From NCBI GenBank assembly GCA_016795505.1, contig JAEUHH010000010.1, forward strand, positions 1 to 64,000: a stretch of DNA of 64,000 bases. The letters are read 5' to 3'. How positions within the stretch are numbered: position 1 is the stretch's first letter; the number at the start of each line of letters is the position of its first letter. This document shows positions 1-64,000 of this stretch, piece after piece. The position numbers and the translations under genes are program-made. This DNA comes from Verrucomicrobiales bacterium (GTDB lineage: Bacteria > Verrucomicrobiota > Verrucomicrobiia > Verrucomicrobiales > DEV007). The notes under the pieces were generated by a model. It was not told the DNA's origin and made no database searches. It saw nothing but the letters and a program-made list of their open reading frames with translations.

Positions 1-87
1 CCTCCGGGATGCTCGAGATGCGGGTGGATGGACCGGTGGTATCGCTGCGCTCAACCACCGGCTAATGGCTGTGATGCCTCCGGCATC
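1..87 (+). repeat. REP-type element, left end cut by the window
   Basis: The element reads as a series of short hairpins: the end of a CATCCC/GGGATG hairpin (1-12), a CCGGTGGT...ACCACCGG hairpin (33-61) and a GATGCC-TCC-GGCATC hairpin (73-87). The same three-hairpin order recurs at 8236-8335 and in clusters on both sides of the transposase gene at 57215-57661. That makes it a dispersed member of the REP family probably mobilised by that transposase. Confidence 0.8.
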
Positions 88-260
88 CAATCGGCAGGGC
101 AATCGACCCGACGCCCTTAATCCCGTGCCATTCGGGTCTGAGCGGGATTCCAGTGGCGTCCGAGTGCTTCCGCCGCGCCGCCTCCGGTCGCGCCATCGTC
201 TGCGCTGGCCGCTTCTTCGATCTGGACGGCAGGGATGCGGGAGGTAGACTCTCGCCAGGC

Positions 261-440
261 ATGAAACGCAAACCTCTGCACCAACCGCCTCCCGAGATCC
301 GCGAGGCCGAGGCCATGGCTCCGGAGAGCCGGCGCGGGGCCCGCAACAAATACCGCCGCCGCGACACCCATCGCTGGACGGCCGACGACCTGGAGAGATT
401 CCTTCGTGAGAACGAACGTCATCGGGGCACGGGGGGGTGA
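261..440 (+). CDS. Possible small hypothetical protein (59 aa)
   Basis: A short basic reading frame that starts MKRKPLHQPP and ends in a TADDLERFLRE-like helical stretch. No family is recognised. A GGGAGG stretch lies about 17 nt upstream, too far for a good ribosome site. The frame ends just where a different frame with transposase-like character begins (437-571), so the two could be pieces of one decayed gene. It may also be a chance open frame in high-GC DNA. Confidence 0.25.
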   Translation: MKRKPLHQPPPEIREAEAMAPESRRGARNKYRRRDTHRWTADDLERFLRENERHRGTGG

Positions 441-571
441 CGTTCCAGGGCCACCTGGATGGGGCCGTCTTTCGACTTCACGATCTTGCGGACGACGAGG
501 TGACGAACAGCGTCGAGCGGGCACTCGCTCTCTATTGTAACCAGTGGCAGCACCGCCCCCGAATTAAATAG
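437..571 (+). pseudogene. Possible C-terminal remnant of an integrase-type transposase
   Basis: In this frame the translation contains the run SVERALALYCNQWQHRP before a stop codon. It resembles the C-terminal end of IS481/IS3-like DDE transposases, where a SVERALxxYxxxYNxxRP-type stretch follows the catalytic core. No start codon with context and no catalytic residues are present, and the upstream frame is different. If the reading is right, this is a fragment of a dead insertion sequence. The match is a judgement by eye over about 40 residues. Confidence 0.25.
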
Positions 572-854
572 CTGAGGAGGCAGATGAAAGCGGCGGCGGC
601 GCAGCGGCGCAGGGGCAGGGAAATCGGTGACAAAGGAATGGGGACAGGGGAACGGCGATTGGCGATCAGGGATTGGCGATCTGCGATCCGAGGTTTGGAA
701 GATTGGAGTTTCCAAGATTGGAATGTGTTTCGGATTTCGAGCATCGGATTTCGAGTTTCCGCCGTCAGGCGGCGCTTCGGCTTTCGGATTTCCGCCATCA
801 GGTGGCCTTCCGATGGTTGTCAGGCGGGGCGGGTTGCGCTATGGGGTGGGCCTC
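572..854. repeat. Intergenic region with degenerate GATTGG/CGGATTTCG-type repeats
   Basis: The stretch holds quasi-periodic text such as GATTGGCGATC repeated at about 7-bp multiples (655-700), followed by TGTTTCGGATTTCGAG (726-741) and GCCGTCAGGCGGCGC (762-776). A similar run lies at 5150-5285 in the same orientation, so the restriction-modification operon has related repeats on both sides. An open frame runs from position 627 through this region into the methyltransferase, but the repeat-derived residues are unlikely to be translated. Confidence 0.65.
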
Positions 855-2513
855 ATGCCGCCCTCTCGCTACGACGATCTCTCCCACGAAGAGCTGGTGC
901 GCCTGCTGGAGGCGCGCGACCGGCGGGATGCGACCCGCTACGGGCTGGTCTGGGAGGCGAATGAGATCGAGCGGGACCGGGCCATCAATGACGACTTCGT
1001 GGCGCTGGATCTGGACCCGGACCTGAGCACGCCGCCGGGCGAGGGGCCTGCGGGCGGCTGGCGCAACCTGATCATCGAGGGCGACAACTTCGACGCGCTG
1101 CGCTACCTGCGCATGACCCACGCGGGCCGGGTGCGGTGCATCTACATCGACCCGCCCTACAACACGGGGAACCGCGACTTCGTCTACAATGACCGCTACG
1201 TGGACGCGACCGACGCCTGGCGGCACTCGACCTGGTGCGAGTTCATGTACCAACGCCTCTCCCTGGCCAAAGATCTCCTCACCCAGGATGGCGTCATCTT
1301 CGTTTCCATCGACGACAATGAGGTGTTTTCCCTCGGGCTGCTGATGCAGAAGGTGTTCGGAGAGGGGAATTTCGTTGGGAACATTATTTGGCAGAAGATT
1401 TTTTCGCCGAAAAACACAGCAAAACACTTCTCAGCCGATCACGATTTCATTATTGCGTTCGCGTTGGATGGTGACGCGTGGAGGCCCAATCTTCTACCTC
1501 GGTCGGAGGCGTCGATCGAGAGATATAAAAACCCCGATAATGATCCGAGGGGCCCGTGGACTTCTGGTGATGTACAGGCGCGAAATCCCTATTCGCTGGG
1601 AATCTATCCAATCACCTGCCCGTCTGGTCGAGTGATTCCCGGTCCCAGCAAGGGCTCCTATTGGCGGGTTTCGGCCGAAAAGCTAAAGGAATTGGACGCA
1701 GATGGGCGCATTTGGTGGGGAAAAGACGGAAACGGAGTGCCTCGAATTAAGCGCTTCCTTTCCGAGGTGATCGAAGGACGGGTGCCCCAAACTATCTGGT
1801 ACCACACTGAGGTCGGCAGTACCCAAGATGCGAAGAAGGAACTTTTGGCAGCGATGGATTACGGGGATTCCGCGCCCGTTTTCTCCACCCCCAAGCCCCT
1901 CGCCCTGATGGACCGCATCCTCCGCATCGCGACCGGTCCAGACGATCTGGTGCTGGACTTCTTCGCGGGCTCGGGGACGACGGCGCACGCGGTCCTCAAG
2001 CTGAATGCGGAGGATGGGGGGCGGCGGCGCTTCATCCTGGTGTCGAATGCGGAGGCGACGGAGGCCGAGCCGGACAAGAACCTGTGCCGCGATGTGTGCG
2101 CGCGGCGGGTGGGCCGGGCGATCGCGGGCTACGGGGCGCACCCACCGCTGCCGGGCGACTATGCCTACCTGCGCTGCACGAAGATCCGCCGGGGCCGCCT
2201 GCTCTCGCTGGCCCATGAGCAGGTCTGGACGGCGCTGCAACTGATGCACGGCGAGTCCCTGCACCCCTACCAGCCGGGGGCGGCGGTGCAGATGCGGCCA
2301 CCGGCGGCCGATGGGGACGCGGCGCTCTACTACGTGCCGAAGGTGACGACACGGGCACTGGAGGCGCTGGCCGAGGCGGCGGCCGGGCACCCGGCCGGGG
2401 GCATCTGCTACTCGTGGCAGCCGGATCTGGTGCGGGTGCGCCTGCGGTCGGGCCAGCTGGAGCACGCGGGCATCCCGGAGGCACTGGCCCGGAAATTCCG
2501 CCTCGGGCGCTGA
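855..2513 (+). CDS. Type III-like site-specific DNA adenine methyltransferase (Mod)
   Basis: The protein (552 aa) has DPPYNTG at residues 99-105 (catalytic motif IV of N6-adenine methyltransferases) followed by FAGSGTT at about 370-376 (AdoMet-binding motif I). This IV-then-I order is that of beta-class enzymes such as type III Mod subunits. Residues about 175-335 between the motifs should hold the target-recognition domain. That stretch is clearly AT-richer than the rest, which suggests domain exchange. The start at 855 was chosen because upstream in-frame codons lie in repeat sequence; 813 is an alternative. The helicase-nuclease gene begins 99 bp downstream on the same strand, so together they form a restriction-modification operon. 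Confidence 0.9.
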   Translation: MPPSRYDDLSHEELVRLLEARDRRDATRYGLVWEANEIERDRAINDDFVALDLDPDLSTPPGEGPAGGWRNLIIEGDNFDALRYLRMTHAGRVRCIYIDPPYNTGNRDFVYNDRYVDATDAWRHSTWCEFMYQRLSLAKDLLTQDGVIFVSIDDNEVFSLGLLMQKVFGEGNFVGNIIWQKIFSPKNTAKHFSADHDFIIAFALDGDAWRPNLLPRSEASIERYKNPDNDPRGPWTSGDVQARNPYSLGIYPITCPSGRVIPGPSKGSYWRVSAEKLKELDADGRIWWGKDGNGVPRIKRFLSEVIEGRVPQTIWYHTEVGSTQDAKKELLAAMDYGDSAPVFSTPKPLALMDRILRIATGPDDLVLDFFAGSGTTAHAVLKLNAEDGGRRRFILVSNAEATEAEPDKNLCRDVCARRVGRAIAGYGAHPPLPGDYAYLRCTKIRRGRLLSLAHEQVWTALQLMHGESLHPYQPGAAVQMRPPAADGDAALYYVPKVTTRALEALAEAAAGHPAGGICYSWQPDLVRVRLRSGQLEHAGIPEALARKFRLGR

Positions 2514-2612
2514 GCGCCCGCCCCCCGGGATGGACTGTCCGACTGGATGAGCCCGCTTTTGAAGAAACTGAACCACCGATCCTCAACGCCGATCTGAAAC
2601 GCCCGCTACCCG

Positions 2613-5132
2613 ATGCCTGCGCTGACGCTAAAACCTTTCCAGAAAGAAGCCGTGGCCAGCGGGCTGGCGCTGTTCACCCACGCGAAGCAGCAACTGGATG
2701 CGCTGCCGCCGGATGATGCGGAGGGCCGGGAGACGGTGGTGGCTCACCACGGCCACCTGCTCATCGAGGCGCCGACGGGATCGGGCAAGACGCTGATGGC
2801 GGGGACGCTGCTGGAGCAGTTCTCGCAGGAGGACGGGGTGGCGTGGTTCTGGTTCGCGCCCTTCAAAGGCGTGGTGGGCCAGACGGAGCAGGGGCTGCGC
2901 GCGCAATTCGCCGGGCTGCGGGTGCGGGACCTGACGGCGGACCGCCACGCGGAGGGCTCGCGGAGCGGGGATGTCTTTGTGACGACATGGCAGACGGTGG
3001 CGACGCGGGTAACAGACAGCCGCAATGTGCGCAAGACGACGGAGGCGGCGGAGTCGGTGGATGCGCTGGTGGAGCGGCTGCGCCGGGCAGGTCTGCGGAT
3101 CGGGGTGGTGGTGGACGAGGCGCACCATGGATTCCACGGGCAGACGCTGGCTTTCCAATTTTTCCGCGACGTGCTGCGGGCGGACTACACGGTGCTGGTG
3201 ACGGCGACGCCGGACGACCGGGAGATGAAGGCGTATGAGAAGGCGATGGGGCTGCCGCAACTGAACCGGATCGCGATCTCGCGGCAAGAGGCGGTGGATG
3301 CGGGGCTGATCAAGGAAGGGATCAAGTGTGTGGCCTACTTTGTGACGGGGCAGGACGAGCGGGCGGAGCGGCTGGTGGACTTCGAGGGGACGGCGCTGGC
3401 CGACGGGGTGCGGCAGCACCGCCGGGTGCAGGCGGAACTGGCGGCGGCGAAGATAGATCTGGTGCCGCTGCTGCTGGTGCAGGTGGACTCGCGGGACCGT
3501 GACGTGGCCTGGGCAAAGAAGCGACTGCTGGCGCTGGGCTTTGCGGAATCGGAGATCGCGACGCACACGGCGAAGGAGCCGGACAAGGACCTGCTGGCGC
3601 TGGCGAACGACGAGGGGCGGCAGGTGCTAATCTTCAAGATGGCGGTGGCGCTGGGCTTTGATTGTCCGCGGGCCTTTACGCTGGTGACGATCCGGGAGGC
3701 GAAGGACGTGGACTTCGGGGTGCAACTGGTGGGCCGCATCCTGCGGGTGCATCGGCGGCTCCAGGGGCGGAAGGTGCCGGACTCGCTGCGATACGGGTAT
3801 GTGTTCCTGGGCGATGCGGCGATCCAGTCGGGTCTGGACTCGGCGGCACAGCGGATGAATGCGATCCAGACGCAGTACGCAACGATCAGCCGGACGACGA
3901 CGCTGGTGAATCTGGGAGGGCGGCTGCACGCGCAGACGATCGGGCGGGATGGGCAGACGCATCTGCTGCCGATCCCAACGCCGGAGGTGGCCTCGCCGGA
4001 GGGGGAGGCGGAGGGCCTCGAAGCGACAGCCGCCCCGATCACAGCGATGGAAAAGACGCCATGGGACTGGGTGGCGGAGGCGGATGATCAGGGTGTTTTT
4101 GCGCTGGAGGTGGTGGATGCGGTGGATCATGGGCCGCTTTTCGCGAAAAAGGAGCCGGACCGGACCCTGGCCGCGCCGTCGCACCGGACGAAGGGCGGGC
4201 GCTACCAGTACGAGCTGCGCAAGGGCGTGCCGACGGAGTTTTACACGGAAACGCTGCCGCCGCCCGAGGCGCTGGAGGTGGCGGAGGAGGAGTGCGCGCG
4301 GGAATTTTCCGTGACGGCGGAAGACATCGTGTCCGCGCTGGCGGGAAGCATCCGGGTGCAGCGGAAGACGGTGGAGCTATTCACCCAACAGATGGAGCTG
4401 GAACTGGTGAAGGCGAAGCTGTCACCGGAGGAACTGGCGGAGGAGGCGGAGAAGCTGCTGGTGCGGCAACCGCAGTATTTCGACCCGAAGTCGCTACGGG
4501 AGGCGCTGGTGACGCAATTCCAGAAGGTGATGGACCGGATGGGATTCGACGAGGCGGACGATGTGGAGAAGGTGGAACAGATGCTGAACCACGTCCTGGT
4601 GCATCACCGCGAAACGCTCTACACGGCGCAGCGGAAGGCGCTGCGCAGCCACATGGTGGTGCAGAAAGCGGCGCCGCTGCCGGACTTTTATTCTTCGCAT
4701 GAGCCGCTGCGGCGCTCGCGGGCCAATGTGTATGGGGTGATGCCACCTGACCTGAACACGTGGGAGACGGAGTTTGCCACGGTGCTGGACCTCGACGCGA
4801 CGGGGACGGTGCTGTGGTGGCACCGGAACCCGGTGCGGCAACCGTGGTCGGTGGAGGTGATGACGCTGACGGGGAAATCGTTTTTTCCCGACTTCGTGAT
4901 CGGCGTCCAGAACCGCCGCCGGCCGGATCACGCCCTGCTGGCCGACACGAAATGGCAATTCGAGACGGACTCGGAGGTGCAGAAGCTGATCGCGGAGCAC
5001 GCCAAGTATGGGCGGGCGCTGATCGTGACGCGGAACTCGGCGCACCGGTGGACGAAAGTCCAGTATGACGAGAATCGCCGCCGGGCGGTGTTCGGCGGGG
5101 AGTTTTTTGTGGAAGATGCGGTGGGGTTCTGA
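2613..5132 (+). CDS. Type III-like restriction subunit (Res): SF2 helicase with C-terminal nuclease
   Basis: The protein (839 aa) has a superfamily 2 helicase core: Walker A APTGSGKT at 53-60, DEAH at 168-171, TAT at 197-199, and a motif VI-like run with GRILRVHRR. The C-terminus carries PD at 759-760 and ADTK at 777-780, the pattern of a PD-(D/E)xK nuclease, followed by a basic segment. Family knowledge: such Res subunits translocate on DNA after ATP hydrolysis and cleave when partner Mod sites are unmodified. It follows mod directly. Codon use and GC are like the genome, unlike the centre of mod. Confidence 0.9.
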   Translation: MPALTLKPFQKEAVASGLALFTHAKQQLDALPPDDAEGRETVVAHHGHLLIEAPTGSGKTLMAGTLLEQFSQEDGVAWFWFAPFKGVVGQTEQGLRAQFAGLRVRDLTADRHAEGSRSGDVFVTTWQTVATRVTDSRNVRKTTEAAESVDALVERLRRAGLRIGVVVDEAHHGFHGQTLAFQFFRDVLRADYTVLVTATPDDREMKAYEKAMGLPQLNRIAISRQEAVDAGLIKEGIKCVAYFVTGQDERAERLVDFEGTALADGVRQHRRVQAELAAAKIDLVPLLLVQVDSRDRDVAWAKKRLLALGFAESEIATHTAKEPDKDLLALANDEGRQVLIFKMAVALGFDCPRAFTLVTIREAKDVDFGVQLVGRILRVHRRLQGRKVPDSLRYGYVFLGDAAIQSGLDSAAQRMNAIQTQYATISRTTTLVNLGGRLHAQTIGRDGQTHLLPIPTPEVASPEGEAEGLEATAAPITAMEKTPWDWVAEADDQGVFALEVVDAVDHGPLFAKKEPDRTLAAPSHRTKGGRYQYELRKGVPTEFYTETLPPPEALEVAEEECAREFSVTAEDIVSALAGSIRVQRKTVELFTQQMELELVKAKLSPEELAEEAEKLLVRQPQYFDPKSLREALVTQFQKVMDRMGFDEADDVEKVEQMLNHVLVHHRETLYTAQRKALRSHMVVQKAAPLPDFYSSHEPLRRSRANVYGVMPPDLNTWETEFATVLDLDATGTVLWWHRNPVRQPWSVEVMTLTGKSFFPDFVIGVQNRRRPDHALLADTKWQFETDSEVQKLIAEHAKYGRALIVTRNSAHRWTKVQYDENRRRAVFGGEFFVEDAVGF

Positions 5133-5149
5133 GAGGGAGGCCGAGGAGG

Positions 5150-5285
5150 GGCGATGTGGGATGGGTGATCTGGGATTTGCGACCTGGGATTTGCAGTTTG
5201 GACATTGGGAGATTCGAAGCTTTGAATTTGTTTCGGATTTAGAGCTTCGAATTTCGGCTTTCCGCCTCAGGCGGCGCGGTTCCCG
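5150..5285. repeat. Degenerate intergenic repeat downstream of the RM operon
   Basis: Text such as GGGATTTGCGACCTGGGATTTGC and TGTTTCGGATTTAGAG (5229-5244), then CCTCAGGCGGCGCGG, parallels 726-780 upstream of mod in the same orientation. About 40 of the last 55 positions agree by eye. It also lies directly downstream of the convergent gene at 5287. No strong hairpin with a T-run was seen, so a terminator is not claimed. Confidence 0.6.
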
Positions 5286-5286
5286 G

Positions 5287-6573
5287 TTACGGCCCGCCTT
5301 TTGGCTTGGCGGCGGGTTTCCGGGTGATCTTTTCCTTGATCTCGGTCAGGAGTTCCCGCTTTTCATCCAGGCCGACGATGCCGTCGTTCTCTCCGAGTTG
5401 TCCCAAGATCAATCCAACGGCTCCGGCTTCATCTCGGGCGGTCTGCATCGCGGTCAGGGTGCCGGGCTGGGTCTCGGGGACGAGACCGGCGGGCTTTCTG
5501 CCGGAGGCGGTCCACTCCAGCAGAACGGGGCGGCCATTCGCCTTGCTCATCCAGCCGGGCAGGGTGTCGGCCGCTTTCTGCTGAACCTCATCGGGACTCG
5601 GGGCGAAGAAGGAGATGACCACGATGGCATCGACCTCGGGCGGTACGGGCAGGGTCTGGACGCGTCCGCGCGGCTTTTCGACAAAGGCGCCCCAAAACTG
5701 CAGCTTGGGCATGGCTTGATGGACTTTGTTGCCAAAGGCGGTCAGATCGGCCGGGGTGAAGCCGGCAAAATAGGGTCCGCGCCACATCAGGCCCAGGACG
5801 ACGTCGTGGTTGGCCACGGCCAGGGGGATGGCGGTCCTTTCGGCTGCGTCGAGGGTCTCGCCGCTGAATCCGAGGATGACTTTCAAGCCGAGCCGTTTGG
5901 CTTCCTGGATGACGGCATCACCGCCATCGATCCAGCCCATGTCGATGACGAGATTGGACTCTTTGGGGAACTGGGCGAGCACTTTGGGGCTCCAAACCAG
6001 GTGGCCGAGATAGCCGTCGGCAGCCGGATCGGCCCCGGTCGCCGCGGCAGAGAGGCGCTGGAGGGAGGTGCCGAGGGCATCGCGGGCGGCTTTTACTTTC
6101 AGGGCATCGTCCAGGCGGTTTTGGGTGGTGAGCAGGGTCTGGTAGTCGGCCAGTTTCTGGTCCTGGGCCTTGAGGAGGGGCTCGGCGGCGGCGGCGCGAT
6201 CGGCGTCGAGTTTTGCCTTGGCGGTGCGGTAGGTGGCGCGGAGTTGTCGAAGGGGGGAGGGGGTATCGGGTGCGTCCTGGTCGGGAACGCCCTTGGACTC
6301 GGTGATGCGGGTCTTCTCCTCTCGATAGACGACGGCGCTGTCGAGGTCGCCCCGCCGGGCGGCGTCTTCCTGGGCGCGGTCCAGGGCTCCCTGAAATTTC
6401 AGATTCAGATCGCCGACTGCCACCTCGTGGGAAAAGGTGACGCTCTGCTGGAACACGGTCTGGAAGTCCGACTGGAGAACGGCGAGGCGGGCTTCCACTT
6501 CGGTCGGATTGTTCGCCTGGGCGACGAGCAGGAGAGGAGACAGGCAAAGGATGAGGGTGAGAAGCGTCTTCAT
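5287..6573 (-). CDS. Secreted protein with coiled-coil-like N-half, function unknown
   Basis: The start at 6573 gives a clean signal peptide (MKTLLTLILCLSPLLLVAQA) and a protein of 428 aa. Residues about 25-190 are rich in Ala, Glu, Gln and Lys with heptad-like spacing, as in a coiled coil. The second half has alternating hydrophobic strands and helices (for example LVIDMGWIDGG, KVILGFSGETLD, DVVLGLMWRGPY) that look like a TIM-barrel arrangement of a glycoside-hydrolase type. No catalytic motif could be assigned. It is divergent from the permease gene at 6840, with heptanucleotide repeats between them. Confidence 0.7.
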   Translation of the reverse strand: MKTLLTLILCLSPLLLVAQANNPTEVEARLAVLQSDFQTVFQQSVTFSHEVAVGDLNLKFQGALDRAQEDAARRGDLDSAVVYREEKTRITESKGVPDQDAPDTPSPLRQLRATYRTAKAKLDADRAAAAEPLLKAQDQKLADYQTLLTTQNRLDDALKVKAARDALGTSLQRLSAAATGADPAADGYLGHLVWSPKVLAQFPKESNLVIDMGWIDGGDAVIQEAKRLGLKVILGFSGETLDAAERTAIPLAVANHDVVLGLMWRGPYFAGFTPADLTAFGNKVHQAMPKLQFWGAFVEKPRGRVQTLPVPPEVDAIVVISFFAPSPDEVQQKAADTLPGWMSKANGRPVLLEWTASGRKPAGLVPETQPGTLTAMQTARDEAGAVGLILGQLGENDGIVGLDEKRELLTEIKEKITRKPAAKPKGGP

Positions 6574-6670
6574 GGCGTTGGATCCGAAGCCTGACTGGAG
6601 CATGGGAAAGGGGAGCGTCAAGGCACAACGCTGTCTGCCGCGAATGGCTGGGATGATCCGGTGATTTGCG

Positions 6671-6749
6671 ATGGGTGATGGGTGATGGGTGATTCGAGCC
6701 GCCCGATCCACGTTCCAAGATCCAAGATCCAAGATCCAAGATCCAAGAT
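6671..6749. repeat. Two heptanucleotide arrays
   Basis: ATGGGTG occurs three times in tandem at 6671-6691 and CCAAGAT five times at 6715-6749, in the spacer between two divergent genes. A two-unit copy of the second heptamer lies in reverse orientation at 46373-46386, and another heptamer (GACTTCT x3) at 57932-57952. They resemble the short tandemly repeated repetitive sequences (STRR) long known from cyanobacterial intergenic DNA. Any effect on the promoters here is unknown. Confidence 0.85.
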
Positions 6750-6839
6750 CCACCTTGCGCCGGGAGGCGGAATTCGATACTCCTCAGGCGCCGTCCTCCG
6801 GCGGATCGCCCTTTTTTCCCACTCCCCCACTTCCTTCTC

Positions 6840-8204
6840 GTGAGCCCCTTCCTCATCCTACTCATCGGCATGGCCGTCGTCATCGGCGGGGTCCTGGTGC
6901 TGCGGCTGCATGCCTTCCTCGCCCTGCTGCTGGCGGCGCTGACGGTGGCGGCGCTGACCCCGGTCGGCCCGGACGCGCCGGCGGCGATCGAACGCGTCGC
7001 CCAGGGGCTGGGCAAGGGCTTTTCCAATCTCGCCATCCTCATCTCCATGGCGGCGATCATCGGCAAGTGCCTGCTGGACTCGGGCGGGGCGGAGCGCATC
7101 GTGATCTCGCTGCGGCGGCTCTTTGGGGAAAAGGGCACGCCGGCGGCTTTTGCGGCGAGCGGGTTTACCCTGGGCATCCCGGTCTTTTTCGACACGGTGT
7201 TCTACCTGCTGATGCCGCTGGGCAAGGCGCTGCGGATGAAGACGGGCCGCGACTACCTGCTCTACATCCTGGCGATCGTGTGCGGGGCGACCATGGCCCA
7301 CTCGCTGGTGCCGCCCACGCCGGGACCGCTGCTGGTGGCGGAGCACCTGGGGGTGGATCTGGGGGTGATGATGCTGGGCGGCATCGCGGTGGGGGCCATC
7401 ACGGTGGTGTGCGGCTATCTCTACGCCCTGTGGGCCAACCGCCGCTGGGAGATCCCGCTGCGGCCGTCGGCGGAGCTGTCTGAGGAGGACTTGCAGGCGA
7501 TGCAGGGGCGCGACGAGTCGCAATTGCCGTCGTTTTTCTTTTCCATCCTGCCCATCCTGCTGCCGCTGGTGCTGGTGGGCGGCCAGACGGTGGCGAAGGC
7601 CGCGGGGCATCCGCTGCGCTTTTTCGAGGTGGCGGGGGAGAAGAATCTCGCCCTCGTGCTGTCGGCGGTGGCGGCGATGATCCTGGTGATGGTGCAGAAG
7701 CGCCGCTCGCTCCAGGACATGGGCGAGTCGATCGGCTCGGCGCTGGCGAGTGGGGGGGTGATCCTGCTGATCACGTCGGCGGGCACGGCCTTTGGCACGG
7801 TGCTGGAGCAGAGCGGCATCGCGAAGGCGGTGGCCGACCTGATGCCGGAGGGGCGATCGATGCTCCTCATCCTGGTGGCCTACGGGGTGACGGCGGCGGT
7901 GCGGACGGCGCAGGGCTCGGCCACGGTGGCGATGATCACGGCGGTGGGCATCGTGGGGCCGATCGCGGCGACGGTGGCGCTGGATTTTCACCCGGTCTAT
8001 CTGGCGCTGGCGATCGGCTGCGGCTCGAAGCCGGTGATGTGGGCGAATGACAGTGGCTTTTGGATCATCGGCCGGATGTCGGGCATGACGCCGATGGAGA
8101 CGTTCAAGACGGCGAGCGTGCAGATGCTGGTGATGTCCGCCGCGGGTCTGGCCGCGGTGCTGCTGGGGGCGACTCTGCTGCCGATGAAGCTGCCGCTGCC
8201 GTGA
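6840..8204 (+). CDS. GntP-family gluconate/sugar-acid permease
   Basis: A 454-aa integral membrane protein with a GTG start and about a dozen hydrophobic segments. The stretches GIPVFFDTVFYLLMPL, LVPPTPGPLLVAEHLGVD and GCGSKPVMWANDSGFWII are typical of GntP/GntT permeases, which take up gluconate or related sugar acids by proton symport. The length is normal for the family. The substrate cannot be read from sequence. The NAD-dependent epimerase and sialidase genes downstream suggest a sugar-acid or sialic-acid-related role, but an 847-bp repeat-filled gap separates them, so co-transcription is uncertain. Confidence 0.9.
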   Translation: MSPFLILLIGMAVVIGGVLVLRLHAFLALLLAALTVAALTPVGPDAPAAIERVAQGLGKGFSNLAILISMAAIIGKCLLDSGGAERIVISLRRLFGEKGTPAAFAASGFTLGIPVFFDTVFYLLMPLGKALRMKTGRDYLLYILAIVCGATMAHSLVPPTPGPLLVAEHLGVDLGVMMLGGIAVGAITVVCGYLYALWANRRWEIPLRPSAELSEEDLQAMQGRDESQLPSFFFSILPILLPLVLVGGQTVAKAAGHPLRFFEVAGEKNLALVLSAVAAMILVMVQKRRSLQDMGESIGSALASGGVILLITSAGTAFGTVLEQSGIAKAVADLMPEGRSMLLILVAYGVTAAVRTAQGSATVAMITAVGIVGPIAATVALDFHPVYLALAIGCGSKPVMWANDSGFWIIGRMSGMTPMETFKTASVQMLVMSAAGLAAVLLGATLLPMKLPLP

Positions 8205-8235
8205 GGCGCGCTCGATCGCGTCGCCTGCTGGTGCT

Positions 8236-8335
8236 GGCATCCCTGCCGGGATGCTCGGATGGGTCGCGGATGGACCGGTGGTGTCGCTCGTGCCTCGCTC
8301 AACCACCGGCAAATGGCTGTGATGCCTGCGGCATC
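8236..8335 (+). repeat. REP-type three-hairpin element
   Basis: A full copy of the element: GCATCCCTGCCGGGATGC (8237-8254), a CCGGTGGT...ACCACCGG hairpin, and GATGCCTGCGGCATC (8321-8335). The middle hairpin has a longer loop than other copies. It matches the repeats on both sides of the transposase at 57215-57661 and the copy at 1-87. Confidence 0.85.
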
Positions 8336-8352
8336 GGCATTGGGGGATTTGT

Positions 8353-8890
8353 GTGAGACTTTTATCTACCGAGGTTGGCCGGATGGTCTCGCGCGGATTA
8401 CACCAAACTCACGCAGAGGCGCGGAGGCGCAGAGGGGAAAATGGTGGGGAATCTTTGAGGTAGGGGGAAGTGCGGGCTTGGGCTGAGTTGGTTTTCGTTT
8501 CAACAAGCCTCTGCGTCTCTGCGTCTCTGCGTGAGACTTTTATCTACGGAGGTTGGCCGGATGACCTGGCGCGGATTACACCAATCTCACGCAGAGGCGC
8601 GGAGGCGCAGAGGGGAAAATGGTGCGGAATCTTTGAGGGAGGTGGGGTGCGTGATTGGCCCAAGTTGGTTTTCGTTTCAACAAGCCTCCGCGTCTCAGCG
8701 TCTCTGCGTGAGACTTTTATCTACGGAGGCTGGCCGGATGACCTGGCGCGGATTGCACCAATCTCACGCAGAGGCGCGGAGGCGCAGAGGGGGAAAATGG
8801 TGCGGAATCTTTGTGGGGAGAAGTGCGGGCTTGGGCTGAGTTGGTTTTCGTTTCAACAAGCCTCCGCGGCCCTCTGCCTCTCGGCGCCTC
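8353..8890. repeat. Three tandem copies of a 178-bp unit
   Basis: GTGAGACTTTTATCTAC occurs at 8353, 8531 and 8708, giving periods of 178 and 177 bp. Each unit contains a CACGCAGAGGCGCGGAGGCG block and, near its end, the complementary-sense CTCTGCGTCTCTGCG block, so each unit can fold on itself. The copies differ by a few substitutions and small indels. The region 8205-9051 contains no gene that I can support. An open frame runs through the repeats into the epimerase gene but is repeat-derived. Confidence 0.95.
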
Positions 8891-9051
8891 TGCGTTTAAA
8901 AAATGGGCCGTGCCGAAACACGCTGGGCGTACAGCGCCGCGTCCCTGCCCCTGGGAAAGGCTCCTCCAGATCCGGCCGGCTCGTACGCGTGTCGGAATGT
9001 GCTGGCGTTCGGGCGGGCGCGGTGAAAAATGGTCGCCATTCCCCGTCTGCC

Positions 9052-10089
9052 ATGCTGCCTTTTTCCCCCGCCACCGACGACGCCCTCGATGAGTACCTGA
9101 GCCGCCCGACCGTGGGGGTGCGGGAGACGGTCGGCGGCACGACGGGCGACATCGCCGTGCTCGGCGCGGGTGGGAAAATGGGCTTTCACCTGGCCTGGAT
9201 GCTCCAGCGCGCGGTCGAGGATCTGGGGCAGGCCGGCCGGCGGTCGGTGGTGGCGGTGTCGCGCTTCGGGTCGGCGGAGGCGCGGGAGCGATTCGAGCGG
9301 CGCGGCATCGCGGTGCGGTCGGCGGATCTCTGCGAGGGCGACGCGGTGGCGGCGCTGCCGGATTTTCCCAACGTGTTCTTCCTCGCCGGGATGAAATTCG
9401 GCACCGCGCACGAGCCCGGGCTGCTGGAGCGGTTCAATGTCGCAATGCCGCGGCTGGTGGCGGAGCGGTTCGCCGATGCGGCCATCGTGGCCCTGTCCAC
9501 CGGCTGCGTGTATTCCTTCGTCACGCCGGAGAGCGGTGGATCGACCGAGGCCGATGCGACGGCGCCGGTGGGCGACTACGCCATCTCGTGTCTGGGGCGC
9601 GAGCGGGTCTTCCGCGAGGCGGCGGCCACGCGTGGCACGCGCAGCGCGCTGATCCGGCTCAACTACGCGATCGATCTGCGCTACGGCGTGCTGGTCGACA
9701 TCGCGCAAAAGGTGCGGGCGGGCGAGCCGGTCGATGTCACCATGGGGTATGTCAATGTGATCTGGCAGCGCGACGCCCTGGCGCATATCGTGCAGGCCCT
9801 GCCGCGGGTGGCGGCGCCGCCCTTTGTCCTGAACGTCACCGGCGCGGACATTCTCCGGGTGCGCGACCTGGCCGAGGCGTTCGGCCGGCGCTTCGACCGG
9901 CCGGCCCGCGTGGTCGGGGAGGAGTCGCCGACCGCGTGGCTGAACCAAGCTGCGCTGTCGCATCAGCTCTTTGGGCAGCCCGACGTGCCGGTGGCGGACA
10001 TGGTCGAGTGGATCGCCACCTGGCTGGAGAGCGGCGGCGGCACCCTGGGCAAGCCCACGCATTTCGAGACCCGCGACGGGCAGTATTGA
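9052..10089 (+). CDS. NAD-dependent epimerase/dehydratase family protein
   Basis: The protein (345 aa) has a Rossmann glycine motif GAGGKMG near residue 40 and a later ALSTGCVYSF stretch that matches the Ser/Tyr region of extended short-chain dehydrogenases. The usual YxxxK is not in the standard place (the run is DYAISCLGRER), so the catalytic pair may be altered. The start at 9052 excludes upstream residues derived from the 178-bp repeat. It ends 6 bp before the sialidase gene, so the two are almost certainly co-transcribed. The likely substrate is a sugar or sugar nucleotide, unspecified. Confidence 0.8.
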   Translation: MLPFSPATDDALDEYLSRPTVGVRETVGGTTGDIAVLGAGGKMGFHLAWMLQRAVEDLGQAGRRSVVAVSRFGSAEARERFERRGIAVRSADLCEGDAVAALPDFPNVFFLAGMKFGTAHEPGLLERFNVAMPRLVAERFADAAIVALSTGCVYSFVTPESGGSTEADATAPVGDYAISCLGRERVFREAAATRGTRSALIRLNYAIDLRYGVLVDIAQKVRAGEPVDVTMGYVNVIWQRDALAHIVQALPRVAAPPFVLNVTGADILRVRDLAEAFGRRFDRPARVVGEESPTAWLNQAALSHQLFGQPDVPVADMVEWIATWLESGGGTLGKPTHFETRDGQY

Positions 10090-10095
10090 GTTCCC

Positions 10096-11577
10096 ATGAA
10101 AGCGCTCCGCCGATTCATCGCCCACCGGTCGCCCGTCGTGGCGTGTGGGGTCTTCTGGCTGTTGCTGGCCATCGGCGGCGGTGCCGTAGCCGACGAAGCC
10201 GTGCCCGGTGATCTGCTCCCCGTGGTCGCCCCGGTGGCGAACGTGGTAGAGCGCGAGGGCATCACCGGCGCGGGCTCGATCGGAGTGGCCGGTGACGGCT
10301 CGGGGCGGCGTTTGATCGCGCTGTATCCGAATCATCCCGACGACTTCGGCGGCTCGGTGGGCACGGGGGCGGCCCTTTCCGACGATGGGGGCGGGACCTG
10401 GCGGCCCGGCTCGGACGACTGGCCTCTGCCCGGCACGGTGGACCTGTGGCTGGACCGGCTGCGGGACGGGCGGCTGATGGCTTTTGGGATGCGTTGGGCG
10501 CCCGATCCGGCGAAGCGCGGGCAACTGACCGCCGCCGACGTGCCGGCCGACGCCTACCGCATGGCGGTGTCGGAGGATGGCGGGCAGACCTGGCGCCCGG
10601 AGACGGCCGTCATCGAATGTCCGCCGGAGTATGGTGTCATCGCCCGGCCGCTGTTCCACTTCTTCGAGGGCGAGGCGGGCGACCTCTACATGCCCGCCTA
10701 CGCCTGGGGGCCGCGGGGAAATCACGCGCTGCTGCTGCGATCCGCCGACGGGGGGCGCCGCTGGCAGGTGCACGGCTCCCTGGTATCGGCCGCGGCTATC
10801 GTGGGGGCGGGCATTCCCGTCACCACGCCGTGGCTGGAGAGTTCCGTGACGCCCGTGGCCGGCGGGGAGTGGCTGGCCGTCGTGCGTACCGGCAGCAGCG
10901 CCACCGCCGCGCTGGTGGCGGTGCGCTCGGCCGATGGCGGGCGCACCTGGTCCGCACCCACCGCCGTCGTTGCCGGTCCCGGTCGGCGTCCTGTGGCGGG
11001 CAAGCTGCCCACGGTGATGAGACTGCCCGGCGGCAGCCTGGTGCTGCTCACTGCCCACACGAAAAATCACTGCCGGCTGTTTGTTTCGCGCGATGGCACC
11101 GGCCGCCACTGGGACAGCGGGCACATCCTCACCAGCCAGAGCGGCGGCAATGCCGGGATGACGGTCACCGGCGCGGATTCCCTGGTCGTCACCAGCCCGG
11201 CCAACCGCCGCATCGACGCGTGGCGGGTGACTTTGGTGGAAAACGCCGCGGTGTCCGATCGGGTAACCGCGCCAGCCGCCGTGACCGTATCCGGAGCCGA
11301 GGCCACCGTCACGTGGACTCCGCCCGCCGATGAGGCCGTCGTGAAGCGCTACCGCGTCACACCCATCCTGCTGGCGCCCGCCGCAGGCCAGCCCGACACC
11401 GAGATCTGGCCCTACGCCCCGGTGGAGACGGCCGATGCCTCGACCCGGTCGCTGGTGCTGGGTCGCAAGCTCTCGCTGGGCGGCCGTTACCGGTTCGAAG
11501 TCGTCGCCATCGATGCCGAAGGCCGCCCGTCGCCGCCGGCCCGATCGGGAGAGGTGATCGCCGGAGCCAAGCCGTGA
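10096..11577 (+). CDS. Exported sialidase/neuraminidase-family protein with C-terminal FnIII-like domain
   Basis: The protein (493 aa) has an N-terminal signal segment (hydrophobic VVACGVFWLLLAIGGGAVA) and four Asp-box (BNR) motifs: SDDGGGTW, SEDGGQTW, SADGGRRW and SADGGRTW. These are the hallmark of six-bladed sialidase propellers. The last 90 residues (starting about TAPAAVTVSGAEATVTW) look like a fibronectin type III domain, common in secreted glycosidases. Family knowledge: hydrolysis of terminal sialic acids or related sugars, although many Asp-box proteins are not sialidases. The catalytic arginine triad was not traced. It is coupled to the epimerase gene. Confidence 0.8.
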   Translation: MKALRRFIAHRSPVVACGVFWLLLAIGGGAVADEAVPGDLLPVVAPVANVVEREGITGAGSIGVAGDGSGRRLIALYPNHPDDFGGSVGTGAALSDDGGGTWRPGSDDWPLPGTVDLWLDRLRDGRLMAFGMRWAPDPAKRGQLTAADVPADAYRMAVSEDGGQTWRPETAVIECPPEYGVIARPLFHFFEGEAGDLYMPAYAWGPRGNHALLLRSADGGRRWQVHGSLVSAAAIVGAGIPVTTPWLESSVTPVAGGEWLAVVRTGSSATAALVAVRSADGGRTWSAPTAVVAGPGRRPVAGKLPTVMRLPGGSLVLLTAHTKNHCRLFVSRDGTGRHWDSGHILTSQSGGNAGMTVTGADSLVVTSPANRRIDAWRVTLVENAAVSDRVTAPAAVTVSGAEATVTWTPPADEAVVKRYRVTPILLAPAAGQPDTEIWPYAPVETADASTRSLVLGRKLSLGGRYRFEVVAIDAEGRPSPPARSGEVIAGAKP

Positions 11578-11680
11578 TCCCATCCGCGAAGACGCGGCGG
11601 CAAAGGAAACAGCGGCAGTCCGGCGGGAAGGGGCATGGGTGCCGATCGCCGGAAGCTTGATCCCAAGAAGGTGCCTTTCC

Positions 11681-11722
11681 GATCGAACCCTGTCTGATCG
11701 CCGATGATACCCTGTCTGATCA
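11681..11722. repeat. 22-bp GATCAGACCCTGTTGCATCGG-type repeat, two units
   Basis: GATCGAACCCTGTCTGATCGCC is followed by GATGATACCCTGTCTGATCAG, two variants of a unit found at 22227, 35281, 48544 and 62393 and in reverse orientation inside the gene at 30485-31942. Here it sits between convergent genes. Each unit is bounded by GATC-containing blocks. Its function is unknown. Confidence 0.8.
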
Positions 11723-11727
11723 GAAAC

Positions 11728-13233
11728 TCAGGCCACCAGATCGCGGACCACGGTGGCCTCGCGGGCAATGGTGGTGAGGCGCATGTTGGCACCCTGGAAG
11801 GGGTAGCTGAGCCGCACGTGGTCGATGCCGAACAGGTGGAGCAGGGTCGCCTGGAAATCGTTGATGTGGACGGGATTCACCGCCACGTCCCAGCCGATCT
11901 CGTCGGTCTCGCCATAGCTGAGCCCGCCTTTGACGCCGCCGCCGGCCATCCAGAGGGAGAAGGCCTTGGGATGGTGGTCGCGGCCGGAGACGGCCTTGTA
12001 GCCGGGGCGGTTTTCCCCGAGCGGGGTGCGGCCGAACTCGGAGGCCCACACGACCAGGGTGGAGTCGAGCAGGCCGCGCTGTTTCAGGTCCTTGAGCAAC
12101 GCGGCGACGGGCTGGTCGGCCATCCCGCAATTATAAGCCAGCCCGCTGTCGAGGTCGGAGTGGTGATCCCAACTGGCATGGATGAGATTGACGAAGCGCA
12201 CGCCGCGCTCGACGAGGCGCCGGGCGAGCAGGCAATTGTTCGCGAAGGTGGCGTAGGTGCCGGCGGGTCCGCCCCGGTTGTTCTTGGTGTCCTTGGGATC
12301 GGGCCGGTTGACCCCGTAGGCGTCGAGGGTGGACTGGCTCTCGCCGGAGAGATCGACCAGCTCGGGGGCGGCGCTCTGCATGCGGTAGGCCAGCTCGTAG
12401 TTGGCGATGCGGCTGGCGATCTCGGGGTCGTGGACGCGGGCGAAGCGCTTTTCATTGAGCCGGGCGAGGACATCGAGTCCCTGACGCTGAAGTGAATCGG
12501 GCAGGCCGGCGGGATTGGCGAGGTTGAGGATGGGATCGCCCTCGGTGCGGAGGCGCACGCCCTCGTGGATGGAGGGCAGGAAGCCGCTCTGCCACAGGGT
12601 GGCGCCGCCGCTGGAACCGCGGCCGGCATTGAGCACGACATAGCTGGGCAGGTTGCGGTTTTCCGTGCCGAGGCCGTAGCTCAGCCACGCGCCGGTGGTG
12701 GGAAAGCCCCACATGGCGGTGCCGGTCTGCATGAGGAGCTGGCCGGGGTGGTGATTGAACTGGTCGCTCTGCATGGTCTTGATCATGCAGATGTCGTCGG
12801 CGCAGGTGGCGAGGTTAGGGACAAGGTCGGAGAACCACATGCCGGACTCGCCATGCTGGCGGAACTCGCGCCGGCTGCCCAGCAGGGTGGCGGTGTCCTT
12901 TTGCAGAAAAGCGAAGCGCATGTTCTGCAGCAGGGAGTCGGGCAGCTTCTGGCCGTCGAGTTCGCGGAGCTTCGGCTTGTAGTCGAAGAGGTCGAGCTGG
13001 GACGGGGCGCCCTCGAGGAAGATGAAGATGCAGGACTTGGCGCGGGCGGGGAAATGGGGATCGCGGGGCGAGAGGGCGGTGGCATTGGCACCAGCGATGC
13101 GGGCGGTCTGGCCGGCGGCGAGGGCTCCCTGCTCGGCGAGCAGGGTGGTGAGGGCGGCACCACCGAGGCCACCGGCGCAGGTGGTGAGAAATTCCCGTCG
13201 GGTGGAGGCGATGTGTTCGGCTCGGGGGTCCAT
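11728..13233 (-). CDS. Tat-exported DUF1501 family protein
   Basis: The 501-aa protein begins with a twin-arginine type leader (STRREFLTTCAGGLGG) and contains the family landmarks FIFLEGAPSQLDLFDYKP, a WDHH run, and ASEFGRTPL...DHHP near the C-terminus. DUF1501 proteins have an alkaline-phosphatase/sulfatase-like fold and are abundant in planctomycetes and verrucomicrobia; the reaction is unknown. The gene follows the DUF1549/DUF1553 gene by 11 bp on the same strand, the usual partner arrangement, so the two probably form one operon and act together outside the cytoplasm. Confidence 0.9.
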   Translation of the reverse strand: MDPRAEHIASTRREFLTTCAGGLGGAALTTLLAEQGALAAGQTARIAGANATALSPRDPHFPARAKSCIFIFLEGAPSQLDLFDYKPKLRELDGQKLPDSLLQNMRFAFLQKDTATLLGSRREFRQHGESGMWFSDLVPNLATCADDICMIKTMQSDQFNHHPGQLLMQTGTAMWGFPTTGAWLSYGLGTENRNLPSYVVLNAGRGSSGGATLWQSGFLPSIHEGVRLRTEGDPILNLANPAGLPDSLQRQGLDVLARLNEKRFARVHDPEIASRIANYELAYRMQSAAPELVDLSGESQSTLDAYGVNRPDPKDTKNNRGGPAGTYATFANNCLLARRLVERGVRFVNLIHASWDHHSDLDSGLAYNCGMADQPVAALLKDLKQRGLLDSTLVVWASEFGRTPLGENRPGYKAVSGRDHHPKAFSLWMAGGGVKGGLSYGETDEIGWDVAVNPVHINDFQATLLHLFGIDHVRLSYPFQGANMRLTTIAREATVVRDLVA

Positions 13234-13244
13234 GTGGGTGGGGG

Positions 13245-15584
13245 TCAGGCTCGGGTGAGGAATTCGTCGAGGTTCAGCAGGATGCGGGTGGCGGCGATCC
13301 AGGCGGCATTTTCGGCCAGCGGCACGGAGGCGAGGCGGTGCGGCCCGATCAGGGCGGTGGCCTCAGCGTCCTTGCCGGCATAGTAGGCGCGGGCACCGTC
13401 GAGGAGTTCGCGCAGGGCGGCGGCCTCATCGGCTTCCGGGGCGCGGCCGAGGGCGATGGAGTAGGCGGCGGCGAGGCGTGCACCGTCGTCGGCCGCCGGC
13501 TGGGAGAGCAGCCGTTTGGCGAAGGCCTGGGCGGCCTCGTGGAAGACTTCGTTCTGCAATGTGGCGAGGGCCTGGAGGGGCGTGTTCGAGAGCGAGCGCT
13601 CGGGACTGGTCAGGCTGGCGTCGGGGCAGTCGAAGACGATGAGGTTGGGATCGGGCGCGGTGCGTTTGAAGAAGGTGTAGAGGCCGCGCCGGTAGCGGTC
13701 CTCGCCGGTGGAGTTTGTCCACTTGAAGTTGTTCGCGTAGCTGATGGCCGCAACATCGGGCGGCAGCGGGGGGAAGACGCTGGGGCCGCCGACTTTCCGG
13801 CTCAGCAGACCGGCGGTCTGGAGGAAGAGGTCGCGGATGATCTCGCCCTCGACCCGGTGGCGGCCCTGGCGGGCGAACAGGCGGTTGTCCGGGTCGCGCC
13901 CGGCGAGATCGGGATGCAGGTCCGAGCTCTGGCGGTAGGTGGAGGACAGCACGATGGTGCGGATGAGGGCCTTGCGGCTCCAGCGGGCCTCGTGGACGAA
14001 AGTGTGGGCGAGCCAGTCGAGCAGGGCGGGGTGGGCCGGCGCCTGGCCGCGCATGCCGAAGTCGCGGACGGTGGCGACGAGGGGCGTGCCGAAGAGGCGC
14101 AGCCACACTTTGTTCACGGTGACGCGGGCGGTGAGTGGGTGGGCGGGATCGACGAGCCAGCGGGCGAGTGCGAGCCGGTCGGCCGGTGCCGGAACGCTGC
14201 CCCAGATGGCGGGCACGGACGGGGCGATGTCGCCGCCCTTCTCGTCGGGGGTGAGAAAATTCCCGCGTTGGAAGAGGTAGGTGGGCCGACGGGCGGTCTG
14301 GCGCTCGGAGACGACCCGGGTGAAGCCGTTGGCATTGTCGTAGGTCTGGAGGTTCGTCAGCTCGGCCTGGAGCTTGGTCGCGAGGTTCTTGTCGGTCACC
14401 TGGCGCTCGATGAGATCGGCGATGGGCGCCCATTTTTCGGCCCGGGCCTTGATTTTCTGGTCGGCATCCGGCGGGATGTTGCCGGCGAGGATGGTGGTCA
14501 GGTCGTCGGTGTTGTTGAAGAAGGCGTAGAGGGCGTAGAAGTCGCGCTGGCTGATGGCATCGTAGGGATGGTTGTGGCATTGGGCGCACTCGACGGAGTG
14601 GGCCAGCCAGACGGAACCGAGGGTGGTGACGCGTTCGATGACGCGCTTGGTGCGATCCTCCTCGGCATCGACGCCGCCCTCGAGATTGAACTGTCCCATC
14701 AGGTGGAACTGGGTGGCGACGCGGTCGTCCACCGAGGCTCCCGGCAGCAGGTCGCCGGCGATCTGGCGGATGGTGAACTGGTCGAAGGGCATATCGTCAT
14801 TCACCGCGCGGATCACCCAATCTCGGTAGCGATGGGCATCGGCGCGGGTGCTGTCCTTTTCATAGCCGGTGGAGTCGGCGTAGCGGGCCTCGTCGAGCCA
14901 GTGACGGCCCCAGCGCTCGCCAAAATGGGGGCTGGCGAGCAGTTCGTCGACCTCAGCGGCATAGAGGCGCTGGCGACCGGCTGGATCGGCCTTTTCCCAA
15001 TCGGCTGCGAACGTGGCGCCGTGCGCCGGATCGGGCAGCAGGCCGGTGAGGTCGAGCGACAGGCGGCGCAGAAGGGTGCGGGGATCGGCTTCGGGCGAGG
15101 GCCTGAGGCCGGCCCGATCCAGGCTCTCGCGGATGAATCGGTCGATGGAGGGAGCGGCGTCACCGGCCGGCGGCGCGGAGGCGACCGGGGTGAGCGACCA
15201 GTGCTCGGGCCAGACGGCGCCCTCGGCCACCCAGCGACGGAGCAAGGCGATGGACTCGGGGTCGAGTGGCTCCTCCGGCGGCATGCGGTCGTCGGAATCT
15301 GCGGTGGCAATGCGGGCAATGAGCTCGCTGGCGGCGGGATCGCCGGGCACCAGAGCCGCGTGCCCGGATTCGGTCGGCGCGAAGGCCTGGGATCGGGTGA
15401 CGAGGCTGAGTCCGCCCTTCTTTTTCACTCCGCCATGGCAGCTGGCACAGTGCTCCGAGAGGAGGGGCTGGATGTCGCGGGCGAAATCAACGGGCTCGGG
15501 CGCGGCGTCGGATATTTCGGCGCACAGCAGACCGGTCAGGATGGGCAGCAGCAGCGGGGCCGATGGGCGATGGGGCAGGGGCAT
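13245..15584 (-). CDS. Secreted cytochrome-type DUF1549/DUF1553 protein
   Basis: With the start at 15584 the protein has 779 aa, a signal peptide (LLLPILTGLLCAEISDA) and a CASCH haem-binding motif at residues 46-50, as in planctomycete cytochrome C domain proteins. DUF1549 follows (WARHWLDEARYADSTGYEKD-like region) and then DUF1553 in the C-terminal half (PLTARVTVNKVWLRLFG, FARQGRHRVEGE). An upstream in-frame start at 15638 would bury the signal peptide. It is first in an operon with the DUF1501 gene. A role in extracellular redox chemistry or polymer breakdown is assumed from co-occurrence only. Confidence 0.9.
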   Translation of the reverse strand: MPLPHRPSAPLLLPILTGLLCAEISDAAPEPVDFARDIQPLLSEHCASCHGGVKKKGGLSLVTRSQAFAPTESGHAALVPGDPAASELIARIATADSDDRMPPEEPLDPESIALLRRWVAEGAVWPEHWSLTPVASAPPAGDAAPSIDRFIRESLDRAGLRPSPEADPRTLLRRLSLDLTGLLPDPAHGATFAADWEKADPAGRQRLYAAEVDELLASPHFGERWGRHWLDEARYADSTGYEKDSTRADAHRYRDWVIRAVNDDMPFDQFTIRQIAGDLLPGASVDDRVATQFHLMGQFNLEGGVDAEEDRTKRVIERVTTLGSVWLAHSVECAQCHNHPYDAISQRDFYALYAFFNNTDDLTTILAGNIPPDADQKIKARAEKWAPIADLIERQVTDKNLATKLQAELTNLQTYDNANGFTRVVSERQTARRPTYLFQRGNFLTPDEKGGDIAPSVPAIWGSVPAPADRLALARWLVDPAHPLTARVTVNKVWLRLFGTPLVATVRDFGMRGQAPAHPALLDWLAHTFVHEARWSRKALIRTIVLSSTYRQSSDLHPDLAGRDPDNRLFARQGRHRVEGEIIRDLFLQTAGLLSRKVGGPSVFPPLPPDVAAISYANNFKWTNSTGEDRYRRGLYTFFKRTAPDPNLIVFDCPDASLTSPERSLSNTPLQALATLQNEVFHEAAQAFAKRLLSQPAADDGARLAAAYSIALGRAPEADEAAALRELLDGARAYYAGKDAEATALIGPHRLASVPLAENAAWIAATRILLNLDEFLTRA

Positions 15585-15732
15585 CGATTCGGTCGGTGGG
15601 GATTTGGGCAGAGCGTCCTCCGAAAACGAAGGGGCCACGCCGCAAATCTTGCGGGGAACCGAGCGTCGATTGCGTCCACTTGCCTACCCAATCCGGCGGT
15701 GCGGGACGCGGGCGGTGGCCCGATGGCCACGA

Positions 15733-17085
15733 TCACTGCAACAGGCTCATCGCCAGATTCGCCATGGACTCGACGGCGAGGCGCACGGTGGGCTCGGGGT
15801 CGGGGTGAAAGAGAGGGGAATGGAGCGAGGGCAGGGGATCGGCGCCGGGTTTCAGCGAGGCTTCGTATTTGTCCCGCGGCTGAGTGCCGATGCGGTACTG
15901 CAGGCCGGGCACGCCGAGGTGTTTGGCAAAGCGGCCGAAGTCCTCCCCTCCCATCTCGGCGGGAAACTCGACGATGTTCTCCTTGCCGAGATGATCGGTA
16001 AACAACTCCATCGCCGCCCGCGTCAGGGCCGGATCGTTGTAGGAAGCGGGGGTGAACTGGGTCTCGTCGATGGAGACATCGGGCGTCTTCGGGCAGCCGA
16101 AGGTCTTGCAGGTGTCGATGGTGATCTGGCGGATGCTGTCGAGGAGTTGTTTTCTGACTTCGTCGGAGTAGGAGCGGACGGTGAGCTGGAGCTTCACCTC
16201 GTCGGGGATGATGTTGTGCTTGGTGCCGCCCTTGATGGAGCCGACGGTGACGACGGCGGGTTCGACGGGATTGACGCGGCGGCTCACGATGGTCTGGAGC
16301 GCGGTGATGACGTGGGCGGCGGTGACGATGGGATCGACGGTGTCGTGCGGCCGGGCGCCGTGGCCGCCTTTTCCGTAAATGGTGATGTCGACGGAGTCGA
16401 CGTTGGCCATGGCGAAGCCGGAGGTGTAGCCGACGGCGCCGACGGGCAGGTTGTGCTTTACATGAAGGGACAGGCAGTAGTCCGGCTTGGGAAATCGCTC
16501 GAAAAGGCCGTCGTCGATCATGGCTTTGGCACCCTTGCCGACTTCCTCGGCCGGCTGGGCGACGAGGAGAACGGTGCCTTTCCACTGGTCCTTCAGGTCG
16601 GCGAGCAGGGGAGCGAGGCCGACGAGCATGGTGGAATGGACATCGTGGCCGCAGGCATGCATCGCACCCACCGTGGTGCCGTCGGGATTCTTCACCTGGA
16701 CCTTGCTCGCGTAGGGCAGGCCGGTCTCCTCAAGTACCGGCAGGGCATCCATGTCGCCGCGGATCAGCACGGTGGGACCGGTGCCGTTTTTCATCACCGC
16801 CACGACGCCGGTGCGGCCGACACCGCGGGTGACCTCCCAGCCGGCCTGTTCGAGGGCACGGGCGATGAAGGTGGCAGTCTTCAGCTCCTGGAGCGAGAGC
16901 TCGGGATGGGCGTGGAGGTGCTTATAGGCATCGACCAACTCGGGCAGCCGCTGGTCGAGCCAGCCAGAGACGGCGGTCCGATGGGCCGGAGCGGGTTTCA
17001 ACCGGACCGGCGATTCCTCGGCCCATGCGGCGGCGGTGGTGAGGAGTGCGGGCAGGAGCAGGCAGGACAGCAGGCGGACAGTCAT
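15733..17085 (-). CDS. M20D-type amidohydrolase, exported
   Basis: A 450-aa protein with a signal peptide (LLSCLLLPALLTTAAAWA). It carries the M20D metal-binding pattern: HAHPELS near residue 60, RGDMDALP, MHACGHDVHSTML, QPAEEVGKGA and MGGEDFGRF. The family includes hippurate, N-acetyl-amino-acid and indole-acetyl-amino-acid hydrolases, which release an amino acid from an acyl group through a two-metal centre. The presence of a signal peptide suggests action in the periplasm. It stands alone between the DUF1553 operon and glycogen phosphorylase. Confidence 0.9.
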   Translation of the reverse strand: MTVRLLSCLLLPALLTTAAAWAEESPVRLKPAPAHRTAVSGWLDQRLPELVDAYKHLHAHPELSLQELKTATFIARALEQAGWEVTRGVGRTGVVAVMKNGTGPTVLIRGDMDALPVLEETGLPYASKVQVKNPDGTTVGAMHACGHDVHSTMLVGLAPLLADLKDQWKGTVLLVAQPAEEVGKGAKAMIDDGLFERFPKPDYCLSLHVKHNLPVGAVGYTSGFAMANVDSVDITIYGKGGHGARPHDTVDPIVTAAHVITALQTIVSRRVNPVEPAVVTVGSIKGGTKHNIIPDEVKLQLTVRSYSDEVRKQLLDSIRQITIDTCKTFGCPKTPDVSIDETQFTPASYNDPALTRAAMELFTDHLGKENIVEFPAEMGGEDFGRFAKHLGVPGLQYRIGTQPRDKYEASLKPGADPLPSLHSPLFHPDPEPTVRLAVESMANLAMSLLQ

Positions 17086-17173
17086 GGCGGTATCAGGCAG
17101 TTCTCTTGGGGGAGAAGGCTGCGGATCGCGGCGGAAAATGTCCAGCCTCTTCGACGACGCGGTTGCGCCGGCT

Positions 17174-19669
17174 TCAGCCCTGGATGGGCACCGGCCAGAG
17201 GTTCCAGATCTGCTCGGCGTACTCCCGGATGGTGCGGTCGGAGGAGAATTTCCCCACCCGGGCCGTGTTCAGCGCCGCCATGCGCGACCAGCGATCGGGA
17301 TCGCGGTAGGCGGCATCGGCGTCGGCCTGACGGGCGACATAGGAATCGTAATCGGCCAGCACGAGGAAGGGATCGCCGCCCTCGAGGAGGCTGCGGCGCA
17401 GGTGTTCGAAGGCGCCACGCTCGCCGCTGAAATGGTCCGAGGTGAGCCAGTCGATGACTTCGCGCAGTTCCTGATGCCTCCAGTAGTAATCCATCGAGCT
17501 GTAGCCGCCGCTCCAGAGGGCCTCGACCTGCTCGACGGTGAGGCCGAAGATGAAGATGTTTTCGTCGCCCACCTCCTCATGGATCTCGACATTCGCGCCG
17601 TCCATGGTGCCGATGGTGATGGCTCCGTTGAGCGCCAGCTTCATGTTGCCGGTGCCGGAGGCCTCCTTGCCGGCGGTGGAAATCTGCTCGGAAATGTCGG
17701 CGGCGGGGATGATCTTCTCGGCCAGACTGACGCCATAGTTGGGCAGGAAAGCCACCTTCAACTTGCCGCCGATGCGGTCGTCCCGGTTGATCCTGGCGGC
17801 GACGGCATTGATGGCGTGGATGATTTCCTTGGCCAGACGGTAGCCCGGCGCGGCCTTGGCGGCGAAGATGAAGACCCGCGGCACGATCTCCAGATCGGGA
17901 TTGTGCAACAGCCGGCGGTAGAGGGTGAGGATGTGAAGCAGATTCAGGTGCTGCCGCTTGTATTCATGCAGCCGCTTGATCTGCACGTCGAAGAGCGCAT
18001 CGGGATCGACCGCGACACCGCAGTGTTTGGCGATGAGGTTGGAAAGACGCTCCTTGTTGCTCCGTTTCACGGCGCGGAATTCCGCCCGCCAGTTGGGATC
18101 GTCGATGTAGCCCTCCAGATCCCGGAGCCGGTCGAGGTGGCGTGGCCAGTCGCTGCCGATGCTGCGGTCGATCAGGTTGGACAGGCCGGGGTTGCAGACC
18201 TTCAGCCAGCGGCGCGGGGTGATGCCGTTGGTTTTGTTCTGGAAACGCGCGGGGAACAGCTCGTTGAATCCATGGAACAGATGGCGCTTCAGCAACTCCG
18301 TGTGGAGCGCGGCGACCCCGTTCGTGGTGTGGCTGCCGACCACGGCGAGGTGGGCCATGCGGATCATCTTGGGATAGCCCTCCTCGATCAGGGAAAGCTG
18401 GCTCTTGCGTGCGTCGTCGCCGGGCCACTTGGTCTCGACTTCATTGACGAGGAAGCGCCGATTGATCTCGAAGATGATCTGGAGATGGCGGGGCAGCACC
18501 TTTTCGAAAAGCGGCACACTCCAGCGCTCCAGCGCCTCGGGGAGCAGCGTGTGATTGGTATAGGCAAAGGTGCGCTGACAGATCTGCCAGGCCTGGTTCC
18601 AGGGCAGCATTTCTTCATCCACCAGCAGGCGCATCAGCTCGGCCACCGCCACGGCGGGGTGGGTGTCGTTCAGTTGGATGGCGGCCTTTTCGGGGAGATG
18701 GTCCCAGGTATCGTTCGACCAGCGGTAACGCGTCAGGATGTCCCGCAACGAGCAGGCGACGAAGAAATACTGCTGCACCAGTCGCAGTTCCTTGCCCATC
18801 TCGGTCTCGTCGTTCGGGTAAAGCACCTTCGACACCGTTTCGCTGAGAGCCTTTTCCCGCACCGCTTCGACGTAGCCGCCCTCGTTGAAGGTGTGCAGGT
18901 CGAAGTCCTTCGAGGCGCGCGATTCCCAGAGCCGCAGGAAATTCACCGTGCCGCAGCCGTAGCCGGCCACGGGCAGGTCCCAGGGCACCCCGAGCATGGT
19001 GCGGGTGTCCGTCCAGACCATGCGCCCCTCGCCAAGATCGTCGAACTGGTGTTCCACCCGGCCGTAAAGCTGGATCTCGACGGCGCGATCCGGACGGCAG
19101 ATCTCCCAGGGATTGCCCCAGCGGCGCCAGTCGTCCGGCGACTCGACCTGCTTGCCGTCGATGAACGACTGGCGGAACAGACCGAACTCGTAGTTGATCC
19201 CATAGCCGATCGCCGGCAGGTCCAGCGTGGCCAGCGAGTCGATGAAGCACGCCGCCAGTCGCCCCAGGCCGCCATTGCCCAAGCCCATGTCGGGCGCCTG
19301 GGCGATCACATCGTCGAGGCTTTTGCCCAGTTCCGACAAAGCCTGGCGGGTGTTTTCGAGGATGCCGATACTGACCAGATTGTTTTCCAGCAGCCGGCCC
19401 ATCAGATACTCCAGCGAGAAATAATAGACCCGCTTCACATTCTGCGACCGGTGGACGTGGCGGGTGTGCGACGAGCGCTCCAGGATGCGGTCCCGCACCG
19501 TCATGCAGGTGGCGATCCACCAGTCGTTCGGCGATGCCGTGTCGACATCGACGGCCAGCGTGTGCACCAGATGATCGCGGATGGCCTGCTTCACGGCTTC
19601 CACGGAGCCGTCGAAGTCACGGCTGGCCGGACTCGCCGGGGCGGAGGAGGTATAGGAGTCGAAGGACAT
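17174..19669 (-). CDS. glgP: Glycogen/starch/alpha-glucan phosphorylase
   Basis: The protein (831 aa from the chosen start [11 protein letters not shown]) is of normal length for bacterial GT35 phosphorylases. It has the [19 protein letters not shown] region, [11 protein letters not shown], and the pyridoxal-phosphate lysine in [14 protein letters not shown]. The enzyme releases glucose-1-phosphate from the non-reducing ends of glycogen in the cytoplasm. A start 87 nt upstream is possible but gives a non-conserved leader. No other glycogen genes are adjacent. The spacer to the divergent zinc-protein gene is about 250 bp. Confidence 0.95.
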
Positions 19670-19922
19670 GATACGGATGGGAATGAAACGAAAAAAGTCG
19701 GACTGGCTGGCGATCTGGCCGGGGTTGGCACCCGGTGACAGTCCGCCACCTCCCACCGCTGCGTTCGCACATTGCGTGCCGCAGATTGGCGAAAAGTGGG
19801 AGCCTCATGCCGGCCGCCCGCCTGCCTGGCGAGTCGGACCCCCAAGGTACGGCCGCCATGGCGTGGGTCAATCGCCAGATGGGGACCTTGACAGTCACCG
19901 CTGATGCAAGGTAGCTGCGTCA

Positions 19923-20945
19923 ATGAAACGCTCTCTCCTGCCTCTCTCGATTATCCTCGCCGCCGTGGCGTTCACGGGTTGTGACCGTCCCGCCGGCACT
20001 GCCAAACGCGACGGAAAGCCCGTGGTCTTTGCCTCCATCGCCCCCATCGGAGGTCTCGTCAGCCGCATCGCGGGCGATCGCGTCACCGTGGAGGTGCTGG
20101 CCGGTCCAGAGGCCGATCCGCACGGCTTTTCGCCGACTCCCAAGCAGATCGTTTCCCTTGGTGAAGCCTCCGCCTTCCTCACCATCGGCATGCCCTTCGA
20201 GCAGCAACTCGTCGAAAAGCTCACCGCCAGCACCCAGGGCCTCAAGATCGTCAATCTCACCGAGGGCATGGAACTCCTCGAACTCGACGAACATCATCAC
20301 CACGACCACGACCACGGCGACGAGCATGGCCACGGCGACGAAGCTGCCGCCGGGAAGAAAGCCGACGACCATGATCACGAGCACGATGCCGCCGCCAAAA
20401 AAGAAGACCACGAGCATGACCACGATCACGCCGACGAAGCCCATCACGGCCACGAGGAGATCGCCGACACTCACGTCTGGCTTTCGCCCGAATTGCTCAA
20501 GAAGCAGGCCATCGCCATCGAGCACGTCCTCCACGACATCGATCCCGACGGTCACGACCTTTACCACGCCAATCTCGAAAAACTCCTCGCCGAGCTCGAT
20601 GCCCTGCACGCCGAGCTCACCACCGCCCTCGAGCCTCTGAAAGGCAAAAGCTTCTACGTCTTTCACGGCGCTTTCGGCTACTTCGCCCAAGCCTACGGCC
20701 TCACCCAGGAAGCCATCGAGACCGGCGGTCGCAGCCCCGAGCCCAAGCGCGTCTTCGAACTCATCGAGCAGGCCAAAGCCGAGGGGGTGAAACTCATCCT
20801 CGTCCAGCCCCAGTTCGACACCAAGAGCGCCGAGGCCATCGCCGAAGGCATCGGCGGCACCGTCGTCCCCGTGAATCCCATGGGTGCCGATGTCTTCGAG
20901 ACCCTCCGCACCCTCGCCGACCGGGTCAAAGCCTCCCGTCAGTGA
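19923..20945 (+). CDS. Zinc-binding lipoprotein of ABC uptake systems, ZnuA-like
   Basis: The 340-aa protein has a lipoprotein signal (LAAVAFTGC) and the cluster A-1 (ZnuA/AdcA) architecture. Metal-ligand candidates are the histidines in ADPHGFSP, DTHVWLSP and FHGAFGYF and the acidic residue in QPQFDT. Between the first and second ligand lies a long His/Asp/Glu-rich loop (residues about 118-178), typical of zinc-specific members and thought to load or sense zinc. No permease or ATPase gene is adjacent on either side, so it must work with subunits encoded elsewhere. A GCAAGG stretch about 10 nt upstream of the ATG can serve as ribosome site. Confidence 0.9.
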   Translation: MKRSLLPLSIILAAVAFTGCDRPAGTAKRDGKPVVFASIAPIGGLVSRIAGDRVTVEVLAGPEADPHGFSPTPKQIVSLGEASAFLTIGMPFEQQLVEKLTASTQGLKIVNLTEGMELLELDEHHHHDHDHGDEHGHGDEAAAGKKADDHDHEHDAAAKKEDHEHDHDHADEAHHGHEEIADTHVWLSPELLKKQAIAIEHVLHDIDPDGHDLYHANLEKLLAELDALHAELTTALEPLKGKSFYVFHGAFGYFAQAYGLTQEAIETGGRSPEPKRVFELIEQAKAEGVKLILVQPQFDTKSAEAIAEGIGGTVVPVNPMGADVFETLRTLADRVKASRQ

Positions 20946-21094
20946 TCCCGTCCGGCGGCACCGCCCCGGCTTCACGTATTTCAGCCATCGCCGTCGTTTG
21001 GCATTGCGTCGCGGCGGTCCGGCGGGCAACATCAGGGCTATTCCACCGGCTCCCGGCGGTTTTCCCTCTACCACCTTTTTACACCCCACTTCCC

Positions 21095-22126
21095 ATGGCT
21101 ATCAAAGTCGGCATCATCGGATATGGCTGGGCGGCCACCGCCCACATCGACGCCATCAATGGCACCACCCAGGGCGCAGTCACCGCCGTGTATTCCTCCC
21201 GGCGCCTCGACAGCGCCCAACTCTCCGCCACCCACGGCGGCAGCATCCGCGCCTTCCAGGATGTCGGGCAGATGCTCGCCGAGGCCGACATCGATGCCGT
21301 CTCCATCACCAGCTATCCGAACCAGCACCGCGCCCAGGCCGTCGCCGCCGCCGAGGCCGGCAAGCACATCATCCTGGAAAAGCCCATGGCCCTCACCTGG
21401 GAGGACTGCCAGGCCATCCACGCCGCCGTGAAAGCCAACGGCGTCAAAGCCTGCGTCTGCTTCGAGATCCGCTTCATCAGCCAGTTCCAGACCATCAAGT
21501 CCCTCATCGACTCCGGCATGATCGGCGACATCCACTACGGCGAAGTCGACTACTACCACGGCATCGGACCCTGGTATGGCCAGTATCGGTGGAATACCAC
21601 CCGCGAGAATGGCGGCACCAGCCTGCTTTCCGCCGGATGCCATGCCCTCGACGCCGCCATGCTCTGCCTCGGCAACGATGTCGATGAAGTCACCAGTTAT
21701 TCCGTCACCTCGAAGAACCCCATCTTCCAGGCCTACGAATACCCCACCACCAGCGTGTCGATCCTGAAATTCAAGAGCGGCAAAGTCGGCAAAGTCGCCT
21801 CCGTGATCGACTGCATGCAGCCCTACTACTTCCACACCCACCTCGTCGGCAGCGAAGGCTCCATCCTGGACAACAAGCTCTATTCCGGCAAGCTCGCCCT
21901 GCGCGACAAGAAATGGACCGAGCTGCCCGTGGCCCTCGCCGACTCCGGCGATGTGCACGACCATCCCTACCAGGCCCAGTTCCAGGCCTTTTTCGACGCC
22001 CTCGACCGCGGCGAGGACATGCCCCTCACCGGCATCGACGAGTCGCTCCAGAGTTTCAAAGTGCTCTTCGCCTGCGACAAATCCGCCGCCGAGGGGCGCC
22101 CGGTGAAGCTGAGCGAGTTGGATTGA
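21095..22126 (+). CDS. Gfo/Idh/MocA family oxidoreductase
   Basis: The 343-aa protein starts with the NAD(P)-binding motif VGIIGYGWAATAHIDAI and has the family signature EKPMAL near residue 95 (Lys and Pro of the EKP motif). A later HGIGPWYGQYRW...GGTSLLSAGCHALD region matches the substrate-domain helix with the usual catalytic GxHxxD-like arrangement. These enzymes oxidise or reduce sugars and related polyols. The start at 21095 leaves a 149-bp gap after the zinc-protein gene; no sign of functional linkage between the two. Confidence 0.9.
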   Translation: MAIKVGIIGYGWAATAHIDAINGTTQGAVTAVYSSRRLDSAQLSATHGGSIRAFQDVGQMLAEADIDAVSITSYPNQHRAQAVAAAEAGKHIILEKPMALTWEDCQAIHAAVKANGVKACVCFEIRFISQFQTIKSLIDSGMIGDIHYGEVDYYHGIGPWYGQYRWNTTRENGGTSLLSAGCHALDAAMLCLGNDVDEVTSYSVTSKNPIFQAYEYPTTSVSILKFKSGKVGKVASVIDCMQPYYFHTHLVGSEGSILDNKLYSGKLALRDKKWTELPVALADSGDVHDHPYQAQFQAFFDALDRGEDMPLTGIDESLQSFKVLFACDKSAAEGRPVKLSELD

Positions 22127-22226
22127 TTTCTGGTGATTGTACGCCAAGCGGCCTGTTCCAGCTGTCTTCCCGTCCGGGGCGCTCGGGAAAGGCGGTGAAT
22201 GGCGGCTCTGTTGCCGGGCGATTCTG

Positions 22227-22270
22227 ATCAAACCCTGTTGCCTCTCCGATCAGACCCTGTTGCATCGGAG
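22227..22270. repeat. 22-bp repeat, two units
   Basis: GATCAAACCCTGTTGCCTCTCC is followed by GATCAGACCCTGTTGCATCGG. The first unit is nearly the reverse complement of the segment inside the gene at 31751-31788. It lies at the left boundary of the AT-richer stretch that leads into the HNH nuclease gene. Confidence 0.85.
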
Positions 22271-22503
22271 TTGAAAGGTTCTAATTAGTGTGAGCGTGGT
22301 GCATGGGTGCGAAGGACAAGGCCGTGACGCTTCGCCGATTGACACTGGAAATACATTTCGTTATCAGCGGGTTGTTGTTGATTTAGAATGAAATTGTCCG
22401 GTTTTTCCGCCGGGAGGTAAATTCCCTGCAAAATGCGTCGGTACTCCAACTATTTGCGGTGAATATTCCCAAGTTGAGTAGCAATATTTCTTTGAAATAG
22501 TCG
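22271..22503. other. AT-richer spacer before the HNH nuclease gene
   Basis: About 230 bp with clearly lower GC than the surroundings and no reading frame worth naming. Together with the following gene it forms a compositional island that begins at the 22-bp repeat. It probably holds the promoter of the nuclease gene, but no convincing -35/-10 pair with 16-18 bp spacing was found. Confidence 0.5.
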
Positions 22504-23367
22504 ATGAAGACGGCGCTTTATATAAACGGCATTTTTAATGGGGTGTTAACGGAGATCCTTAAGGCTCAGGACGAAAGAGGTGGCGGCAATTCCTACCTTC
22601 AGCCTTACAAAGGGCAAGTGATCAGTATGCTTCGGGAGTTAAATCCTTCGCCGAGTGCTCCAATTCGATTGTATTTGTCGACGACCGACAATCTTTCCCT
22701 TGTCTCCTACATTGGGGAGATTGTCGGGTGGGAAGATAAGCGGAACCTTGCCGAATGGAGACGGAATGAGATCCTGCAACATTTGAGCGAATTTCAAATT
22801 GGAGAGGTGAACCTCTTCAAAGCCGTCGGAAAAGTGGGAGAAAGAGCTGTAAATCTTATCGCGATCCGTAGTTTGCAGCTGATCAGACCTTTTCCGACAA
22901 CCTTGCTCCGTAAGGTCAGCGACGGCTTACCCTTAAAGAAGCGGACGCGGGCGGGTGGATGGAGTCAGGTCTTTGAAGATCCAATGGACCTTCCCTTCGA
23001 TACCCAGGATCGATACGAGGAGAAATTGGCTGAAGCAGTGGCGGAATCGTCAATGCTTTCTGACTCCGCATTGAAGGAGCGTTTGGCTTCTGCACCTGAG
23101 GTGCCCGAAAAGGTGCAGATTATTTCAACTGGCTATCGTAGAAACCCCGATGTCATCGTGTCCGTTTTGCGGCGAGCTGATGGCTTTTGTGAACGCTGCG
23201 GGCAGAAGGCGCCTTTTCTGAGGCGAACCGATGGCAGTCCGTATCTTGAGGTTCATCATACGCGACCGCTGAGCCAAGGTGGAAAGGATACGACCGATAA
23301 TGCGACAGCACTTTGCCCGAATTGCCATCGGGAGGTGCATCACGGCCCGATCGAAAACGTGAATTGA
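22504..23367 (+). CDS. HNH endonuclease with unassigned N-terminal domain
   Basis: The 287-aa protein ends in a zinc-finger HNH nuclease: CERCGQ and LCPNCHREVHHG give the Cys4 site, and LEVHHTRPLSQGG with DNATAL forms the HNH core (about residues 228-282). The N-terminal 170 residues (ALYINGIF, YLQPYKGQ, VSYIGEIVGWEDK) have the feel of a PUA/EVE-like or other small beta domain that precedes HNH modules in modification-dependent restriction enzymes, but this is not established. The gene is AT-richer than its neighbours, which suggests recent acquisition. No methyltransferase is adjacent. Confidence 0.8.
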   Translation: MKTALYINGIFNGVLTEILKAQDERGGGNSYLQPYKGQVISMLRELNPSPSAPIRLYLSTTDNLSLVSYIGEIVGWEDKRNLAEWRRNEILQHLSEFQIGEVNLFKAVGKVGERAVNLIAIRSLQLIRPFPTTLLRKVSDGLPLKKRTRAGGWSQVFEDPMDLPFDTQDRYEEKLAEAVAESSMLSDSALKERLASAPEVPEKVQIISTGYRRNPDVIVSVLRRADGFCERCGQKAPFLRRTDGSPYLEVHHTRPLSQGGKDTTDNATALCPNCHREVHHGPIENVN

Positions 23368-23467
23368 GGCCGCCCCCCGCACCGCAGGCGACCGCGGAGT
23401 GGACAGCGCGGCCAACCGGACCGATTGATTGACGCTCAGAAACAACCAACCGTCCCCCCTGTAAACC

Positions 23468-24256
23468 ATGCCCCGCGCCATCGCCATTGCCGCCCATCCC
23501 GACGACATCGAATTCGTGATGGCCGGCACGCTGTTGCGTCTCCAGGAAAAAGGCTGGGAGATCCACTACCTCAATCTTGCCTCGGGCAACTGCGGCAGTC
23601 TGGAGATGGATGCCCAGCAGACCCGCATCACGCGCGCAAAGGAGGCGAAAGAGGCGGCCAAGATCCTGGGGGCGAAGTACCACCCGCCGATCTGCGACGA
23701 CTTGGAGATCGTCTATTCGGTCGAGTTGCTCCGCAAGGTGACGGCCGTGGTGCGCGAGGTGGGGCCGGAGATCGTGCTGACGCACTCTCCGCAGGACTAC
23801 ATGGAGGATCACATGAATGCGTCGCGGCTGGCGGTGACGGCGGCGTTTGCCCGAGGGATGCCGAATTTCCGCGTGGAGCCGCCGACGCCACCGGTGGCGA
23901 ACGAGGTAACGGTCTATCATGCGCTGCCGCACGGGCTGCGGGACGGTCTGCGCCGCCGGGTGCATGCGGGGGCGTGGGTGGATACGGCGCCGGTTCACGA
24001 CATCAAGCGCGCGGCGCTGGCGGCCCACCGCAGCCAGAAAGACTGGCTGGACAAGAGCCAGGGCATGGACAGCTATCTGGTCACGATGGACCAACTCTCA
24101 GAGGAGGTGGGCCGGATGTCGGGCCGCTTCCGTCATGCGGAAGGCTGGCGCCGGCACTCACATCTTGGCTTTTCGGGGGCGGAAATCGATCCCCTGGCCG
24201 AGGCGCTGGGCAGCTCCTGCCTGATCAACGAAGCCCACGAGAGCGAGCTGGGCTGA
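23468..24256 (+). CDS. PIG-L (LmbE) family deacetylase
   Basis: The 262-aa protein has the family motif AHPDDIEF at residues 9-16 and THSPQDYMEDHMNA (the HxxDH-like metal site), as in N-acetyl-sugar deacetylases of the GlcNAc-PI/MshB group. These zinc enzymes remove acetyl from N-acetylglucosaminyl conjugates; verrucomicrobia and planctomycetes carry many paralogues of unknown substrate. It converges with the first gene of the Pel-type region with a gap of only 15 bp, so it is a neighbour but is not co-transcribed with it. Confidence 0.9.
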   Translation: MPRAIAIAAHPDDIEFVMAGTLLRLQEKGWEIHYLNLASGNCGSLEMDAQQTRITRAKEAKEAAKILGAKYHPPICDDLEIVYSVELLRKVTAVVREVGPEIVLTHSPQDYMEDHMNASRLAVTAAFARGMPNFRVEPPTPPVANEVTVYHALPHGLRDGLRRRVHAGAWVDTAPVHDIKRAALAAHRSQKDWLDKSQGMDSYLVTMDQLSEEVGRMSGRFRHAEGWRRHSHLGFSGAEIDPLAEALGSSCLINEAHESELG

Positions 24257-24271
24257 CGGCGTGGGCCGGGC

Positions 24272-26443
24272 TCAGCGCGAGGTGGCGACGGAGGCCGGCT
24301 TGGTGCCGGCGGCTTCGCGGGCAAGCTGGATCTTGAGGTCTTCGAGGGCTTTCTGGTAGGCGGCGTCGGCTTCGGCGGATTTGCCTTGGGTGCGATAGAG
24401 GTCGCCGAGGAAAGTCCAGCCTTCGAAGTCGGCGTCGGTGGCGAGATCGAGGTAGCGGGCCTGGAGACGGATGGCGGAGTCGATGTCGCCGCGGAGGTGG
24501 GCGATGCTGGCTTCGATGCGGGCGATGTCGGCCTCGGCACCTTCGGCGAGGCGGTAGTTGGCGAGGGCGCCCTCGATGTCGCCGGTTTCCTCATGCAGGC
24601 TGGCGAGGTCGAGTCGCTCGGAGGGGGACCATTCCTCGGGCAGTTGGGAAACGATGCGGAGGGTGTCCTCGAAGCGGCCCAGCTCATAGCCGAGATTGAG
24701 GATGCGGGAGGCGAAGCGTTTGTCGGTGACGCGGTCGGCTTTGACGAGCAGGTCATAGGCCTCGGCGTGGCGGCCGAGTTCATACTGGAGATCGGCGAGG
24801 GCGAGCTGCAGGGGGGCGGAGCCGGGCTGTTTTTCGAGGCCTTCGCGGATGGCGGCTTCGGCGGCGGCGGTGTCGCCGAGGCTGGTCCAGGCGTCGGCGA
24901 GATCGAGGAAATGGCCGGGCTCGGGCTTTTTCTCGGCGGCGATCTTCAGACGAACGGCGCGGATGAAGTCCTCGGGCAGGTCGAGGGATTTCGCGATCAT
25001 GGAGTAGTCCTCGCGGGTCTTGCGGTCGTGGGCCTCGTCCGGGATGGCGCGGTAGTGCTCGAGGGCGGCGGGATGGTCGCCGAGGGTGGTGTGGAGGCGG
25101 GCGAGCCGCACGTGATACTCATGTCGCTGCGGGGCGATGTCCAGCGCGGTGCGGTAGGCGGTGAGGGCTTCGTCAAAGCGATCCTGGGCATCGAGGATGC
25201 CGCCGAGATCGGCCCAGACGGCGGCATCTCGGGCGTGGGTGCCGGCGAGCTCGGCGCGGTAGATTTTTTCGGCGGCGGGGAAGTCGCCGCGTTCGGCAAG
25301 CAGTCGCCCCAGAAGCAGGGTGTAGGCCTCGCGGTCGGAGACGGGCACGAGGGCGGCGAGCAGGTCGGTGAGGTCCTCCTGGCGATCGATCCAGGGATAG
25401 ACGGTGACGCAGCGGTCGAGGGCGGCGCGGTCGCCGAGGGCGGCGAGTTTGCGGTAGAGATTGAAGGCTTCGTCGGTTTGGTTGTTCCACTCCAGATGCT
25501 GGGCGAGCATGGCGCCGAAGCGGCGGAAGTCGGCGTCGGTGGGATCGGCCTCGCGGCGGCCGAGCAGGTCGCGCCAGCCGGTGCGGCCGGCGGCGGTGTT
25601 GGCGATGTAGTCCTGCAGGATGGGCAGGCTGTCGCCGAGGCGCTGGGACTGGGCGGCGACGGTGGTGATGAGTTCGACGAGTTGGTGGCGCTGGGCGGGG
25701 TCGAGGGTGGCCTTGAACTCCTCGGAGAGCAGATCGAAGGCTTTGCCGCCCTCGTTGAGTTCGCGGTGCAGGGCGATGGTGGTCATGCGCAGATCCTCGG
25801 GCAGCAGGGAAAAGGGCTGGCGATTGGATTGCAGGTAGTGCGAGATGCTCTCGAGGGCGCCGCGGGGATCGCCGGAAAATCGGCAGGCGGCGACTTTCTG
25901 AATAGTTTGCTCCAAATTCAGTGGCTGGAGAGCCTCGAGGTCTGCGTATATGGACACGGCGAGGGCGGGATCGCCGGCGTGGACGGCGCGCACGGCGAGA
26001 TGGTCCAACAGAGTGGGCAGCAGGCCGTGGGGCAGGATGCGGCGCCGGTCGAGCAGCACCTGGCGCACGCCGGCGGGATCGTCGGTGATGCGCACCAGGG
26101 CGTCGATACGCTGCACGGCGGCGTCGTCGAAGTGGTGGTCGGCGGAGTCCAGCAGCACCTCGACGAGGTTCGAGGCGGTCGGGGCGACGGCGGCGCCGCC
26201 TTCGCCGTTGACGGCCTCGCCGACGAGGGCGAGGGCGCGGTCGTGGCGGCCGTCGGCGACGAGGCGTTTCACCAGTTCGCTCTGCCGCGGGATCAGCAGT
26301 CCGGCCGAGCCCAGCGCGAGGGCGAGCAGGGCGAACAGGGCGCTGAGGGGCATGAAGCGGCTGCGTCGGGGGCGGGAGCGCCGGGCGGTGTGATGGCTGG
26401 CTTTGGTCCGGGACACGGGGGAGGCGGGGCGGTCTGTTTGCAT
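24272..26443 (-). CDS. Membrane-anchored TPR protein, candidate inner-membrane half of PelB
   Basis: The 723-aa protein has a basic N-terminus, one transmembrane segment (FMPLSALFALLALALGSAGLLI, about residues 30-51) and then a long series of TPR-like helical pairs to the end. The order of one anchor plus many TPRs is that of the N-terminal part of Pseudomonas PelB, which reaches into the periplasm and binds PelA. The start codon overlaps the stop of the pelA-like gene by one base (TGATG), which implies translational coupling. The barrel part is missing here and appears encoded at 40864-42825. The function is inferred from position and architecture. Confidence 0.65.
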   Translation of the reverse strand: MQTDRPASPVSRTKASHHTARRSRPRRSRFMPLSALFALLALALGSAGLLIPRQSELVKRLVADGRHDRALALVGEAVNGEGGAAVAPTASNLVEVLLDSADHHFDDAAVQRIDALVRITDDPAGVRQVLLDRRRILPHGLLPTLLDHLAVRAVHAGDPALAVSIYADLEALQPLNLEQTIQKVAACRFSGDPRGALESISHYLQSNRQPFSLLPEDLRMTTIALHRELNEGGKAFDLLSEEFKATLDPAQRHQLVELITTVAAQSQRLGDSLPILQDYIANTAAGRTGWRDLLGRREADPTDADFRRFGAMLAQHLEWNNQTDEAFNLYRKLAALGDRAALDRCVTVYPWIDRQEDLTDLLAALVPVSDREAYTLLLGRLLAERGDFPAAEKIYRAELAGTHARDAAVWADLGGILDAQDRFDEALTAYRTALDIAPQRHEYHVRLARLHTTLGDHPAALEHYRAIPDEAHDRKTREDYSMIAKSLDLPEDFIRAVRLKIAAEKKPEPGHFLDLADAWTSLGDTAAAEAAIREGLEKQPGSAPLQLALADLQYELGRHAEAYDLLVKADRVTDKRFASRILNLGYELGRFEDTLRIVSQLPEEWSPSERLDLASLHEETGDIEGALANYRLAEGAEADIARIEASIAHLRGDIDSAIRLQARYLDLATDADFEGWTFLGDLYRTQGKSAEADAAYQKALEDLKIQLAREAAGTKPASVATSR

Positions 26444-29295
26444 CACAGTTGTGGTTTCAGGGACAGGGACGCGGCGGCGGGAGCCTCGATGGCGAGGCGG
26501 CCGGCGGCGTCGGTGCGGTGTGTTTCGGAAAGGTTGCCCGTGGTGACGGCGACGGGGCTGTCGGGGCGGAAGCCGGCGACGACGAGGCGGGCGGGGTGGT
26601 CTTTGACCCGCAGGTCGATGCCGTCGGTGGCGAGGCGCCGCACTTCGATCTCGGCGCTGGCCGTCTCGACATGGGGTTGGGCGGCGGGCCGGTCGGCGAG
26701 CTGGATGGCGACGCGGGCGCGGCCGTCGGTGTGGATGTAGAGGGCATCCTTTTCGGCGTGGTAGCCGGTGACGCCCTCGCTGGCGGCGAGGTCGGGATAG
26801 CCCAGCCCGGTGGGCAGGCGGAAGGTGCGCAGTTGACCGTTGTTCAGGGCCGCCCAGCGCCGCTCTCCGGTGCGGACGAGCCGGGTGTGGTGGGAGTCGC
26901 GGGTGATGCGGGCGAACTGGATGGCGGTGGTGGCGTGCAGTTCCTGGGTGCGGCACCAGTCATAGATTTTCTTCAGGGCGGCGCAGGCATCGGGACGCTC
27001 GACGCTGTAGAAGTGATAGTAAACATTGACCGGCTTGAGGCGGCGGGGTCCGTCGGTCATCTCGAAGGTTTCGATCACCTGGGCGAAGCCGCCCCAGGTC
27101 GGGCCGACCCAGCCTTCCGTGTAGAGGAATTCATTTTGGTTGGCGGCGTAGATCTGGAGTTCGTCGTCCCACTGGGCGACACGCGGGGCGACGCCGAAGA
27201 GACCGGGGAAACGGCGGCACAGGATGGTGTTGCCGCCATTCATGGTCTCGATGCCCTGCTCGCGCAGCATGGCCAGCACCTGGGGCGAAGGACGGCAGTT
27301 GCCCGACCAGAGCATGAGGTCGGCGGGCTTGCCGGCGGGGGCGAGTTCGCGGCTGATGTAGTCGATGGAGCCGAGCGTCTCGCGGCGGTAGTCGATCTTC
27401 GGATAGCGGGCGGTGAGCTTGAGTTCGAGATTCAGCGAGTCGTAGAGGCCGAGGAACTCCGGGTCATCCTCCATCCAGAGGTAGGGGTGCGAGTAGGAGT
27501 GCGAGGCCGCCTGCACGTGGGGCAGGCGCAGGATGCGGCGGGCGAGCTCAGTGAGTTGGGGCGACTCGTCGGCTTTCTGCGACAGCATGTGGCCGCGGAT
27601 CTCGGATTCGACGACGGAGATGGTGATGGGCCACGGCAGGTCTTTCAGGAATCGGTCGTAGAGCACTTCGGCGCAGGTTTTGCCCGGATCGACAGTGGAG
27701 AGGGAGGAAAAGCCATCGCCATCGACGTGGGTGTAGAAAACGCGCAGGCCGTCGCGGGTGGTCGGGTCGGGTGCCGGGAAGAGGCCAGCCGGCCAGATGG
27801 CGCCGAGGAAGGCGAAGGGATCGGCGTGTTGGAGGATGGTCTCCTCGGAGGCTTCGAAAACAAGGTAGGGCGACAGCAGGGCGCCACCCCAACTGGTGAG
27901 GTAGGCCGTGTCGTAACGGTGCCGGGGGCTGTCGGCGGCGGGGGACTCGGCGACTTCGAGACCCAGCAACACGCGGGCGTCGGCGGGGGCGGCCACGGCG
28001 TCGAAGTCGCGTCGGGTCGGCGCGGCTTTGGTCTCGAAGTTCATGATCGACTCATCGAGGGCGACGATGGCGGCCGGGCCACGCGGTGCGGGCACCTCGT
28101 CGGTGGCGCGGATGCCGAGCCGGGTGAAGAGGCGGGTGCGCTCATGGTGATTGGAAAACCCATAACCGCCGAGGAAGAGCACCTTTTTCCCCTCGTCGAT
28201 GCGGCTGATGAGCCAGTCGGCGAAGTCGTGCTCCAGGCGGTAGGGGAACTCCAGCTCCTCGTCGAGGATCACGCCGGCGTATTCGGCGCCCAGCTCTTTG
28301 GTGGGGAGTCCCTTCGACACGTCGTGGAAATCGACCTCGTAGCCCATCCACTCCAGCGGCATCTGGAGGATCGCGTGGGTGGTGGTGTCGGCCGGCCAGA
28401 TCCGGTGGCTTTCGGCCTCCTTGGGATCGTAGCCGAACAGGACGAGCAGACGACGGGCGACCTGACCGCCGCCGATCACGGTGCCGTCCAGTTCCGGTGT
28501 GGTGAGAAACGGCACCGCGCCGAACTCGCGGAGCGCGCGATTGGCGGCGGCGACCTCGGCAGGTGCGGCGGCGCGGGGCAGGTAGTCCACCGCATAGACC
28601 GGATGACCGGCGGCGATGGCTTTCTGGATTTCGGCCGTGAGGGTGCGCGTGACATTGGCTTCGACCGGCCGGCACTCGCGGGTGGCGGGGTCGTAGGTGT
28701 GGCGGACCGACTCGACGAGCACGCCATCGACCGTCTCGCGGCCCAGGGTGGCGAGCAGATCGAAGCCGCGATTCAGCACCAGTTGCTTGTCGGGAAAGGC
28801 GGTGCGCAGTTCCTTGATTAGCGCAATCAAACCGTCGCGGGACGCCGCGGCGCGGTCGGGGGCCTGGGACTCGATGAGCCGCAGGCTGTCGACGGTGTCG
28901 AGCAGGAAGCCGTCGAAGCCCCGTTCCGCCGCCGGCCGGGCGAGTTGCTCGATGACGAAGGCGCGCCAGCGGGGATCGGCCGGATCGGCGAGATCGGCGG
29001 CCCAGAGAGGATTTTTCATCACCGGCCGGATGCCCGTGGCCAGCGCCGCCTCGCGGTAGGGAGCATCGGCGGCGATCTCGACCACGCTGAGGTAGGCGAG
29101 GTAGCGGTTGCCGAGCCGCTGACCGGCGGCCAGGTCGGCTTCGGCGGTCGGGTGGATGATGTTCAGCCCGTAGGCGAGGAGGTGGTCCGGATTCGGCCGA
29201 GCCGAGTAGTCCACGTAGAGGGAGTCGGCGGCAACGGCGGTGCCGGCGAGTCCGAGCAGGGCGGAGAGTCCGAGGGCGAGTGTCTGGCGGATCAT
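26443..29295 (-). CDS. pelA: PelA-like polysaccharide hydrolase and deacetylase
   Basis: The protein (950 aa, about the length of Pseudomonas PelA) has a signal peptide (LALGLSALLGLAGTAVA). An N-terminal GH114-type domain follows (about 25-275; candidate acids in GFDGFLLDTVDS at 127-138 and VLVES at 192-196), then a flavodoxin-like middle domain (about 280-450). The carbohydrate deacetylase domain has HVDGDGF at 523-529 and SHSYSHP at 598-604, the Asp and His metal-site motifs of PelA and CE4 relatives. Family knowledge: PelA trims and partly de-N-acetylates the polymer in the periplasm. It sits 40 bp after an epimerase gene and overlaps the TPR gene downstream. Confidence 0.88.
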   Translation of the reverse strand: MIRQTLALGLSALLGLAGTAVAADSLYVDYSARPNPDHLLAYGLNIIHPTAEADLAAGQRLGNRYLAYLSVVEIAADAPYREAALATGIRPVMKNPLWAADLADPADPRWRAFVIEQLARPAAERGFDGFLLDTVDSLRLIESQAPDRAAASRDGLIALIKELRTAFPDKQLVLNRGFDLLATLGRETVDGVLVESVRHTYDPATRECRPVEANVTRTLTAEIQKAIAAGHPVYAVDYLPRAAAPAEVAAANRALREFGAVPFLTTPELDGTVIGGGQVARRLLVLFGYDPKEAESHRIWPADTTTHAILQMPLEWMGYEVDFHDVSKGLPTKELGAEYAGVILDEELEFPYRLEHDFADWLISRIDEGKKVLFLGGYGFSNHHERTRLFTRLGIRATDEVPAPRGPAAIVALDESIMNFETKAAPTRRDFDAVAAPADARVLLGLEVAESPAADSPRHRYDTAYLTSWGGALLSPYLVFEASEETILQHADPFAFLGAIWPAGLFPAPDPTTRDGLRVFYTHVDGDGFSSLSTVDPGKTCAEVLYDRFLKDLPWPITISVVESEIRGHMLSQKADESPQLTELARRILRLPHVQAASHSYSHPYLWMEDDPEFLGLYDSLNLELKLTARYPKIDYRRETLGSIDYISRELAPAGKPADLMLWSGNCRPSPQVLAMLREQGIETMNGGNTILCRRFPGLFGVAPRVAQWDDELQIYAANQNEFLYTEGWVGPTWGGFAQVIETFEMTDGPRRLKPVNVYYHFYSVERPDACAALKKIYDWCRTQELHATTAIQFARITRDSHHTRLVRTGERRWAALNNGQLRTFRLPTGLGYPDLAASEGVTGYHAEKDALYIHTDGRARVAIQLADRPAAQPHVETASAEIEVRRLATDGIDLRVKDHPARLVVAGFRPDSPVAVTTGNLSETHRTDAAGRLAIEAPAAASLSLKPQL

Positions 29296-29335
29296 GGGAA
29301 CGGGAGAGGCCAGGGTGGCTGTCGGGAGATGAGGA

Positions 29336-30304
29336 TCAGGCGACCGCGAGGGCCGGCAGCGGCCGGGTTTGCTCGATCAGGGCGCGCAAGCTGGCCTCCA
29401 GCGGAGCGGTGGCCTGGAATCCGATGGCCTTGGCGGCGCGGTCCGGGCTGCCCAGAGAGTGGCGAATCTCACCGTCGCGGGCTTCGGCGATCCGGTGGGG
29501 CGGGGCGTCGGGATAGACCGAGCGGAAGATGTCCAAGATGCTCAGCAGCGTGCGCGGGCGGCCCGTGCAGACATTGCAGATGGTCGGGGCCAGGTCGGGC
29601 TGGGTTGCGGCCAGGGCATTGGCCCGGGCGAGGTCCTCGACAGCGATGAAGTCACGGGTCTGGCGGCCGTCTCCGTAGACGGTGACCGGCTCACCGGCGG
29701 CGAAGCGGTCGGAGAAGATCGAAATGACGCCGGAGTAGGGCGACTTCGGGTCCTGCCGGGGGCCGAAGACATTGAAATACCGCAGGCAGATCGCCTCCAG
29801 GCCGAAGGAGGCCGCGTAGCCCTGCAGCACCTCCTCGGAGGCGCGTTTGGCCATGCCGTAAAGGCTGATCGGGCGGGGCAGGATCGACTCGACGAGCGGC
29901 AGCTCGGGATGGTCGCCGTAAATGGCAGCCGACGAGGCAAAGACCACGCGGCGCACGCCGTGTTTCCGCGCGGCTTCGGCGACGAGATGGGTGGCATGGA
30001 GATTGAGCCGGTAATTCAGGTCCGGCTCCTGCTGCGCCCGCACCACGCTCACAAGTCCGGCGAGGTGGATGATGGCGTCCGGCTTCTGGCTCTCCACCGC
30101 CCGGTCCAGCGCGCCGGGGGCGGTGATGTCGAGCCGGATGAAGCGAAACCGCGGGTCCGCCGAGGCGCCGCGCAGATTGGCGAGGTGGCCGGTGCTGAGG
30201 TCATCGAGGGCGATGACCTGGCAGCCCATGGCCAGCAGGCGATCGACGGTGTGGCTGCCGATGAAGCCGGCGGCGCCGGTAACGAGGATGCGGGTGTGTT
30301 TCAT
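29336..30304 (-). CDS. UDP-glucose/UDP-N-acetylglucosamine 4-epimerase-like enzyme
   Basis: The 322-aa protein has the extended short-chain dehydrogenase pattern: GAAGFIGSH at residues 10-18, ASSAAIYG (catalytic Ser region) and YGMAK (YxxxK), followed by LRYFNVFGPRQDP. Such enzymes interconvert UDP-hexoses at C4. In Pseudomonas protegens a similar UDP-HexNAc epimerase, PelX, is encoded with the pel genes and supplies UDP-GalNAc for Pel. The position directly before pelA on the same strand suggests the same role here. Whether it prefers acetylated sugars cannot be read from the sequence. The upstream spacer is AT-rich and divergent. Confidence 0.85.
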   Translation of the reverse strand: MKHTRILVTGAAGFIGSHTVDRLLAMGCQVIALDDLSTGHLANLRGASADPRFRFIRLDITAPGALDRAVESQKPDAIIHLAGLVSVVRAQQEPDLNYRLNLHATHLVAEAARKHGVRRVVFASSAAIYGDHPELPLVESILPRPISLYGMAKRASEEVLQGYAASFGLEAICLRYFNVFGPRQDPKSPYSGVISIFSDRFAAGEPVTVYGDGRQTRDFIAVEDLARANALAATQPDLAPTICNVCTGRPRTLLSILDIFRSVYPDAPPHRIAEARDGEIRHSLGSPDRAAKAIGFQATAPLEASLRALIEQTRPLPALAVA

Positions 30305-30484
30305 GGATCGGGAACGGAGAATTTTTGGAAACCTAAAAATTCAGCTAAAACCAATTAATTATGGTTTTTATAACTTCCCGACATTTATCGCAATCTTGCG
30401 TATCGCTCAAGCAAATTTTTTAAAAAATGATTCTATTTGATAATTTTTATGGTAGTTTTGGTTCAAATGAGAGAGGTTTTGACC
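30305..30484. other. AT-rich divergent spacer in the Pel-type locus
   Basis: A strikingly AT-rich stretch between the epimerase gene and the beta-helix gene, likely holding promoters for both directions. It contains an inverted repeat AAAACCA-N8-TGGTTTT (about 30347-30368). No exact sigma-70 pair could be fixed. Similar AT-rich spacers precede the other two transcription starts of the locus (34493-34578 and 42840-42960). Confidence 0.5.
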
Positions 30485-31942
30485 ATGCGACTCCGTTTCA
30501 CCCATCTGACTCCGCGGTTCCGGTTCTGGAACAAGGCTGCCGTGGCCCTGGCTATAGGGCTCGCGCCCGTCATGCCGACCGTTTGGGCCAAAGGCCGCAC
30601 CCTCTATGTGTCACCAGCCGGGAACGACGCCGCGCCGGGCAGCGAGAAATTCCCCTGGCGCACCATTCAGAAGGCCTGCGACGAGATGCAGCCCGGCGAC
30701 ACGACCATCGTCCGCGCCGGGATCTATAACGAGCAGCTCTTCGTCGAGGTCGAAGGCAACGCCACGGACGGTCCGGTGACCCTCCAGGCCGAGGGCAAGG
30801 CGGTCATCACCGCTCAGGGGCTCGACGAGGACAATGTGATCTACATCGAGAACAAGAGTCACATCCGCATCATCGGCTTTGAGATTCGCGACCTGCATAC
30901 CGAGGACGGCTCGGGCATCCGATTCGAGGGCGCGGGGAGCCATCTGGAATTCCGCGACAACCACATCCATTCCATTCGCGGCAAGAATGCGATGGGCATC
31001 ACCATCTACGGCACCGATGCGGACAATCCTGTGAGCCGTGTGACCATCGACGGCAACGAGATCCACGACTGCGACGCTGCTCCGAGCGAGGCCCTCACGC
31101 TGAATGGGAACGTGACCGACTTCGAAGTCACCAACAACCACGTCCACGACATCGTCGGTGTGGGCATCGACTTCATCGGCGGCGAGGATGGCATCGTCGA
31201 TGACCGCACCAAGGCCGCGCGCAACGGCGTCTGCCGGGGGAATCGCGTTGAGCGGGTGCGCGCGAACTATGGCGGCGGCTACGGGCCGGGCATCTACGTC
31301 GACGGCGGTCGCGACATCGTCGTGGAGGGCAATCAGGTGAGCGAATGCGACCTCGGCATCGAGGTGGGCGCGGAAAACCCTGGGGTCGTGGTGTCGGGCG
31401 TCGTGGTGACGGGCAATGTCATCGCCGGCAACGACAAAGCCGGGCTCGTCGTCGGCGGCTACGAGAAAAAGCGGGGCCGGGTGCGCGAGTGCCGCTTTGA
31501 GAACAACCTGATCCGCGACAACACCAGCCACGCCAAGGCAGAGGCGGAGATCTGGATCCAGTGGGCCGAGGCCAACGACTTCCGCAACAATCTGATCGTC
31601 GGCCGCGAGGGCAGCGAAAAACCACTGCTCTACAGCGAAAATCCCAACCAGGAGAATGCCTTCGACTTCAATCTCTGGCACCTGCCCGGCGGCGAGCCGA
31701 CTTTCGTGTGGTCGGGCCGGGAGTATGCCGGTTTTGAGGCCTTTCGCGAGGGAACAGGGTTGGATCGGAGAGGCAACCGGGTTGATCCGAAACTCGCCGC
31801 CGACGGCATCCACCTCGGTCCCGGTTCGCCGGCCATCGATGCGGGTGATCCGGAAACGAAGATCGCGCCGGAGGCCAAGGATATCGATGGCGAGCCGCGG
31901 GTGAAGGGCGGCCGCATCGATGTGGGGCCGGACGAAGGCTGA
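30485..31942 (+). CDS. Secreted right-handed parallel beta-helix protein (PL9/DUF1565-like)
   Basis: From the ATG at 30485, preceded by GAGAGAGG as ribosome site, the protein has 485 aa and a signal peptide (AAVALAIGLAPVMPTVWA). The start of the mature part, LYVSPAGNDAAPGSEKFPW, RTIQKACDEMQPGDTTIVRAG, is the classical beginning of PL9/DUF1565-type beta-helix proteins, and coils such as FRNNLIVG recur every 20-25 residues. The end, GPGSPAIDAGDP, is also typical. Such folds include polysaccharide lyases and the alginate epimerase AlgG, so it may cut or modify the exported polymer. A segment near the C-terminus (31751-31788) closely resembles an intergenic repeat. Confidence 0.75.
   Translation: MRLRFTHLTPRFRFWNKAAVALAIGLAPVMPTVWAKGRTLYVSPAGNDAAPGSEKFPWRTIQKACDEMQPGDTTIVRAGIYNEQLFVEVEGNATDGPVTLQAEGKAVITAQGLDEDNVIYIENKSHIRIIGFEIRDLHTEDGSGIRFEGAGSHLEFRDNHIHSIRGKNAMGITIYGTDADNPVSRVTIDGNEIHDCDAAPSEALTLNGNVTDFEVTNNHVHDIVGVGIDFIGGEDGIVDDRTKAARNGVCRGNRVERVRANYGGGYGPGIYVDGGRDIVVEGNQVSECDLGIEVGAENPGVVVSGVVVTGNVIAGNDKAGLVVGGYEKKRGRVRECRFENNLIRDNTSHAKAEAEIWIQWAEANDFRNNLIVGREGSEKPLLYSENPNQENAFDFNLWHLPGGEPTFVWSGREYAGFEAFREGTGLDRRGNRVDPKLAADGIHLGPGSPAIDAGDPETKIAPEAKDIDGEPRVKGGRIDVGPDEG
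31751..31788 (-). repeat. 22-bp-type repeat inside the beta-helix gene
   Basis: AACAGGGTTGGATCGGAGAG and GCAACCGGGTTGATC match the reverse complement of the repeat at 22227-22262 at about 32 of 36 positions with one gap; the block GATCGGAGAGGCAAC is identical. It is read in frame as part of the protein (GTGLDRRGNRVDP). This protein position normally carries a similar GLD...DP sequence in the family, so convergence cannot be excluded. Confidence 0.6.
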
Positions 31943-31997
31943 GCCGCGGCGGGGATTCGCAAGTGCGGGGGCATCGTGTATCGTGCCCGCCGTTTCC

Positions 31998-33002
31998 ATG
32001 CTGAAGTCCCCCCGAACAGCCCTCGCCGCGTGCGTGTCCCTGGTGGCGGTCGCGCTGGGCCTGCCCATGCTGCTGGGCCGTGGCCCGGTGCGGGCGGATC
32101 GCTTTGACGAATCGCTGATCGACGATCTGAACCGCGAAAAGCCGGAGATCCTCCTGATCGGTGACTCGATGCTCTACACCCGGCTCCACCTGGACGGGTT
32201 GCGGAAACTCGCCGCGGACCGGCGCCTCTCGGAGTATTCAGTTGGCGGATCGGCCTCGGCGACATGGTATCTCTATTTCAAAAACGTGGCGATGGCGGCG
32301 AAACGGCCTCCGCAGATGGTGGTCTTCTTCTTCCGCGACGACGTCTGGTCGCAGCCCCACCTGCGCACCGCGGGTGCGCGGCGCGATCATCTGCTGGAAC
32401 TGTCGCCGGACCTGACGACCGACCTGGGCGTGGTGCCGGGATTCGCGGACGATTCGCTGACGCTGGCGGGGCTGCCGCGCCGCCTCTATCCGGTGGTCGA
32501 TTTTCGCAACTACCTGCGCCAGCGGCTGGTCCTGCTCATTCAGGACGCGGTGAGTGGCACCGGATCGAAGCATCCGCTGGTGAAGGAGCGTCGGGAACGC
32601 TTTGACTTGGGCAACCTGCGGTCCGACCTGCCGGCGGAGTTGCCCGAAGCCAACGAGCACACCGAGGGGGATCTTCAGTTCGATCCGGACGGCACCTTCC
32701 TTCCCGAGATCATGAGCCTCGCCGCAGACAAAGGAGTGCGGGTGGTGCTTTACCGCGTGAAACGCCGGCCCGATGACGCTGGCCAGCGCGAAGAGTCACC
32801 CGAACTGGCCGCCTACGTGGCCTCCCTGCGATCCTGGCTGGAGACCCGTGGCGGCGTGCTGGTGGATGAGTCGGGCGACTCGTCGCTGGGCCTGAATCTC
32901 TACCTCGATGGCGATCACCTGCGCGAGTCGGCCCGTCCGGCTTGGACGGTGGCCTTTTGGCGGCGGCTCGAGCCGGTGGTGAAGGGAGGGCCTCCGCGAT
33001 GA
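31998..33002 (+). CDS. SGNH-type acyl-transfer protein paired with MBOAT (AlgJ/AlgX-like role)
   Basis: The 334-aa protein has an N-terminal hydrophobic segment (TALAACVSLVAVALGLPMLL) as signal or anchor, the block I motif IGDSMLYTR with nucleophile Ser near residue 50, and a block V DGDH motif near the C-terminus. This is the Ser-Asp-His layout of SGNH esterases/transferases. Next to an MBOAT gene, with a 4-bp overlap, it fits the known pairs AlgI-AlgJ/AlgX, PatA-PatB and DltB-DltD, in which the SGNH protein moves acyl groups to the polymer in the periplasm. Overall identity to AlgJ or AlgX is not evident by eye. Confidence 0.7.
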   Translation: MLKSPRTALAACVSLVAVALGLPMLLGRGPVRADRFDESLIDDLNREKPEILLIGDSMLYTRLHLDGLRKLAADRRLSEYSVGGSASATWYLYFKNVAMAAKRPPQMVVFFFRDDVWSQPHLRTAGARRDHLLELSPDLTTDLGVVPGFADDSLTLAGLPRRLYPVVDFRNYLRQRLVLLIQDAVSGTGSKHPLVKERRERFDLGNLRSDLPAELPEANEHTEGDLQFDPDGTFLPEIMSLAADKGVRVVLYRVKRRPDDAGQREESPELAAYVASLRSWLETRGGVLVDESGDSSLGLNLYLDGDHLRESARPAWTVAFWRRLEPVVKGGPPR

Positions 33003-34429
33003 TCTTTCACAGTCTCGAATATGTGATCTTTCTCGTGGTGGTCTTCGGCCTGTATTGGTCGATGGGGCTGCGGGCGCAGAACCTGCTGCTGCTGGCGGCG
33101 AGCTGGTTTTTTTACGGCTACGCGCATCCGGCCTACCTCAGCCTGCTGATCGGGATCTCGCTGTCGGATTACCACTGGGCGCGCCAGATCGTGCGACGAC
33201 CGGAGCGCCGGCGGCTCTATGTGACGTTGTCGCTGGTTTTGGACTTCGGGGCACTGGCGGTCTTCAAGTATTTCGGCTTCTTCGCCGAGAATGTGGCGAC
33301 GGTCCTGGCGGCGCTGGGGCTGGACCCGGGGCCGGTGACGCTGCAGATCCTGTTGCCGGTGGGGATCTCCTTCTACGTGTTCCAGAGCAGTGCCTATGTG
33401 ATCGACACCTATCGAGGACAGGTGAAGCCGGCAGGAAGCTTTTTCGACTATGCGCTGTTTGTCTCGTTTTTTCCCCAGTTGGTCGCCGGGCCGATCGAGC
33501 GCGCCGCCCATCTGCTCGCCGCCTTGCAGGCTCCGCGGGTGTTCCGGCCGGATCGTTTTCGGGAAGGCTTTTTGCTGTTGCTGTGGGGCTACTTCCTGAA
33601 ACTGGTGGTGGCAGACAACACGGCGGTCATCTGCAACCGCCATTTCTCGATCGAGCAGACGGAGTTTCCGTTGTTGTGGTCGGGGGTGTTCGCCTTCGGG
33701 GTGCAAATTTATGCCGATTTCTGGGCCTACACGGCGATCGCGCGGGGCACGGCGCGGCTGCTGGGGCTGGAACTGGTGCGGAATTTCGAGCATCCCTACC
33801 TGGCGCGCAGTCCGGGGGAATTTTGGCGGCGCTGGCACCAGTCGCTGTCCACGTGGTTCCGCGACTATGTCTACATCCCGCTGGGCGGGTCGCGGGCCGG
33901 AGCGGCGGCCGAGTATCGCAACTTGTTCGTCACCTTTTTGCTTTCAGGTCTGTGGCATGGCGCGTCGTGGAATTTCCTCATCTGGGGGGCCTACCACGGC
34001 ATCCTGGTGGCGGGACAGCGCTGGCTGGAGCGTCGTGGAGTGATGGCGGTGCGGCCGGTCAATGGATGGACTTCGGCAGGCCGGTGGGCGGCCACCTTTG
34101 TGCTGATCCACGTGGGCTGGCTGTTTTTCCGCGAGCAGAACGTGGCCTATCTGGGGAAATGGCTGTGCCTGAATCCGCTGGCTGTGTCGTCGGGGCTCGT
34201 CTGGCAAAGTGGTTTGCAGGATGTGCTGACGACGGCCTTCTACGCGGCGCCGCTGTGGTTGGCGGCGACGGCGGAGCGCTGGTGGAATCAGTCGGGCCGC
34301 GAGGCGATGGCGGCGCGGAGTGAGATCGGCCGGTTTGCGTGGCAGGCAGCCGCGGCGACGGCGCTCTTTCTGCTGATCCTGCTGCTCGGCAGCGAGGTCT
34401 CGGCCGACTTTATCTATTTCCAGTTCTAA
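32999..34429 (+). CDS. MBOAT family O-acyltransferase, AlgI-like
   Basis: A 476-aa multi-spanning membrane protein of normal AlgI length. The typical landmarks are LLLAASWFFYGY, ISFYVFQSSAYVIDTYRG, SFFPQLVAGPIERA, WRRWHQSLSTWFRDYVYIPLGGSR and LSGLWHGASWNFLIWGAYHG with the catalytic His of WHGASW. Family knowledge: these proteins bring acetyl groups across the inner membrane for O-acetylation of alginate and other exopolymers. The start at 32999 overlaps the stop codon of the SGNH gene (ATGA), so the two are coupled. A downstream AT-rich spacer leads to the SPOR-like gene. Confidence 0.92.
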   Translation: MIFHSLEYVIFLVVVFGLYWSMGLRAQNLLLLAASWFFYGYAHPAYLSLLIGISLSDYHWARQIVRRPERRRLYVTLSLVLDFGALAVFKYFGFFAENVATVLAALGLDPGPVTLQILLPVGISFYVFQSSAYVIDTYRGQVKPAGSFFDYALFVSFFPQLVAGPIERAAHLLAALQAPRVFRPDRFREGFLLLLWGYFLKLVVADNTAVICNRHFSIEQTEFPLLWSGVFAFGVQIYADFWAYTAIARGTARLLGLELVRNFEHPYLARSPGEFWRRWHQSLSTWFRDYVYIPLGGSRAGAAAEYRNLFVTFLLSGLWHGASWNFLIWGAYHGILVAGQRWLERRGVMAVRPVNGWTSAGRWAATFVLIHVGWLFFREQNVAYLGKWLCLNPLAVSSGLVWQSGLQDVLTTAFYAAPLWLAATAERWWNQSGREAMAARSEIGRFAWQAAAATALFLLILLLGSEVSADFIYFQF

Positions 34430-34578
34430 GGGCGGCAGGAGGGCTGCATCGATCGAACCGAACCCGCCGGGACCGGGGGCGTGGGAAGGTAAAGGGAATC
34501 GAAAATTTGAGAAAACTTTAAAGTTTGCGTCTTTTTAATTTGAATTTATTAAAATAATCAGCGAAAGTTTCGCCGCTT

Positions 34579-35199
34579 ATGAAAAAATTCAGCATCACCA
34601 CCCTTGCGGTCACTTTGGCGACGCTGTGCGGAGCCAAAGCTGATTATCTCGTCCTGAGTTCTTCTTTTGATCAGAAGGAGCAGGAAGCCCGTCTGGAATC
34701 CTTCCAGAAAAATCTGAGTCCCTACGGAGAACCCCAGATGCTGCTGGCATCGAATGGGGCCTACACCGTGGCCATGCACTGTCAGACCACCGAAGAAGCC
34801 CGCGGGCTGCGCGCCGTGCTGACCGGCCGCAATCTGGCGCCCAAGGACGCCTACATTGTGGCCGACAACAAGCTGGCGTCGATGGACAAGAAGGCGGTTC
34901 CCCAAGGGGTTCCCTTCATTCAAGTGGCGGCCAGCCGCAGCCGGGAGGAGGCGATGGAGCACGCCCGTGACCTGTTCTACAACGAGCATTGGAATGGTGA
35001 AGTCCAAGTGTGGGCATCGGACGCCGACAAGCAGGGCAAGCGCTGGTATCGCGTTGTGATCCCCGGCAAGAGCGGCGATCAGGCGGTCGCGCTGGAGAAG
35101 TACCTGAAGACGGAGAACGTGATCGACAAGGCGGCCTTCATCGTCGCGGAGTCGGCGCTCGGATTGAGAATCTTCTCATCCCACGAAGAGGGCGTCTGA
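34579..35199 (+). CDS. Exported protein with two SPOR-like repeats
   Basis: The 206-aa protein has a signal peptide (ITTLAVTLATLCGAKA; the Cys context does not match a lipobox well). The mature part shows two similar modules of about 80 residues, each with beta-strand, helix with E/A/R-rich face, strand, strand: one begins DYLVLSSSFDQKEQEARLES, the other PFIQVAASRSREEAMEHARD. This is the SPOR-like pattern known from peptidoglycan-binding proteins. It lies between the MBOAT gene and the convergent pelG, with its own AT-rich upstream region, and might be a periplasmic or cell-wall component of the secretion apparatus. That role is a guess from position. Confidence 0.6.
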   Translation: MKKFSITTLAVTLATLCGAKADYLVLSSSFDQKEQEARLESFQKNLSPYGEPQMLLASNGAYTVAMHCQTTEEARGLRAVLTGRNLAPKDAYIVADNKLASMDKKAVPQGVPFIQVAASRSREEAMEHARDLFYNEHWNGEVQVWASDADKQGKRWYRVVIPGKSGDQAVALEKYLKTENVIDKAAFIVAESALGLRIFSSHEEGV

Positions 35200-35230
35200 T
35201 CCATCGCCACACCCGGCAGAGCGGGTTTTG

Positions 35231-35266
35231 ACGGCGTCGCGGTTTTCATGGCCGCGGCGCCGTTTG
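35231..35266 (+). terminator. Candidate intrinsic terminator after the SPOR-like gene
   Basis: ACGGCGTCGCGG (35231-35242) pairs with CCGCGGCGCCGT (35252-35263) with a single mismatch around a 9-nt loop. A short T-run follows, so it is a strong hairpin with a weak U-tract. It may also serve the convergent pelG transcript. Confidence 0.5.
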
Positions 35267-35280
35267 TGCGTCGGGGTTTC

Positions 35281-35322
35281 CGATGCAACCCTGTTGCTTC
35301 GCCGATGATACCCTGTTTGATC
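35281..35322. repeat. 22-bp repeat, two units
   Basis: GATGCAACCCTGTTGCTTCGCC is followed by GATGATACCCTGTTTGATCG, between the convergent SPOR-like and pelG genes. The second unit is most like the one at 11703-11722. Confidence 0.8.
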
Positions 35323-35350
35323 GTCAGGCCGGTGCTGATCCGGACCCTGA

Positions 35351-36730
35351 CTACGCCGCGCCGGGCAGGAACACGTGGTATTCGAATCTCGCCAGCCGGG
35401 CATTGACCCGCCAGGCGGTGATGAACATGGCGGCACCGGCGGCGACGACGAAGCCGAAGCCATACCAGGCCTCATTGGCGAGCACGGTGGCGAGACTGAG
35501 CCCTCCGTTGGCCACCGCGAAGACGATGCAGGCGAGCAGGGCGCCTCGCCGATCGTCGAGGTAGAACAGGATGGTCATCAGGGCGAGAAACAGCATGAGA
35601 AGGAAGGCGCCGATGAGGGTGACCCGGAAGATGCCCTCCTGGATGGCGCCGATGCCCAGCCAGGAGCCGATGTGGCCGGCGTAAATGAGCAGGGCCAGGG
35701 TGACGACGGCCTGGGTGGAAAGTAGGTGGAGGAAGCCGGAGCGCAGCGAGTCGATCATGCGGTCCTTGGCGTCGAGGATGTCGGTGAAGCGGCCTCCGTC
35801 ATTGGTGGCGTGGAAAAATTGATGAAATCGATCGGCGAAATCGGTCTCGAGGCGGAGGAAAAACACGGTCAAGCCGGGAACGATGGACAGGAGGCTCAGG
35901 TAGATGGCCAGATCGTACTCCGGAGAGGCGTGGAGCACGCCGCTGATGACGCGGTTTTCAGCGGAGAGGTGCCAGAAGAGGAATTTGTCGATCCAGATGC
36001 CCAGATTGTAGAGCAGGCCGCACCAGATCAGACTGGGATAGCGGCGCAGATGTCCGAGGAAGGACCAATCCGCCGCCGGGGCCTCGGGACGGGACAGTTC
36101 GCGGCGCAGGCAGCCAAGCAGGACGGCGAAAAGGATGAGGTGGCCGGCGGCAAAACCGGCCAGTCCGCCCGCGACGCCCCAGCGGCCGGTGGCATACCAG
36201 GCCGCGAAGCCGCTGGCGAGGTAGCCGACGAGGAATCCGGCCACGATGGCCCGGTAGCGCAGCAGGACGCTGAGGTAATTGGCGGTGACGAAAATCAGGC
36301 AGACATAGACGAACAGCGAGATGGCTGCGGCCTTGAGCGGCAGGGACTCGGGAGTGAGCAGGCCGAACACCACGGTGCCGGCGATGAGGCTGAGGATGGC
36401 GGTAAGAACGAGGGCGCCGATGGCATTCGGAAGGATGGAGCCGGGCCGCCGGGCGGAGATCTCGTCGGCGGCGTGGCGATTGAGCACAAACTGGAGTCCG
36501 CCGGTGAGGATCAGGGCGAGGGCGTAACTGTGGGTGATGATGGTGGAAAACAGCACCCGCTCCGGCTCGGAGAGGACGGGCTGGAGGGTGAGATTCAGCA
36601 GGATGATGGAAAGGATCGAGATGATCCACGGCCCCGTGCTGATGACGCCGGCGTAGAGGTAGGCGCGGGCGGTCCCGGTGAGGGAGCGTGGCACGAGGAG
36701 TTTGCGCAGTTCGAATCCGATGCCGGCCAT
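35351..36730 (-). CDS. pelG: PelG-like polysaccharide flippase
   Basis: The 459-aa membrane protein begins MAGIGFELRKLL, the characteristic PelG N-terminus, followed by about twelve hydrophobic segments (for example WIISILSIILLNL and LVLTAILSLIAGTVVFG). The length equals that of Pseudomonas PelG within a few residues. PelG is a member of the PST/Wzx-type transporters and is thought to move the growing polymer across the inner membrane with PelD and PelE. It is last in the left-going arm pelB-pelD-pelE-pelF-pelG; the spacer to pelF is 37 bp. Confidence 0.92.
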   Translation of the reverse strand: MAGIGFELRKLLVPRSLTGTARAYLYAGVISTGPWIISILSIILLNLTLQPVLSEPERVLFSTIITHSYALALILTGGLQFVLNRHAADEISARRPGSILPNAIGALVLTAILSLIAGTVVFGLLTPESLPLKAAAISLFVYVCLIFVTANYLSVLLRYRAIVAGFLVGYLASGFAAWYATGRWGVAGGLAGFAAGHLILFAVLLGCLRRELSRPEAPAADWSFLGHLRRYPSLIWCGLLYNLGIWIDKFLFWHLSAENRVISGVLHASPEYDLAIYLSLLSIVPGLTVFFLRLETDFADRFHQFFHATNDGGRFTDILDAKDRMIDSLRSGFLHLLSTQAVVTLALLIYAGHIGSWLGIGAIQEGIFRVTLIGAFLLMLFLALMTILFYLDDRRGALLACIVFAVANGGLSLATVLANEAWYGFGFVVAAGAAMFITAWRVNARLARFEYHVFLPGAA

Positions 36731-36767
36731 GGTCAGAGCGGGGAGGGTGGTAAGTGGGGGAGGGGAG

Positions 36768-38354
36768 TCAGGCGGTCGCGGCGGCGGCGAGGCCGACATA
36801 GAGTTCGCGGTAATGGTCGATGACACCCGATTCCGTGTAGGACTGTTGCGTGCGGGCGAGCCCGGCGGCCCCGCAGCGGTCCTGGAGTTCGCGGTCGGAC
36901 AACAGGCGGACCAACGCCTGGGCCAGGGCGGGGGGATTGCCGACTGGAACGACGGCGCCGGCCGGTCCGAGGGCAGGTTGTTCGTCATCCCGTCCATGTA
37001 TGAGTTCCGCGCAGGAGCCGACATCGGTGCTGACGACCGGCATGCCGGCGCCGAAGGCCTCCAGCACGGCGAAGGGAAGGCCTTCGCTGACACTGCTGAG
37101 CACCATGATGTCGAACTCCGGCAGCGCCGCCTCGGGCGACGCCGGTCCGGTGAAAAGGACGTGTTCCGACAGGCCCAGCTCGGTGGTCAGGGTCTCGCAT
37201 TCGGCAAAATAGGCGGCATCCTCGTCCGTGGGGCCGACAATGAGGAACCGGGCATCGGGCACCACGTCGATGGTGAGGCGGGCGGCGCGGAGGAGGGTCT
37301 TCACGTCCTTGATGGCAACGACGCGGCCGAAAAAGCCCACATGGCGGCGGCCCGGCTGGGCGAGGCGCTTCTCCCGCCGGCTTTCGCGAATGGCCTCGAA
37401 GCGCGAGAGGTCCACTCCGTTGGGTATGACCTGCTGGCGTTCCGCGGGGGCGCCGAACTCGGTCTGGATGTGGGCGTTTCGTTGGAACAGGGAGACGATG
37501 CGGGCCGCCGAGTGGTAGGTGAGGCGGCCGATCTCGACGAAGAAATCGATCCAAAGCCGTCGCAGGGCGGGAATGCCCTCGGTGCCGGGCACCCTGAGCG
37601 CGTCCGGACCGGCCCATTCGGAGCGGAGGAGATCGGAAATGCGTTCGCGCACGTAGATGCCGTGCTCGCTGAGCAGAAAGCGGGAGCGGGGGCGTCTCCG
37701 GGCGGCCAGGGCGCCCAGCAATCCCGCGTAGCCGGTGGAGACGCTGTGATAGACGGCGGCCTCGGGGAGGTTTTCCTCGATCCTGAGCAATTTCCAGACC
37801 GGTTCGATCAGGAAACGGACATTCCAGAAGAAGTCGATGAACGGAAGTTGTTCAAAGTGCCGCGCGTAGCAGTCGAGGAGGAGATCCCAGGTGTCGGGAT
37901 GCTGCCAAAAGCGTTCGAAGGTGACGCCCTGAGCCAGTCTGGCGAGGGCGAGCAGGGCTTCGGCGAGGCGGGAGTCGATCGACTCTGGCGCGGCGGGCTC
38001 GTCGGAGAGGAGCAGGGCCGCCAGGCTGCTGTGGACCGCCTGCCACTCGGTGCGTCCGACCCGGATTGACGGCGAGATGGCGGCAGATTCGTCAGGGCTC
38101 GGGTCGAACAGGAAGATTTCGTGCAGAGAGGCGAGATTGGGTGGCAGGTCGTATTTCCGCTCGCCAGCCAGCGATTTCTCCGCGCCGATGTAGACGACCG
38201 AAAAGCGAAGTTCGGGCAGGGCGGTGAGGATCTGGTGAACCCAGGTCGAAACGCCACCCCGGACGTAGGGCCAGGTGCCCTCGAGCAGCAGGCAGACATC
38301 GGCAGTGCCGGTCTGGTCAGCGGCTGGGACGGAGGATCTGGAGGTGAGGGACAT
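36768..38354 (-). CDS. pelF: PelF-like GT4 glycosyltransferase
   Basis: The 528-aa protein has the PelF N-terminal signature CLLLEGTWPYVRGGVSTWVH (residues 21-40), HGIYVRER near 231 and the GT4 EX7E motif, Glu424 to Glu432 (EGLPFAVLE). PelF is the cytosolic polymerising glycosyltransferase of the Pel system, using a UDP-sugar donor. The length is close to that of Pseudomonas PelF. The start at 38354 was chosen as the first Met ahead of the conserved block; an open frame runs further upstream over the end of the pelE gene. It sits 28 bp after pelE. Confidence 0.93.
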   Translation of the reverse strand: MSLTSRSSVPAADQTGTADVCLLLEGTWPYVRGGVSTWVHQILTALPELRFSVVYIGAEKSLAGERKYDLPPNLASLHEIFLFDPSPDESAAISPSIRVGRTEWQAVHSSLAALLLSDEPAAPESIDSRLAEALLALARLAQGVTFERFWQHPDTWDLLLDCYARHFEQLPFIDFFWNVRFLIEPVWKLLRIEENLPEAAVYHSVSTGYAGLLGALAARRRPRSRFLLSEHGIYVRERISDLLRSEWAGPDALRVPGTEGIPALRRLWIDFFVEIGRLTYHSAARIVSLFQRNAHIQTEFGAPAERQQVIPNGVDLSRFEAIRESRREKRLAQPGRRHVGFFGRVVAIKDVKTLLRAARLTIDVVPDARFLIVGPTDEDAAYFAECETLTTELGLSEHVLFTGPASPEAALPEFDIMVLSSVSEGLPFAVLEAFGAGMPVVSTDVGSCAELIHGRDDEQPALGPAGAVVPVGNPPALAQALVRLLSDRELQDRCGAAGLARTQQSYTESGVIDHYRELYVGLAAAATA

Positions 38355-38382
38355 GCGGGTTGAGGTGGAAAGAGCAAGCCGG

Positions 38383-39405
38383 TCAGGCCGGAGTCCCGCC
38401 CGGTTGGACGAGCCAGAATTGGCGGTGGGCGGCACCCAGCCCGGATGCGGGGGAGCCTTGCTGGCTGATGCGTTCGATGGCCTCGGCGGTCCGCTTCCAA
38501 TTGCCCAGCGCGGAGAAGTAGGCCAGCTCGAGGCGATTGGCGAGAGGGCTCGCGCCGGGCAGGGCGCACAGGCGGCCGTAGAGATCGGGAATGCCATCCA
38601 GTTCACCCAGTCGGATCAGGCAATGCGCCCGGCCCCAGAGACAGGAGGCGTCGGCAGGATCGATCTCCAGCGCCTCGGCAAACCGCGAAGCGGCTTCGGC
38701 GATGAAACGGGGGGCCTGATCGGGGTCAATTTCGGCCCCGTGAAGCAGGGCGGTGGCGAGACGTTCCAGTCGGGTGACGCGGTCGGCGGGGGTGATCTCT
38801 GCCGTGGCGGCGGCCCTGCGCAGGGACTCCAGTTGTTTCTCGCGCCGCTCAAAAGCCGCCGACAGGGCGGATTGGGCATAGAGATGGGTGCGGGCATCCG
38901 GTTGATCGGTCAGGGCCTTCAGCAGGAGATGGGCGCGCCGGTCGCCGAGCTGCCGGATGCGGGGAACGGCGAGGCGTTGAATGGGACGGTGGCCATGCCG
39001 GATGGCGGAAGCGAGTGGTTCCGCGCCTTCCGAGGTGGACTGGGATCGCTGGCTGGCGCGGTAAAAGGGATTGCCAAACTGAAGGCCTTGGAATCGGCCG
39101 CCGCGGGTCCGGGCAGGTCTCTGGGGCATCGTCAGCCAGCCGGCGACGAGGCAGCCCAGCACCGGCGTGAGCAGGCACAGGGAGGCGGCGAGCCCCGCCA
39201 GCGTGGCAGCACCACTGCGGCGGCGGGATGGCAGCCATTTGGCCACCGCCACGAAGGCGACCGCGACCACCGCCAGGTGGAGAGCCAGCGCCGCGAGGTG
39301 GGGTGCGATGGGGAGACCGGGGACTCGTCCCAAGCCAGCTGCCACGGCGGCCGCATCGACCGCCGCGAGCAGGGCGAAGAAGATGATCGGCATCGCGTGG
39401 CCCAT
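38383..39405 (-). CDS. pelE: PelE-like inner-membrane TPR protein
   Basis: The 340-aa protein has three hydrophobic segments in the first 95 residues (FFALLAAVDAAAVAAGLG; LALHLAVVAVAFVAVA; LAASLCLLTPVLGCLVAGWL) and a helical Ala/Glu-rich C-terminal domain with TPR-like pairs (for example RFAEALEIDPADASCLWGRA). PelE of Pseudomonas has the same size (about 329 aa) and layout and works with PelD and PelG in the inner membrane. Sequence identity is low, so the call rests on layout and place between pelD and pelF; a start at 39393 is equally possible. Confidence 0.78.
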   Translation of the reverse strand: MGHAMPIIFFALLAAVDAAAVAAGLGRVPGLPIAPHLAALALHLAVVAVAFVAVAKWLPSRRRSGAATLAGLAASLCLLTPVLGCLVAGWLTMPQRPARTRGGRFQGLQFGNPFYRASQRSQSTSEGAEPLASAIRHGHRPIQRLAVPRIRQLGDRRAHLLLKALTDQPDARTHLYAQSALSAAFERREKQLESLRRAAATAEITPADRVTRLERLATALLHGAEIDPDQAPRFIAEAASRFAEALEIDPADASCLWGRAHCLIRLGELDGIPDLYGRLCALPGASPLANRLELAYFSALGNWKRTAEAIERISQQGSPASGLGAAHRQFWLVQPGGTPA

Positions 39406-39414
39406 GGGGAAAAG

Positions 39415-40827
39415 TCAGGAAGCCGCCGCCACGGCGAGTTCGGGAGCGATCCGCGCGACGGGTAGCGGGGTGTGAGGCGCGCCGACGGGCAGGACCTCCA
39501 TGCGAACGGCCCGAGCGCTCGATCCGATGCGGGTCAGAATCTGACCGGCGATCTGCTCGGCCGCGGCGGTGGAGGGAGCCGAGATCAGGAGGCCGATGGC
39601 GTAGGGCGACGACCGGCCGTCTCCAACGGCGCCCAGAGGATCGGTGGGGGCGGCGATCGTTTTGAGACGATCCACGAACTCGGCGAGCATCGCCTGGGGC
39701 GCCGCAGTATCGGCCAGAAACAGAATCAGGCGCGAGGGCAGCCCCAGTCGCATCTCCACCTCGCGGGCTTCTTCCAAGCGGGCCAGGAAGACCTCAGGAG
39801 CGAGGATGCGGCCCGATGCGGAACTGTCTTCGACGCGGTTGAGCGGGGCGGCCTCCATCCGGGCCATGCACCAGGCGAACAAGGCCTCGATCCGGCCCAG
39901 GGTATCCCAACCGATCCGGGAAAACTCCATGCGGCCGATGAGCAGCACGGCGCGCGCCCCGCCGTCCGGACCCACTGACCAGCGCCAGGGGATGGCGGCG
40001 AGGTGGCGCTGGTCCGAGCCCTCGGGATTGAAGGGGCCGCCGTCGGGACCTTGCCAGGTCGCGATGCGGCCTTCGGCGAGAGCGGCGGAGGCGATCAGTG
40101 CCTCGGTGGACGGGAGCGCGGTCGGAAACGTCGACTCACCCACGGCGGTCGATGCCACCCGGGCGATCTGGGAGTGCCGGCCGGTGTCGTCGCGGTAGAT
40201 GGCTGCGGAAATGACTCCATACTCGCGACTGAGCAGTTTCAGCAGACCCTCCTCAGGCCGGTCGCGCTCGTCGATGAAGAGCCGCTTCAGCTCTGCGGAG
40301 AGTCCGAGCGACTCAGCGCCGTGAAGGAGCAGGGACTCGACCAGCCTGGCCTCGTTGGCCCGCATCAGGGCGCAGTCTTCCACCAGTCGGCGGTTGCGCT
40401 CGGCCAGAGCCAGCCCCTGAAGCCGAAGCCTTTCCGCAAGACCGCCGCAAAGATGGCGGATCAGGGTGCCGACGGCGGTGGCGATGAGCAGGGACAGAAA
40501 AAAGTAGGGCTCCTGTCGCAAAAACATCACCGGTGGCTGGGTCTCGGCGGCCCATTTGAGGCCAAGGACGCCACCCGCTGCCAGCAGGGCACCGACGAGA
40601 CCGACGCCGGCTCCGTAGCGTCCTCCCAGGAACAGAGGCAGGAGGAGCCAGGGGCTCGGATTCTGGCGCAGCCAGCCCGGGTCGGCGCGGTCGAGGAACC
40701 AGTTGCAGCCCAGCAGCACGGCGGTGAGCAGGATGGCATCCACCGGTGCCGTGCGCCACAGGGGCGGCTTTTTCCAGAGCGACTCGTCTTCGGCTGCCGT
40801 GGCGAACGTGTCGGCGTGATCGGTCAT
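39415..40827 (-). CDS. pelD: PelD-like inner-membrane receptor with GAF and degenerate GGDEF domain
   Basis: The 470-aa protein has four transmembrane segments in residues about 30-125, a helical linker, a GAF-like domain (about 165-325) and a C-terminal GGDEF-like fold (about 341-450) without GGDEF, where the active-site position reads VGDGRSSPYAIGLL. PelD of Pseudomonas (about 455 aa) has the same plan and binds cyclic di-GMP through an inhibitory-site RxxD in the GGDEF domain. Here the aligned segment reads APTD (393-396), so the arginine seems lost; an RVED occurs earlier at 331-334. Binding of the nucleotide is therefore uncertain. It ends 9 bp before pelE. Confidence 0.87.
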   Translation of the reverse strand: MTDHADTFATAAEDESLWKKPPLWRTAPVDAILLTAVLLGCNWFLDRADPGWLRQNPSPWLLLPLFLGGRYGAGVGLVGALLAAGGVLGLKWAAETQPPVMFLRQEPYFFLSLLIATAVGTLIRHLCGGLAERLRLQGLALAERNRRLVEDCALMRANEARLVESLLLHGAESLGLSAELKRLFIDERDRPEEGLLKLLSREYGVISAAIYRDDTGRHSQIARVASTAVGESTFPTALPSTEALIASAALAEGRIATWQGPDGGPFNPEGSDQRHLAAIPWRWSVGPDGGARAVLLIGRMEFSRIGWDTLGRIEALFAWCMARMEAAPLNRVEDSSASGRILAPEVFLARLEEAREVEMRLGLPSRLILFLADTAAPQAMLAEFVDRLKTIAAPTDPLGAVGDGRSSPYAIGLLISAPSTAAAEQIAGQILTRIGSSARAVRMEVLPVGAPHTPLPVARIAPELAVAAAS

Positions 40828-40863
40828 GGTCCGCGGGGCGAAGGACAGGACGGTGGGAGAAAA

Positions 40864-42825
40864 TCAGTAAAAGGTGCGAAGACCGATGTTGCCGACGAAA
40901 ACTTCGGAGTCATCGTTGCTGGCTCCGGTACCGTCGGAGTAGTAACCACCCTCCACGACGAGGTCGATCATGTCGGTCAGGGCGAACTCGACGCCGCCGG
41001 TGAAGTTGTAGTCCCATTCTTCGTCGGAGAAATCGAAGTAGAGTCCGCTGCTCAGGTAATAAAACAGGCTGGGGTTGACCCTTGACTCGAAAGTGACCTG
41101 AAGTCCGTGGGGGTGGTAGCGGGGCTCGATCAGTTCCGAGCCCAGCAGGCGCCCGTCGGCCGGCTCACCGGCGTAACCGAGGCGGCTCACCTCGCGATCG
41201 GACAGACGCGCCGCATCGAAGCGCTCGTAATCGGCCCGGTAGGCGAGATAGACCGATGAAGTGTTGGTGGCGTTCTCCCAGATCGGACGGTTCACTTCCA
41301 GATAGGCCGCCCAACCGTCACCGAGGTCGGCGCCGTCGGCTTCGACCCGCCGGGCCGAGGCCCCGGCAAGCAGTTCGAATCGGGCAGGCAGCGGTACCTG
41401 CACATTGGCGGCCACCCGGTCTTCGATCCCATTCAGGGCGATCATTTGCAGCGAATCCATCGCCGGAATGTTGAAATCGACCGAGATATCGTAACCAAGG
41501 ACGCCGAGGTGGGTTTGCTCGCGGCCATAGGTGACTCCCCAGGTCGCATCCTCATGGGATCCGCCACCGGCGCGGGCTTCGATGTAGCTCAAATGGTCAT
41601 CCAGATATTTTCTTACCACGGCCACGGCGCCGAGGAAATCACCGGAGGACTGGCGCAGGGAGCGCTCGCTGGAGAGGGAAATGTCGTAATACCAGGCATT
41701 CAAGCCGGCGTGCAAACCGGGAGCTACCGGGGCGAGGGCGTGGGTCCGCCAGAAGAGGCCTTCGCCTTCCGCCTCGCTGATGATCTCCATATTGGCCTGG
41801 ACCGTGGGGCCGCGCAGGCGGGAGACATCCTTGATGGCGGCGGTGGCTTCCTGCCTCACGCGCTCGGTAACGGTCTGGTCGGCGGCCAGTTCCTGGTAGG
41901 CTGTGACAGCCTCGTCGAGGCGACCGGTGGCCCGGAGGCATTCGGCGAGCGCATCCTGTGCCGGGTAGGGCTTGCCGGCGTAATGCCGGGCTTTGAGCGA
42001 CTCCAGCATGGGGAGCGCCTCCAGATAGTGGTAGTTGGGCACCAACGCCTGCGCGTAGAGCAGTTGGACATCGACATCTTCGGGATACTTTTGGCGCATG
42101 GCCTCAGCCTTTTCGAGGGCGGCTTCGGGCTGCTTCTTTTCGATCAGATCGTAGGCCACTTTCAGGCCTTCGAGTTTCTCGATCTCCGTCAGGCCGGCCT
42201 GGGCGAGCTTCTTTTGCTCGGCGGAGGCGCCCTTCTGGTCGAGCGCGCGCCGGTAGGCGGTGCGGGCGGCTTCGTAGTTGCCGGTCGACCCGTAGGCATC
42301 GCCCAAGTCGATCTCAAACGGGAAAGCTTTTCCGGAAAACGCTCCATTACGCTGCTTTTCCATCAAGGCGATGGCGGCATCGTATTTCTGGGCCGTCATC
42401 AGGCCGTCGATCCGATTCTCCAGCTCTTCGTGGGGATTCGGCGGTTCGCTCTCGCCGTCCAGCGGATCGTTGGCCGCGGAGTCGATCGTGATGGGCGGTG
42501 CGCCAGCCGGATTGCGGCGGTTCAATTCGTCCGTCAGTGCCTTGGACATGGCTCCGTTTCCGAGGCGGGCATAGACGCCGAGCAGATTTCTCAAATAATC
42601 GGTCGAAAGCTCGGGAAGGCGCTTCAGGATGGCTTCATCGCTGGGCACGCCAGAAGAGGCGGCAGGGGCGGCGGCGGTGGCATCGGTCGATTGAGCCGGC
42701 AAAGTAACCTGCCAGAATACGCCGGAACTGGCGATAATGAGAGGAACGATGCGGAACCGGCAGGCGAAAGTCCTCCCGGGGACGGTCGCCGACCAGGGCC
42801 GCCAGATGGCGGGAGTCAGGTCCAT
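40864..42825 (-). CDS. TPR and outer-membrane beta-barrel protein, PelB C-terminal-like
   Basis: The 653-aa protein has a signal-like hydrophobic stretch (IVPLIIASSGVFW), TPR-like helices up to about residue 340, then a C-terminal half of alternating amphipathic strands that ends in an aromatic residue (GNIGLRTFY), as outer-membrane porins do. The order TPR then barrel is that of the C-terminal part of Pseudomonas PelB, through which the polymer leaves the cell. It is the first gene of the pel arm in the minus direction, with 36 bp to pelD. The long TPR scaffold of PelB seems to be the separate gene at 24272-26443. Confidence 0.75.
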   Translation of the reverse strand: MDLTPAIWRPWSATVPGRTFACRFRIVPLIIASSGVFWQVTLPAQSTDATAAAPAASSGVPSDEAILKRLPELSTDYLRNLLGVYARLGNGAMSKALTDELNRRNPAGAPPITIDSAANDPLDGESEPPNPHEELENRIDGLMTAQKYDAAIALMEKQRNGAFSGKAFPFEIDLGDAYGSTGNYEAARTAYRRALDQKGASAEQKKLAQAGLTEIEKLEGLKVAYDLIEKKQPEAALEKAEAMRQKYPEDVDVQLLYAQALVPNYHYLEALPMLESLKARHYAGKPYPAQDALAECLRATGRLDEAVTAYQELAADQTVTERVRQEATAAIKDVSRLRGPTVQANMEIISEAEGEGLFWRTHALAPVAPGLHAGLNAWYYDISLSSERSLRQSSGDFLGAVAVVRKYLDDHLSYIEARAGGGSHEDATWGVTYGREQTHLGVLGYDISVDFNIPAMDSLQMIALNGIEDRVAANVQVPLPARFELLAGASARRVEADGADLGDGWAAYLEVNRPIWENATNTSSVYLAYRADYERFDAARLSDREVSRLGYAGEPADGRLLGSELIEPRYHPHGLQVTFESRVNPSLFYYLSSGLYFDFSDEEWDYNFTGGVEFALTDMIDLVVEGGYYSDGTGASNDDSEVFVGNIGLRTFY

Positions 42826-43039
42826 GCGTGCTTCGCTGAGTGGTGCAGCGGAGCCATCTTATTTTGGGACCTAGAAAGATCAAGAAATATAAAAATTTGT
42901 TTTGTTTTAAAAATAACAAACTGCTATATTTTGAAAAATTTCTCAAATGTGAGATTGGGCGTCGGTAGGATGGATTTCGGATGATGGCGAGTGGGCTCTC
43001 GGTAAGGGTGATAAAAGGAAATCAACCAAAGCATCAGAC
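42826..43039. other. AT-rich divergent spacer upstream of the Pel arm
   Basis: The part 42870-42960 is very AT-rich and holds the inverted repeat TTTGTT...AACAAA (42901-42920). On the minus strand the ten bases ATTTGAGAAA (42948-42939) are also present on the plus strand upstream of the SPOR-like gene (34505-34514). This is the likely promoter region for the pel arm. No exact -35/-10 pair was fixed. Confidence 0.45.
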
Positions 43040-43828
43040 ATGGACTTGGAACTGAAAAACAAAGTGGTGATCGTTACTGGAGGTGCGAGTGGCATCGGAG
43101 AGGCCATCGTGCGAACCCTGGCCATCGAAGGGGCGATCCCGGTCATTCTGGACAAGAAATCGCCGGATGACTGCGAGACCCTGTTGGACGAACTGGACAT
43201 CGAGGCTGTCGATGGTGCTTACCTGAGGGTGGATCTGACCGACGCCGAGCAGGTGGCCCAGGCGGTGCGGACCACGATACTGCGATATGAGACCATCGAC
43301 GGATTGGTGAACAACGCCGGAGTCAACGATGCGGTGGGGCTGGACGCCTCGCCGACGGCGTTTCGCGGTTCGCTGGAGAAGAATCTCATTTCTGCTTTCA
43401 CCATCACCCATTTTGCAACGCCGCATCTGAGGGCCAATGCTCCTTCCGCGATTGTGAACATCGGGAGCAAAGTCGCCGTCACCGGTCAAGGGGGCACCTC
43501 CGGCTATGCTGCGGCCAAGGGCGGGCTGGCGGCCCTCACCCGGGAATGGGCGCTCGATCTCGCGGCCTCGCGGGTGCGGGTGAATGCCGTGATGCCAGCC
43601 GAAGTCTGGACGCCGATGTACGACGACTGGCTTTCCGGTCAGGCGGATCCCTCCGGGAGACGGGCTGAGATCGAAGGACGCATCCCGTTGGGACAGCGAA
43701 TGACGGAGGCCCAGGAAATCGCCGACACCGTGTTGTTCCTCCTCAGTCCCCGGTCTTCCCACACGACCGGCCAGATCCTCCATGTGGACGGTGGCTATGT
43801 CCATTTTGACCGGGCTTATCGGCCTTGA
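43040..43828 (+). CDS. SDR family oxidoreductase
   Basis: The 262-aa classical short-chain dehydrogenase has TGGASGIGEA (cofactor glycine motif), NNAGVND (NNAG), a Ser in NIGSKVAVTG and the catalytic pair YAAAK, followed by VRVNAVMPAEVWTPM and the DGG near the C-terminus. The N-terminus LKNKVVIVTGG fits L-fucose dehydrogenase-like and 3-oxoacyl reductase-like enzymes; the Asp after the second strand (VILDKK) points to NAD over NADP. The substrate is unknown. It lies downstream of the pel promoter region but reads away from it, and precedes the methyltransferase gene by 98 bp. Confidence 0.9.
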   Translation: MDLELKNKVVIVTGGASGIGEAIVRTLAIEGAIPVILDKKSPDDCETLLDELDIEAVDGAYLRVDLTDAEQVAQAVRTTILRYETIDGLVNNAGVNDAVGLDASPTAFRGSLEKNLISAFTITHFATPHLRANAPSAIVNIGSKVAVTGQGGTSGYAAAKGGLAALTREWALDLAASRVRVNAVMPAEVWTPMYDDWLSGQADPSGRRAEIEGRIPLGQRMTEAQEIADTVLFLLSPRSSHTTGQILHVDGGYVHFDRAYRP

Positions 43829-43926
43829 ATGGCGTAGTCGGCGCGATTGGAGCGTGTTCGGGAAAGTTTCGGAAATGCTGAATTTCAGGAGCGAGATCGG
43901 CCGAAGGGTGTAAGGTTCCGGTCCCC

Positions 43927-44964
43927 ATGTCATTGAGAACGCTTCCCCGGACTGACCCGACTGCCATCCTGCGGTACCGCGATGGGATCTATGCTGTCGA
44001 TTTGCTGACAGCTGCCATCGTAGAGTTCGATTTTTTCACCCGCCTTGAGGACGAGCCCGGATGCCTCGAGGAGATCTGCGAACGCCTCGGTTGGGCACCG
44101 CGTCCCGCCGATGTGCTGATCACCCTGGCCAAAGCCAATGGTTTTGTGTCCGAAGGGCCAGAGGGGACCATCCGCACCACCGCCCTGGCTCGTGAGCATC
44201 TGTGCAGCCGGTCGCCGTGGTCCCTGCGGGGCTACTTCGAGTCCCTCAAAGATCGGCAGGTGGCGCGTGACTTCGTCCAGGTGTTGCAGACGGGCAAGCC
44301 GGCCCATTGGAGCGGGCACGATGAAGCGGAGGCCGATTGGCACGGGGCGATGCAGAGCGAAGAGTTTGCCACCGCATTTACCGAAGCGATGGATTGCCGT
44401 GGCGTGTTTCTCGGCAAGGTTCTGGCTGATCAACTGGCCGGCGAGCTGACTGGTCGTCGCCGGGTGCTCGACATCGGCGGAGGCTCAGGCGTCTATGCCT
44501 GTGCGCTCGCCGCGAATCAGCCTCACCTCACTGGCGCGGTGATGGAGCAGGCGCCGGTCGATGCCTTGGCAAAGCGGAAGATCGCCGAGCGTGGCTTGGC
44601 GGATCGCGTTGAAGTGATCACGGGCGACATGTTCGCCGGCAAATGGCCCACGAATGCCGAGGTTCATCTTTTTTCCAACGTGATGCACGATTGGGACATC
44701 CCCCAGATCCAGCAATTGCTCGCGCACTCGGCCGCTTCACTGGCCTCTGGTGGCATCGTCGTGATTCACGAAACCTTCCTCAACGGGGAGAAAACCGGAC
44801 CGCTCCCTGTGGCCGAGTATTCCTGCATCCTGATGCACTCCACCCAGGGTCGCTGCTACAGCATCACGGAGATGGCGCGGCTCCTGGAGGACGCCGGATT
44901 TGTCCGTCCCCGATACGTTGACACCGCTGGCGACCGCGGGGCGGTCATAGCCGAGAAAGCCTGA
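43927..44964 (+). CDS. O-methyltransferase of the family-2 (COMT-like) type
   Basis: The 345-aa protein has an N-terminal winged-helix dimerisation domain (LEEICERLGWAPRPADVLIT) and the AdoMet-binding core with VLDIGGGSGVYACALA (motif I), then VHLFSNVMHDWD, ALASGGIVVIHETFL-like and the C-terminal LLEDAGFVRPRY. This plan is shared by small-molecule O-methyltransferases such as hydroxyneurosporene and catechol/antibiotic methyltransferases. The His of MHDWD is the usual catalytic base position. The substrate is unknown; the preceding SDR gene could belong to the same pathway. Confidence 0.88.
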   Translation: MSLRTLPRTDPTAILRYRDGIYAVDLLTAAIVEFDFFTRLEDEPGCLEEICERLGWAPRPADVLITLAKANGFVSEGPEGTIRTTALAREHLCSRSPWSLRGYFESLKDRQVARDFVQVLQTGKPAHWSGHDEAEADWHGAMQSEEFATAFTEAMDCRGVFLGKVLADQLAGELTGRRRVLDIGGGSGVYACALAANQPHLTGAVMEQAPVDALAKRKIAERGLADRVEVITGDMFAGKWPTNAEVHLFSNVMHDWDIPQIQQLLAHSAASLASGGIVVIHETFLNGEKTGPLPVAEYSCILMHSTQGRCYSITEMARLLEDAGFVRPRYVDTAGDRGAVIAEKA

Positions 44965-44979
44965 TCAGGAAATCCCGAC

Positions 44980-45291
44980 TCACCGGGCTTCCCGCGGCAG
45001 CGGTTGCTGAGTGGAGGCGTCTGGGGCGACATCGGTGCCGCCAGAGGCGAAATAGTAGCCGGCGGCCAGCAAGGCCGTCGTCGCTCCGCCGACATAGAGC
45101 CAGCGCTTCGTGCCGGAACTCCACATCCACGTCGACACCCGCTCCACCAACAGGCTCCGCGAGGACTGGCGCAGCATTTCCCCCCGCTGGCGCTCCTTGA
45201 AAGACTCGGCGAAGCGCTCGTAATAGCCCTCGGGCGGCTGTTCGTAGCGCTTCAGCCGCAGCAGCTTTTGGAGATCCTCGAAATCGCTCAT
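44980..45291 (-). CDS. Small single-pass membrane protein, candidate anti-sigma partner
   Basis: The 103-aa protein has a charged N-terminal helix region (FEDLQKLLRLKRYEQPPEGYYERF), one transmembrane segment (WLYVGGATTALLAAGYYFA) near residue 75 and a short periplasmic tail. It follows the ECF sigma-factor gene on the same strand after 56 bp. Small membrane proteins in this place are often anti-sigma factors. The classical zinc HxxxCxxC motif is absent, so the role is inferred from context only. Confidence 0.7.
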   Translation of the reverse strand: MSDFEDLQKLLRLKRYEQPPEGYYERFAESFKERQRGEMLRQSSRSLLVERVSTWMWSSGTKRWLYVGGATTALLAAGYYFASGGTDVAPDASTQQPLPREAR

Positions 45292-45347
45292 GAAGTCCGT
45301 GGGAATGAGTTGGCCGGAAAGGCGGGGTGAGGAGGAGGGAGCCGCTT

Positions 45348-45971
45348 TCAGCGGCGAAATTCCTCGAGGAAGTTCTGCAATTGTTGGTGGGCGTAAAACA
45401 GCCGGGATCTCACCGTGCCTTCGGAGATGCCGAGGATGCGAGCGATTTCGCCGTGGGGGAGGCCCTGAATGTCGTGCATCGTGACCACCGTCCGGTGGTT
45501 TTCTGACAGCCGCTGCATGGCGGCGTTCAATCTTTGCTGCAACTCGTGCAGGTTTGCCTCGCGCACCGGATCGGACTTCGAGGTCGCTTCGATGAATTCC
45601 TCGTCGTTCTCAATAGCCAGGTCGAGGTCATCCAGGCTCAGTTTTCGATGGCGCCCCCGCTTCCGCAGGTGATTGAGAGTCATATTCACCGCGATGGAGT
45701 AGATCCAGGTGTAGAATGCCGAGCGGCCTTGGAACCGCTTCAAGGACCGGTAGGCCTTGGCAAAGACCTCCTGCAGCAGGTCATGGGTGTCCTCGCGGTT
45801 CGAGGTCATGTGGTAGATCAGCCCGTAGAGACGAGGGGTGTACTTCACAACCAATTCGTCAAAGGCGGTCGTGTCGCCCTGCCGGGCCCGCTCCACCAGT
45901 GCCGCATCGTCCTGAGCCGCGCCGCTGGCGGCGGCGGGAGCGAGGGCGGTGACGGGTGGTTCGGCGCTCAT
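45348..45971 (-). CDS. ECF-type RNA polymerase sigma factor
   Basis: The 207-aa protein has region 2 (AFDELVVKYTPRLYGLIYHMT, DLLQEVFAKAYRSLKRF, WIYSIAVNMTLNHLRKR) and region 4 with the helix-turn-helix (HGEIARILGISEGTVRSRL). This is the sigma-70 extracytoplasmic-function (RpoE-like) family. The N-terminal 25 residues are Ala-rich and not conserved. The start is preceded, on its coding strand, by a run of ten C only four bases before the ATG, in the place of a Shine-Dalgarno sequence. A small membrane protein gene follows. Target promoters are not known. Confidence 0.92.
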   Translation of the reverse strand: MSAEPPVTALAPAAASGAAQDDAALVERARQGDTTAFDELVVKYTPRLYGLIYHMTSNREDTHDLLQEVFAKAYRSLKRFQGRSAFYTWIYSIAVNMTLNHLRKRGRHRKLSLDDLDLAIENDEEFIEATSKSDPVREANLHELQQRLNAAMQRLSENHRTVVTMHDIQGLPHGEIARILGISEGTVRSRLFYAHQQLQNFLEEFRR

Positions 45972-45975
45972 GCAA

Positions 45976-45985
45976 GGGGGGGGGG
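45976..45985 (-). promoter_or_regulatory. C10 homopolymer directly before the sigma-factor start
   Basis: Ten G on the plus strand (ten C on the coding strand) separated from the ATG of the sigma factor by four bases. Such tracts slip easily during replication and can alter spacing or translation. No other ribosome-binding sequence is visible. Confidence 0.5.
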
Positions 45986-46071
45986 CAATGCGTGAGCCGT
46001 AACCATGGCGGCATCACCCGGCCCTGACAAACGGGAAAGAGCCGCCGGCTCCTCCCGGCGGTAAAGGGCGC

Positions 46072-46353
46072 TCAGAGGATCTCGTAGCGGGCCGATTCCT
46101 TCGACTCCCAAAGCGTCGGCGCGACCGCGAACCAGCGTTTGAAGTGTTCGCTGTCGAGATGGGCCTGAATGGCCGCCGCATCGTCGTAGATCTCGTAGAT
46201 GGCGAACTGCGTCGGATCGTCCAGGCGTCGGGAGTACTCCCACTTCCGGCAGCCCGGCTCTTGGTTCGAGTGCTTCGCATTGTCCGCCAGCGCCTCCAGT
46301 AGCTGGTCGACGCATTCGGGCTTGGCTTTGATCTGGACGATGATGGCGAGCAT
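46072..46353 (-). CDS. Antibiotic biosynthesis monooxygenase (ABM) domain protein
   Basis: The 93-aa protein has the dimeric alpha-beta barrel pattern: LAIIVQIKAKPECVDQLLEAL, EPGCRKWEYSRRLDDPTQFAIYEIYDD, and HLDSEHFKRW. Members include quinol monooxygenases such as YgiN and heme-degrading relatives; the reaction cannot be told. The start at 46353 fits the usual family start. It follows the polyprenyl synthetase gene on the same strand with about 160 bp between, where a two-unit heptamer repeat (46373-46386) lies. Confidence 0.85.
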   Translation of the reverse strand: MLAIIVQIKAKPECVDQLLEALADNAKHSNQEPGCRKWEYSRRLDDPTQFAIYEIYDDAAAIQAHLDSEHFKRWFAVAPTLWESKESARYEIL

Positions 46354-46511
46354 TTTGGGAAGAATGGTTGCTGGATCTTGGATCTTGAGTAGCTGGGTTT
46401 CGCCTGGTTTTAGGAGAAAAGGATCGTCAATACGCCGGAGTGGCGGGGTAGGGGAGGTCAGAGAGCGGGGCGGGAGATACCGAAAAATCAATCCGCCCCA
46501 GAAAAGCAAAC

Positions 46512-48257
46512 TCACGCCCCGACCAACGCTTCTTCCTCTTCCCGGACACCATTTTTCACTTCGAACTCACGGCACCAGCCTTTGATCTCGAGATCGTTGA
46601 AGATCTTGCCCATTACCCGGCGCAGCAGGCCTTTCAGGTTCGCGTTGTCGAGTTCAGCGAGGGAGCGCACGGCCGCATCCTTGTAGGTTTCCAGCAGCAA
46701 CAGGCACTTCTCGTCGGCTTCGAGGTCGTGGGCCAGTTGGCGCACTTTGTGGAGCGCGATGCCCTCCAATTCCTCATGACTCCACAGGGAGTCGAGCAGC
46801 GACTTGTCGTCGCCCTTGGCCCGTTCGCGGGCTACTGCCAGCAGCACGCTGGGACGCATCTGGGAGAGGGCGTTCTCGCCCGCGTCGGCCCCGAGATCGT
46901 CCATGTCGTCGCGGATCTGGTAGGCGATGCCGAGATTCTCCGAGTACTGGTGCAGCACATCGGCCACCTCGGCGAGCTTTCCCGCATAGCTGGCGCCCAG
47001 TTTGAGAGCTACTTCGAAGGCGGGAGCGGTCTTTTGGCGGAAAATCTCCAGCACCTGCTTCGACTGGAGCGGTTCCGGATGGCGTGCCCAGAGGAGTTCG
47101 GCGCCCTGACCGCGGCAGAGTTCGCGCTGCCCCACCGATGCGGCCAGCAGCATCTCGGTCTTTTGCGCATCGGTGGAGGCGCATTCTCCGATGAGCCGGT
47201 AGCCCTCGCCGATCAGCAGGTCGCCGGCATTCAGCGCCACCGGCACGCCGTGCTCGGCGTGCAGGGTGGGCTGGCCGTAGCGGCCGAAGTCCTCGTCCTC
47301 GATGTCGTCGTGGATCAGTGACGCCTTGTGGAAACACTCCACTGCCAGAGCGATCCGCTGGATGTCCTCCGGGATCGGCTCTCCGCGGTCCTCGCGCAGG
47401 GCCTGGTAGGTTGCCACTGTCAGGAAGGGCCGCCAGCGTTTGCCGTCGCGGGCCAGCCACTCGCGGGCCAGGCGCTCGCTTTCGCCCTCGGCCGGGCCCA
47501 TGATGCGGTCAATCGCCTCCGGCGTGAACCAACCGCGCACATCGTCGTGCAGGGCATTCAGGTTCAGCCGCCGGGTGGTGTCGTCGCTGGTCAGGTGGAT
47601 GTATTCCCACACCCAGTCGATGTCGACGGTGGTATTGATGCAGTCGTCCTGGAGCAGCGGCACCGCGATCGACGGGATCGCCGCCGCCTCGACGTAGGGG
47701 AAGGTGCGCTCCAGCACCGGCAGGCAGGAAATGCCCACGATCGCCTCGATCTGGCCGGTCTGGATGAGTGACATCACGATGGCCGATCCCTCCGCGACCA
47801 GCACCGCGTAGCCGAGGCGTTCGGCTTCGTTTTGGAAATCCTGGATCGAGCATAGGCCGCATTGCTTGCAGAGCAGGCCGAACTCGTCGAAGGGCGCCGG
47901 ACATTTTTCCTCCACCCGCAGGCATTTCGGCATCAGGAGCAGCCGCCGCTCATAGGGGATGGCGGCGAGCGTCTCCCGCCACATTTCGTTGTTCAGGCAG
48001 ACGGCCGTGTAGTGCAGGTGGATCTCCGGGAGCCCCGTTTCGGCCAGAATGCGCCGGGCGTGGACCTCCAACTCATCGAGCGGCATCGGGGGCACCGGGT
48101 TCTCCCGTTCGATATAGTCGCGGATGGTGGCCAGCACGCGGTCCCGCTCCGCCTTGGTCTGGGGAATATTCTTTTTCGGCGGCCGGAAGCGCGTCGTGGT
48201 GAGCGGTACCGGCTTGGGGATTTTGACTGTCTGGATCTGATCGACAGGAGCGGACAT
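46512..48257 (-). CDS. DUF116 and polyprenyl diphosphate synthase fusion
   Basis: The 581-aa protein combines two parts. Residues about 30-240 form a DUF116-like domain with Cys at 112, 119, 130, 133 and 136 (KCLRVEEKC, LLCKQCGLC), a pattern suited to bind iron-sulfur or zinc. From about 260 a trans-isoprenyl diphosphate synthase follows, with HDDIEDED (first Asp-rich motif), GRYGQPTLH and DDMDDLG (second Asp-rich motif). The synthase should condense isopentenyl diphosphate into a C15-C40 chain. The N-terminal partner may regulate or feed it. The 581-aa length is well above the usual 300-350 aa of synthases. Confidence 0.88.
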   Translation of the reverse strand: MSAPVDQIQTVKIPKPVPLTTTRFRPPKKNIPQTKAERDRVLATIRDYIERENPVPPMPLDELEVHARRILAETGLPEIHLHYTAVCLNNEMWRETLAAIPYERRLLLMPKCLRVEEKCPAPFDEFGLLCKQCGLCSIQDFQNEAERLGYAVLVAEGSAIVMSLIQTGQIEAIVGISCLPVLERTFPYVEAAAIPSIAVPLLQDDCINTTVDIDWVWEYIHLTSDDTTRRLNLNALHDDVRGWFTPEAIDRIMGPAEGESERLAREWLARDGKRWRPFLTVATYQALREDRGEPIPEDIQRIALAVECFHKASLIHDDIEDEDFGRYGQPTLHAEHGVPVALNAGDLLIGEGYRLIGECASTDAQKTEMLLAASVGQRELCRGQGAELLWARHPEPLQSKQVLEIFRQKTAPAFEVALKLGASYAGKLAEVADVLHQYSENLGIAYQIRDDMDDLGADAGENALSQMRPSVLLAVARERAKGDDKSLLDSLWSHEELEGIALHKVRQLAHDLEADEKCLLLLETYKDAAVRSLAELDNANLKGLLRRVMGKIFNDLEIKGWCREFEVKNGVREEEEALVGA

Positions 48258-48542
48258 GGTGAGACGTAGGGGAGTGGGGCTGACGTTGAGGCTGGGCGGG
48301 ATGGAGCAAACGTCCGGTCGGGCCGCGGGACGAGCGCGGAACGACCTCTAGAGCCGGTAGCGTGGCCGGAAAAGTCCCCCCGATCAAGGGAAACCCTGCG
48401 GCGTGATGAGGGGAAAGAGACCGTCGCCGGGGGTGGGGCGCCCGGATGCTCACGCACGCCGCCGGGCATCGCCTGTAGCAGCCGTTGACGGGTTTTGCAC
48501 TGGGAGGGGGGGAGCGGCTCCGGGTGGTAGATCTGTCCTGCC
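48258..48542. other. Divergent intergenic region without recognised gene
   Basis: The spacer between the polyprenyl synthetase gene and the GntR-type regulator is 409 bp in all. Its left part has normal GC and no gene, hairpin or motif that I can support; its right part holds the 22-bp repeat and the GntR operator-like repeat. Confidence 0.5.
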
Positions 48543-48543
48543 C

Positions 48544-48588
48544 CGATCAGACCCTGTTGCATCGGCGATCAGACCCTGTTGCATCGGA
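48544..48588. repeat. 22-bp repeat, two near-identical units
   Basis: GATCAGACCCTGTTGCATCG occurs twice (48545 and 48567, period 22 bp). These are the cleanest copies of the family and define its consensus. The element lies in the divergent promoter region of the GntR-type regulator. Confidence 0.9.
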
Positions 48589-48641
48589 AATCCGCCCGCA
48601 CGCGATTGCGTGCCAGATCCGGGTGGAGCTGTTGCGAGTTT

Positions 48642-48663
48642 TGGTATACTGAAACGGTATACC
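48642..48663 (+). promoter_or_regulatory. Candidate operator of the GntR-type regulator
   Basis: GGTATAC (48643-48649) and GGTATACC (48656-48663) form a repeated, internally palindromic GTATAC with 13-bp centre spacing, ending three bases before the regulator's ATG. FadR/FCD-subfamily GntR proteins bind short palindromes with TNGTNNNACNA-like form near their own promoters, so self-regulation is likely. Confidence 0.5.
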
Positions 48664-48666
48664 GAA

Positions 48667-49329
48667 ATGGAGACGACGCCTGTTTCATCCACGCTCGCAG
48701 AAGCCGCCGCCGCGAGGCTGCGGTCCGAGATCGTCTCTGGCGAGTTGCCATCCGGTGCGCGTCTCGCCGAGGCGGTGGTGGCGCAGCGGCTCGGCGTCAG
48801 CCGGGTGCCGGTGCGCGAGGCACTCGTATTGCTCGAACGCGAAGGGCTGGTCGAGTTCACCGCGACAGGTCGGGCTTGTGTGAAGGCGCTATCGCCGCGT
48901 GATTTCGAGGAAATTTTCGTGCTTCGACTCGCCCTCGAGCCGGTCGCGGCGAGGCTGGCAGCTCCGACGCTGAAGTCGGACATGGCGCGACTGGAAGATA
49001 ACCTAGCCGCGACGCGGGAGGCGCGGAGCCTGCGCGAGGTCACCACGCTCGATCTCGAATTCCACGAAATCATCATCGCCGCCTCCGCGAACAGCCGACT
49101 GCTGCGGCTCTGGTGTTCGCTGCGGAGCGAACTCGAGCTGTGGCTGGGCGGTCTCCAGCGCTCGAAGCAGATCCAGACCAGCGCCACGCAGCCGGAGACC
49201 GTGGCCAGCCACGAAGAGATCGTGCGGGGATTCCGAACGGGAACGCCCGCGGACTGCGAGCGGCTCATGCGCCGCCACATCCTCGGCTGGCGCGAGTGGC
49301 TGCCCACCCCTGAGGAGATGGAACCATGA
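48667..49329 (+). CDS. GntR family regulator, FCD (FadR) subfamily
   Basis: The 220-aa protein has an N-terminal winged helix (LRSEIVSGELPSGARLAE, RLGVSRVPVREALVLLEREG) and a C-terminal FCD helical domain (EIFVLRLALEPVAARLA; metal-ligand candidates in DLEFHE and SHEEI plus MRRHI). FCD members sense small acids or sugar acids. The start at 48667 follows the palindromic repeat; longer frames run into repeats. Its stop overlaps the start of the large cytochrome gene (ATGA), so it is the first gene of the following operon and probably controls it. Confidence 0.9.
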   Translation: METTPVSSTLAEAAAARLRSEIVSGELPSGARLAEAVVAQRLGVSRVPVREALVLLEREGLVEFTATGRACVKALSPRDFEEIFVLRLALEPVAARLAAPTLKSDMARLEDNLAATREARSLREVTTLDLEFHEIIIAASANSRLLRLWCSLRSELELWLGGLQRSKQIQTSATQPETVASHEEIVRGFRTGTPADCERLMRRHILGWREWLPTPEEMEP

Positions 49330-52300
49330 TCCGCCACTTCGCCATTTTCGGCCTGTTGACCGCCGTCTCCGCGAACGCCGTGGAGATGTCGGCGGAGGTG
49401 CGTGCCGTCTTTACGAACCATTGCCTGAGTTGCCACTCGACCGAGAAACAGAAGGGCGAACTCGATCTCGAGACCTCGGACATCGCCACCGACCCGGATG
49501 TCTGGGAAAATGTGATCGACCAGATCCTCCATGGCGAGATGCCGCCGAAGAAGGAAAAGCAGCCTTCCGAAGCGGAGAAGGAGCAACTCATAGGCTGGGT
49601 CAAAAAATCGCTCGACGAGATCGCCCTCGCCAATGCCGGGGATCCCGGGCCGGTCGTGCTGCGTCGCCTTTCCAACCACGAATACACCTACACTCTGCGC
49701 GATCTCACCGGAGTCGATTCGCTCGATCCGGCCCGCGAGTTTCCCGTCGACGGGGCAGCGGGGGAGGGGTTCACGAATGCGGGCGCGGCGCTCGTGATGT
49801 CGCCGGCGCTGCTGACGAAGTATCTCGACGCGGCGAAGGAGGTGGCCGCTCACCTTGTCCTCGTGCCGGATGGTATCCGCTTTTCGCCGAGTGATTCACC
49901 GCAGGATTGGACCGGCGAAACGCTCGCGCGGATCCGGACGATCTACGCGAAACACACCACTTCGGGCGAGGCGGGCGCCACCGTCGCACAGGGGATCCAA
50001 CTCGACACCGGAACGGGCAGCGGACGGCTGCCGCTCGGCGGATATCTCGATGCCTTGCAGGGACGGGGAAGCGACGAAGGCCTGAGTCCCAAGTATCTCG
50101 GCATCCTCCGCGAAGCGCTCGAGGGAACGACCCCTTCGCTGCTGCTCGATCCGCTGCGGACGAAGTATCGCGGCAAGTCGCTCGTCGCCGCCGACATCGA
50201 ACCCTGGCAACAGGTCCTCTGGCGCTTTGCCAACGTCGGTCACATCGGCAAGGAAAACGGTCCGAAGGCCTGGCAGGAGCCGGTGACGCCACTCACTGCG
50301 CGCCACGAGATGCGGGTCAAACTCGACTCGGATCGCGATGTGACGCTCTACCTCGCCACGAGCGATGCGGGCGATGGGACGGAAGGCGACGAGGTCGTCT
50401 GGGAAAATCCTCGCCTCGTCTCGGCGGGGAGGCCCGAACTGCCGATCGGTGACCTGCCCACCTTGGTGAAGCATCTCGAGACGCAGCGGGCGAGGATCCT
50501 CGCGAACACGGAAGCCTGCCTGAATGCGATCGCGGGTGGAGGCGAGGCCGATCCGGAGTTGATGGCGGCGTGGCGGGAATACCTCGGCTTCGGCACGACG
50601 ACGCTGGAGCCGCTCCTCACCAAGCAGATGAAAAGCACGCCCGACTACGATTTCATCAAGGGCTGGACCGGCGATCAGGCCCTGAGCGTGCTGGCGAATT
50701 CCTCCGATGCGACCGTGCGCACTCCGGGAGTGATGAAGGCGCACAGTGTCGCAACCCATCCTTCGCCATCGCGCGCCGCGGTGATCGCGTGGCGTTGCGA
50801 GACGGGAGGCCGATTCCGCATCGCGGGGGATGTCACCGACGCGCATCCGGAATGCGGCAACGGCGTCACCTGGACGCTCGAGGTGCGCCGCGGCCACACG
50901 AGCGAGGTCCTCGCGAAAGGGGAGACGAAGGGCGCGACGGTGTTTCCGTTGGGGCCGTTCGAGGACGTTCGTGTCGAGCCTAGTCAGGTCGTCGCGCTGG
51001 TGATCGGTCCGCGCGAGGGCAATCACGTCTGCGATCTCACCGGGGTGAACCTTTCGATCGGAGACGGTTCGAAAACCTGGGATCTGGCGAAGGACGTTTC
51101 GCCAGACATTCTCGCCGGCAATCCGCATGGCCCGTGGCATTTCCTCAGCCAGCCCGCCAGCCTCGAAGCCGCGCGCGATGTGCCGGGGCCGGTGGCGGAG
51201 TGGCGGAAGCAGCCTTCGCCGGAACGCGCGGCCAAGGTGCGCGAGTTTCTGGAGAAGGAGTTTCCCCTGAACTCGCCGCTGCTGAGGCCTTTCCTCTCGA
51301 AACGGCCGGACTCGTCCAGCTCGTCGGACTTGACCGCGAAAGCGCCCTCGGTCCTCGAGATCCAGATTCCCGCCGCGCTCGCGAAGGGCGCGGAGTTCGT
51401 CGTCACCGGCCGGCTGGCGTCGCCGAAGTCCGGCAGCGTGCAGATGCGGGTGCTCACGGAAAAGCCCGACACGAGCACCACTCTCGTCGCGGGTCAGGCG
51501 GCTTCGGCGCTGAAGCCGGGTCAATGGAGCGACAACAATCTCGTCACCCAGCACAGCGCCCCGGTCATCGTGAACGACGGCAGCGAGGCGCGGGCGCGGT
51601 TTGAAAAGGCGTTCGAGGAGTTCCGGGCGCTCTTTCCCATCGCCCTTTGTTACACCCGCATCGTTCCGGTGGACGAGGTCGTCACCCTGACCCTCTTCTA
51701 TCGGGAGGATGACCCTCTTCGGTCGCTCATGCTTTCCGACGACGAGGCTCGCGAACTCGACCGGCTCTGGGCGGAATTGCTCTTCGTGAGCGAGGCGCCC
51801 CTGAAGCAGGTCGATGTCTTCGAGCAGCTCTTCCAATACGCGACCCAGGATGCGAAACCCTCCGCCTTCGAGCCGATGCGTGCGCCGATTCTCGCGGCGG
51901 CGGCGCGGTTCAAACAGCAACAGAAGGCCGCCGACGCGATCCAGCGCGAGGCGGTGATCGACTTTGCCGCCAAGGCCTGGCGGCGGCCTTTGACGGAGGC
52001 GGAGAAAACGTCGCTCCGGTCCTTTCCCCCGCGTTTGATGCTGGTTCGGGTCCTGACCTCGCCGGCCTTTCTCTATCGCGGGGAGCAGGCCCGCGAGACA
52101 ACGGGCCCCGTCACGGACTGGGAGCTCGCGACCCGGCTGAGTTATTTTCTCACCTCCTCGGCTCCCGATGAAGAACTGCGCGCCGCCGCCGCAGCGGGAA
52201 CGCTGCGTGATGACAAGGTCCTCGCGGCTCAGGCGCGGCGTTTGTTGAAGACGGACCGGGTCCGGCGCCTCGCGACCGAGTTCGGCTGCCAGTATCTTCA

Positions 52301-53186
52301 CGTCCGCGACGTCGCCACCCTCGATGAAAAGAGCGAGCGGCATTTCCCGGAGTTTCCTGAACTGCGGGACGACATGCAGGAGGAGGTGACGCGTTTCTTC
52401 ATCGACCTGTTCCAGAGCGATGGAAGCGTCCTTTCCCTGCTCGAGGCCGATCACACTTTTGTGAACGCCGAACTGGCGGCGTTTTATGGAATCGATTTTC
52501 CAGCAGATTCAGGGAGGCCAACAGATTCTCATCAGAAGAGTTTCAATCCCAATCTGCTGGCCTCCCTGAATCTGATGGATACCCCGCATTGGACCCGCAT
52601 CGAAGGCCTGCGTGAACAGGGTCGCGGCGGGCTCCTCGGATTCGCCGCGACTCTGGCGAAACATTCGGGGGCTTCGCGGACGAGTGCGATCCTGCGGGGT
52701 ACCTGGGTGAGCGAGGTGATCCTCGGCGACAAACTGCCGAATCCGCCCAAGGGCGTTCCCGTGTTGCCCGACGAGGCGCCCGAGGGATTGACCGAGCGCC
52801 AGCTCATCGAACGCCACAGCCGCGATGCCAATTGCGCGGGCTGCCACAGCCGGATCGATCCCTACGGTTTCGCCCTCGAGGGCTTTGACGCAATTGGTCG
52901 TGCCCGCGAAGCCGATACGAAGACGGTGTTGCGCGACGGCACGTCGATCGCGGGGATGGAGGGGCTGCGCGATTACCTGACGGGCGAGCGTCGTGAGGAT
53001 TTTCTCCGGCAGTTTTCCCGCAAACTCCTCGGCTACGCCCTCGGGCGCAGCGTCCAGCTTTCCGACCAGCCCCTTCTCGATGAACTCGTCGCGATCGAGG
53101 GAAACCGGGTCGGTGATCTCGTCGAGCGCATTGTCCTCAGCCCGCAATTCCGTGAGGTGCGGGGGCAAAAATCGGCGGAGAATTGA
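49326..53186 (+). CDS. Large secreted DUF1587/DUF1592/DUF1588/DUF1585-type cytochrome protein
   Basis: The 1286-aa protein has a short signal peptide (FAIFGLLTAVSANA), a CLSCH haem motif at 33-37 and then DUF1587 (RRLSNHEYTYTLRDLTGVD). The C-terminal third holds DUF1595/1592 (AKAWRRPLTEAEK, LATRLSYFLTSSAPDEEL), DUF1588 (RGGLLGFAATL...RTSAILRG) and DUF1585 with a second CAGCH motif (DPYGFALEGFDAIG). An extra domain of about 500 residues is inserted after DUF1587. Its usual partner is a DUF1552 protein, which here lies further down (59385). A 71-bp palindromic element is inserted in frame before DUF1588. The reaction is unknown. Confidence 0.9.
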   Translation: MIRHFAIFGLLTAVSANAVEMSAEVRAVFTNHCLSCHSTEKQKGELDLETSDIATDPDVWENVIDQILHGEMPPKKEKQPSEAEKEQLIGWVKKSLDEIALANAGDPGPVVLRRLSNHEYTYTLRDLTGVDSLDPAREFPVDGAAGEGFTNAGAALVMSPALLTKYLDAAKEVAAHLVLVPDGIRFSPSDSPQDWTGETLARIRTIYAKHTTSGEAGATVAQGIQLDTGTGSGRLPLGGYLDALQGRGSDEGLSPKYLGILREALEGTTPSLLLDPLRTKYRGKSLVAADIEPWQQVLWRFANVGHIGKENGPKAWQEPVTPLTARHEMRVKLDSDRDVTLYLATSDAGDGTEGDEVVWENPRLVSAGRPELPIGDLPTLVKHLETQRARILANTEACLNAIAGGGEADPELMAAWREYLGFGTTTLEPLLTKQMKSTPDYDFIKGWTGDQALSVLANSSDATVRTPGVMKAHSVATHPSPSRAAVIAWRCETGGRFRIAGDVTDAHPECGNGVTWTLEVRRGHTSEVLAKGETKGATVFPLGPFEDVRVEPSQVVALVIGPREGNHVCDLTGVNLSIGDGSKTWDLAKDVSPDILAGNPHGPWHFLSQPASLEAARDVPGPVAEWRKQPSPERAAKVREFLEKEFPLNSPLLRPFLSKRPDSSSSSDLTAKAPSVLEIQIPAALAKGAEFVVTGRLASPKSGSVQMRVLTEKPDTSTTLVAGQAASALKPGQWSDNNLVTQHSAPVIVNDGSEARARFEKAFEEFRALFPIALCYTRIVPVDEVVTLTLFYREDDPLRSLMLSDDEARELDRLWAELLFVSEAPLKQVDVFEQLFQYATQDAKPSAFEPMRAPILAAAARFKQQQKAADAIQREAVIDFAAKAWRRPLTEAEKTSLRSFPPRLMLVRVLTSPAFLYRGEQARETTGPVTDWELATRLSYFLTSSAPDEELRAAAAAGTLRDDKVLAAQARRLLKTDRVRRLATEFGCQYLHVRDVATLDEKSERHFPEFPELRDDMQEEVTRFFIDLFQSDGSVLSLLEADHTFVNAELAAFYGIDFPADSGRPTDSHQKSFNPNLLASLNLMDTPHWTRIEGLREQGRGGLLGFAATLAKHSGASRTSAILRGTWVSEVILGDKLPNPPKGVPVLPDEAPEGLTERQLIERHSRDANCAGCHSRIDPYGFALEGFDAIGRAREADTKTVLRDGTSIAGMEGLRDYLTGERREDFLRQFSRKLLGYALGRSVQLSDQPLLDELVAIEGNRVGDLVERIVLSPQFREVRGQKSAEN
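52504..52574. repeat. Palindromic element within a coding sequence
   Basis: A 24-bp arm beginning CAGATTCAGGGAGGCC (52504-52527) pairs with the arm at 52551-52574 with a single mismatch around a 23-bp loop. It lies in frame in the DUF1592 gene between the YGID and PHWTR segments, where homologues normally are shorter. A half copy lies at 55690-55713 in the next large gene. Confidence 0.85.
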
Positions 53187-53240
53187 TAGTTTCGAGTATT
53201 TCGTCCATTGCGTCTGTTTCGTCTGTTGCTACCGTAGAGT

Positions 53241-53681
53241 ATGAAGATCCTTGATCCAAAAGAGAGCATTCAACTGACTGAATCCGACCGGAAACTGGCG
53301 CAGGAGTCTGCGGCCTTGATCGAGGATTCAGAGCCGGGCACTCTGGTGGTACAAATCGGCCGGCGTCGCGTCGAGATGTCGGAAACTCTCGCATCGCTCA
53401 TCGGCGCGAGCCTGAAATGGGCGGCGGAGGGGCGCGATCTCTCGGTGGTGCCGTTGGACAACGAAATCGGCACGCAGGAGGCGGCCGATCTGCTGGGCGT
53501 CTCGCGACCGCATCTCGTAAAGCTGTTGGAAGAAGGCGCGTTGCCGCACCGCAAAGTGGGCGTGCAGCGCCGCCTCCTCGCCGGTGATGTGATCGCTTAC
53601 AAGGAACGTGAGCGCCAGGCTCGCAAAAAGATCCTCGCGGAATTGGCTGCCGAGGATGAACGCCTCCAACTCAATGAATGA
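53241..53681 (+). CDS. Antitoxin-like protein with excisionase-type helix-turn-helix
   Basis: The 146-aa protein has a helix-turn-helix of the MerR/excisionase kind in its second half (GTQEAADLLGVSRPHLVKLLEEGALPHRKVGVQRRLLAGDVIAY) after a beta-rich N-terminal part with VVQIGRRRVEMSE. The gene overlaps the following PIN gene by 4 bp (ATGA). Such pairs, a DNA-binding excisionase-like antitoxin with a PIN_3 toxin, are known toxin-antitoxin modules, in which the antitoxin also represses the operon. The pair lies between two large genes of the cytochrome operon. Confidence 0.82.
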   Translation: MKILDPKESIQLTESDRKLAQESAALIEDSEPGTLVVQIGRRRVEMSETLASLIGASLKWAAEGRDLSVVPLDNEIGTQEAADLLGVSRPHLVKLLEEGALPHRKVGVQRRLLAGDVIAYKERERQARKKILAELAAEDERLQLNE

Positions 53682-54253
53682 AGGACCGGCCTCCCGTCGT
53701 GGTGCTCGATGCCTGCGTCCTGTTTCCGGCGGGATTGCGCAGCCTCTTGATGTGGCTGGCGGTCAACGAGGTGATCCGGGCAAAGTGGTCCGATCAGATT
53801 CACGAGGAATGGATTCGCAACGTGTTGGCAAAGCGGTCCGATGTGACGCGGTCACAGTTGGAGCGGGTCCGGATGTTGATGGATCAGACTGCCGGAGATT
53901 GTCTGGTGACCGGATACGAGCGGCACGCGGCCGGTCTCGACCTGCCCGATCCGGACGATGGGCATGTTCTGGCGGCGGCGATCGAGTGCGGCGCGGAAGC
54001 GATCGTGACGTGGAATCTGGCCGACTTTCCCGTGGCGCATCTGGATCGTTTTGGGATCAAGGCGATTTCCCCGGACGAACTCCTCTGCCGCCTCATCGAC
54101 TCTTCCGAAGCGGAGGTGCTCGTCTCGATGCACGAACACCGTCGGACGATGAAGAATCCTCCGATGGACGAAGCGGGCTATCGTCAATTTTTGAAACGGC
54201 AAGGCTTGATCGAGTCCGTTGCCCGTTTGGAGTCCTCACCTGAAACTTCCTGA
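53678..54253 (+). CDS. PIN domain toxin (PIN_3-like ribonuclease)
   Basis: The 191-aa protein begins VVVLDACVLFPAGLRSLLM with the first catalytic Asp, then HEEWIRNV with an acidic residue, LPDPDDGHVLAAAIECGAEAIVTWNLADFP with the central Asp and the final N/D motif, the layout of PIN_3 family nucleases. The C-terminal 50 residues form a helical tail. PIN toxins cleave RNA with Mg2+ or Mn2+. The gene is coupled to the upstream antitoxin and ends 10 bp before the chosen start of the DUF1553 gene. Confidence 0.85.
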   Translation: MKDRPPVVVLDACVLFPAGLRSLLMWLAVNEVIRAKWSDQIHEEWIRNVLAKRSDVTRSQLERVRMLMDQTAGDCLVTGYERHAAGLDLPDPDDGHVLAAAIECGAEAIVTWNLADFPVAHLDRFGIKAISPDELLCRLIDSSEAEVLVSMHEHRRTMKNPPMDEAGYRQFLKRQGLIESVARLESSPETS

Positions 54254-54263
54254 TACCGACGCG

Positions 54264-56921
54264 ATGTCCATCGATTGCGGCCAGCGATTCTACACCCTAC
54301 GATGCCTCTTTCCCCGGGGCGTTCGATTGCTTTGTTCCGTGTTCGGCTTGTTTGGGCTGACGAAGGCGACGACCCGCGGGGCGGATTCCTATTTTCATTC
54401 CAACGTCCTTCCCATCCTCGAGCAGCGCTGTTTCGAATGCCATTCGCACGGGGCGAAGATCAAGGGGGGGCTCGCGCTCGACTCGCGGACGGGTTGGGAG
54501 ACGGGCGGCGACCACGGGCCGGCGGTGAAGCCCGGTGCGGTCGAGGAAAGTCTGCTCATCCGCGCGGTCCGCTACCGGGACGCCGATCTGGAGATGCCGC
54601 CGAAGGGCAAGCTCTCCGACGAGGAGATCGCCACCCTGGAGGAGTGGGTGCGACGCGGGGCCGAAGATCCTCGCCAGGGCGCGGCGGTGACGAAAGCCGC
54701 GATCGATCTTGAGGCGGGCCGGAAATTCTGGGCCTTTCAACCGGTCGCGGATCCAGATCCTCCCGTCGTGGAGGATACGGCCTGGCCGCTCGATCCGATG
54801 GATCGCTTTGTCCTCGCGAAGCTCGAGGCTGCCGGGATCCGGCCCGTGGGTGACGCCGAACCGCACCTCTGGTTGCGTCGCGCCGCCTTCGATCTCACCG
54901 GATTGCCGCCCTCGGAGGACGCGATCGCCCGGTTCGAATCCGATCTCGCCGCGGGACGCGACGCCCACGCCCTCGCCGTGGACCGCCTTCTCGCGAGCCG
55001 CGCCTTCGGCGAACGCTGGGCGCGGCATTGGCTCGACCTGACCGGCTATGCCGACATGATGGGCACGTCGAACAACGTCTACGCCGAGCACGCGTGGCGC
55101 TACCGCGACTGGCTCGTCACGGCGTTTCAGGAGGATAAGCCCTTCGATGACTTCATCCGCGAGCAGATCGCCGGCGATCTGATGCCCGCCGATTCTCCGG
55201 AGGACCGTGCCGCGAAGATCACCGCGACCGGGTTCCTCATGGTCGGCGACATCGAGATCGTGAATCCTGACAAAGCGAGAATGGAGGCCGATCATGTCGA
55301 CACGCAGGTCATCAAGATCGGCACCGCCTTCCTCGGCATGACCCTCGGCTGCGCGCGTTGTCACGACCACAAGTTCGACCCTGTCGGACTCGAGGATTAC
55401 TACGGCATCGCCGGCGTCCTCAACAGTTCCCCCTCCTCGCACAAGATGCCCGACATGGGCGTCTGGAGCGCGCTCAACAGCACCGTCCTGCCCGAAACGC
55501 CCGAACAGATCGCCGCGCGGAAGCAGCACGAAGCGGAAATCGCACAGCGCATTGTTGCGTGGAAAGCCGAGCAACAAACGCTCACCGCCGAACAGGGGAC
55601 GATCACCAAACAACTCACCGCGCTCGATCAAAGCCAGAAACCCTCGTCTGCCGTCACCGCCACCGACAATGCCGAGCGCGAGGTTTCCCAATCTGCTGGC
55701 CTTGCTGAATCTGCTGGAGATCCCCAAACGTCCTCCGCCTCCGTCGCCAGCAAAGAGTCCCTCACCAAACGCCGCGACGAACTCGATGCGGCGATCAAGA
55801 AGCTCTCCGGCGACATCCAGCACGCCGAGTTTTTCCGCGACACCACGCCCCGGGCCTTTGCCATGGCGGACGGTCCCAAGCCGGCCGACATGGCTATCCA
55901 GGTGCGCGGCAATCCCTACGCGACCGGAGCCGTCGTGCCGCGCGGGGCGATCCGTGTCGCGTCGTGGGAGCCGTTTCCCGCGATTCCCGCGGGACAAAGC
56001 GGCCGGCTCCAACTCGCCGACTGGCTCGCCGACCCCCGCAATCCGCTTACTGCCCGCGTCACCGTGAACCGGATCTGGCAGAAGCTCTTCGGCGTCGGTC
56101 TCGTGCCGAGCGTCGATTACTTCGGCGAACGCGGCGAACGGCCGACCCATCCGGAGTTGCTCGATCACCTCGCGACACGATTCGTGGAGGGAGGGTGGTC
56201 GCAAAAGGCGTTTCTCCGCTCGCTCGTGCTCAGTCGGACCTACCGACTATCCAGTGATAATCCCGATTCCGGAACCGCATCGCAGTCGGCCGATCCCGAA
56301 AACAAACTCTACTGGCGGATGAACCGCCAGCGCCTCGACGCCGAGGCCCTGCGTGATGCCATGCTCGCGGTCAGCGGAGAACTCGTGGATGGAAAGGGCG
56401 GGCCGGGCCTCGTGCTGGAGAATCCCGCGAACTGCGGTTCGTTGTCGTTGAAGGGTGTCAATCCGCCGAACTACAACCACCGGGTGCCGCGGGCCGGACA
56501 GGAGTTCCAGCGCACCCTCTACCTGCCTGTGATGCGAACCGGTCTCACCAACGAAGACAAGTTGCGTGCGACCTTCGACTTCATCGACCCCGCGATGATC
56601 GCCGGCCAGCGTCACGAAACCTTCGTGCCGACGCAGTCCCTCTATCTCCTCAATGCCGATCAGGTCCGCAAACGGGCCGCCGCGCTCGCGCGTCGCCTTG
56701 TCGAAGAAGCCGCCGATGATCGCGCCCGCATCGAATCGCTCTGGCGGCGCGTGCTCAATCGCCCTGTCACGTCCGCGGAAAAGGAAGAGGCCATCGCCTT
56801 CCTCGCCGGGCTTGATGCGGAGGGTGCTTCCGACAAGGATCCTGCTGCTGTCGAGAGACTGAAATGGACCGAACTCTGCCACGGTCTACTCGCATCGAAC
56901 GAGTTTCTTTTCCGGAGATGA
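54264..56921 (+). CDS. Secreted cytochrome-type DUF1549/DUF1553 protein
   Basis: From the chosen start MSIDCGQRFY the protein has 885 aa, a hydrophobic leader (LLCSVFGLFGLTKA), CFECH at residues 56-60, DUF1549 (WARHWLDLTGYADMMGT, CARCHDHKFDPVG near the middle) and DUF1553 at the end (PLTARVTVNRIWQKLFG, YWRMNRQRLDAEALRDAM). An in-frame start at 54219 would overlap the toxin gene. A Gln/Lys/Glu-rich coiled-coil insert (about 415-525) separates the two DUFs and contains a half copy of the palindromic element. Its usual partner, DUF1501, lies after the REP transposase region at 57964. Confidence 0.9.
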   Translation: MSIDCGQRFYTLRCLFPRGVRLLCSVFGLFGLTKATTRGADSYFHSNVLPILEQRCFECHSHGAKIKGGLALDSRTGWETGGDHGPAVKPGAVEESLLIRAVRYRDADLEMPPKGKLSDEEIATLEEWVRRGAEDPRQGAAVTKAAIDLEAGRKFWAFQPVADPDPPVVEDTAWPLDPMDRFVLAKLEAAGIRPVGDAEPHLWLRRAAFDLTGLPPSEDAIARFESDLAAGRDAHALAVDRLLASRAFGERWARHWLDLTGYADMMGTSNNVYAEHAWRYRDWLVTAFQEDKPFDDFIREQIAGDLMPADSPEDRAAKITATGFLMVGDIEIVNPDKARMEADHVDTQVIKIGTAFLGMTLGCARCHDHKFDPVGLEDYYGIAGVLNSSPSSHKMPDMGVWSALNSTVLPETPEQIAARKQHEAEIAQRIVAWKAEQQTLTAEQGTITKQLTALDQSQKPSSAVTATDNAEREVSQSAGLAESAGDPQTSSASVASKESLTKRRDELDAAIKKLSGDIQHAEFFRDTTPRAFAMADGPKPADMAIQVRGNPYATGAVVPRGAIRVASWEPFPAIPAGQSGRLQLADWLADPRNPLTARVTVNRIWQKLFGVGLVPSVDYFGERGERPTHPELLDHLATRFVEGGWSQKAFLRSLVLSRTYRLSSDNPDSGTASQSADPENKLYWRMNRQRLDAEALRDAMLAVSGELVDGKGGPGLVLENPANCGSLSLKGVNPPNYNHRVPRAGQEFQRTLYLPVMRTGLTNEDKLRATFDFIDPAMIAGQRHETFVPTQSLYLLNADQVRKRAAALARRLVEEAADDRARIESLWRRVLNRPVTSAEKEEAIAFLAGLDAEGASDKDPAAVERLKWTELCHGLLASNEFLFRR
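55690..55713. repeat. Half copy of the in-gene palindromic element
   Basis: The 24-bp segment beginning AATCTGCTGGCCTTGC matches the right arm at 52551-52574 at 22 of 24 positions, and the preceding TTTC/CCC context is also similar. The left arm is absent. It is read in frame as SQSAGLAESAG within the coiled-coil insert. Confidence 0.65.
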
Positions 56922-56950
56922 TCGCCACGTTTTCCAGATCGTTTGACGGC

Positions 56951-57200
56951 GGAGGCATCCAAGCCATCAGCCGGTGGTTGAGCGGATCGGTGCGCGGCTT
57001 CTGCGGGTCGCACGCACAAGCCGATGCTGGAGGCATCCAAGCCATCAGCCGATGGTTGAGCGGATCGGCATGCGCCTTCCGCGGGTCCCACGCACAAGCC
57101 GATGCCGGAGGCATCCAAGCCATTAGCCGGTGGTTGAGCGAGGAACGAGCGACACCACCGGACCACCGGACCCAAACAGGCAGCATCCCGGAGGGATGCC
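56951..57200 (-). repeat. REP cluster 3' of the transposase gene
   Basis: GGAGGCATCC occurs at 56951, 57029 and 57107, giving three tandem 78-bp units, each with the GGTGGTTGAGCG half of the hairpin. The last unit is complete (GACACCACCGG, then GCATCCCGGAGGGATGC at 57183-57199). All are in reverse orientation to the cluster on the other side of the transposase gene, so the gene lies between inverted REP groups. Confidence 0.9.
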
Positions 57201-57214
57201 AGCCGCCGCACTTC

Positions 57215-57661
57215 TCAGTCCAGATACCGGTCCTCGTATTCCACTCCCGCTGCATCGAGGAACTCCGCCAACTCTTCGCGAAAGGTTTTCACGCGATGGT
57301 GTTCGGCCTGGTTCGCGATGTAACTCCGAACCTGCGGCCGAGCCGTCGCGCTCACGGTGAAGGCACCGTATCCCTCCTGCCAGGCGAAGCCTCGTTCCCC
57401 GATTTCATCCCGCACCCAGATCGACGAGGCCTTCTTCAATTCCCGCATGAAATCCGCGAGACAATGGGTCGATTTCAATCCGACCAGAAGATGCACGTGG
57501 TCGGCCACACCGCCGTCGCCCTGGGCGAGGCCTCCGAGACCGTTCACCGTTCCACCGAGGTATTCGTGGAGGTTGCCCCGCCAGTCCGGATCAATGCAGG
57601 CGACGCGGTCCTTGGTGGAAAAGACCACGTGGTAATGCAGAGCGAGGAAGGTCGAGGGCAT
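57215..57661 (-). CDS. REP-associated tyrosine transposase (RAYT, IS200/IS605-like HUH)
   Basis: The 148-aa protein has the Y1 transposase plan: an N-terminal HVVFSTKDR strand, the metal-binding HUH pair in DHVHLLV (His55, His57) and the catalytic Tyr114 in SYIANQAEHH. RAYTs act as single-strand nucleases that recognise REP hairpins and are thought to have spread them. Both flanks carry REP clusters in inverted orientation and isolated copies occur at 1-87 and 8236-8335, all in agreement with this. The length is near the normal size and the motifs are intact, so it may be active. Confidence 0.93.
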   Translation of the reverse strand: MPSTFLALHYHVVFSTKDRVACIDPDWRGNLHEYLGGTVNGLGGLAQGDGGVADHVHLLVGLKSTHCLADFMRELKKASSIWVRDEIGERGFAWQEGYGAFTVSATARPQVRSYIANQAEHHRVKTFREELAEFLDAAGVEYEDRYLD

Positions 57662-57676
57662 TCCGGGGGCTGGCTG

Positions 57677-57898
57677 GCATCCCTCCGGGATGCACGGATT
57701 TTCGACATGTTAACCGGTGGTGTCGCTTCGCTCAACCACCGGCTAATGGCTGCGATGCCTCCGGCATCGTGTGATGGGGCCGGACCGTGGACCGGTGGTG
57801 TCGCTTCGCTCAACCACCGGCTAATGGCTATGATGCCTCCGGCATCGTTTGGAGGTTTCGGATCGGGCGCCGGTGGTGTCTCATTTTACAACCGGTTT
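57677..57898 (+). repeat. REP cluster 5' of the transposase gene
   Basis: GCATCCCTCCGGGATGC (57677-57693), then two copies of the ACCGGTGGTGTCGC...ACCACCGGC hairpin (57713 and 57791), each followed by GATGCCTCCGGCATC (57754-57768 and 57832-57846). A partial third copy, GCCGGTGGTGTC...CAACCGG, follows at 57869-57896. The period of the two full copies is 78 bp. Confidence 0.92.
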
Positions 57899-57931
57899 GA
57901 TTGGAACATTTGATAGACATTGATCGCCTCC

Positions 57932-57952
57932 GACTTCTGACTTCTGACTTCT
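57932..57952. repeat. Heptanucleotide GACTTCT x3
   Basis: Three tandem copies of GACTTCT, 12 bp before the start of the DUF1501 gene. It is of the same repeat type as the arrays at 6671-6749 and may change leader spacing. Confidence 0.8.
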
Positions 57953-57963
57953 GCCCCACTGCC

Positions 57964-59355
57964 ATGACCACCCTTTCCCGCCGTCATCTTCTGCAACGCG
58001 CTGCATGCGGATTCGGGGCCTTGGCTTTGCACGACCTCGTCCGGGCCGCGTCGAATCCGCTGGCGGCGCGCTTACCCGGGGCCGCACCGAAGGCGAAGCG
58101 CGTCATCTTTCTTTTCATGGCCGGCGGCCCGTCGCAGATGGATCTGTTCGATCCGAAGGACTTCATTGCCCGGCGCCATGGGCAGAAGATCGATTCGCCC
58201 CTGCGCAAGGAGGTCACCCAGGTCGGTACGGAACAATTCCTCGCCCTCCAGGAGATGGCTCCGGTGCGGCCGCGGGGAGCCAGCGGAATGATGATCTCCG
58301 ATCTCATGCCGCACCTCGCCTCGGTCGCCGACGACCTGTGTCTGCTCCGCGGCATGAGCGCCGACAATCCGCAGCACGCCGGAGCGACGCTGCAATTCCA
58401 CACCGGCACCTTCGCCGAGGTGCGACCGTCGATGGGTTCGTGGATCAGCTACGGGCTCGGCAGTGAGAACGCGAACCTGCCCAGCTTCGTCAGCATCCAG
58501 GGCGGTGGGGTGCGCGAGTACGGCTCCGCTTTCCTGCCCGCGATCCACCAGGGCACGCGCCTCTCCGTGCCCCTCGATGCGAAGACCCTGCCGATCGAGA
58601 ATCTCGGGAACGTTTCGCCCAACGAAGCGATCCAGGGAAAACGCCTCGACTTCATCCAGCGGATGAACCGCCGTCTCCTCGATGAGGTCAACGGCGATCC
58701 CAACATGGAGGGCATGATTGGCAACCTCGAGCTCGCCGCCCGCATGCAGCTCGACACCCCGGGCGTGGTCGATCTCTCGAAGGAAAGCCAGGCCACCCTC
58801 GATCTCTACGGGGTTGGTGGCAAGGAGACCGACAAGAACGCCCGCGCCTGCCTCCTCGCGAGAAAGCTGAGTGAATCCGGGGTGCGATTCGTGCAGGTGA
58901 CGATGGGCGGATGGGATCACCACGGCGATATTCGCGGGAATCTCCCGAAACTCTGCGCCCAGACCGACCAGCCTGTCGCGGCCCTGCTCAAGGACCTGAA
59001 GTCGCGCGGCCTGCTCGAAGACACGCTCGTGCTCTGGAGCGGCGAATTCGGCCGCACCCCGTGGAGCCAGGACCTCAGCGGCAAATCGCCCATCGACAAG
59101 CACGGTCGCGAGCACCAGCCCGAGAGTTTCTGCGCATGGATGGCCGGAGGTGGCGTGAAACCCGGCTTCACCCACGGCGAGACTGACGACATGGGTTACC
59201 GCGTCATCCGTGGCAAAGTCCACATCCACGACCTCCACGCGACGATGCTGCATCTCCTCGGTCTCGACCACGAACAACTCACCTGGCGCCACCTCGGACG
59301 CGACTTCCGGCTCACCGACGTCTACGGCGAAGTGGTGAAGGAGATCCTTGCCTGA
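57964..59355 (+). CDS. Tat-exported DUF1501 family protein
   Basis: The 463-aa protein has a twin-arginine leader (TLSRRHLLQRAACGFGALAL) and the DUF1501 landmarks FLFMAGGPSQMDLFDPKD, GWDHHGD, GEFGRTPW and HGREHQPESFCAWMAGGG. It is the normal partner of the DUF1549/DUF1553 protein, which here ends at 56921, with the REP transposase unit inserted between them. The start at 57964 follows the heptamer repeat. The reaction is unknown. Confidence 0.9.
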   Translation: MTTLSRRHLLQRAACGFGALALHDLVRAASNPLAARLPGAAPKAKRVIFLFMAGGPSQMDLFDPKDFIARRHGQKIDSPLRKEVTQVGTEQFLALQEMAPVRPRGASGMMISDLMPHLASVADDLCLLRGMSADNPQHAGATLQFHTGTFAEVRPSMGSWISYGLGSENANLPSFVSIQGGGVREYGSAFLPAIHQGTRLSVPLDAKTLPIENLGNVSPNEAIQGKRLDFIQRMNRRLLDEVNGDPNMEGMIGNLELAARMQLDTPGVVDLSKESQATLDLYGVGGKETDKNARACLLARKLSESGVRFVQVTMGGWDHHGDIRGNLPKLCAQTDQPVAALLKDLKSRGLLEDTLVLWSGEFGRTPWSQDLSGKSPIDKHGREHQPESFCAWMAGGGVKPGFTHGETDDMGYRVIRGKVHIHDLHATMLHLLGLDHEQLTWRHLGRDFRLTDVYGEVVKEILA

Positions 59356-59384
59356 CAAATCCACCTCAGCGCCCCATCTCGATC

Positions 59385-60713
59385 ATGAACCACCGCCTTT
59401 CCCGCCGCACCTTCCTCCGGGGCACCGGGGTCACCATGGCCCTGCCCTGGCTCGAATCTCACACCGTTTGGGGTGATGAGCCGAAGAAAAACCGGCCCGC
59501 CAGCGAGGCGCCCGTGCGGCTCTGCGTGACCTTTTCCGGCAACGGCTTCCACTCGAAGGAATGGTGGGCGAAAGGGGAAGGGAAGGCGATGGAACTCGGC
59601 CGCGTCCTCGAGCCGCTCGCCGCGTATCGCGAGAAGATGCTCTTTGTCCGCGGACTCTATCACGAGGAAGCGCGCAAGGGCAACATCCACAGCTCGCAGA
59701 CGGGGAACATGCTCTCCGGCGCGCCCATCGCGAGCGGTGGCGAGATCCGCTCGGGCACCAGCTTCGACCAGGCTCTTGCCCAGACCTATGGTCGCTCCAC
59801 CAAGGTGCCCAGCCTCGTCCTCGCCTGCGAGAAGTCGAACCCCTCGGTGCACAAGAATTACTCCATGCTCTACAGCTCGCACATCTCGTGGAGCTCGCCG
59901 ACGACGCCGACGCCGCTGGAGCTCTATCCGGCCCTCGCCTTCGACCGACTCTTCAAGGACGAGTCCTCCCCCGCCGACCGCAGCGTGCTCGACGCGGTGA
60001 TGTCCGACGCCGCCGATCTGCGCCGCGGGCTCAGCACCGATGACCAGCGCAAGCTCGACGAATATCTCGACTCGGTCCGCGAGGTGGAAAAACGGATCGA
60101 GAATGCCGGGAAACGCGGCGAACTGCAGGGCTGGCGTCCCACCCTCGACAAACCCAACATTGATCGTCCCGCTGACGGGATTCCCCAGGACATCGGCGAG
60201 CACATGCGCCTGATGATCGACCTAATGGTACTCGGATTCCAGACCGACACGACGCGGATCACGACGCTGAAATTGAACAACGATCACAGCGCGCTGCGTT
60301 TCCCGAACCTGCCCAGCGTGCAACAGCCCGGTCACGGGATCGACTACATGATCCACCATCTCCTCTCCCACAGCGACGGAGAGGACTGGCTCCAGGTGAA
60401 CCGCTTCTTCATGGAGCAGGTCGCCTACCTCGCCAGCAAACTCGATGCGGTCCGTGAGGGCGAGCGCACCCTGCTCGACAACACCATGCTGCTCCATTGC
60501 TCCAGCATGATGGCGGGGGCGAAACACGACAACGAACAACTCCCCGTCATCGTCCTCGGCGGGGCCGGTGGACGACTCCAGGGTGGACGCGTTCTCGATT
60601 ACAGCGGCAAACCGGATCGCCAGCTCTGCCGCCTCTTCCTCTCGCTGATGGACAAGATGGACCAGCATCCCGCGACCTTCGGCGATGCGAAGGCGATGCT
60701 GGATGAGGTATGA
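59385..60713 (+). CDS. Tat-exported DUF1552 family protein
   Basis: The 442-aa protein has a twin-arginine leader (LSRRTFLRGTGVTMALPWLE) and DUF1552 features: RLCVTFSGNGFH, LYHEEARKGNIHSSQTGNMLSG, SFDQALAQTYG, and the late NTMLLHCSSMM and LPVIVLGGAGG. DUF1552 proteins normally accompany DUF1592-type cytochromes, here the gene at 49326-53186. It is 29 bp after the DUF1501 gene, so both are probably in one transcript. The fold is thought to be similar to DUF1501. Confidence 0.9.
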   Translation: MNHRLSRRTFLRGTGVTMALPWLESHTVWGDEPKKNRPASEAPVRLCVTFSGNGFHSKEWWAKGEGKAMELGRVLEPLAAYREKMLFVRGLYHEEARKGNIHSSQTGNMLSGAPIASGGEIRSGTSFDQALAQTYGRSTKVPSLVLACEKSNPSVHKNYSMLYSSHISWSSPTTPTPLELYPALAFDRLFKDESSPADRSVLDAVMSDAADLRRGLSTDDQRKLDEYLDSVREVEKRIENAGKRGELQGWRPTLDKPNIDRPADGIPQDIGEHMRLMIDLMVLGFQTDTTRITTLKLNNDHSALRFPNLPSVQQPGHGIDYMIHHLLSHSDGEDWLQVNRFFMEQVAYLASKLDAVREGERTLLDNTMLLHCSSMMAGAKHDNEQLPVIVLGGAGGRLQGGRVLDYSGKPDRQLCRLFLSLMDKMDQHPATFGDAKAMLDEV

Positions 60714-60812
60714 GCGCTGGCGGGCGGGTCTTGCACGGGCGGCCTACCCACTAAAAGCGTGACAATCCCCCGTCGGCGCGGTAAAACGCCGGGAAACCCC
60801 TGCTTCGTTCCC

Positions 60813-62360
60813 ATGCGCTCTCTTTGTCTTGGCCTCTTCCTGTCTCTCCTCGTCGTGATCCCCGCGCGGGCCGCGGAAGACAAGCCCCCGCGGCCGAATC
60901 TCCTTTTCATCTACACCGACGATCACTCGTATCGCACCCTTTCCTGCTACGAGCATGCCGATCCCTTCGCGAAAACGCCGAATCTCGACCGGCTCGCGGC
61001 GCGGGGCGTGCGTTTCACCCACTCCTACATCGGCACCTGGTGCATGCCTTCGCGCGTCACCATGCTCACCGGGCTCCATCAATATGGGGCGAAGACGATG
61101 CGCATGGAGGGCGAATATCCCGGCAGCGAATACGATCCGGCGCAATGTCCTTTCTGGCCAGCCGAGCTGAGAAGACACGGCTATCACACCGCCCAGATCG
61201 GCAAGTGGCACTCCGGCACCGATGCCGGCTTCGGGCGCGACTGGGATCACCAGATCGTGTGGAATCGTCCGCGTCACCCTGACAATTCACCCAACTACTA
61301 CCACGACCAACTCCTCTCCATCGACGGCGGCGAGCCGCAGATCGTCAAAGGCTACTCCACCGACAACTACACCCGCTGGGCGATCGACTACATCGAGGGA
61401 AAAAACCGCGACGCAGAAAAGCCGTGGTTCCTCTGGCTTTGCTACGGTGGCGTCCATGCCCCCTACACGCCGGCCGACCGCCATCGGGAGGAATATCCGG
61501 GCGCAAAAGTCGCCACGCCCGCCGATATCTATCCACCGCGCCCCGGCAAGCCGGCGTGGATGCAGGACATCACCGCCTGGGCCGAGGGGGCTGATGGCGA
61601 GCCCGTCCTCGCAGGCAAAGCTCTCGGTAAAGAGGTCGGCGACAACCCCTCGCGCGATCAGGGCCGCACCTTGTCTTCCTGGGTCAGGCAATACCATCAG
61701 GCGGTGCGTTCGCTCGACGAAGGCATCGGCCAAGTCCTCGCCGCCCTCGAGGCGAGCGGGCAACTCGAGAACACCCTCGTCGTCTTCACCTCCGATCAGG
61801 GATACGCCTGGGGGCAGCACGGCTTCCGCGCCAAACTTGCCCCTTACGACGCCAACATCCGCTCGCCGTTGATCGTCTCCATGCCCGGCACCCTGCCCGA
61901 GGGCAAAGTCTGTCCGACGCCGGTCGGAGGGGCCGACATTGCCCCGACCTTGCTTTCCTTTGCCGGACTCGATCAGCCCTGGGACATGCACGGGCACGAC
62001 CTCACGCCCTTGCTGAAAGATCCCGCGATGGCGTGGCCGCATCCCGTGCTCATGCCCTTTACCGCCGACCAATTCGGTGCCGATTGCGACGTCGTGCCCG
62101 CGCCGCCGAAGAACCGTCACAAGAGCGGGGTGCCGTGGTACCTCATGCTCGTCGAAGGCCGGCACAAATACATCCGCACCCTCGATGCCGGGGAGCCCGA
62201 GGAACTCTACGATCTTCTCGCCGATCCCGACGAACTCACCAATCTCGCCGGACAGGCGGAGCACCGCGAGCGGCTCCTGAAAATGCGCGAGGCGACCCTC
62301 GGCGAGCTGAAGCGGACCGGGGCGAAGATGGTGGACTCGCTGCCGGCGGTGGGGGAGTGA
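60813..62360 (+). CDS. Secreted sulfatase (type I formylglycine enzyme)
   Basis: The 515-aa protein has a signal peptide (CLGLFLSLLVVIPARA) and the arylsulfatase fold motifs: LLFIYTDDHSY with metal Asp residues, the CMPSR signature with Cys77 as the formylglycine precursor, and GKWHSG. FTSDQGYAWGQHG near residue 340 holds the second metal-site Asp. Sulfatases of this type hydrolyse sulfate esters of polysaccharides or glycosaminoglycans after Cys is converted by a formylglycine-generating enzyme, which is not encoded here. It is the last gene of the GntR-led run, about 100 bp after the DUF1552 gene. Confidence 0.93.
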   Translation: MRSLCLGLFLSLLVVIPARAAEDKPPRPNLLFIYTDDHSYRTLSCYEHADPFAKTPNLDRLAARGVRFTHSYIGTWCMPSRVTMLTGLHQYGAKTMRMEGEYPGSEYDPAQCPFWPAELRRHGYHTAQIGKWHSGTDAGFGRDWDHQIVWNRPRHPDNSPNYYHDQLLSIDGGEPQIVKGYSTDNYTRWAIDYIEGKNRDAEKPWFLWLCYGGVHAPYTPADRHREEYPGAKVATPADIYPPRPGKPAWMQDITAWAEGADGEPVLAGKALGKEVGDNPSRDQGRTLSSWVRQYHQAVRSLDEGIGQVLAALEASGQLENTLVVFTSDQGYAWGQHGFRAKLAPYDANIRSPLIVSMPGTLPEGKVCPTPVGGADIAPTLLSFAGLDQPWDMHGHDLTPLLKDPAMAWPHPVLMPFTADQFGADCDVVPAPPKNRHKSGVPWYLMLVEGRHKYIRTLDAGEPEELYDLLADPDELTNLAGQAEHRERLLKMREATLGELKRTGAKMVDSLPAVGE

Positions 62361-62392
62361 TTCCGACCCTCAAATAGATTCATGCCCTACCC

Positions 62393-62451
62393 GATCAAAC
62401 AGGGTGTCATCTCCGATCAGACCCTGTTGCATCGGAGACCCAACCCTGTTC
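62393..62451. repeat. 22-bp repeats, inverted and direct units
   Basis: GATCAAACAGGGTGTCATCTCC (inverted-type unit), GATCAGACCCTGTTGCATCGG (direct) and a truncated ACCCAACCCTGTTCG, between the convergent sulfatase and DUF4177-like genes. The inverted and direct units can pair across ACAGGGT/ACCCTGT, so this locus can form a hairpin, perhaps acting as a two-way terminator. Confidence 0.75.
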
Positions 62452-62470
62452 GTGCGCAACGGCCGCCGGA

Positions 62471-62821
62471 TCAGGCGGCCGGCTTGCGGAAAATGTAGAG
62501 GCTGTCGGGAGTGATGGAGATCATCTCCCAGCCTTCCTTGGCCAGTTCGGTGATGGTGGTCTGGAGCAGGGCGTTTTTCACCACGCGGGCCTGGGGGAGC
62601 TGCATTTTGCCCTCTTCGTCTTCCTTGATGCCGAGTTCGGCGGCGACGGCTTTGAATCCGATCGTATCCATCTCCTGCGGGGTGATGACGCGATATTCCC
62701 ACGGGGCGCCGGAGGCGGCGGCCTGCGACGATCCGCCGCCGAGGATGCCGAAGCCGGAGAGGAGATTGACGATGCCGACCACAAGGACGAGGACGAGCAG
62801 AATGATGGGGAGCGGTTTCAT
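62471..62821 (-). CDS. Membrane-anchored DUF4177-like protein
   Basis: The 116-aa protein has an N-terminal anchor (PLPIILLVLVLVVGIVNLLSGFGIL) and a small domain with WEYRVITP at the start and TITELAKEGWEMISI...LYIFRKP at the end, the WEYKVV...LGKEGWELVSV...YIFKR pattern of DUF4177. The start at 62821 is the first Met directly before the anchor. The function of DUF4177 is unknown. Confidence 0.75.
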   Translation of the reverse strand: MKPLPIILLVLVLVVGIVNLLSGFGILGGGSSQAAASGAPWEYRVITPQEMDTIGFKAVAAELGIKEDEEGKMQLPQARVVKNALLQTTITELAKEGWEMISITPDSLYIFRKPAA

Positions 62822-62994
62822 GTGTTGAGACGACTTGGGGAGGTTTTCCATGATGGTGGGCGATCGGGATCGACTTTGGGGCGGGATATTACCGAGATCG
62901 TGGGTCTGAGTAAAGCGCCTTTGCCACCGATGTCGTCCTTCGGGCCGGTTTCAGAGGAATTTGTCGCCCCAGCCGTTGTCGTGACACCGAGAGG

Positions 62995-63324
62995 TCAGCG
63001 GTCGACGAAATCGGCATCGACGGTGGTCCGCTGGCTGTCACGGCCTTTGGCGGGCTGTTTGTCGAAATGCCGGGCTTTGCCGAACAGGCGCCCGAAATCG
63101 ATGCCAAAGTAGGCCAGGGCGCTGATGAGGAAGGCGGCGGCGGCGGTCTCGTCGAGATTGCCGAAGACGGGGAAGTTGTCGGGAATCAGCTCGAAAACGC
63201 CTGCCGTGGGATTGAAAAGGTAGAGTGCGGACACGAGTCCGACGAGGCCGACGAGGATCGAGTGGACGATGTTCCGCTTTTCTTCAGGCGGGTTGGGGGA
63301 GGAGGGGTTGGTGGGAGAGTCCAT
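62995..63324 (-). CDS. DUF1232 (YkvA-like) small membrane protein
   Basis: The 109-aa protein has the segment VGLVSALYLFNPTAGVFE followed by LIPDNFPVFGNLDETAAAAFLISALAYFGID, the DLIPDFIPVLGYLDD-type pattern of DUF1232 proteins, with two hydrophobic segments. Longer in-frame starts would run into the nuoD coding sequence on the other strand. It is divergent from nuoD. The function is unknown. Confidence 0.8.
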   Translation of the reverse strand: MDSPTNPSSPNPPEEKRNIVHSILVGLVGLVSALYLFNPTAGVFELIPDNFPVFGNLDETAAAAFLISALAYFGIDFGRLFGKARHFDKQPAKGRDSQRTTVDADFVDR

Positions 63325-63414
63325 AGGGGTGAGAATCGGTCGATTTGAGGGAGTCCGCCAGTGCAAAGGGGGGCGTATTTTATAATGACCACCGGGCTTC
63401 GGGCGAGGTCTGGC

Positions 63415-63442
63415 GGACTTTGTGAAACTTTTCACAAAGTCC
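63415..63442 (+). promoter_or_regulatory. Perfect palindrome, CRP/FNR-family-like operator
   Basis: GGACTTTGTGAA and TTCACAAAGTCC form perfect 12-bp arms around ACTT. The core is TGTGA-N6-TCACA (63421-63436), the form bound by CRP/FNR-family regulators. It ends 2 bp before the -35 element of the nuoD promoter, with its centre about 51 bp upstream of the expected start site. It might instead act as a terminator, but no T-run follows. Confidence 0.65.
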
Positions 63443-63444
63443 CC

Positions 63445-63473
63445 TTGACCCTGTGAAATCGGCATTCGATAAT
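63445..63473 (+). promoter_or_regulatory. Sigma-70-type promoter of nuoD
   Basis: TTGACC (63445-63450) and GATAAT (63468-63473) are separated by exactly 17 bp, the best housekeeping promoter in the window. Transcription should start near 63480, giving a leader of about 45 nt before the nuoD ATG at 63526. Confidence 0.7.
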
Positions 63474-63525
63474 CGCGGCTCAGGGGGGTCGGAGCGCGGC
63501 TCTCCGCATTTTTTTCCCCGCATTC

Positions 63526-64000
63526 ATGGCGACATCGACCCAGGAAATCGAAGCGCTGGACCCGGCGGCCAAAGTCGCCCGGGCGGCGCGAGGTGTCGCG
63601 GGCGACTACCGGCAGTCCACCGAGGATCTGATCGGCGAGAAGCTGGTGCTGAACATGGGCCCGTCCCACCCGGCCACGCACGGGGTGCTGCGGCTGATTT
63701 TGGAGCTGGATGGCGAGGTCATCACGCGGGCCGAGCCGGATGTCGGCTTTTTGCACCGCGGGGACGAGAAGATCGCGGAGAACATGCAATACAACCAGTT
63801 CGTCCCCTACACGGACCGGCTGGACTATCTCGCTCCTTTGGCGAACAACGTGGCCTACGCCCTGGCGGTGGAAAAGTTGATGGGCTGGGAGCTGCCGGAG
63901 CGCGGCAAGGCAATCCGGGTGATCTGCTGCGAACTGGCGCGCATCTCGGCGCACCTGCTGGGGCTCGGTGCCTACGCGATGGACGTGGGGGCGATGACGG
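63526..64000 (+). CDS. nuoD: NADH-quinone oxidoreductase subunit D, 5' part
   Basis: The reading frame from ATG at 63526 runs off the window end after 158 codons. LNMGPSHPATHGVLRLILELDGE (near residues 43-65), GFLHRGDEKIAENMQYNQFVPYTDRLDYLAP and ICCELARISAHLLGLGAYAMD are diagnostic of the 49-kDa subunit (NuoD) of complex I, which lines the quinone site with NuoB. The N-terminal 35 residues are variable. nuoA-C are not upstream; instead a divergent DUF1232 gene and a strong promoter are present, so the operon begins with nuoD here. Confidence 0.95.
   Translation, partial: MATSTQEIEALDPAAKVARAARGVAGDYRQSTEDLIGEKLVLNMGPSHPATHGVLRLILELDGEVITRAEPDVGFLHRGDEKIAENMQYNQFVPYTDRLDYLAPLANNVAYALAVEKLMGWELPERGKAIRVICCELARISAHLLGLGAYAMDVGAMT

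Follow-up and report, generated by a model that had tools for sequence, protein, structure and literature searches.

Does the Verrucomicrobiales bacterium studied here, a member of an order-level lineage of the Verrucomicrobiota, encode a true system for the biofilm exopolysaccharide Pel, and do the genes lodged inside the locus act on the polymer? The pel genes span positions 24272–42825 of the window, by which we mean the whole 64,000-nt stretch of DNA that was analysed. They form two minus-strand arms separated by four plus-strand genes: a right arm (42825 to 35351) encoding the PelB barrel half, PelD, the PelE-like protein, PelF and PelG, and a left arm (30304 to 24272) encoding an epimerase, PelA and a TPR protein. 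An earlier reading of this DNA, made without database searches (the sequence-only reading), had placed the genes in the same way, and the motifs that it quoted (HVDGDGF and SHSYSHP in PelA, MAGIGFELRKLL in PelG) were found again. The features are as follows.

24272–26443, minus strand: PelB N-terminal half, with one transmembrane (TM) helix at residues 33–51 and TPR repeats (matches to TPR families)
26443–29295, minus strand: PelA, hydrolase and deacetylase
29336–30304, minus strand: PelX-like UDP-GlcNAc/GalNAc C4-epimerase
30485–31942, plus strand: predicted secreted right-handed beta-helix enzyme (Beta_helix/NosD)
31998–33002, plus strand: SGNH-type membrane-anchored partner with GDSM and DGDH motifs and one TM helix (assigned by adjacency and conserved residues)
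32999–34429, plus strand: MBOAT O-acyltransferase of the DltB/AlgI type (PF03062, 91.6 bits; His in a WHGA motif)
34579–35199, plus strand: secreted SPOR-domain protein, accessory (PF05036, E 7e-5)
35351–36730, minus strand: PelG, inner-membrane exporter (PF16933, 422 bits, full length)
36768–38354, minus strand: PelF, GT4 glycosyltransferase (NF038011 PelF, 496 bits against a cutoff of 100; DUF3492)
38383–39405, minus strand: PelE-like protein with three N-terminal TM helices and a weak TPR region, lying between pelD and pelF
39415–40827, minus strand: PelD, c-di-GMP receptor-like inner-membrane protein with GAF and degenerate GGDEF domains (profile, alignment and TM prediction)
40864–42825, minus strand: PelB C-terminal half (653 aa), with TPR repeats and a 16-strand outer-membrane barrel (AlphaFold2 model and fold match)

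The locus is a genuine one for Pel biosynthesis in the Verrucomicrobiota, as the sequence-only reading had proposed for a bacterium of the PVC group. A profile, sequence or fold match backs each of PelF, PelG, PelA, PelD, the PelX-like epimerase and the barrel of PelB, and for the PelA, PelD, PelF and PelG candidates the support from profile searches and solved structures is far above chance. PelA aligns along its full length with the solved PelA 9cgy (E 6.5e-113 over 830 residues), and the catalytic residues D160, E218, H526, D528, D530, H600, H604, E723 and H761, taken from the list in PMC12022489, appear to be kept in the alignment, in which D160, E218 and E723 were placed by eye. PelG is the sole copy in the genome. 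The best solved matches of the epimerase are 6wjb and 6wj9 (E 1.4e-62), which we take to be PelX, the database naming only the superfamily; its gene also adjoins pelA in two class outgroups (G361 and G464). The enzymes expected for a partly de-N-acetylated GalNAc-type polymer are thus present in the locus, and by analogy with Pseudomonas we infer that this polymer is probably alpha-1,4-GalNAc/GalN.

Two of the inner-membrane proteins call for qualification. PelD has three predicted TM helices, and a profile of 12 relatives matches the solved PelD 4euv (E 5.5e-12). In the column judged by eye to be equivalent to the c-di-GMP I-site RxxD, the Arg is replaced in the window (APTD) and in two genus siblings (SAGD in G139, APGD in G142), with RPVD, RPTD or RTTD occurring in G119, G024, G032 and G062. 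This loss of the I-site Arg in the genus suggests that regulation may differ. The gene previously called PelE-like fits that name in position, topology and conservation, the genus siblings keeping it at 44–48% identity, and is a putative PelE on these grounds; its only family match is a weak one to TPR_19, with neither a curated family nor a solved relative.

PelB is made as two polypeptides, a TPR half and a half bearing the outer-membrane barrel, and their genes are the outermost two of the locus. The AlphaFold2 model of the barrel half consists of helices up to residue 338 followed by 16 strands, and its best fold match is chain M of 9h80, the PelBC transporter (Foldseek E 1.2e-14; VIA-align Z 25.1, rmsd 4.4, 368 aligned). 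The gene for the N-terminal half overlaps with its start the end of pelA, and in G024, G032 and G066 the TPR half directly precedes the barrel half. PelB had been absent from the list given by the sequence-only reading; both end genes of the locus are its halves.

The gene order is also permuted. Class outgroups have the order X-A-B1-B2-C-D-(E)-F-G, and relative to the class order X-A-B1-B2-C-D-E-F-G the arms of the window read B2-D-E-F-G / X-A-B1, with 36 nt between the barrel half and pelD. PelC, thought to be an essential part of Pel export, is present in all five pel-positive class outgroups and was not found in any of the 15 pel-positive genomes of the order (the window genome, G000, and 14 others). 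The order forms a clade supported at 100/99 in a PelG tree that took in the class outgroups. A weak PelC-like match in G096 (E 1e-4, profile positions 16–87, in a 745-aa frame) was rejected as not PelC. Given this lack of PelC across the order, the locus belongs to a PelC-less form and is not a full canonical member, and the barrel half would work without a PelC ring. The PelC lipoprotein has been called a hallmark of Gram-negative Pel, and the need for a ring of twelve of them in export has been described as puzzling (PMC12141448); a clade with the remaining Pel components but without a recognisable PelC, beside PelC-bearing sister lineages, offers a direct comparison for this question.

We are confident that the locus is a Pel exopolysaccharide locus, complete apart from PelC, although a lipoprotein that is unrelated or has diverged strongly may have taken the place of PelC, some of the loci compared are cut by contig ends, and the PelD I-site has lost its Arg. 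The view that known Pel loci are simple operons was too strong, as pelB fission, rearrangements and divergent accessory genes have been published (PMC7112194, PMC7112168). Pel in Verrucomicrobiota is likewise already on record through PelA homologues (PMC12022489). As far as we searched, a permuted Pel locus that lacks PelC and includes a beta-helix gene is new.

Among the four genes on the plus strand, conservation within the locus in this clade is confined to the beta-helix gene, which occupies the same place between the arms in three genus siblings (G090, G139 and G142) and in the neighbouring genus (G043). Its model (mean pLDDT 68, with two sequences behind it) matches RbmB (Z 33.3) and AlgE4 and AlgE6 (Z 34.6–34.7), as well as AlgG, GH136 and GH120, a range of epimerases, lyases and hydrolases that by itself leaves the reaction undefined. 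The neighbourhoods of pel-unlinked beta-helix genes (G164 and G145) gave no functional hint. Most likely the gene encodes a secreted, predicted carbohydrate-active enzyme that acts on the polymer in turnover or release. The same fold matches could instead point to a Pel-like but different amino-sugar polymer, modified during export by the beta-helix protein as an epimerase or lyase, much as AlgG acts on alginate. PelA, PelF and the PelX-like epimerase all point to GalNAc, however, and the beta-helix C5-epimerases and lyases known to us require uronic acids, and no source of these is encoded in the locus. We regard a different polymer as improbable, and an alginate-type epimerase is for the latter reason kept as a weak rival. 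To our knowledge this type of protein has not been linked with Pel before, and the conserved gene is a candidate for a Pel-acting enzyme of a type new to Pel.

The SGNH and MBOAT genes overlap by 4 nt; they share the strand of the beta-helix gene and start 56 nt beyond its end. The SGNH protein has no Pfam match of its own; S57 and D306-H307 are common to 11 relatives, a few of which match DUF1574 and GDSL. The MBOAT matches DltB structures (E 3e-25), and it has its catalytic His and an adjacent SGNH protein. The pair was correctly recognised by the sequence-only reading, but the idea that it is conserved together with pel did not hold: like the SPOR gene, the pair is missing at this position from all three genus siblings, from the neighbouring genus and from all 80 PelG loci sampled from public genomes, and the pair is also missing from seven class-level loci, so that the search for co-occurrence of MBOAT-SGNH and pel genes in relatives came out negative. 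Neither inverted repeats nor convincing direct repeats were found bordering the SGNH-MBOAT-SPOR insert, and its base composition is not clearly foreign, the GC3 of SGNH and MBOAT lying within the pel gene range and that of SPOR within it at the low end. A promoter scan found nothing.

Do these genes serve Pel? The MBOAT could pass acyl groups across the membrane for transfer by the SGNH protein, yielding a Pel that is both N-deacetylated and O-acylated. Consistent with this are the tight arrangement inside the locus, the intact His motif and the use of such pairs by alginate and acetylated-cellulose systems (PMC7112194). Yet elsewhere in the order the same pair is a cassette unlinked to pel, near sulfatases and unrelated genes, and that it runs in the same direction as the beta-helix gene may be fortuitous; together with the absence from related loci, this makes a true modification module doubtful. 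Probably neither the pair nor the SPOR gene has to do with Pel: they would be passengers inserted between the beta-helix gene and pelG, acylating another envelope polymer or lipid. Their presence here in one genome fits this, as do an AT-rich region of its own upstream of the SPOR gene and the occurrence of a SPOR homologue, among 59 family genomes, only in G090, on another contig without pel genes. The position straight after a conserved accessory gene is nevertheless suggestive, and two other MBOATs in the genome could serve other targets. No paper treating pelF, pelG and an MBOAT together was found in the literature searched. O-acetylated Pel is possible, judged from position in one genome.

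We propose the following mechanism. The PelX-like epimerase would supply UDP-GalNAc, which PelF would polymerise at the inner membrane together with PelD, the putative PelE and PelG. PelG would export the chain, PelA would partly deacetylate and trim it in the periplasm, and the two-polypeptide PelB, its TPR half encoded next to PelA and its barrel half carrying TPRs of its own, would take it across the outer membrane. The beta-helix enzyme most likely serves to turn over or release the polymer, a role like that of RbmB with Vibrio polysaccharide. The cassette of SGNH and MBOAT genes, which ended up downstream of the gene for this enzyme here, may O-acylate something else or, with lower probability, Pel. 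The full combination, in which a Gram-negative exporter that lost the PelC ring and has a two-part PelB serves a clade with a dedicated beta-helix matrix enzyme, and in one genome Pel is O-acylated as well and so doubly modified, is rather unlikely.

Compared with pelABCDEFG of Pseudomonas aeruginosa, the locus shares PelA, D, F and G, a putative PelE, the PelB functions, the PelA catalytic residues and the PelB barrel fold. It differs in its two-protein PelB at opposite ends, the lack of a recognisable PelC, the PelX-like epimerase within the locus, the arms parted by plus-strand genes and the missing PelD I-site Arg. In its split pelB, and in having an epimerase gene and a divergent gene for a polysaccharide-acting protein within or next to it, the locus recalls the rearranged pelB-fission operons (PMC7112194) and Bacillus cereus pelDEADAFG with its divergent galE and glycosidase genes (PMC7112168), whereas here the accessory enzyme is a beta-helix protein between two arms, in a Gram-negative system without PelC. 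As in alginate algI/algJ/algX and acetylated-cellulose wssH/wssI, an MBOAT has an SGNH-type partner; unlike in those systems, the pair is not conserved with the locus, the solved MBOAT relatives are DltB, and the SGNH motif order is Ser first and Asp-His last. Finally, the beta-helix protein resembles Vibrio cholerae RbmB, a matrix lyase acting on Vibrio polysaccharide, in being a secreted right-handed beta-helix tied to a matrix polysaccharide, although the two share 13% identity; if its substrate is Pel, which has no uronic acid, hydrolysis would be likelier than lyase action.

The region at 24272-42825 is a genuine Pel locus and represents a new variant, permuted, with a split PelB and a conserved beta-helix gene, and without a recognisable PelC. 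Its 12 genes lie as the sequence-only reading had described, in two minus-strand arms with four plus-strand genes between them:

24272-26443, minus, TPR half of PelB (left arm)
26443-29295, minus, PelA (left arm)
29336-30304, minus, epimerase (left arm)
30485-31942, plus, beta-helix (between arms)
31998-33002, plus, SGNH (between arms)
32999-34429, plus, MBOAT (between arms)
34579-35199, plus, SPOR (between arms)
35351-36730, minus, PelG (right arm)
36768-38354, minus, PelF (right arm)
38383-39405, minus, PelE (right arm)
39415-40827, minus, PelD (right arm)
40864-42825, minus, barrel half of PelB (right arm)

PelG, present as a single copy in the 6.5 Mb genome, matches PF16933 at 422 bits, and PelF matches NF038011 at 496 bits. 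PelD alone gave no above-threshold match in a Pfam search; a family profile of 12 relatives matched solved PelD (E 5.5e-12). The solved structures nearest to the epimerase are 6wjb/6wj9, which we take to be PelX of Pseudomonas protegens. PelX produces UDP-GalNAc for Pel (PMC9135694). PelA aligns with solved PelA 9cgy (E 6.5e-113); in that alignment the Asp and Glu of the hydrolase appear retained, as do HxDxD, SHxxSH and the Glu and His that follow them (roles of the catalytic residues in PMC12022489). In another genome, G066, PelA is encoded by two genes, hydrolase and deacetylase (L040:5232-6116, L040:11107-13374), and the separate hydrolase gene occupies the position of PelC in the outgroups. 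Genome G096 has a second, very divergent pel locus (L025:1-12017) in addition to the one on L024.

In two class-level relatives, G361 and G464, the genes lie on one strand in the order X-A-B(TPR)-B(barrel)-C-D-F-G, where X is the PelX-like epimerase; tblastn did not detect PelE in these two loci. In the window, its genus siblings (G090, G139 and G142) and G043 from the neighbouring genus, the A-B(TPR) block follows G rather than preceding it, and X travels with this block in the genus of the window. The pel operon is in effect permuted, and the oppositely oriented beta-helix gene sits at the junction. Beside the locus are an SDR oxidoreductase and an O-methyltransferase (43040-44964), both of which also adjoin the pel loci of G139 and G142. 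Further along, a 581-aa protein (46512-48257) combines DUF116 and polyprenyl synthetase domains, and a planctomycete-type cytochrome protein with PSD2/PSD3/PSD4/PSCyt3 domains (49326-53186) is in line with a PVC origin.

The TPR half of PelB has a single TM helix. The model of the barrel half (three sequences, mean pLDDT 69) has TPR helices up to residue 338, then 16 strands. Foldseek and VIA-align agree on chain M of 9h80, the PelBC transporter, as the top PDB match (VIA-align Z 25.1, rmsd 4.4, 368 aligned). Next comes 4y25, titled as a polysaccharide outer membrane secretin, at Z 24.1, while BcsC scores about 21. Fold ranking therefore does not settle the assignment by itself, and it is the gene's position together with the other locus members that identifies this half as PelB. 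The halves adjoin in G024, G032 and G066.

The beta-helix gene occupies the same place in all three siblings and G043. In G119 its neighbours are the epimerase and PelA, and in G108 it lies 4 kb from pelG; it is therefore a locus member in this clade. Its modelled product (two sequences, mean pLDDT 68) folds as a right-handed beta-helix, with matches to RbmB, alginate epimerases, PL6 lyases, and GH136 and GH120 enzymes. The matches score equally or almost equally and do not discriminate between the possible reactions. RbmB is described as a lyase on Vibrio cholerae matrix polysaccharide (PMC11637428).

Neither the SGNH-MBOAT pair nor the SPOR gene shows conservation within the pel locus. The spacing between the beta-helix and pelG stops is roughly 15-60 nt in the siblings, 245 nt in G043 and 3.4 kb in the window. 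Among 80 PelG loci taken from public genomes, many of them cut by contig ends, not one had an SGNH or MBOAT gene. SGNH homologues in the order (27-38% identity) mostly adjoin an MBOAT of 48-58% identity, among sulfatases, an AMP-binding enzyme or housekeeping genes and away from pel genes. The pair is most simply read as a cassette that landed at this site, because it is lacking both in the outgroup G043 and in every sibling; it may or may not act on Pel. The stretch 34430-34578 ahead of the SPOR gene is AT-rich in GC-rich surroundings and is probably that gene's own promoter region. The O-acetylated polymer proposed from sequence is a conjecture from one genome.

The window (APTD), G139 (SAGD) and G142 (APGD) have another residue in place of the Arg of the PelD RxxD motif, which G119, G024, G032 and G062 retain. 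The HMM alignment to solved PelD shows a three-residue offset at RxxD, so equating this column with the I-site is a matter of judgement.

Searches with a profile built from eight PelC proteins gave no credible match in any of the order's 15 pel-positive genomes. The five pel-positive outgroups tested from the class all had PelC, always directly ahead of pelD. With the same kind of profile, 56 of the 80 PelG loci were positive, the negatives being members of the window's order or loci that were mostly short or truncated at a contig end. The gap between the barrel half and pelD is 36 nt in the window. In the PelG tree the genomes of the order group as a single clade (support 100/99), so one loss suffices. 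PelC is described as a hallmark of Gram-negative Pel, essential though the need for it is puzzling (PMC12141448). The order may have an unrecognised substitute. Among known systems, pelB fission is reported in other bacteria (PMC7112194), and loss of the c-di-GMP domain of PelD is known in streptococci (PMC7112168).
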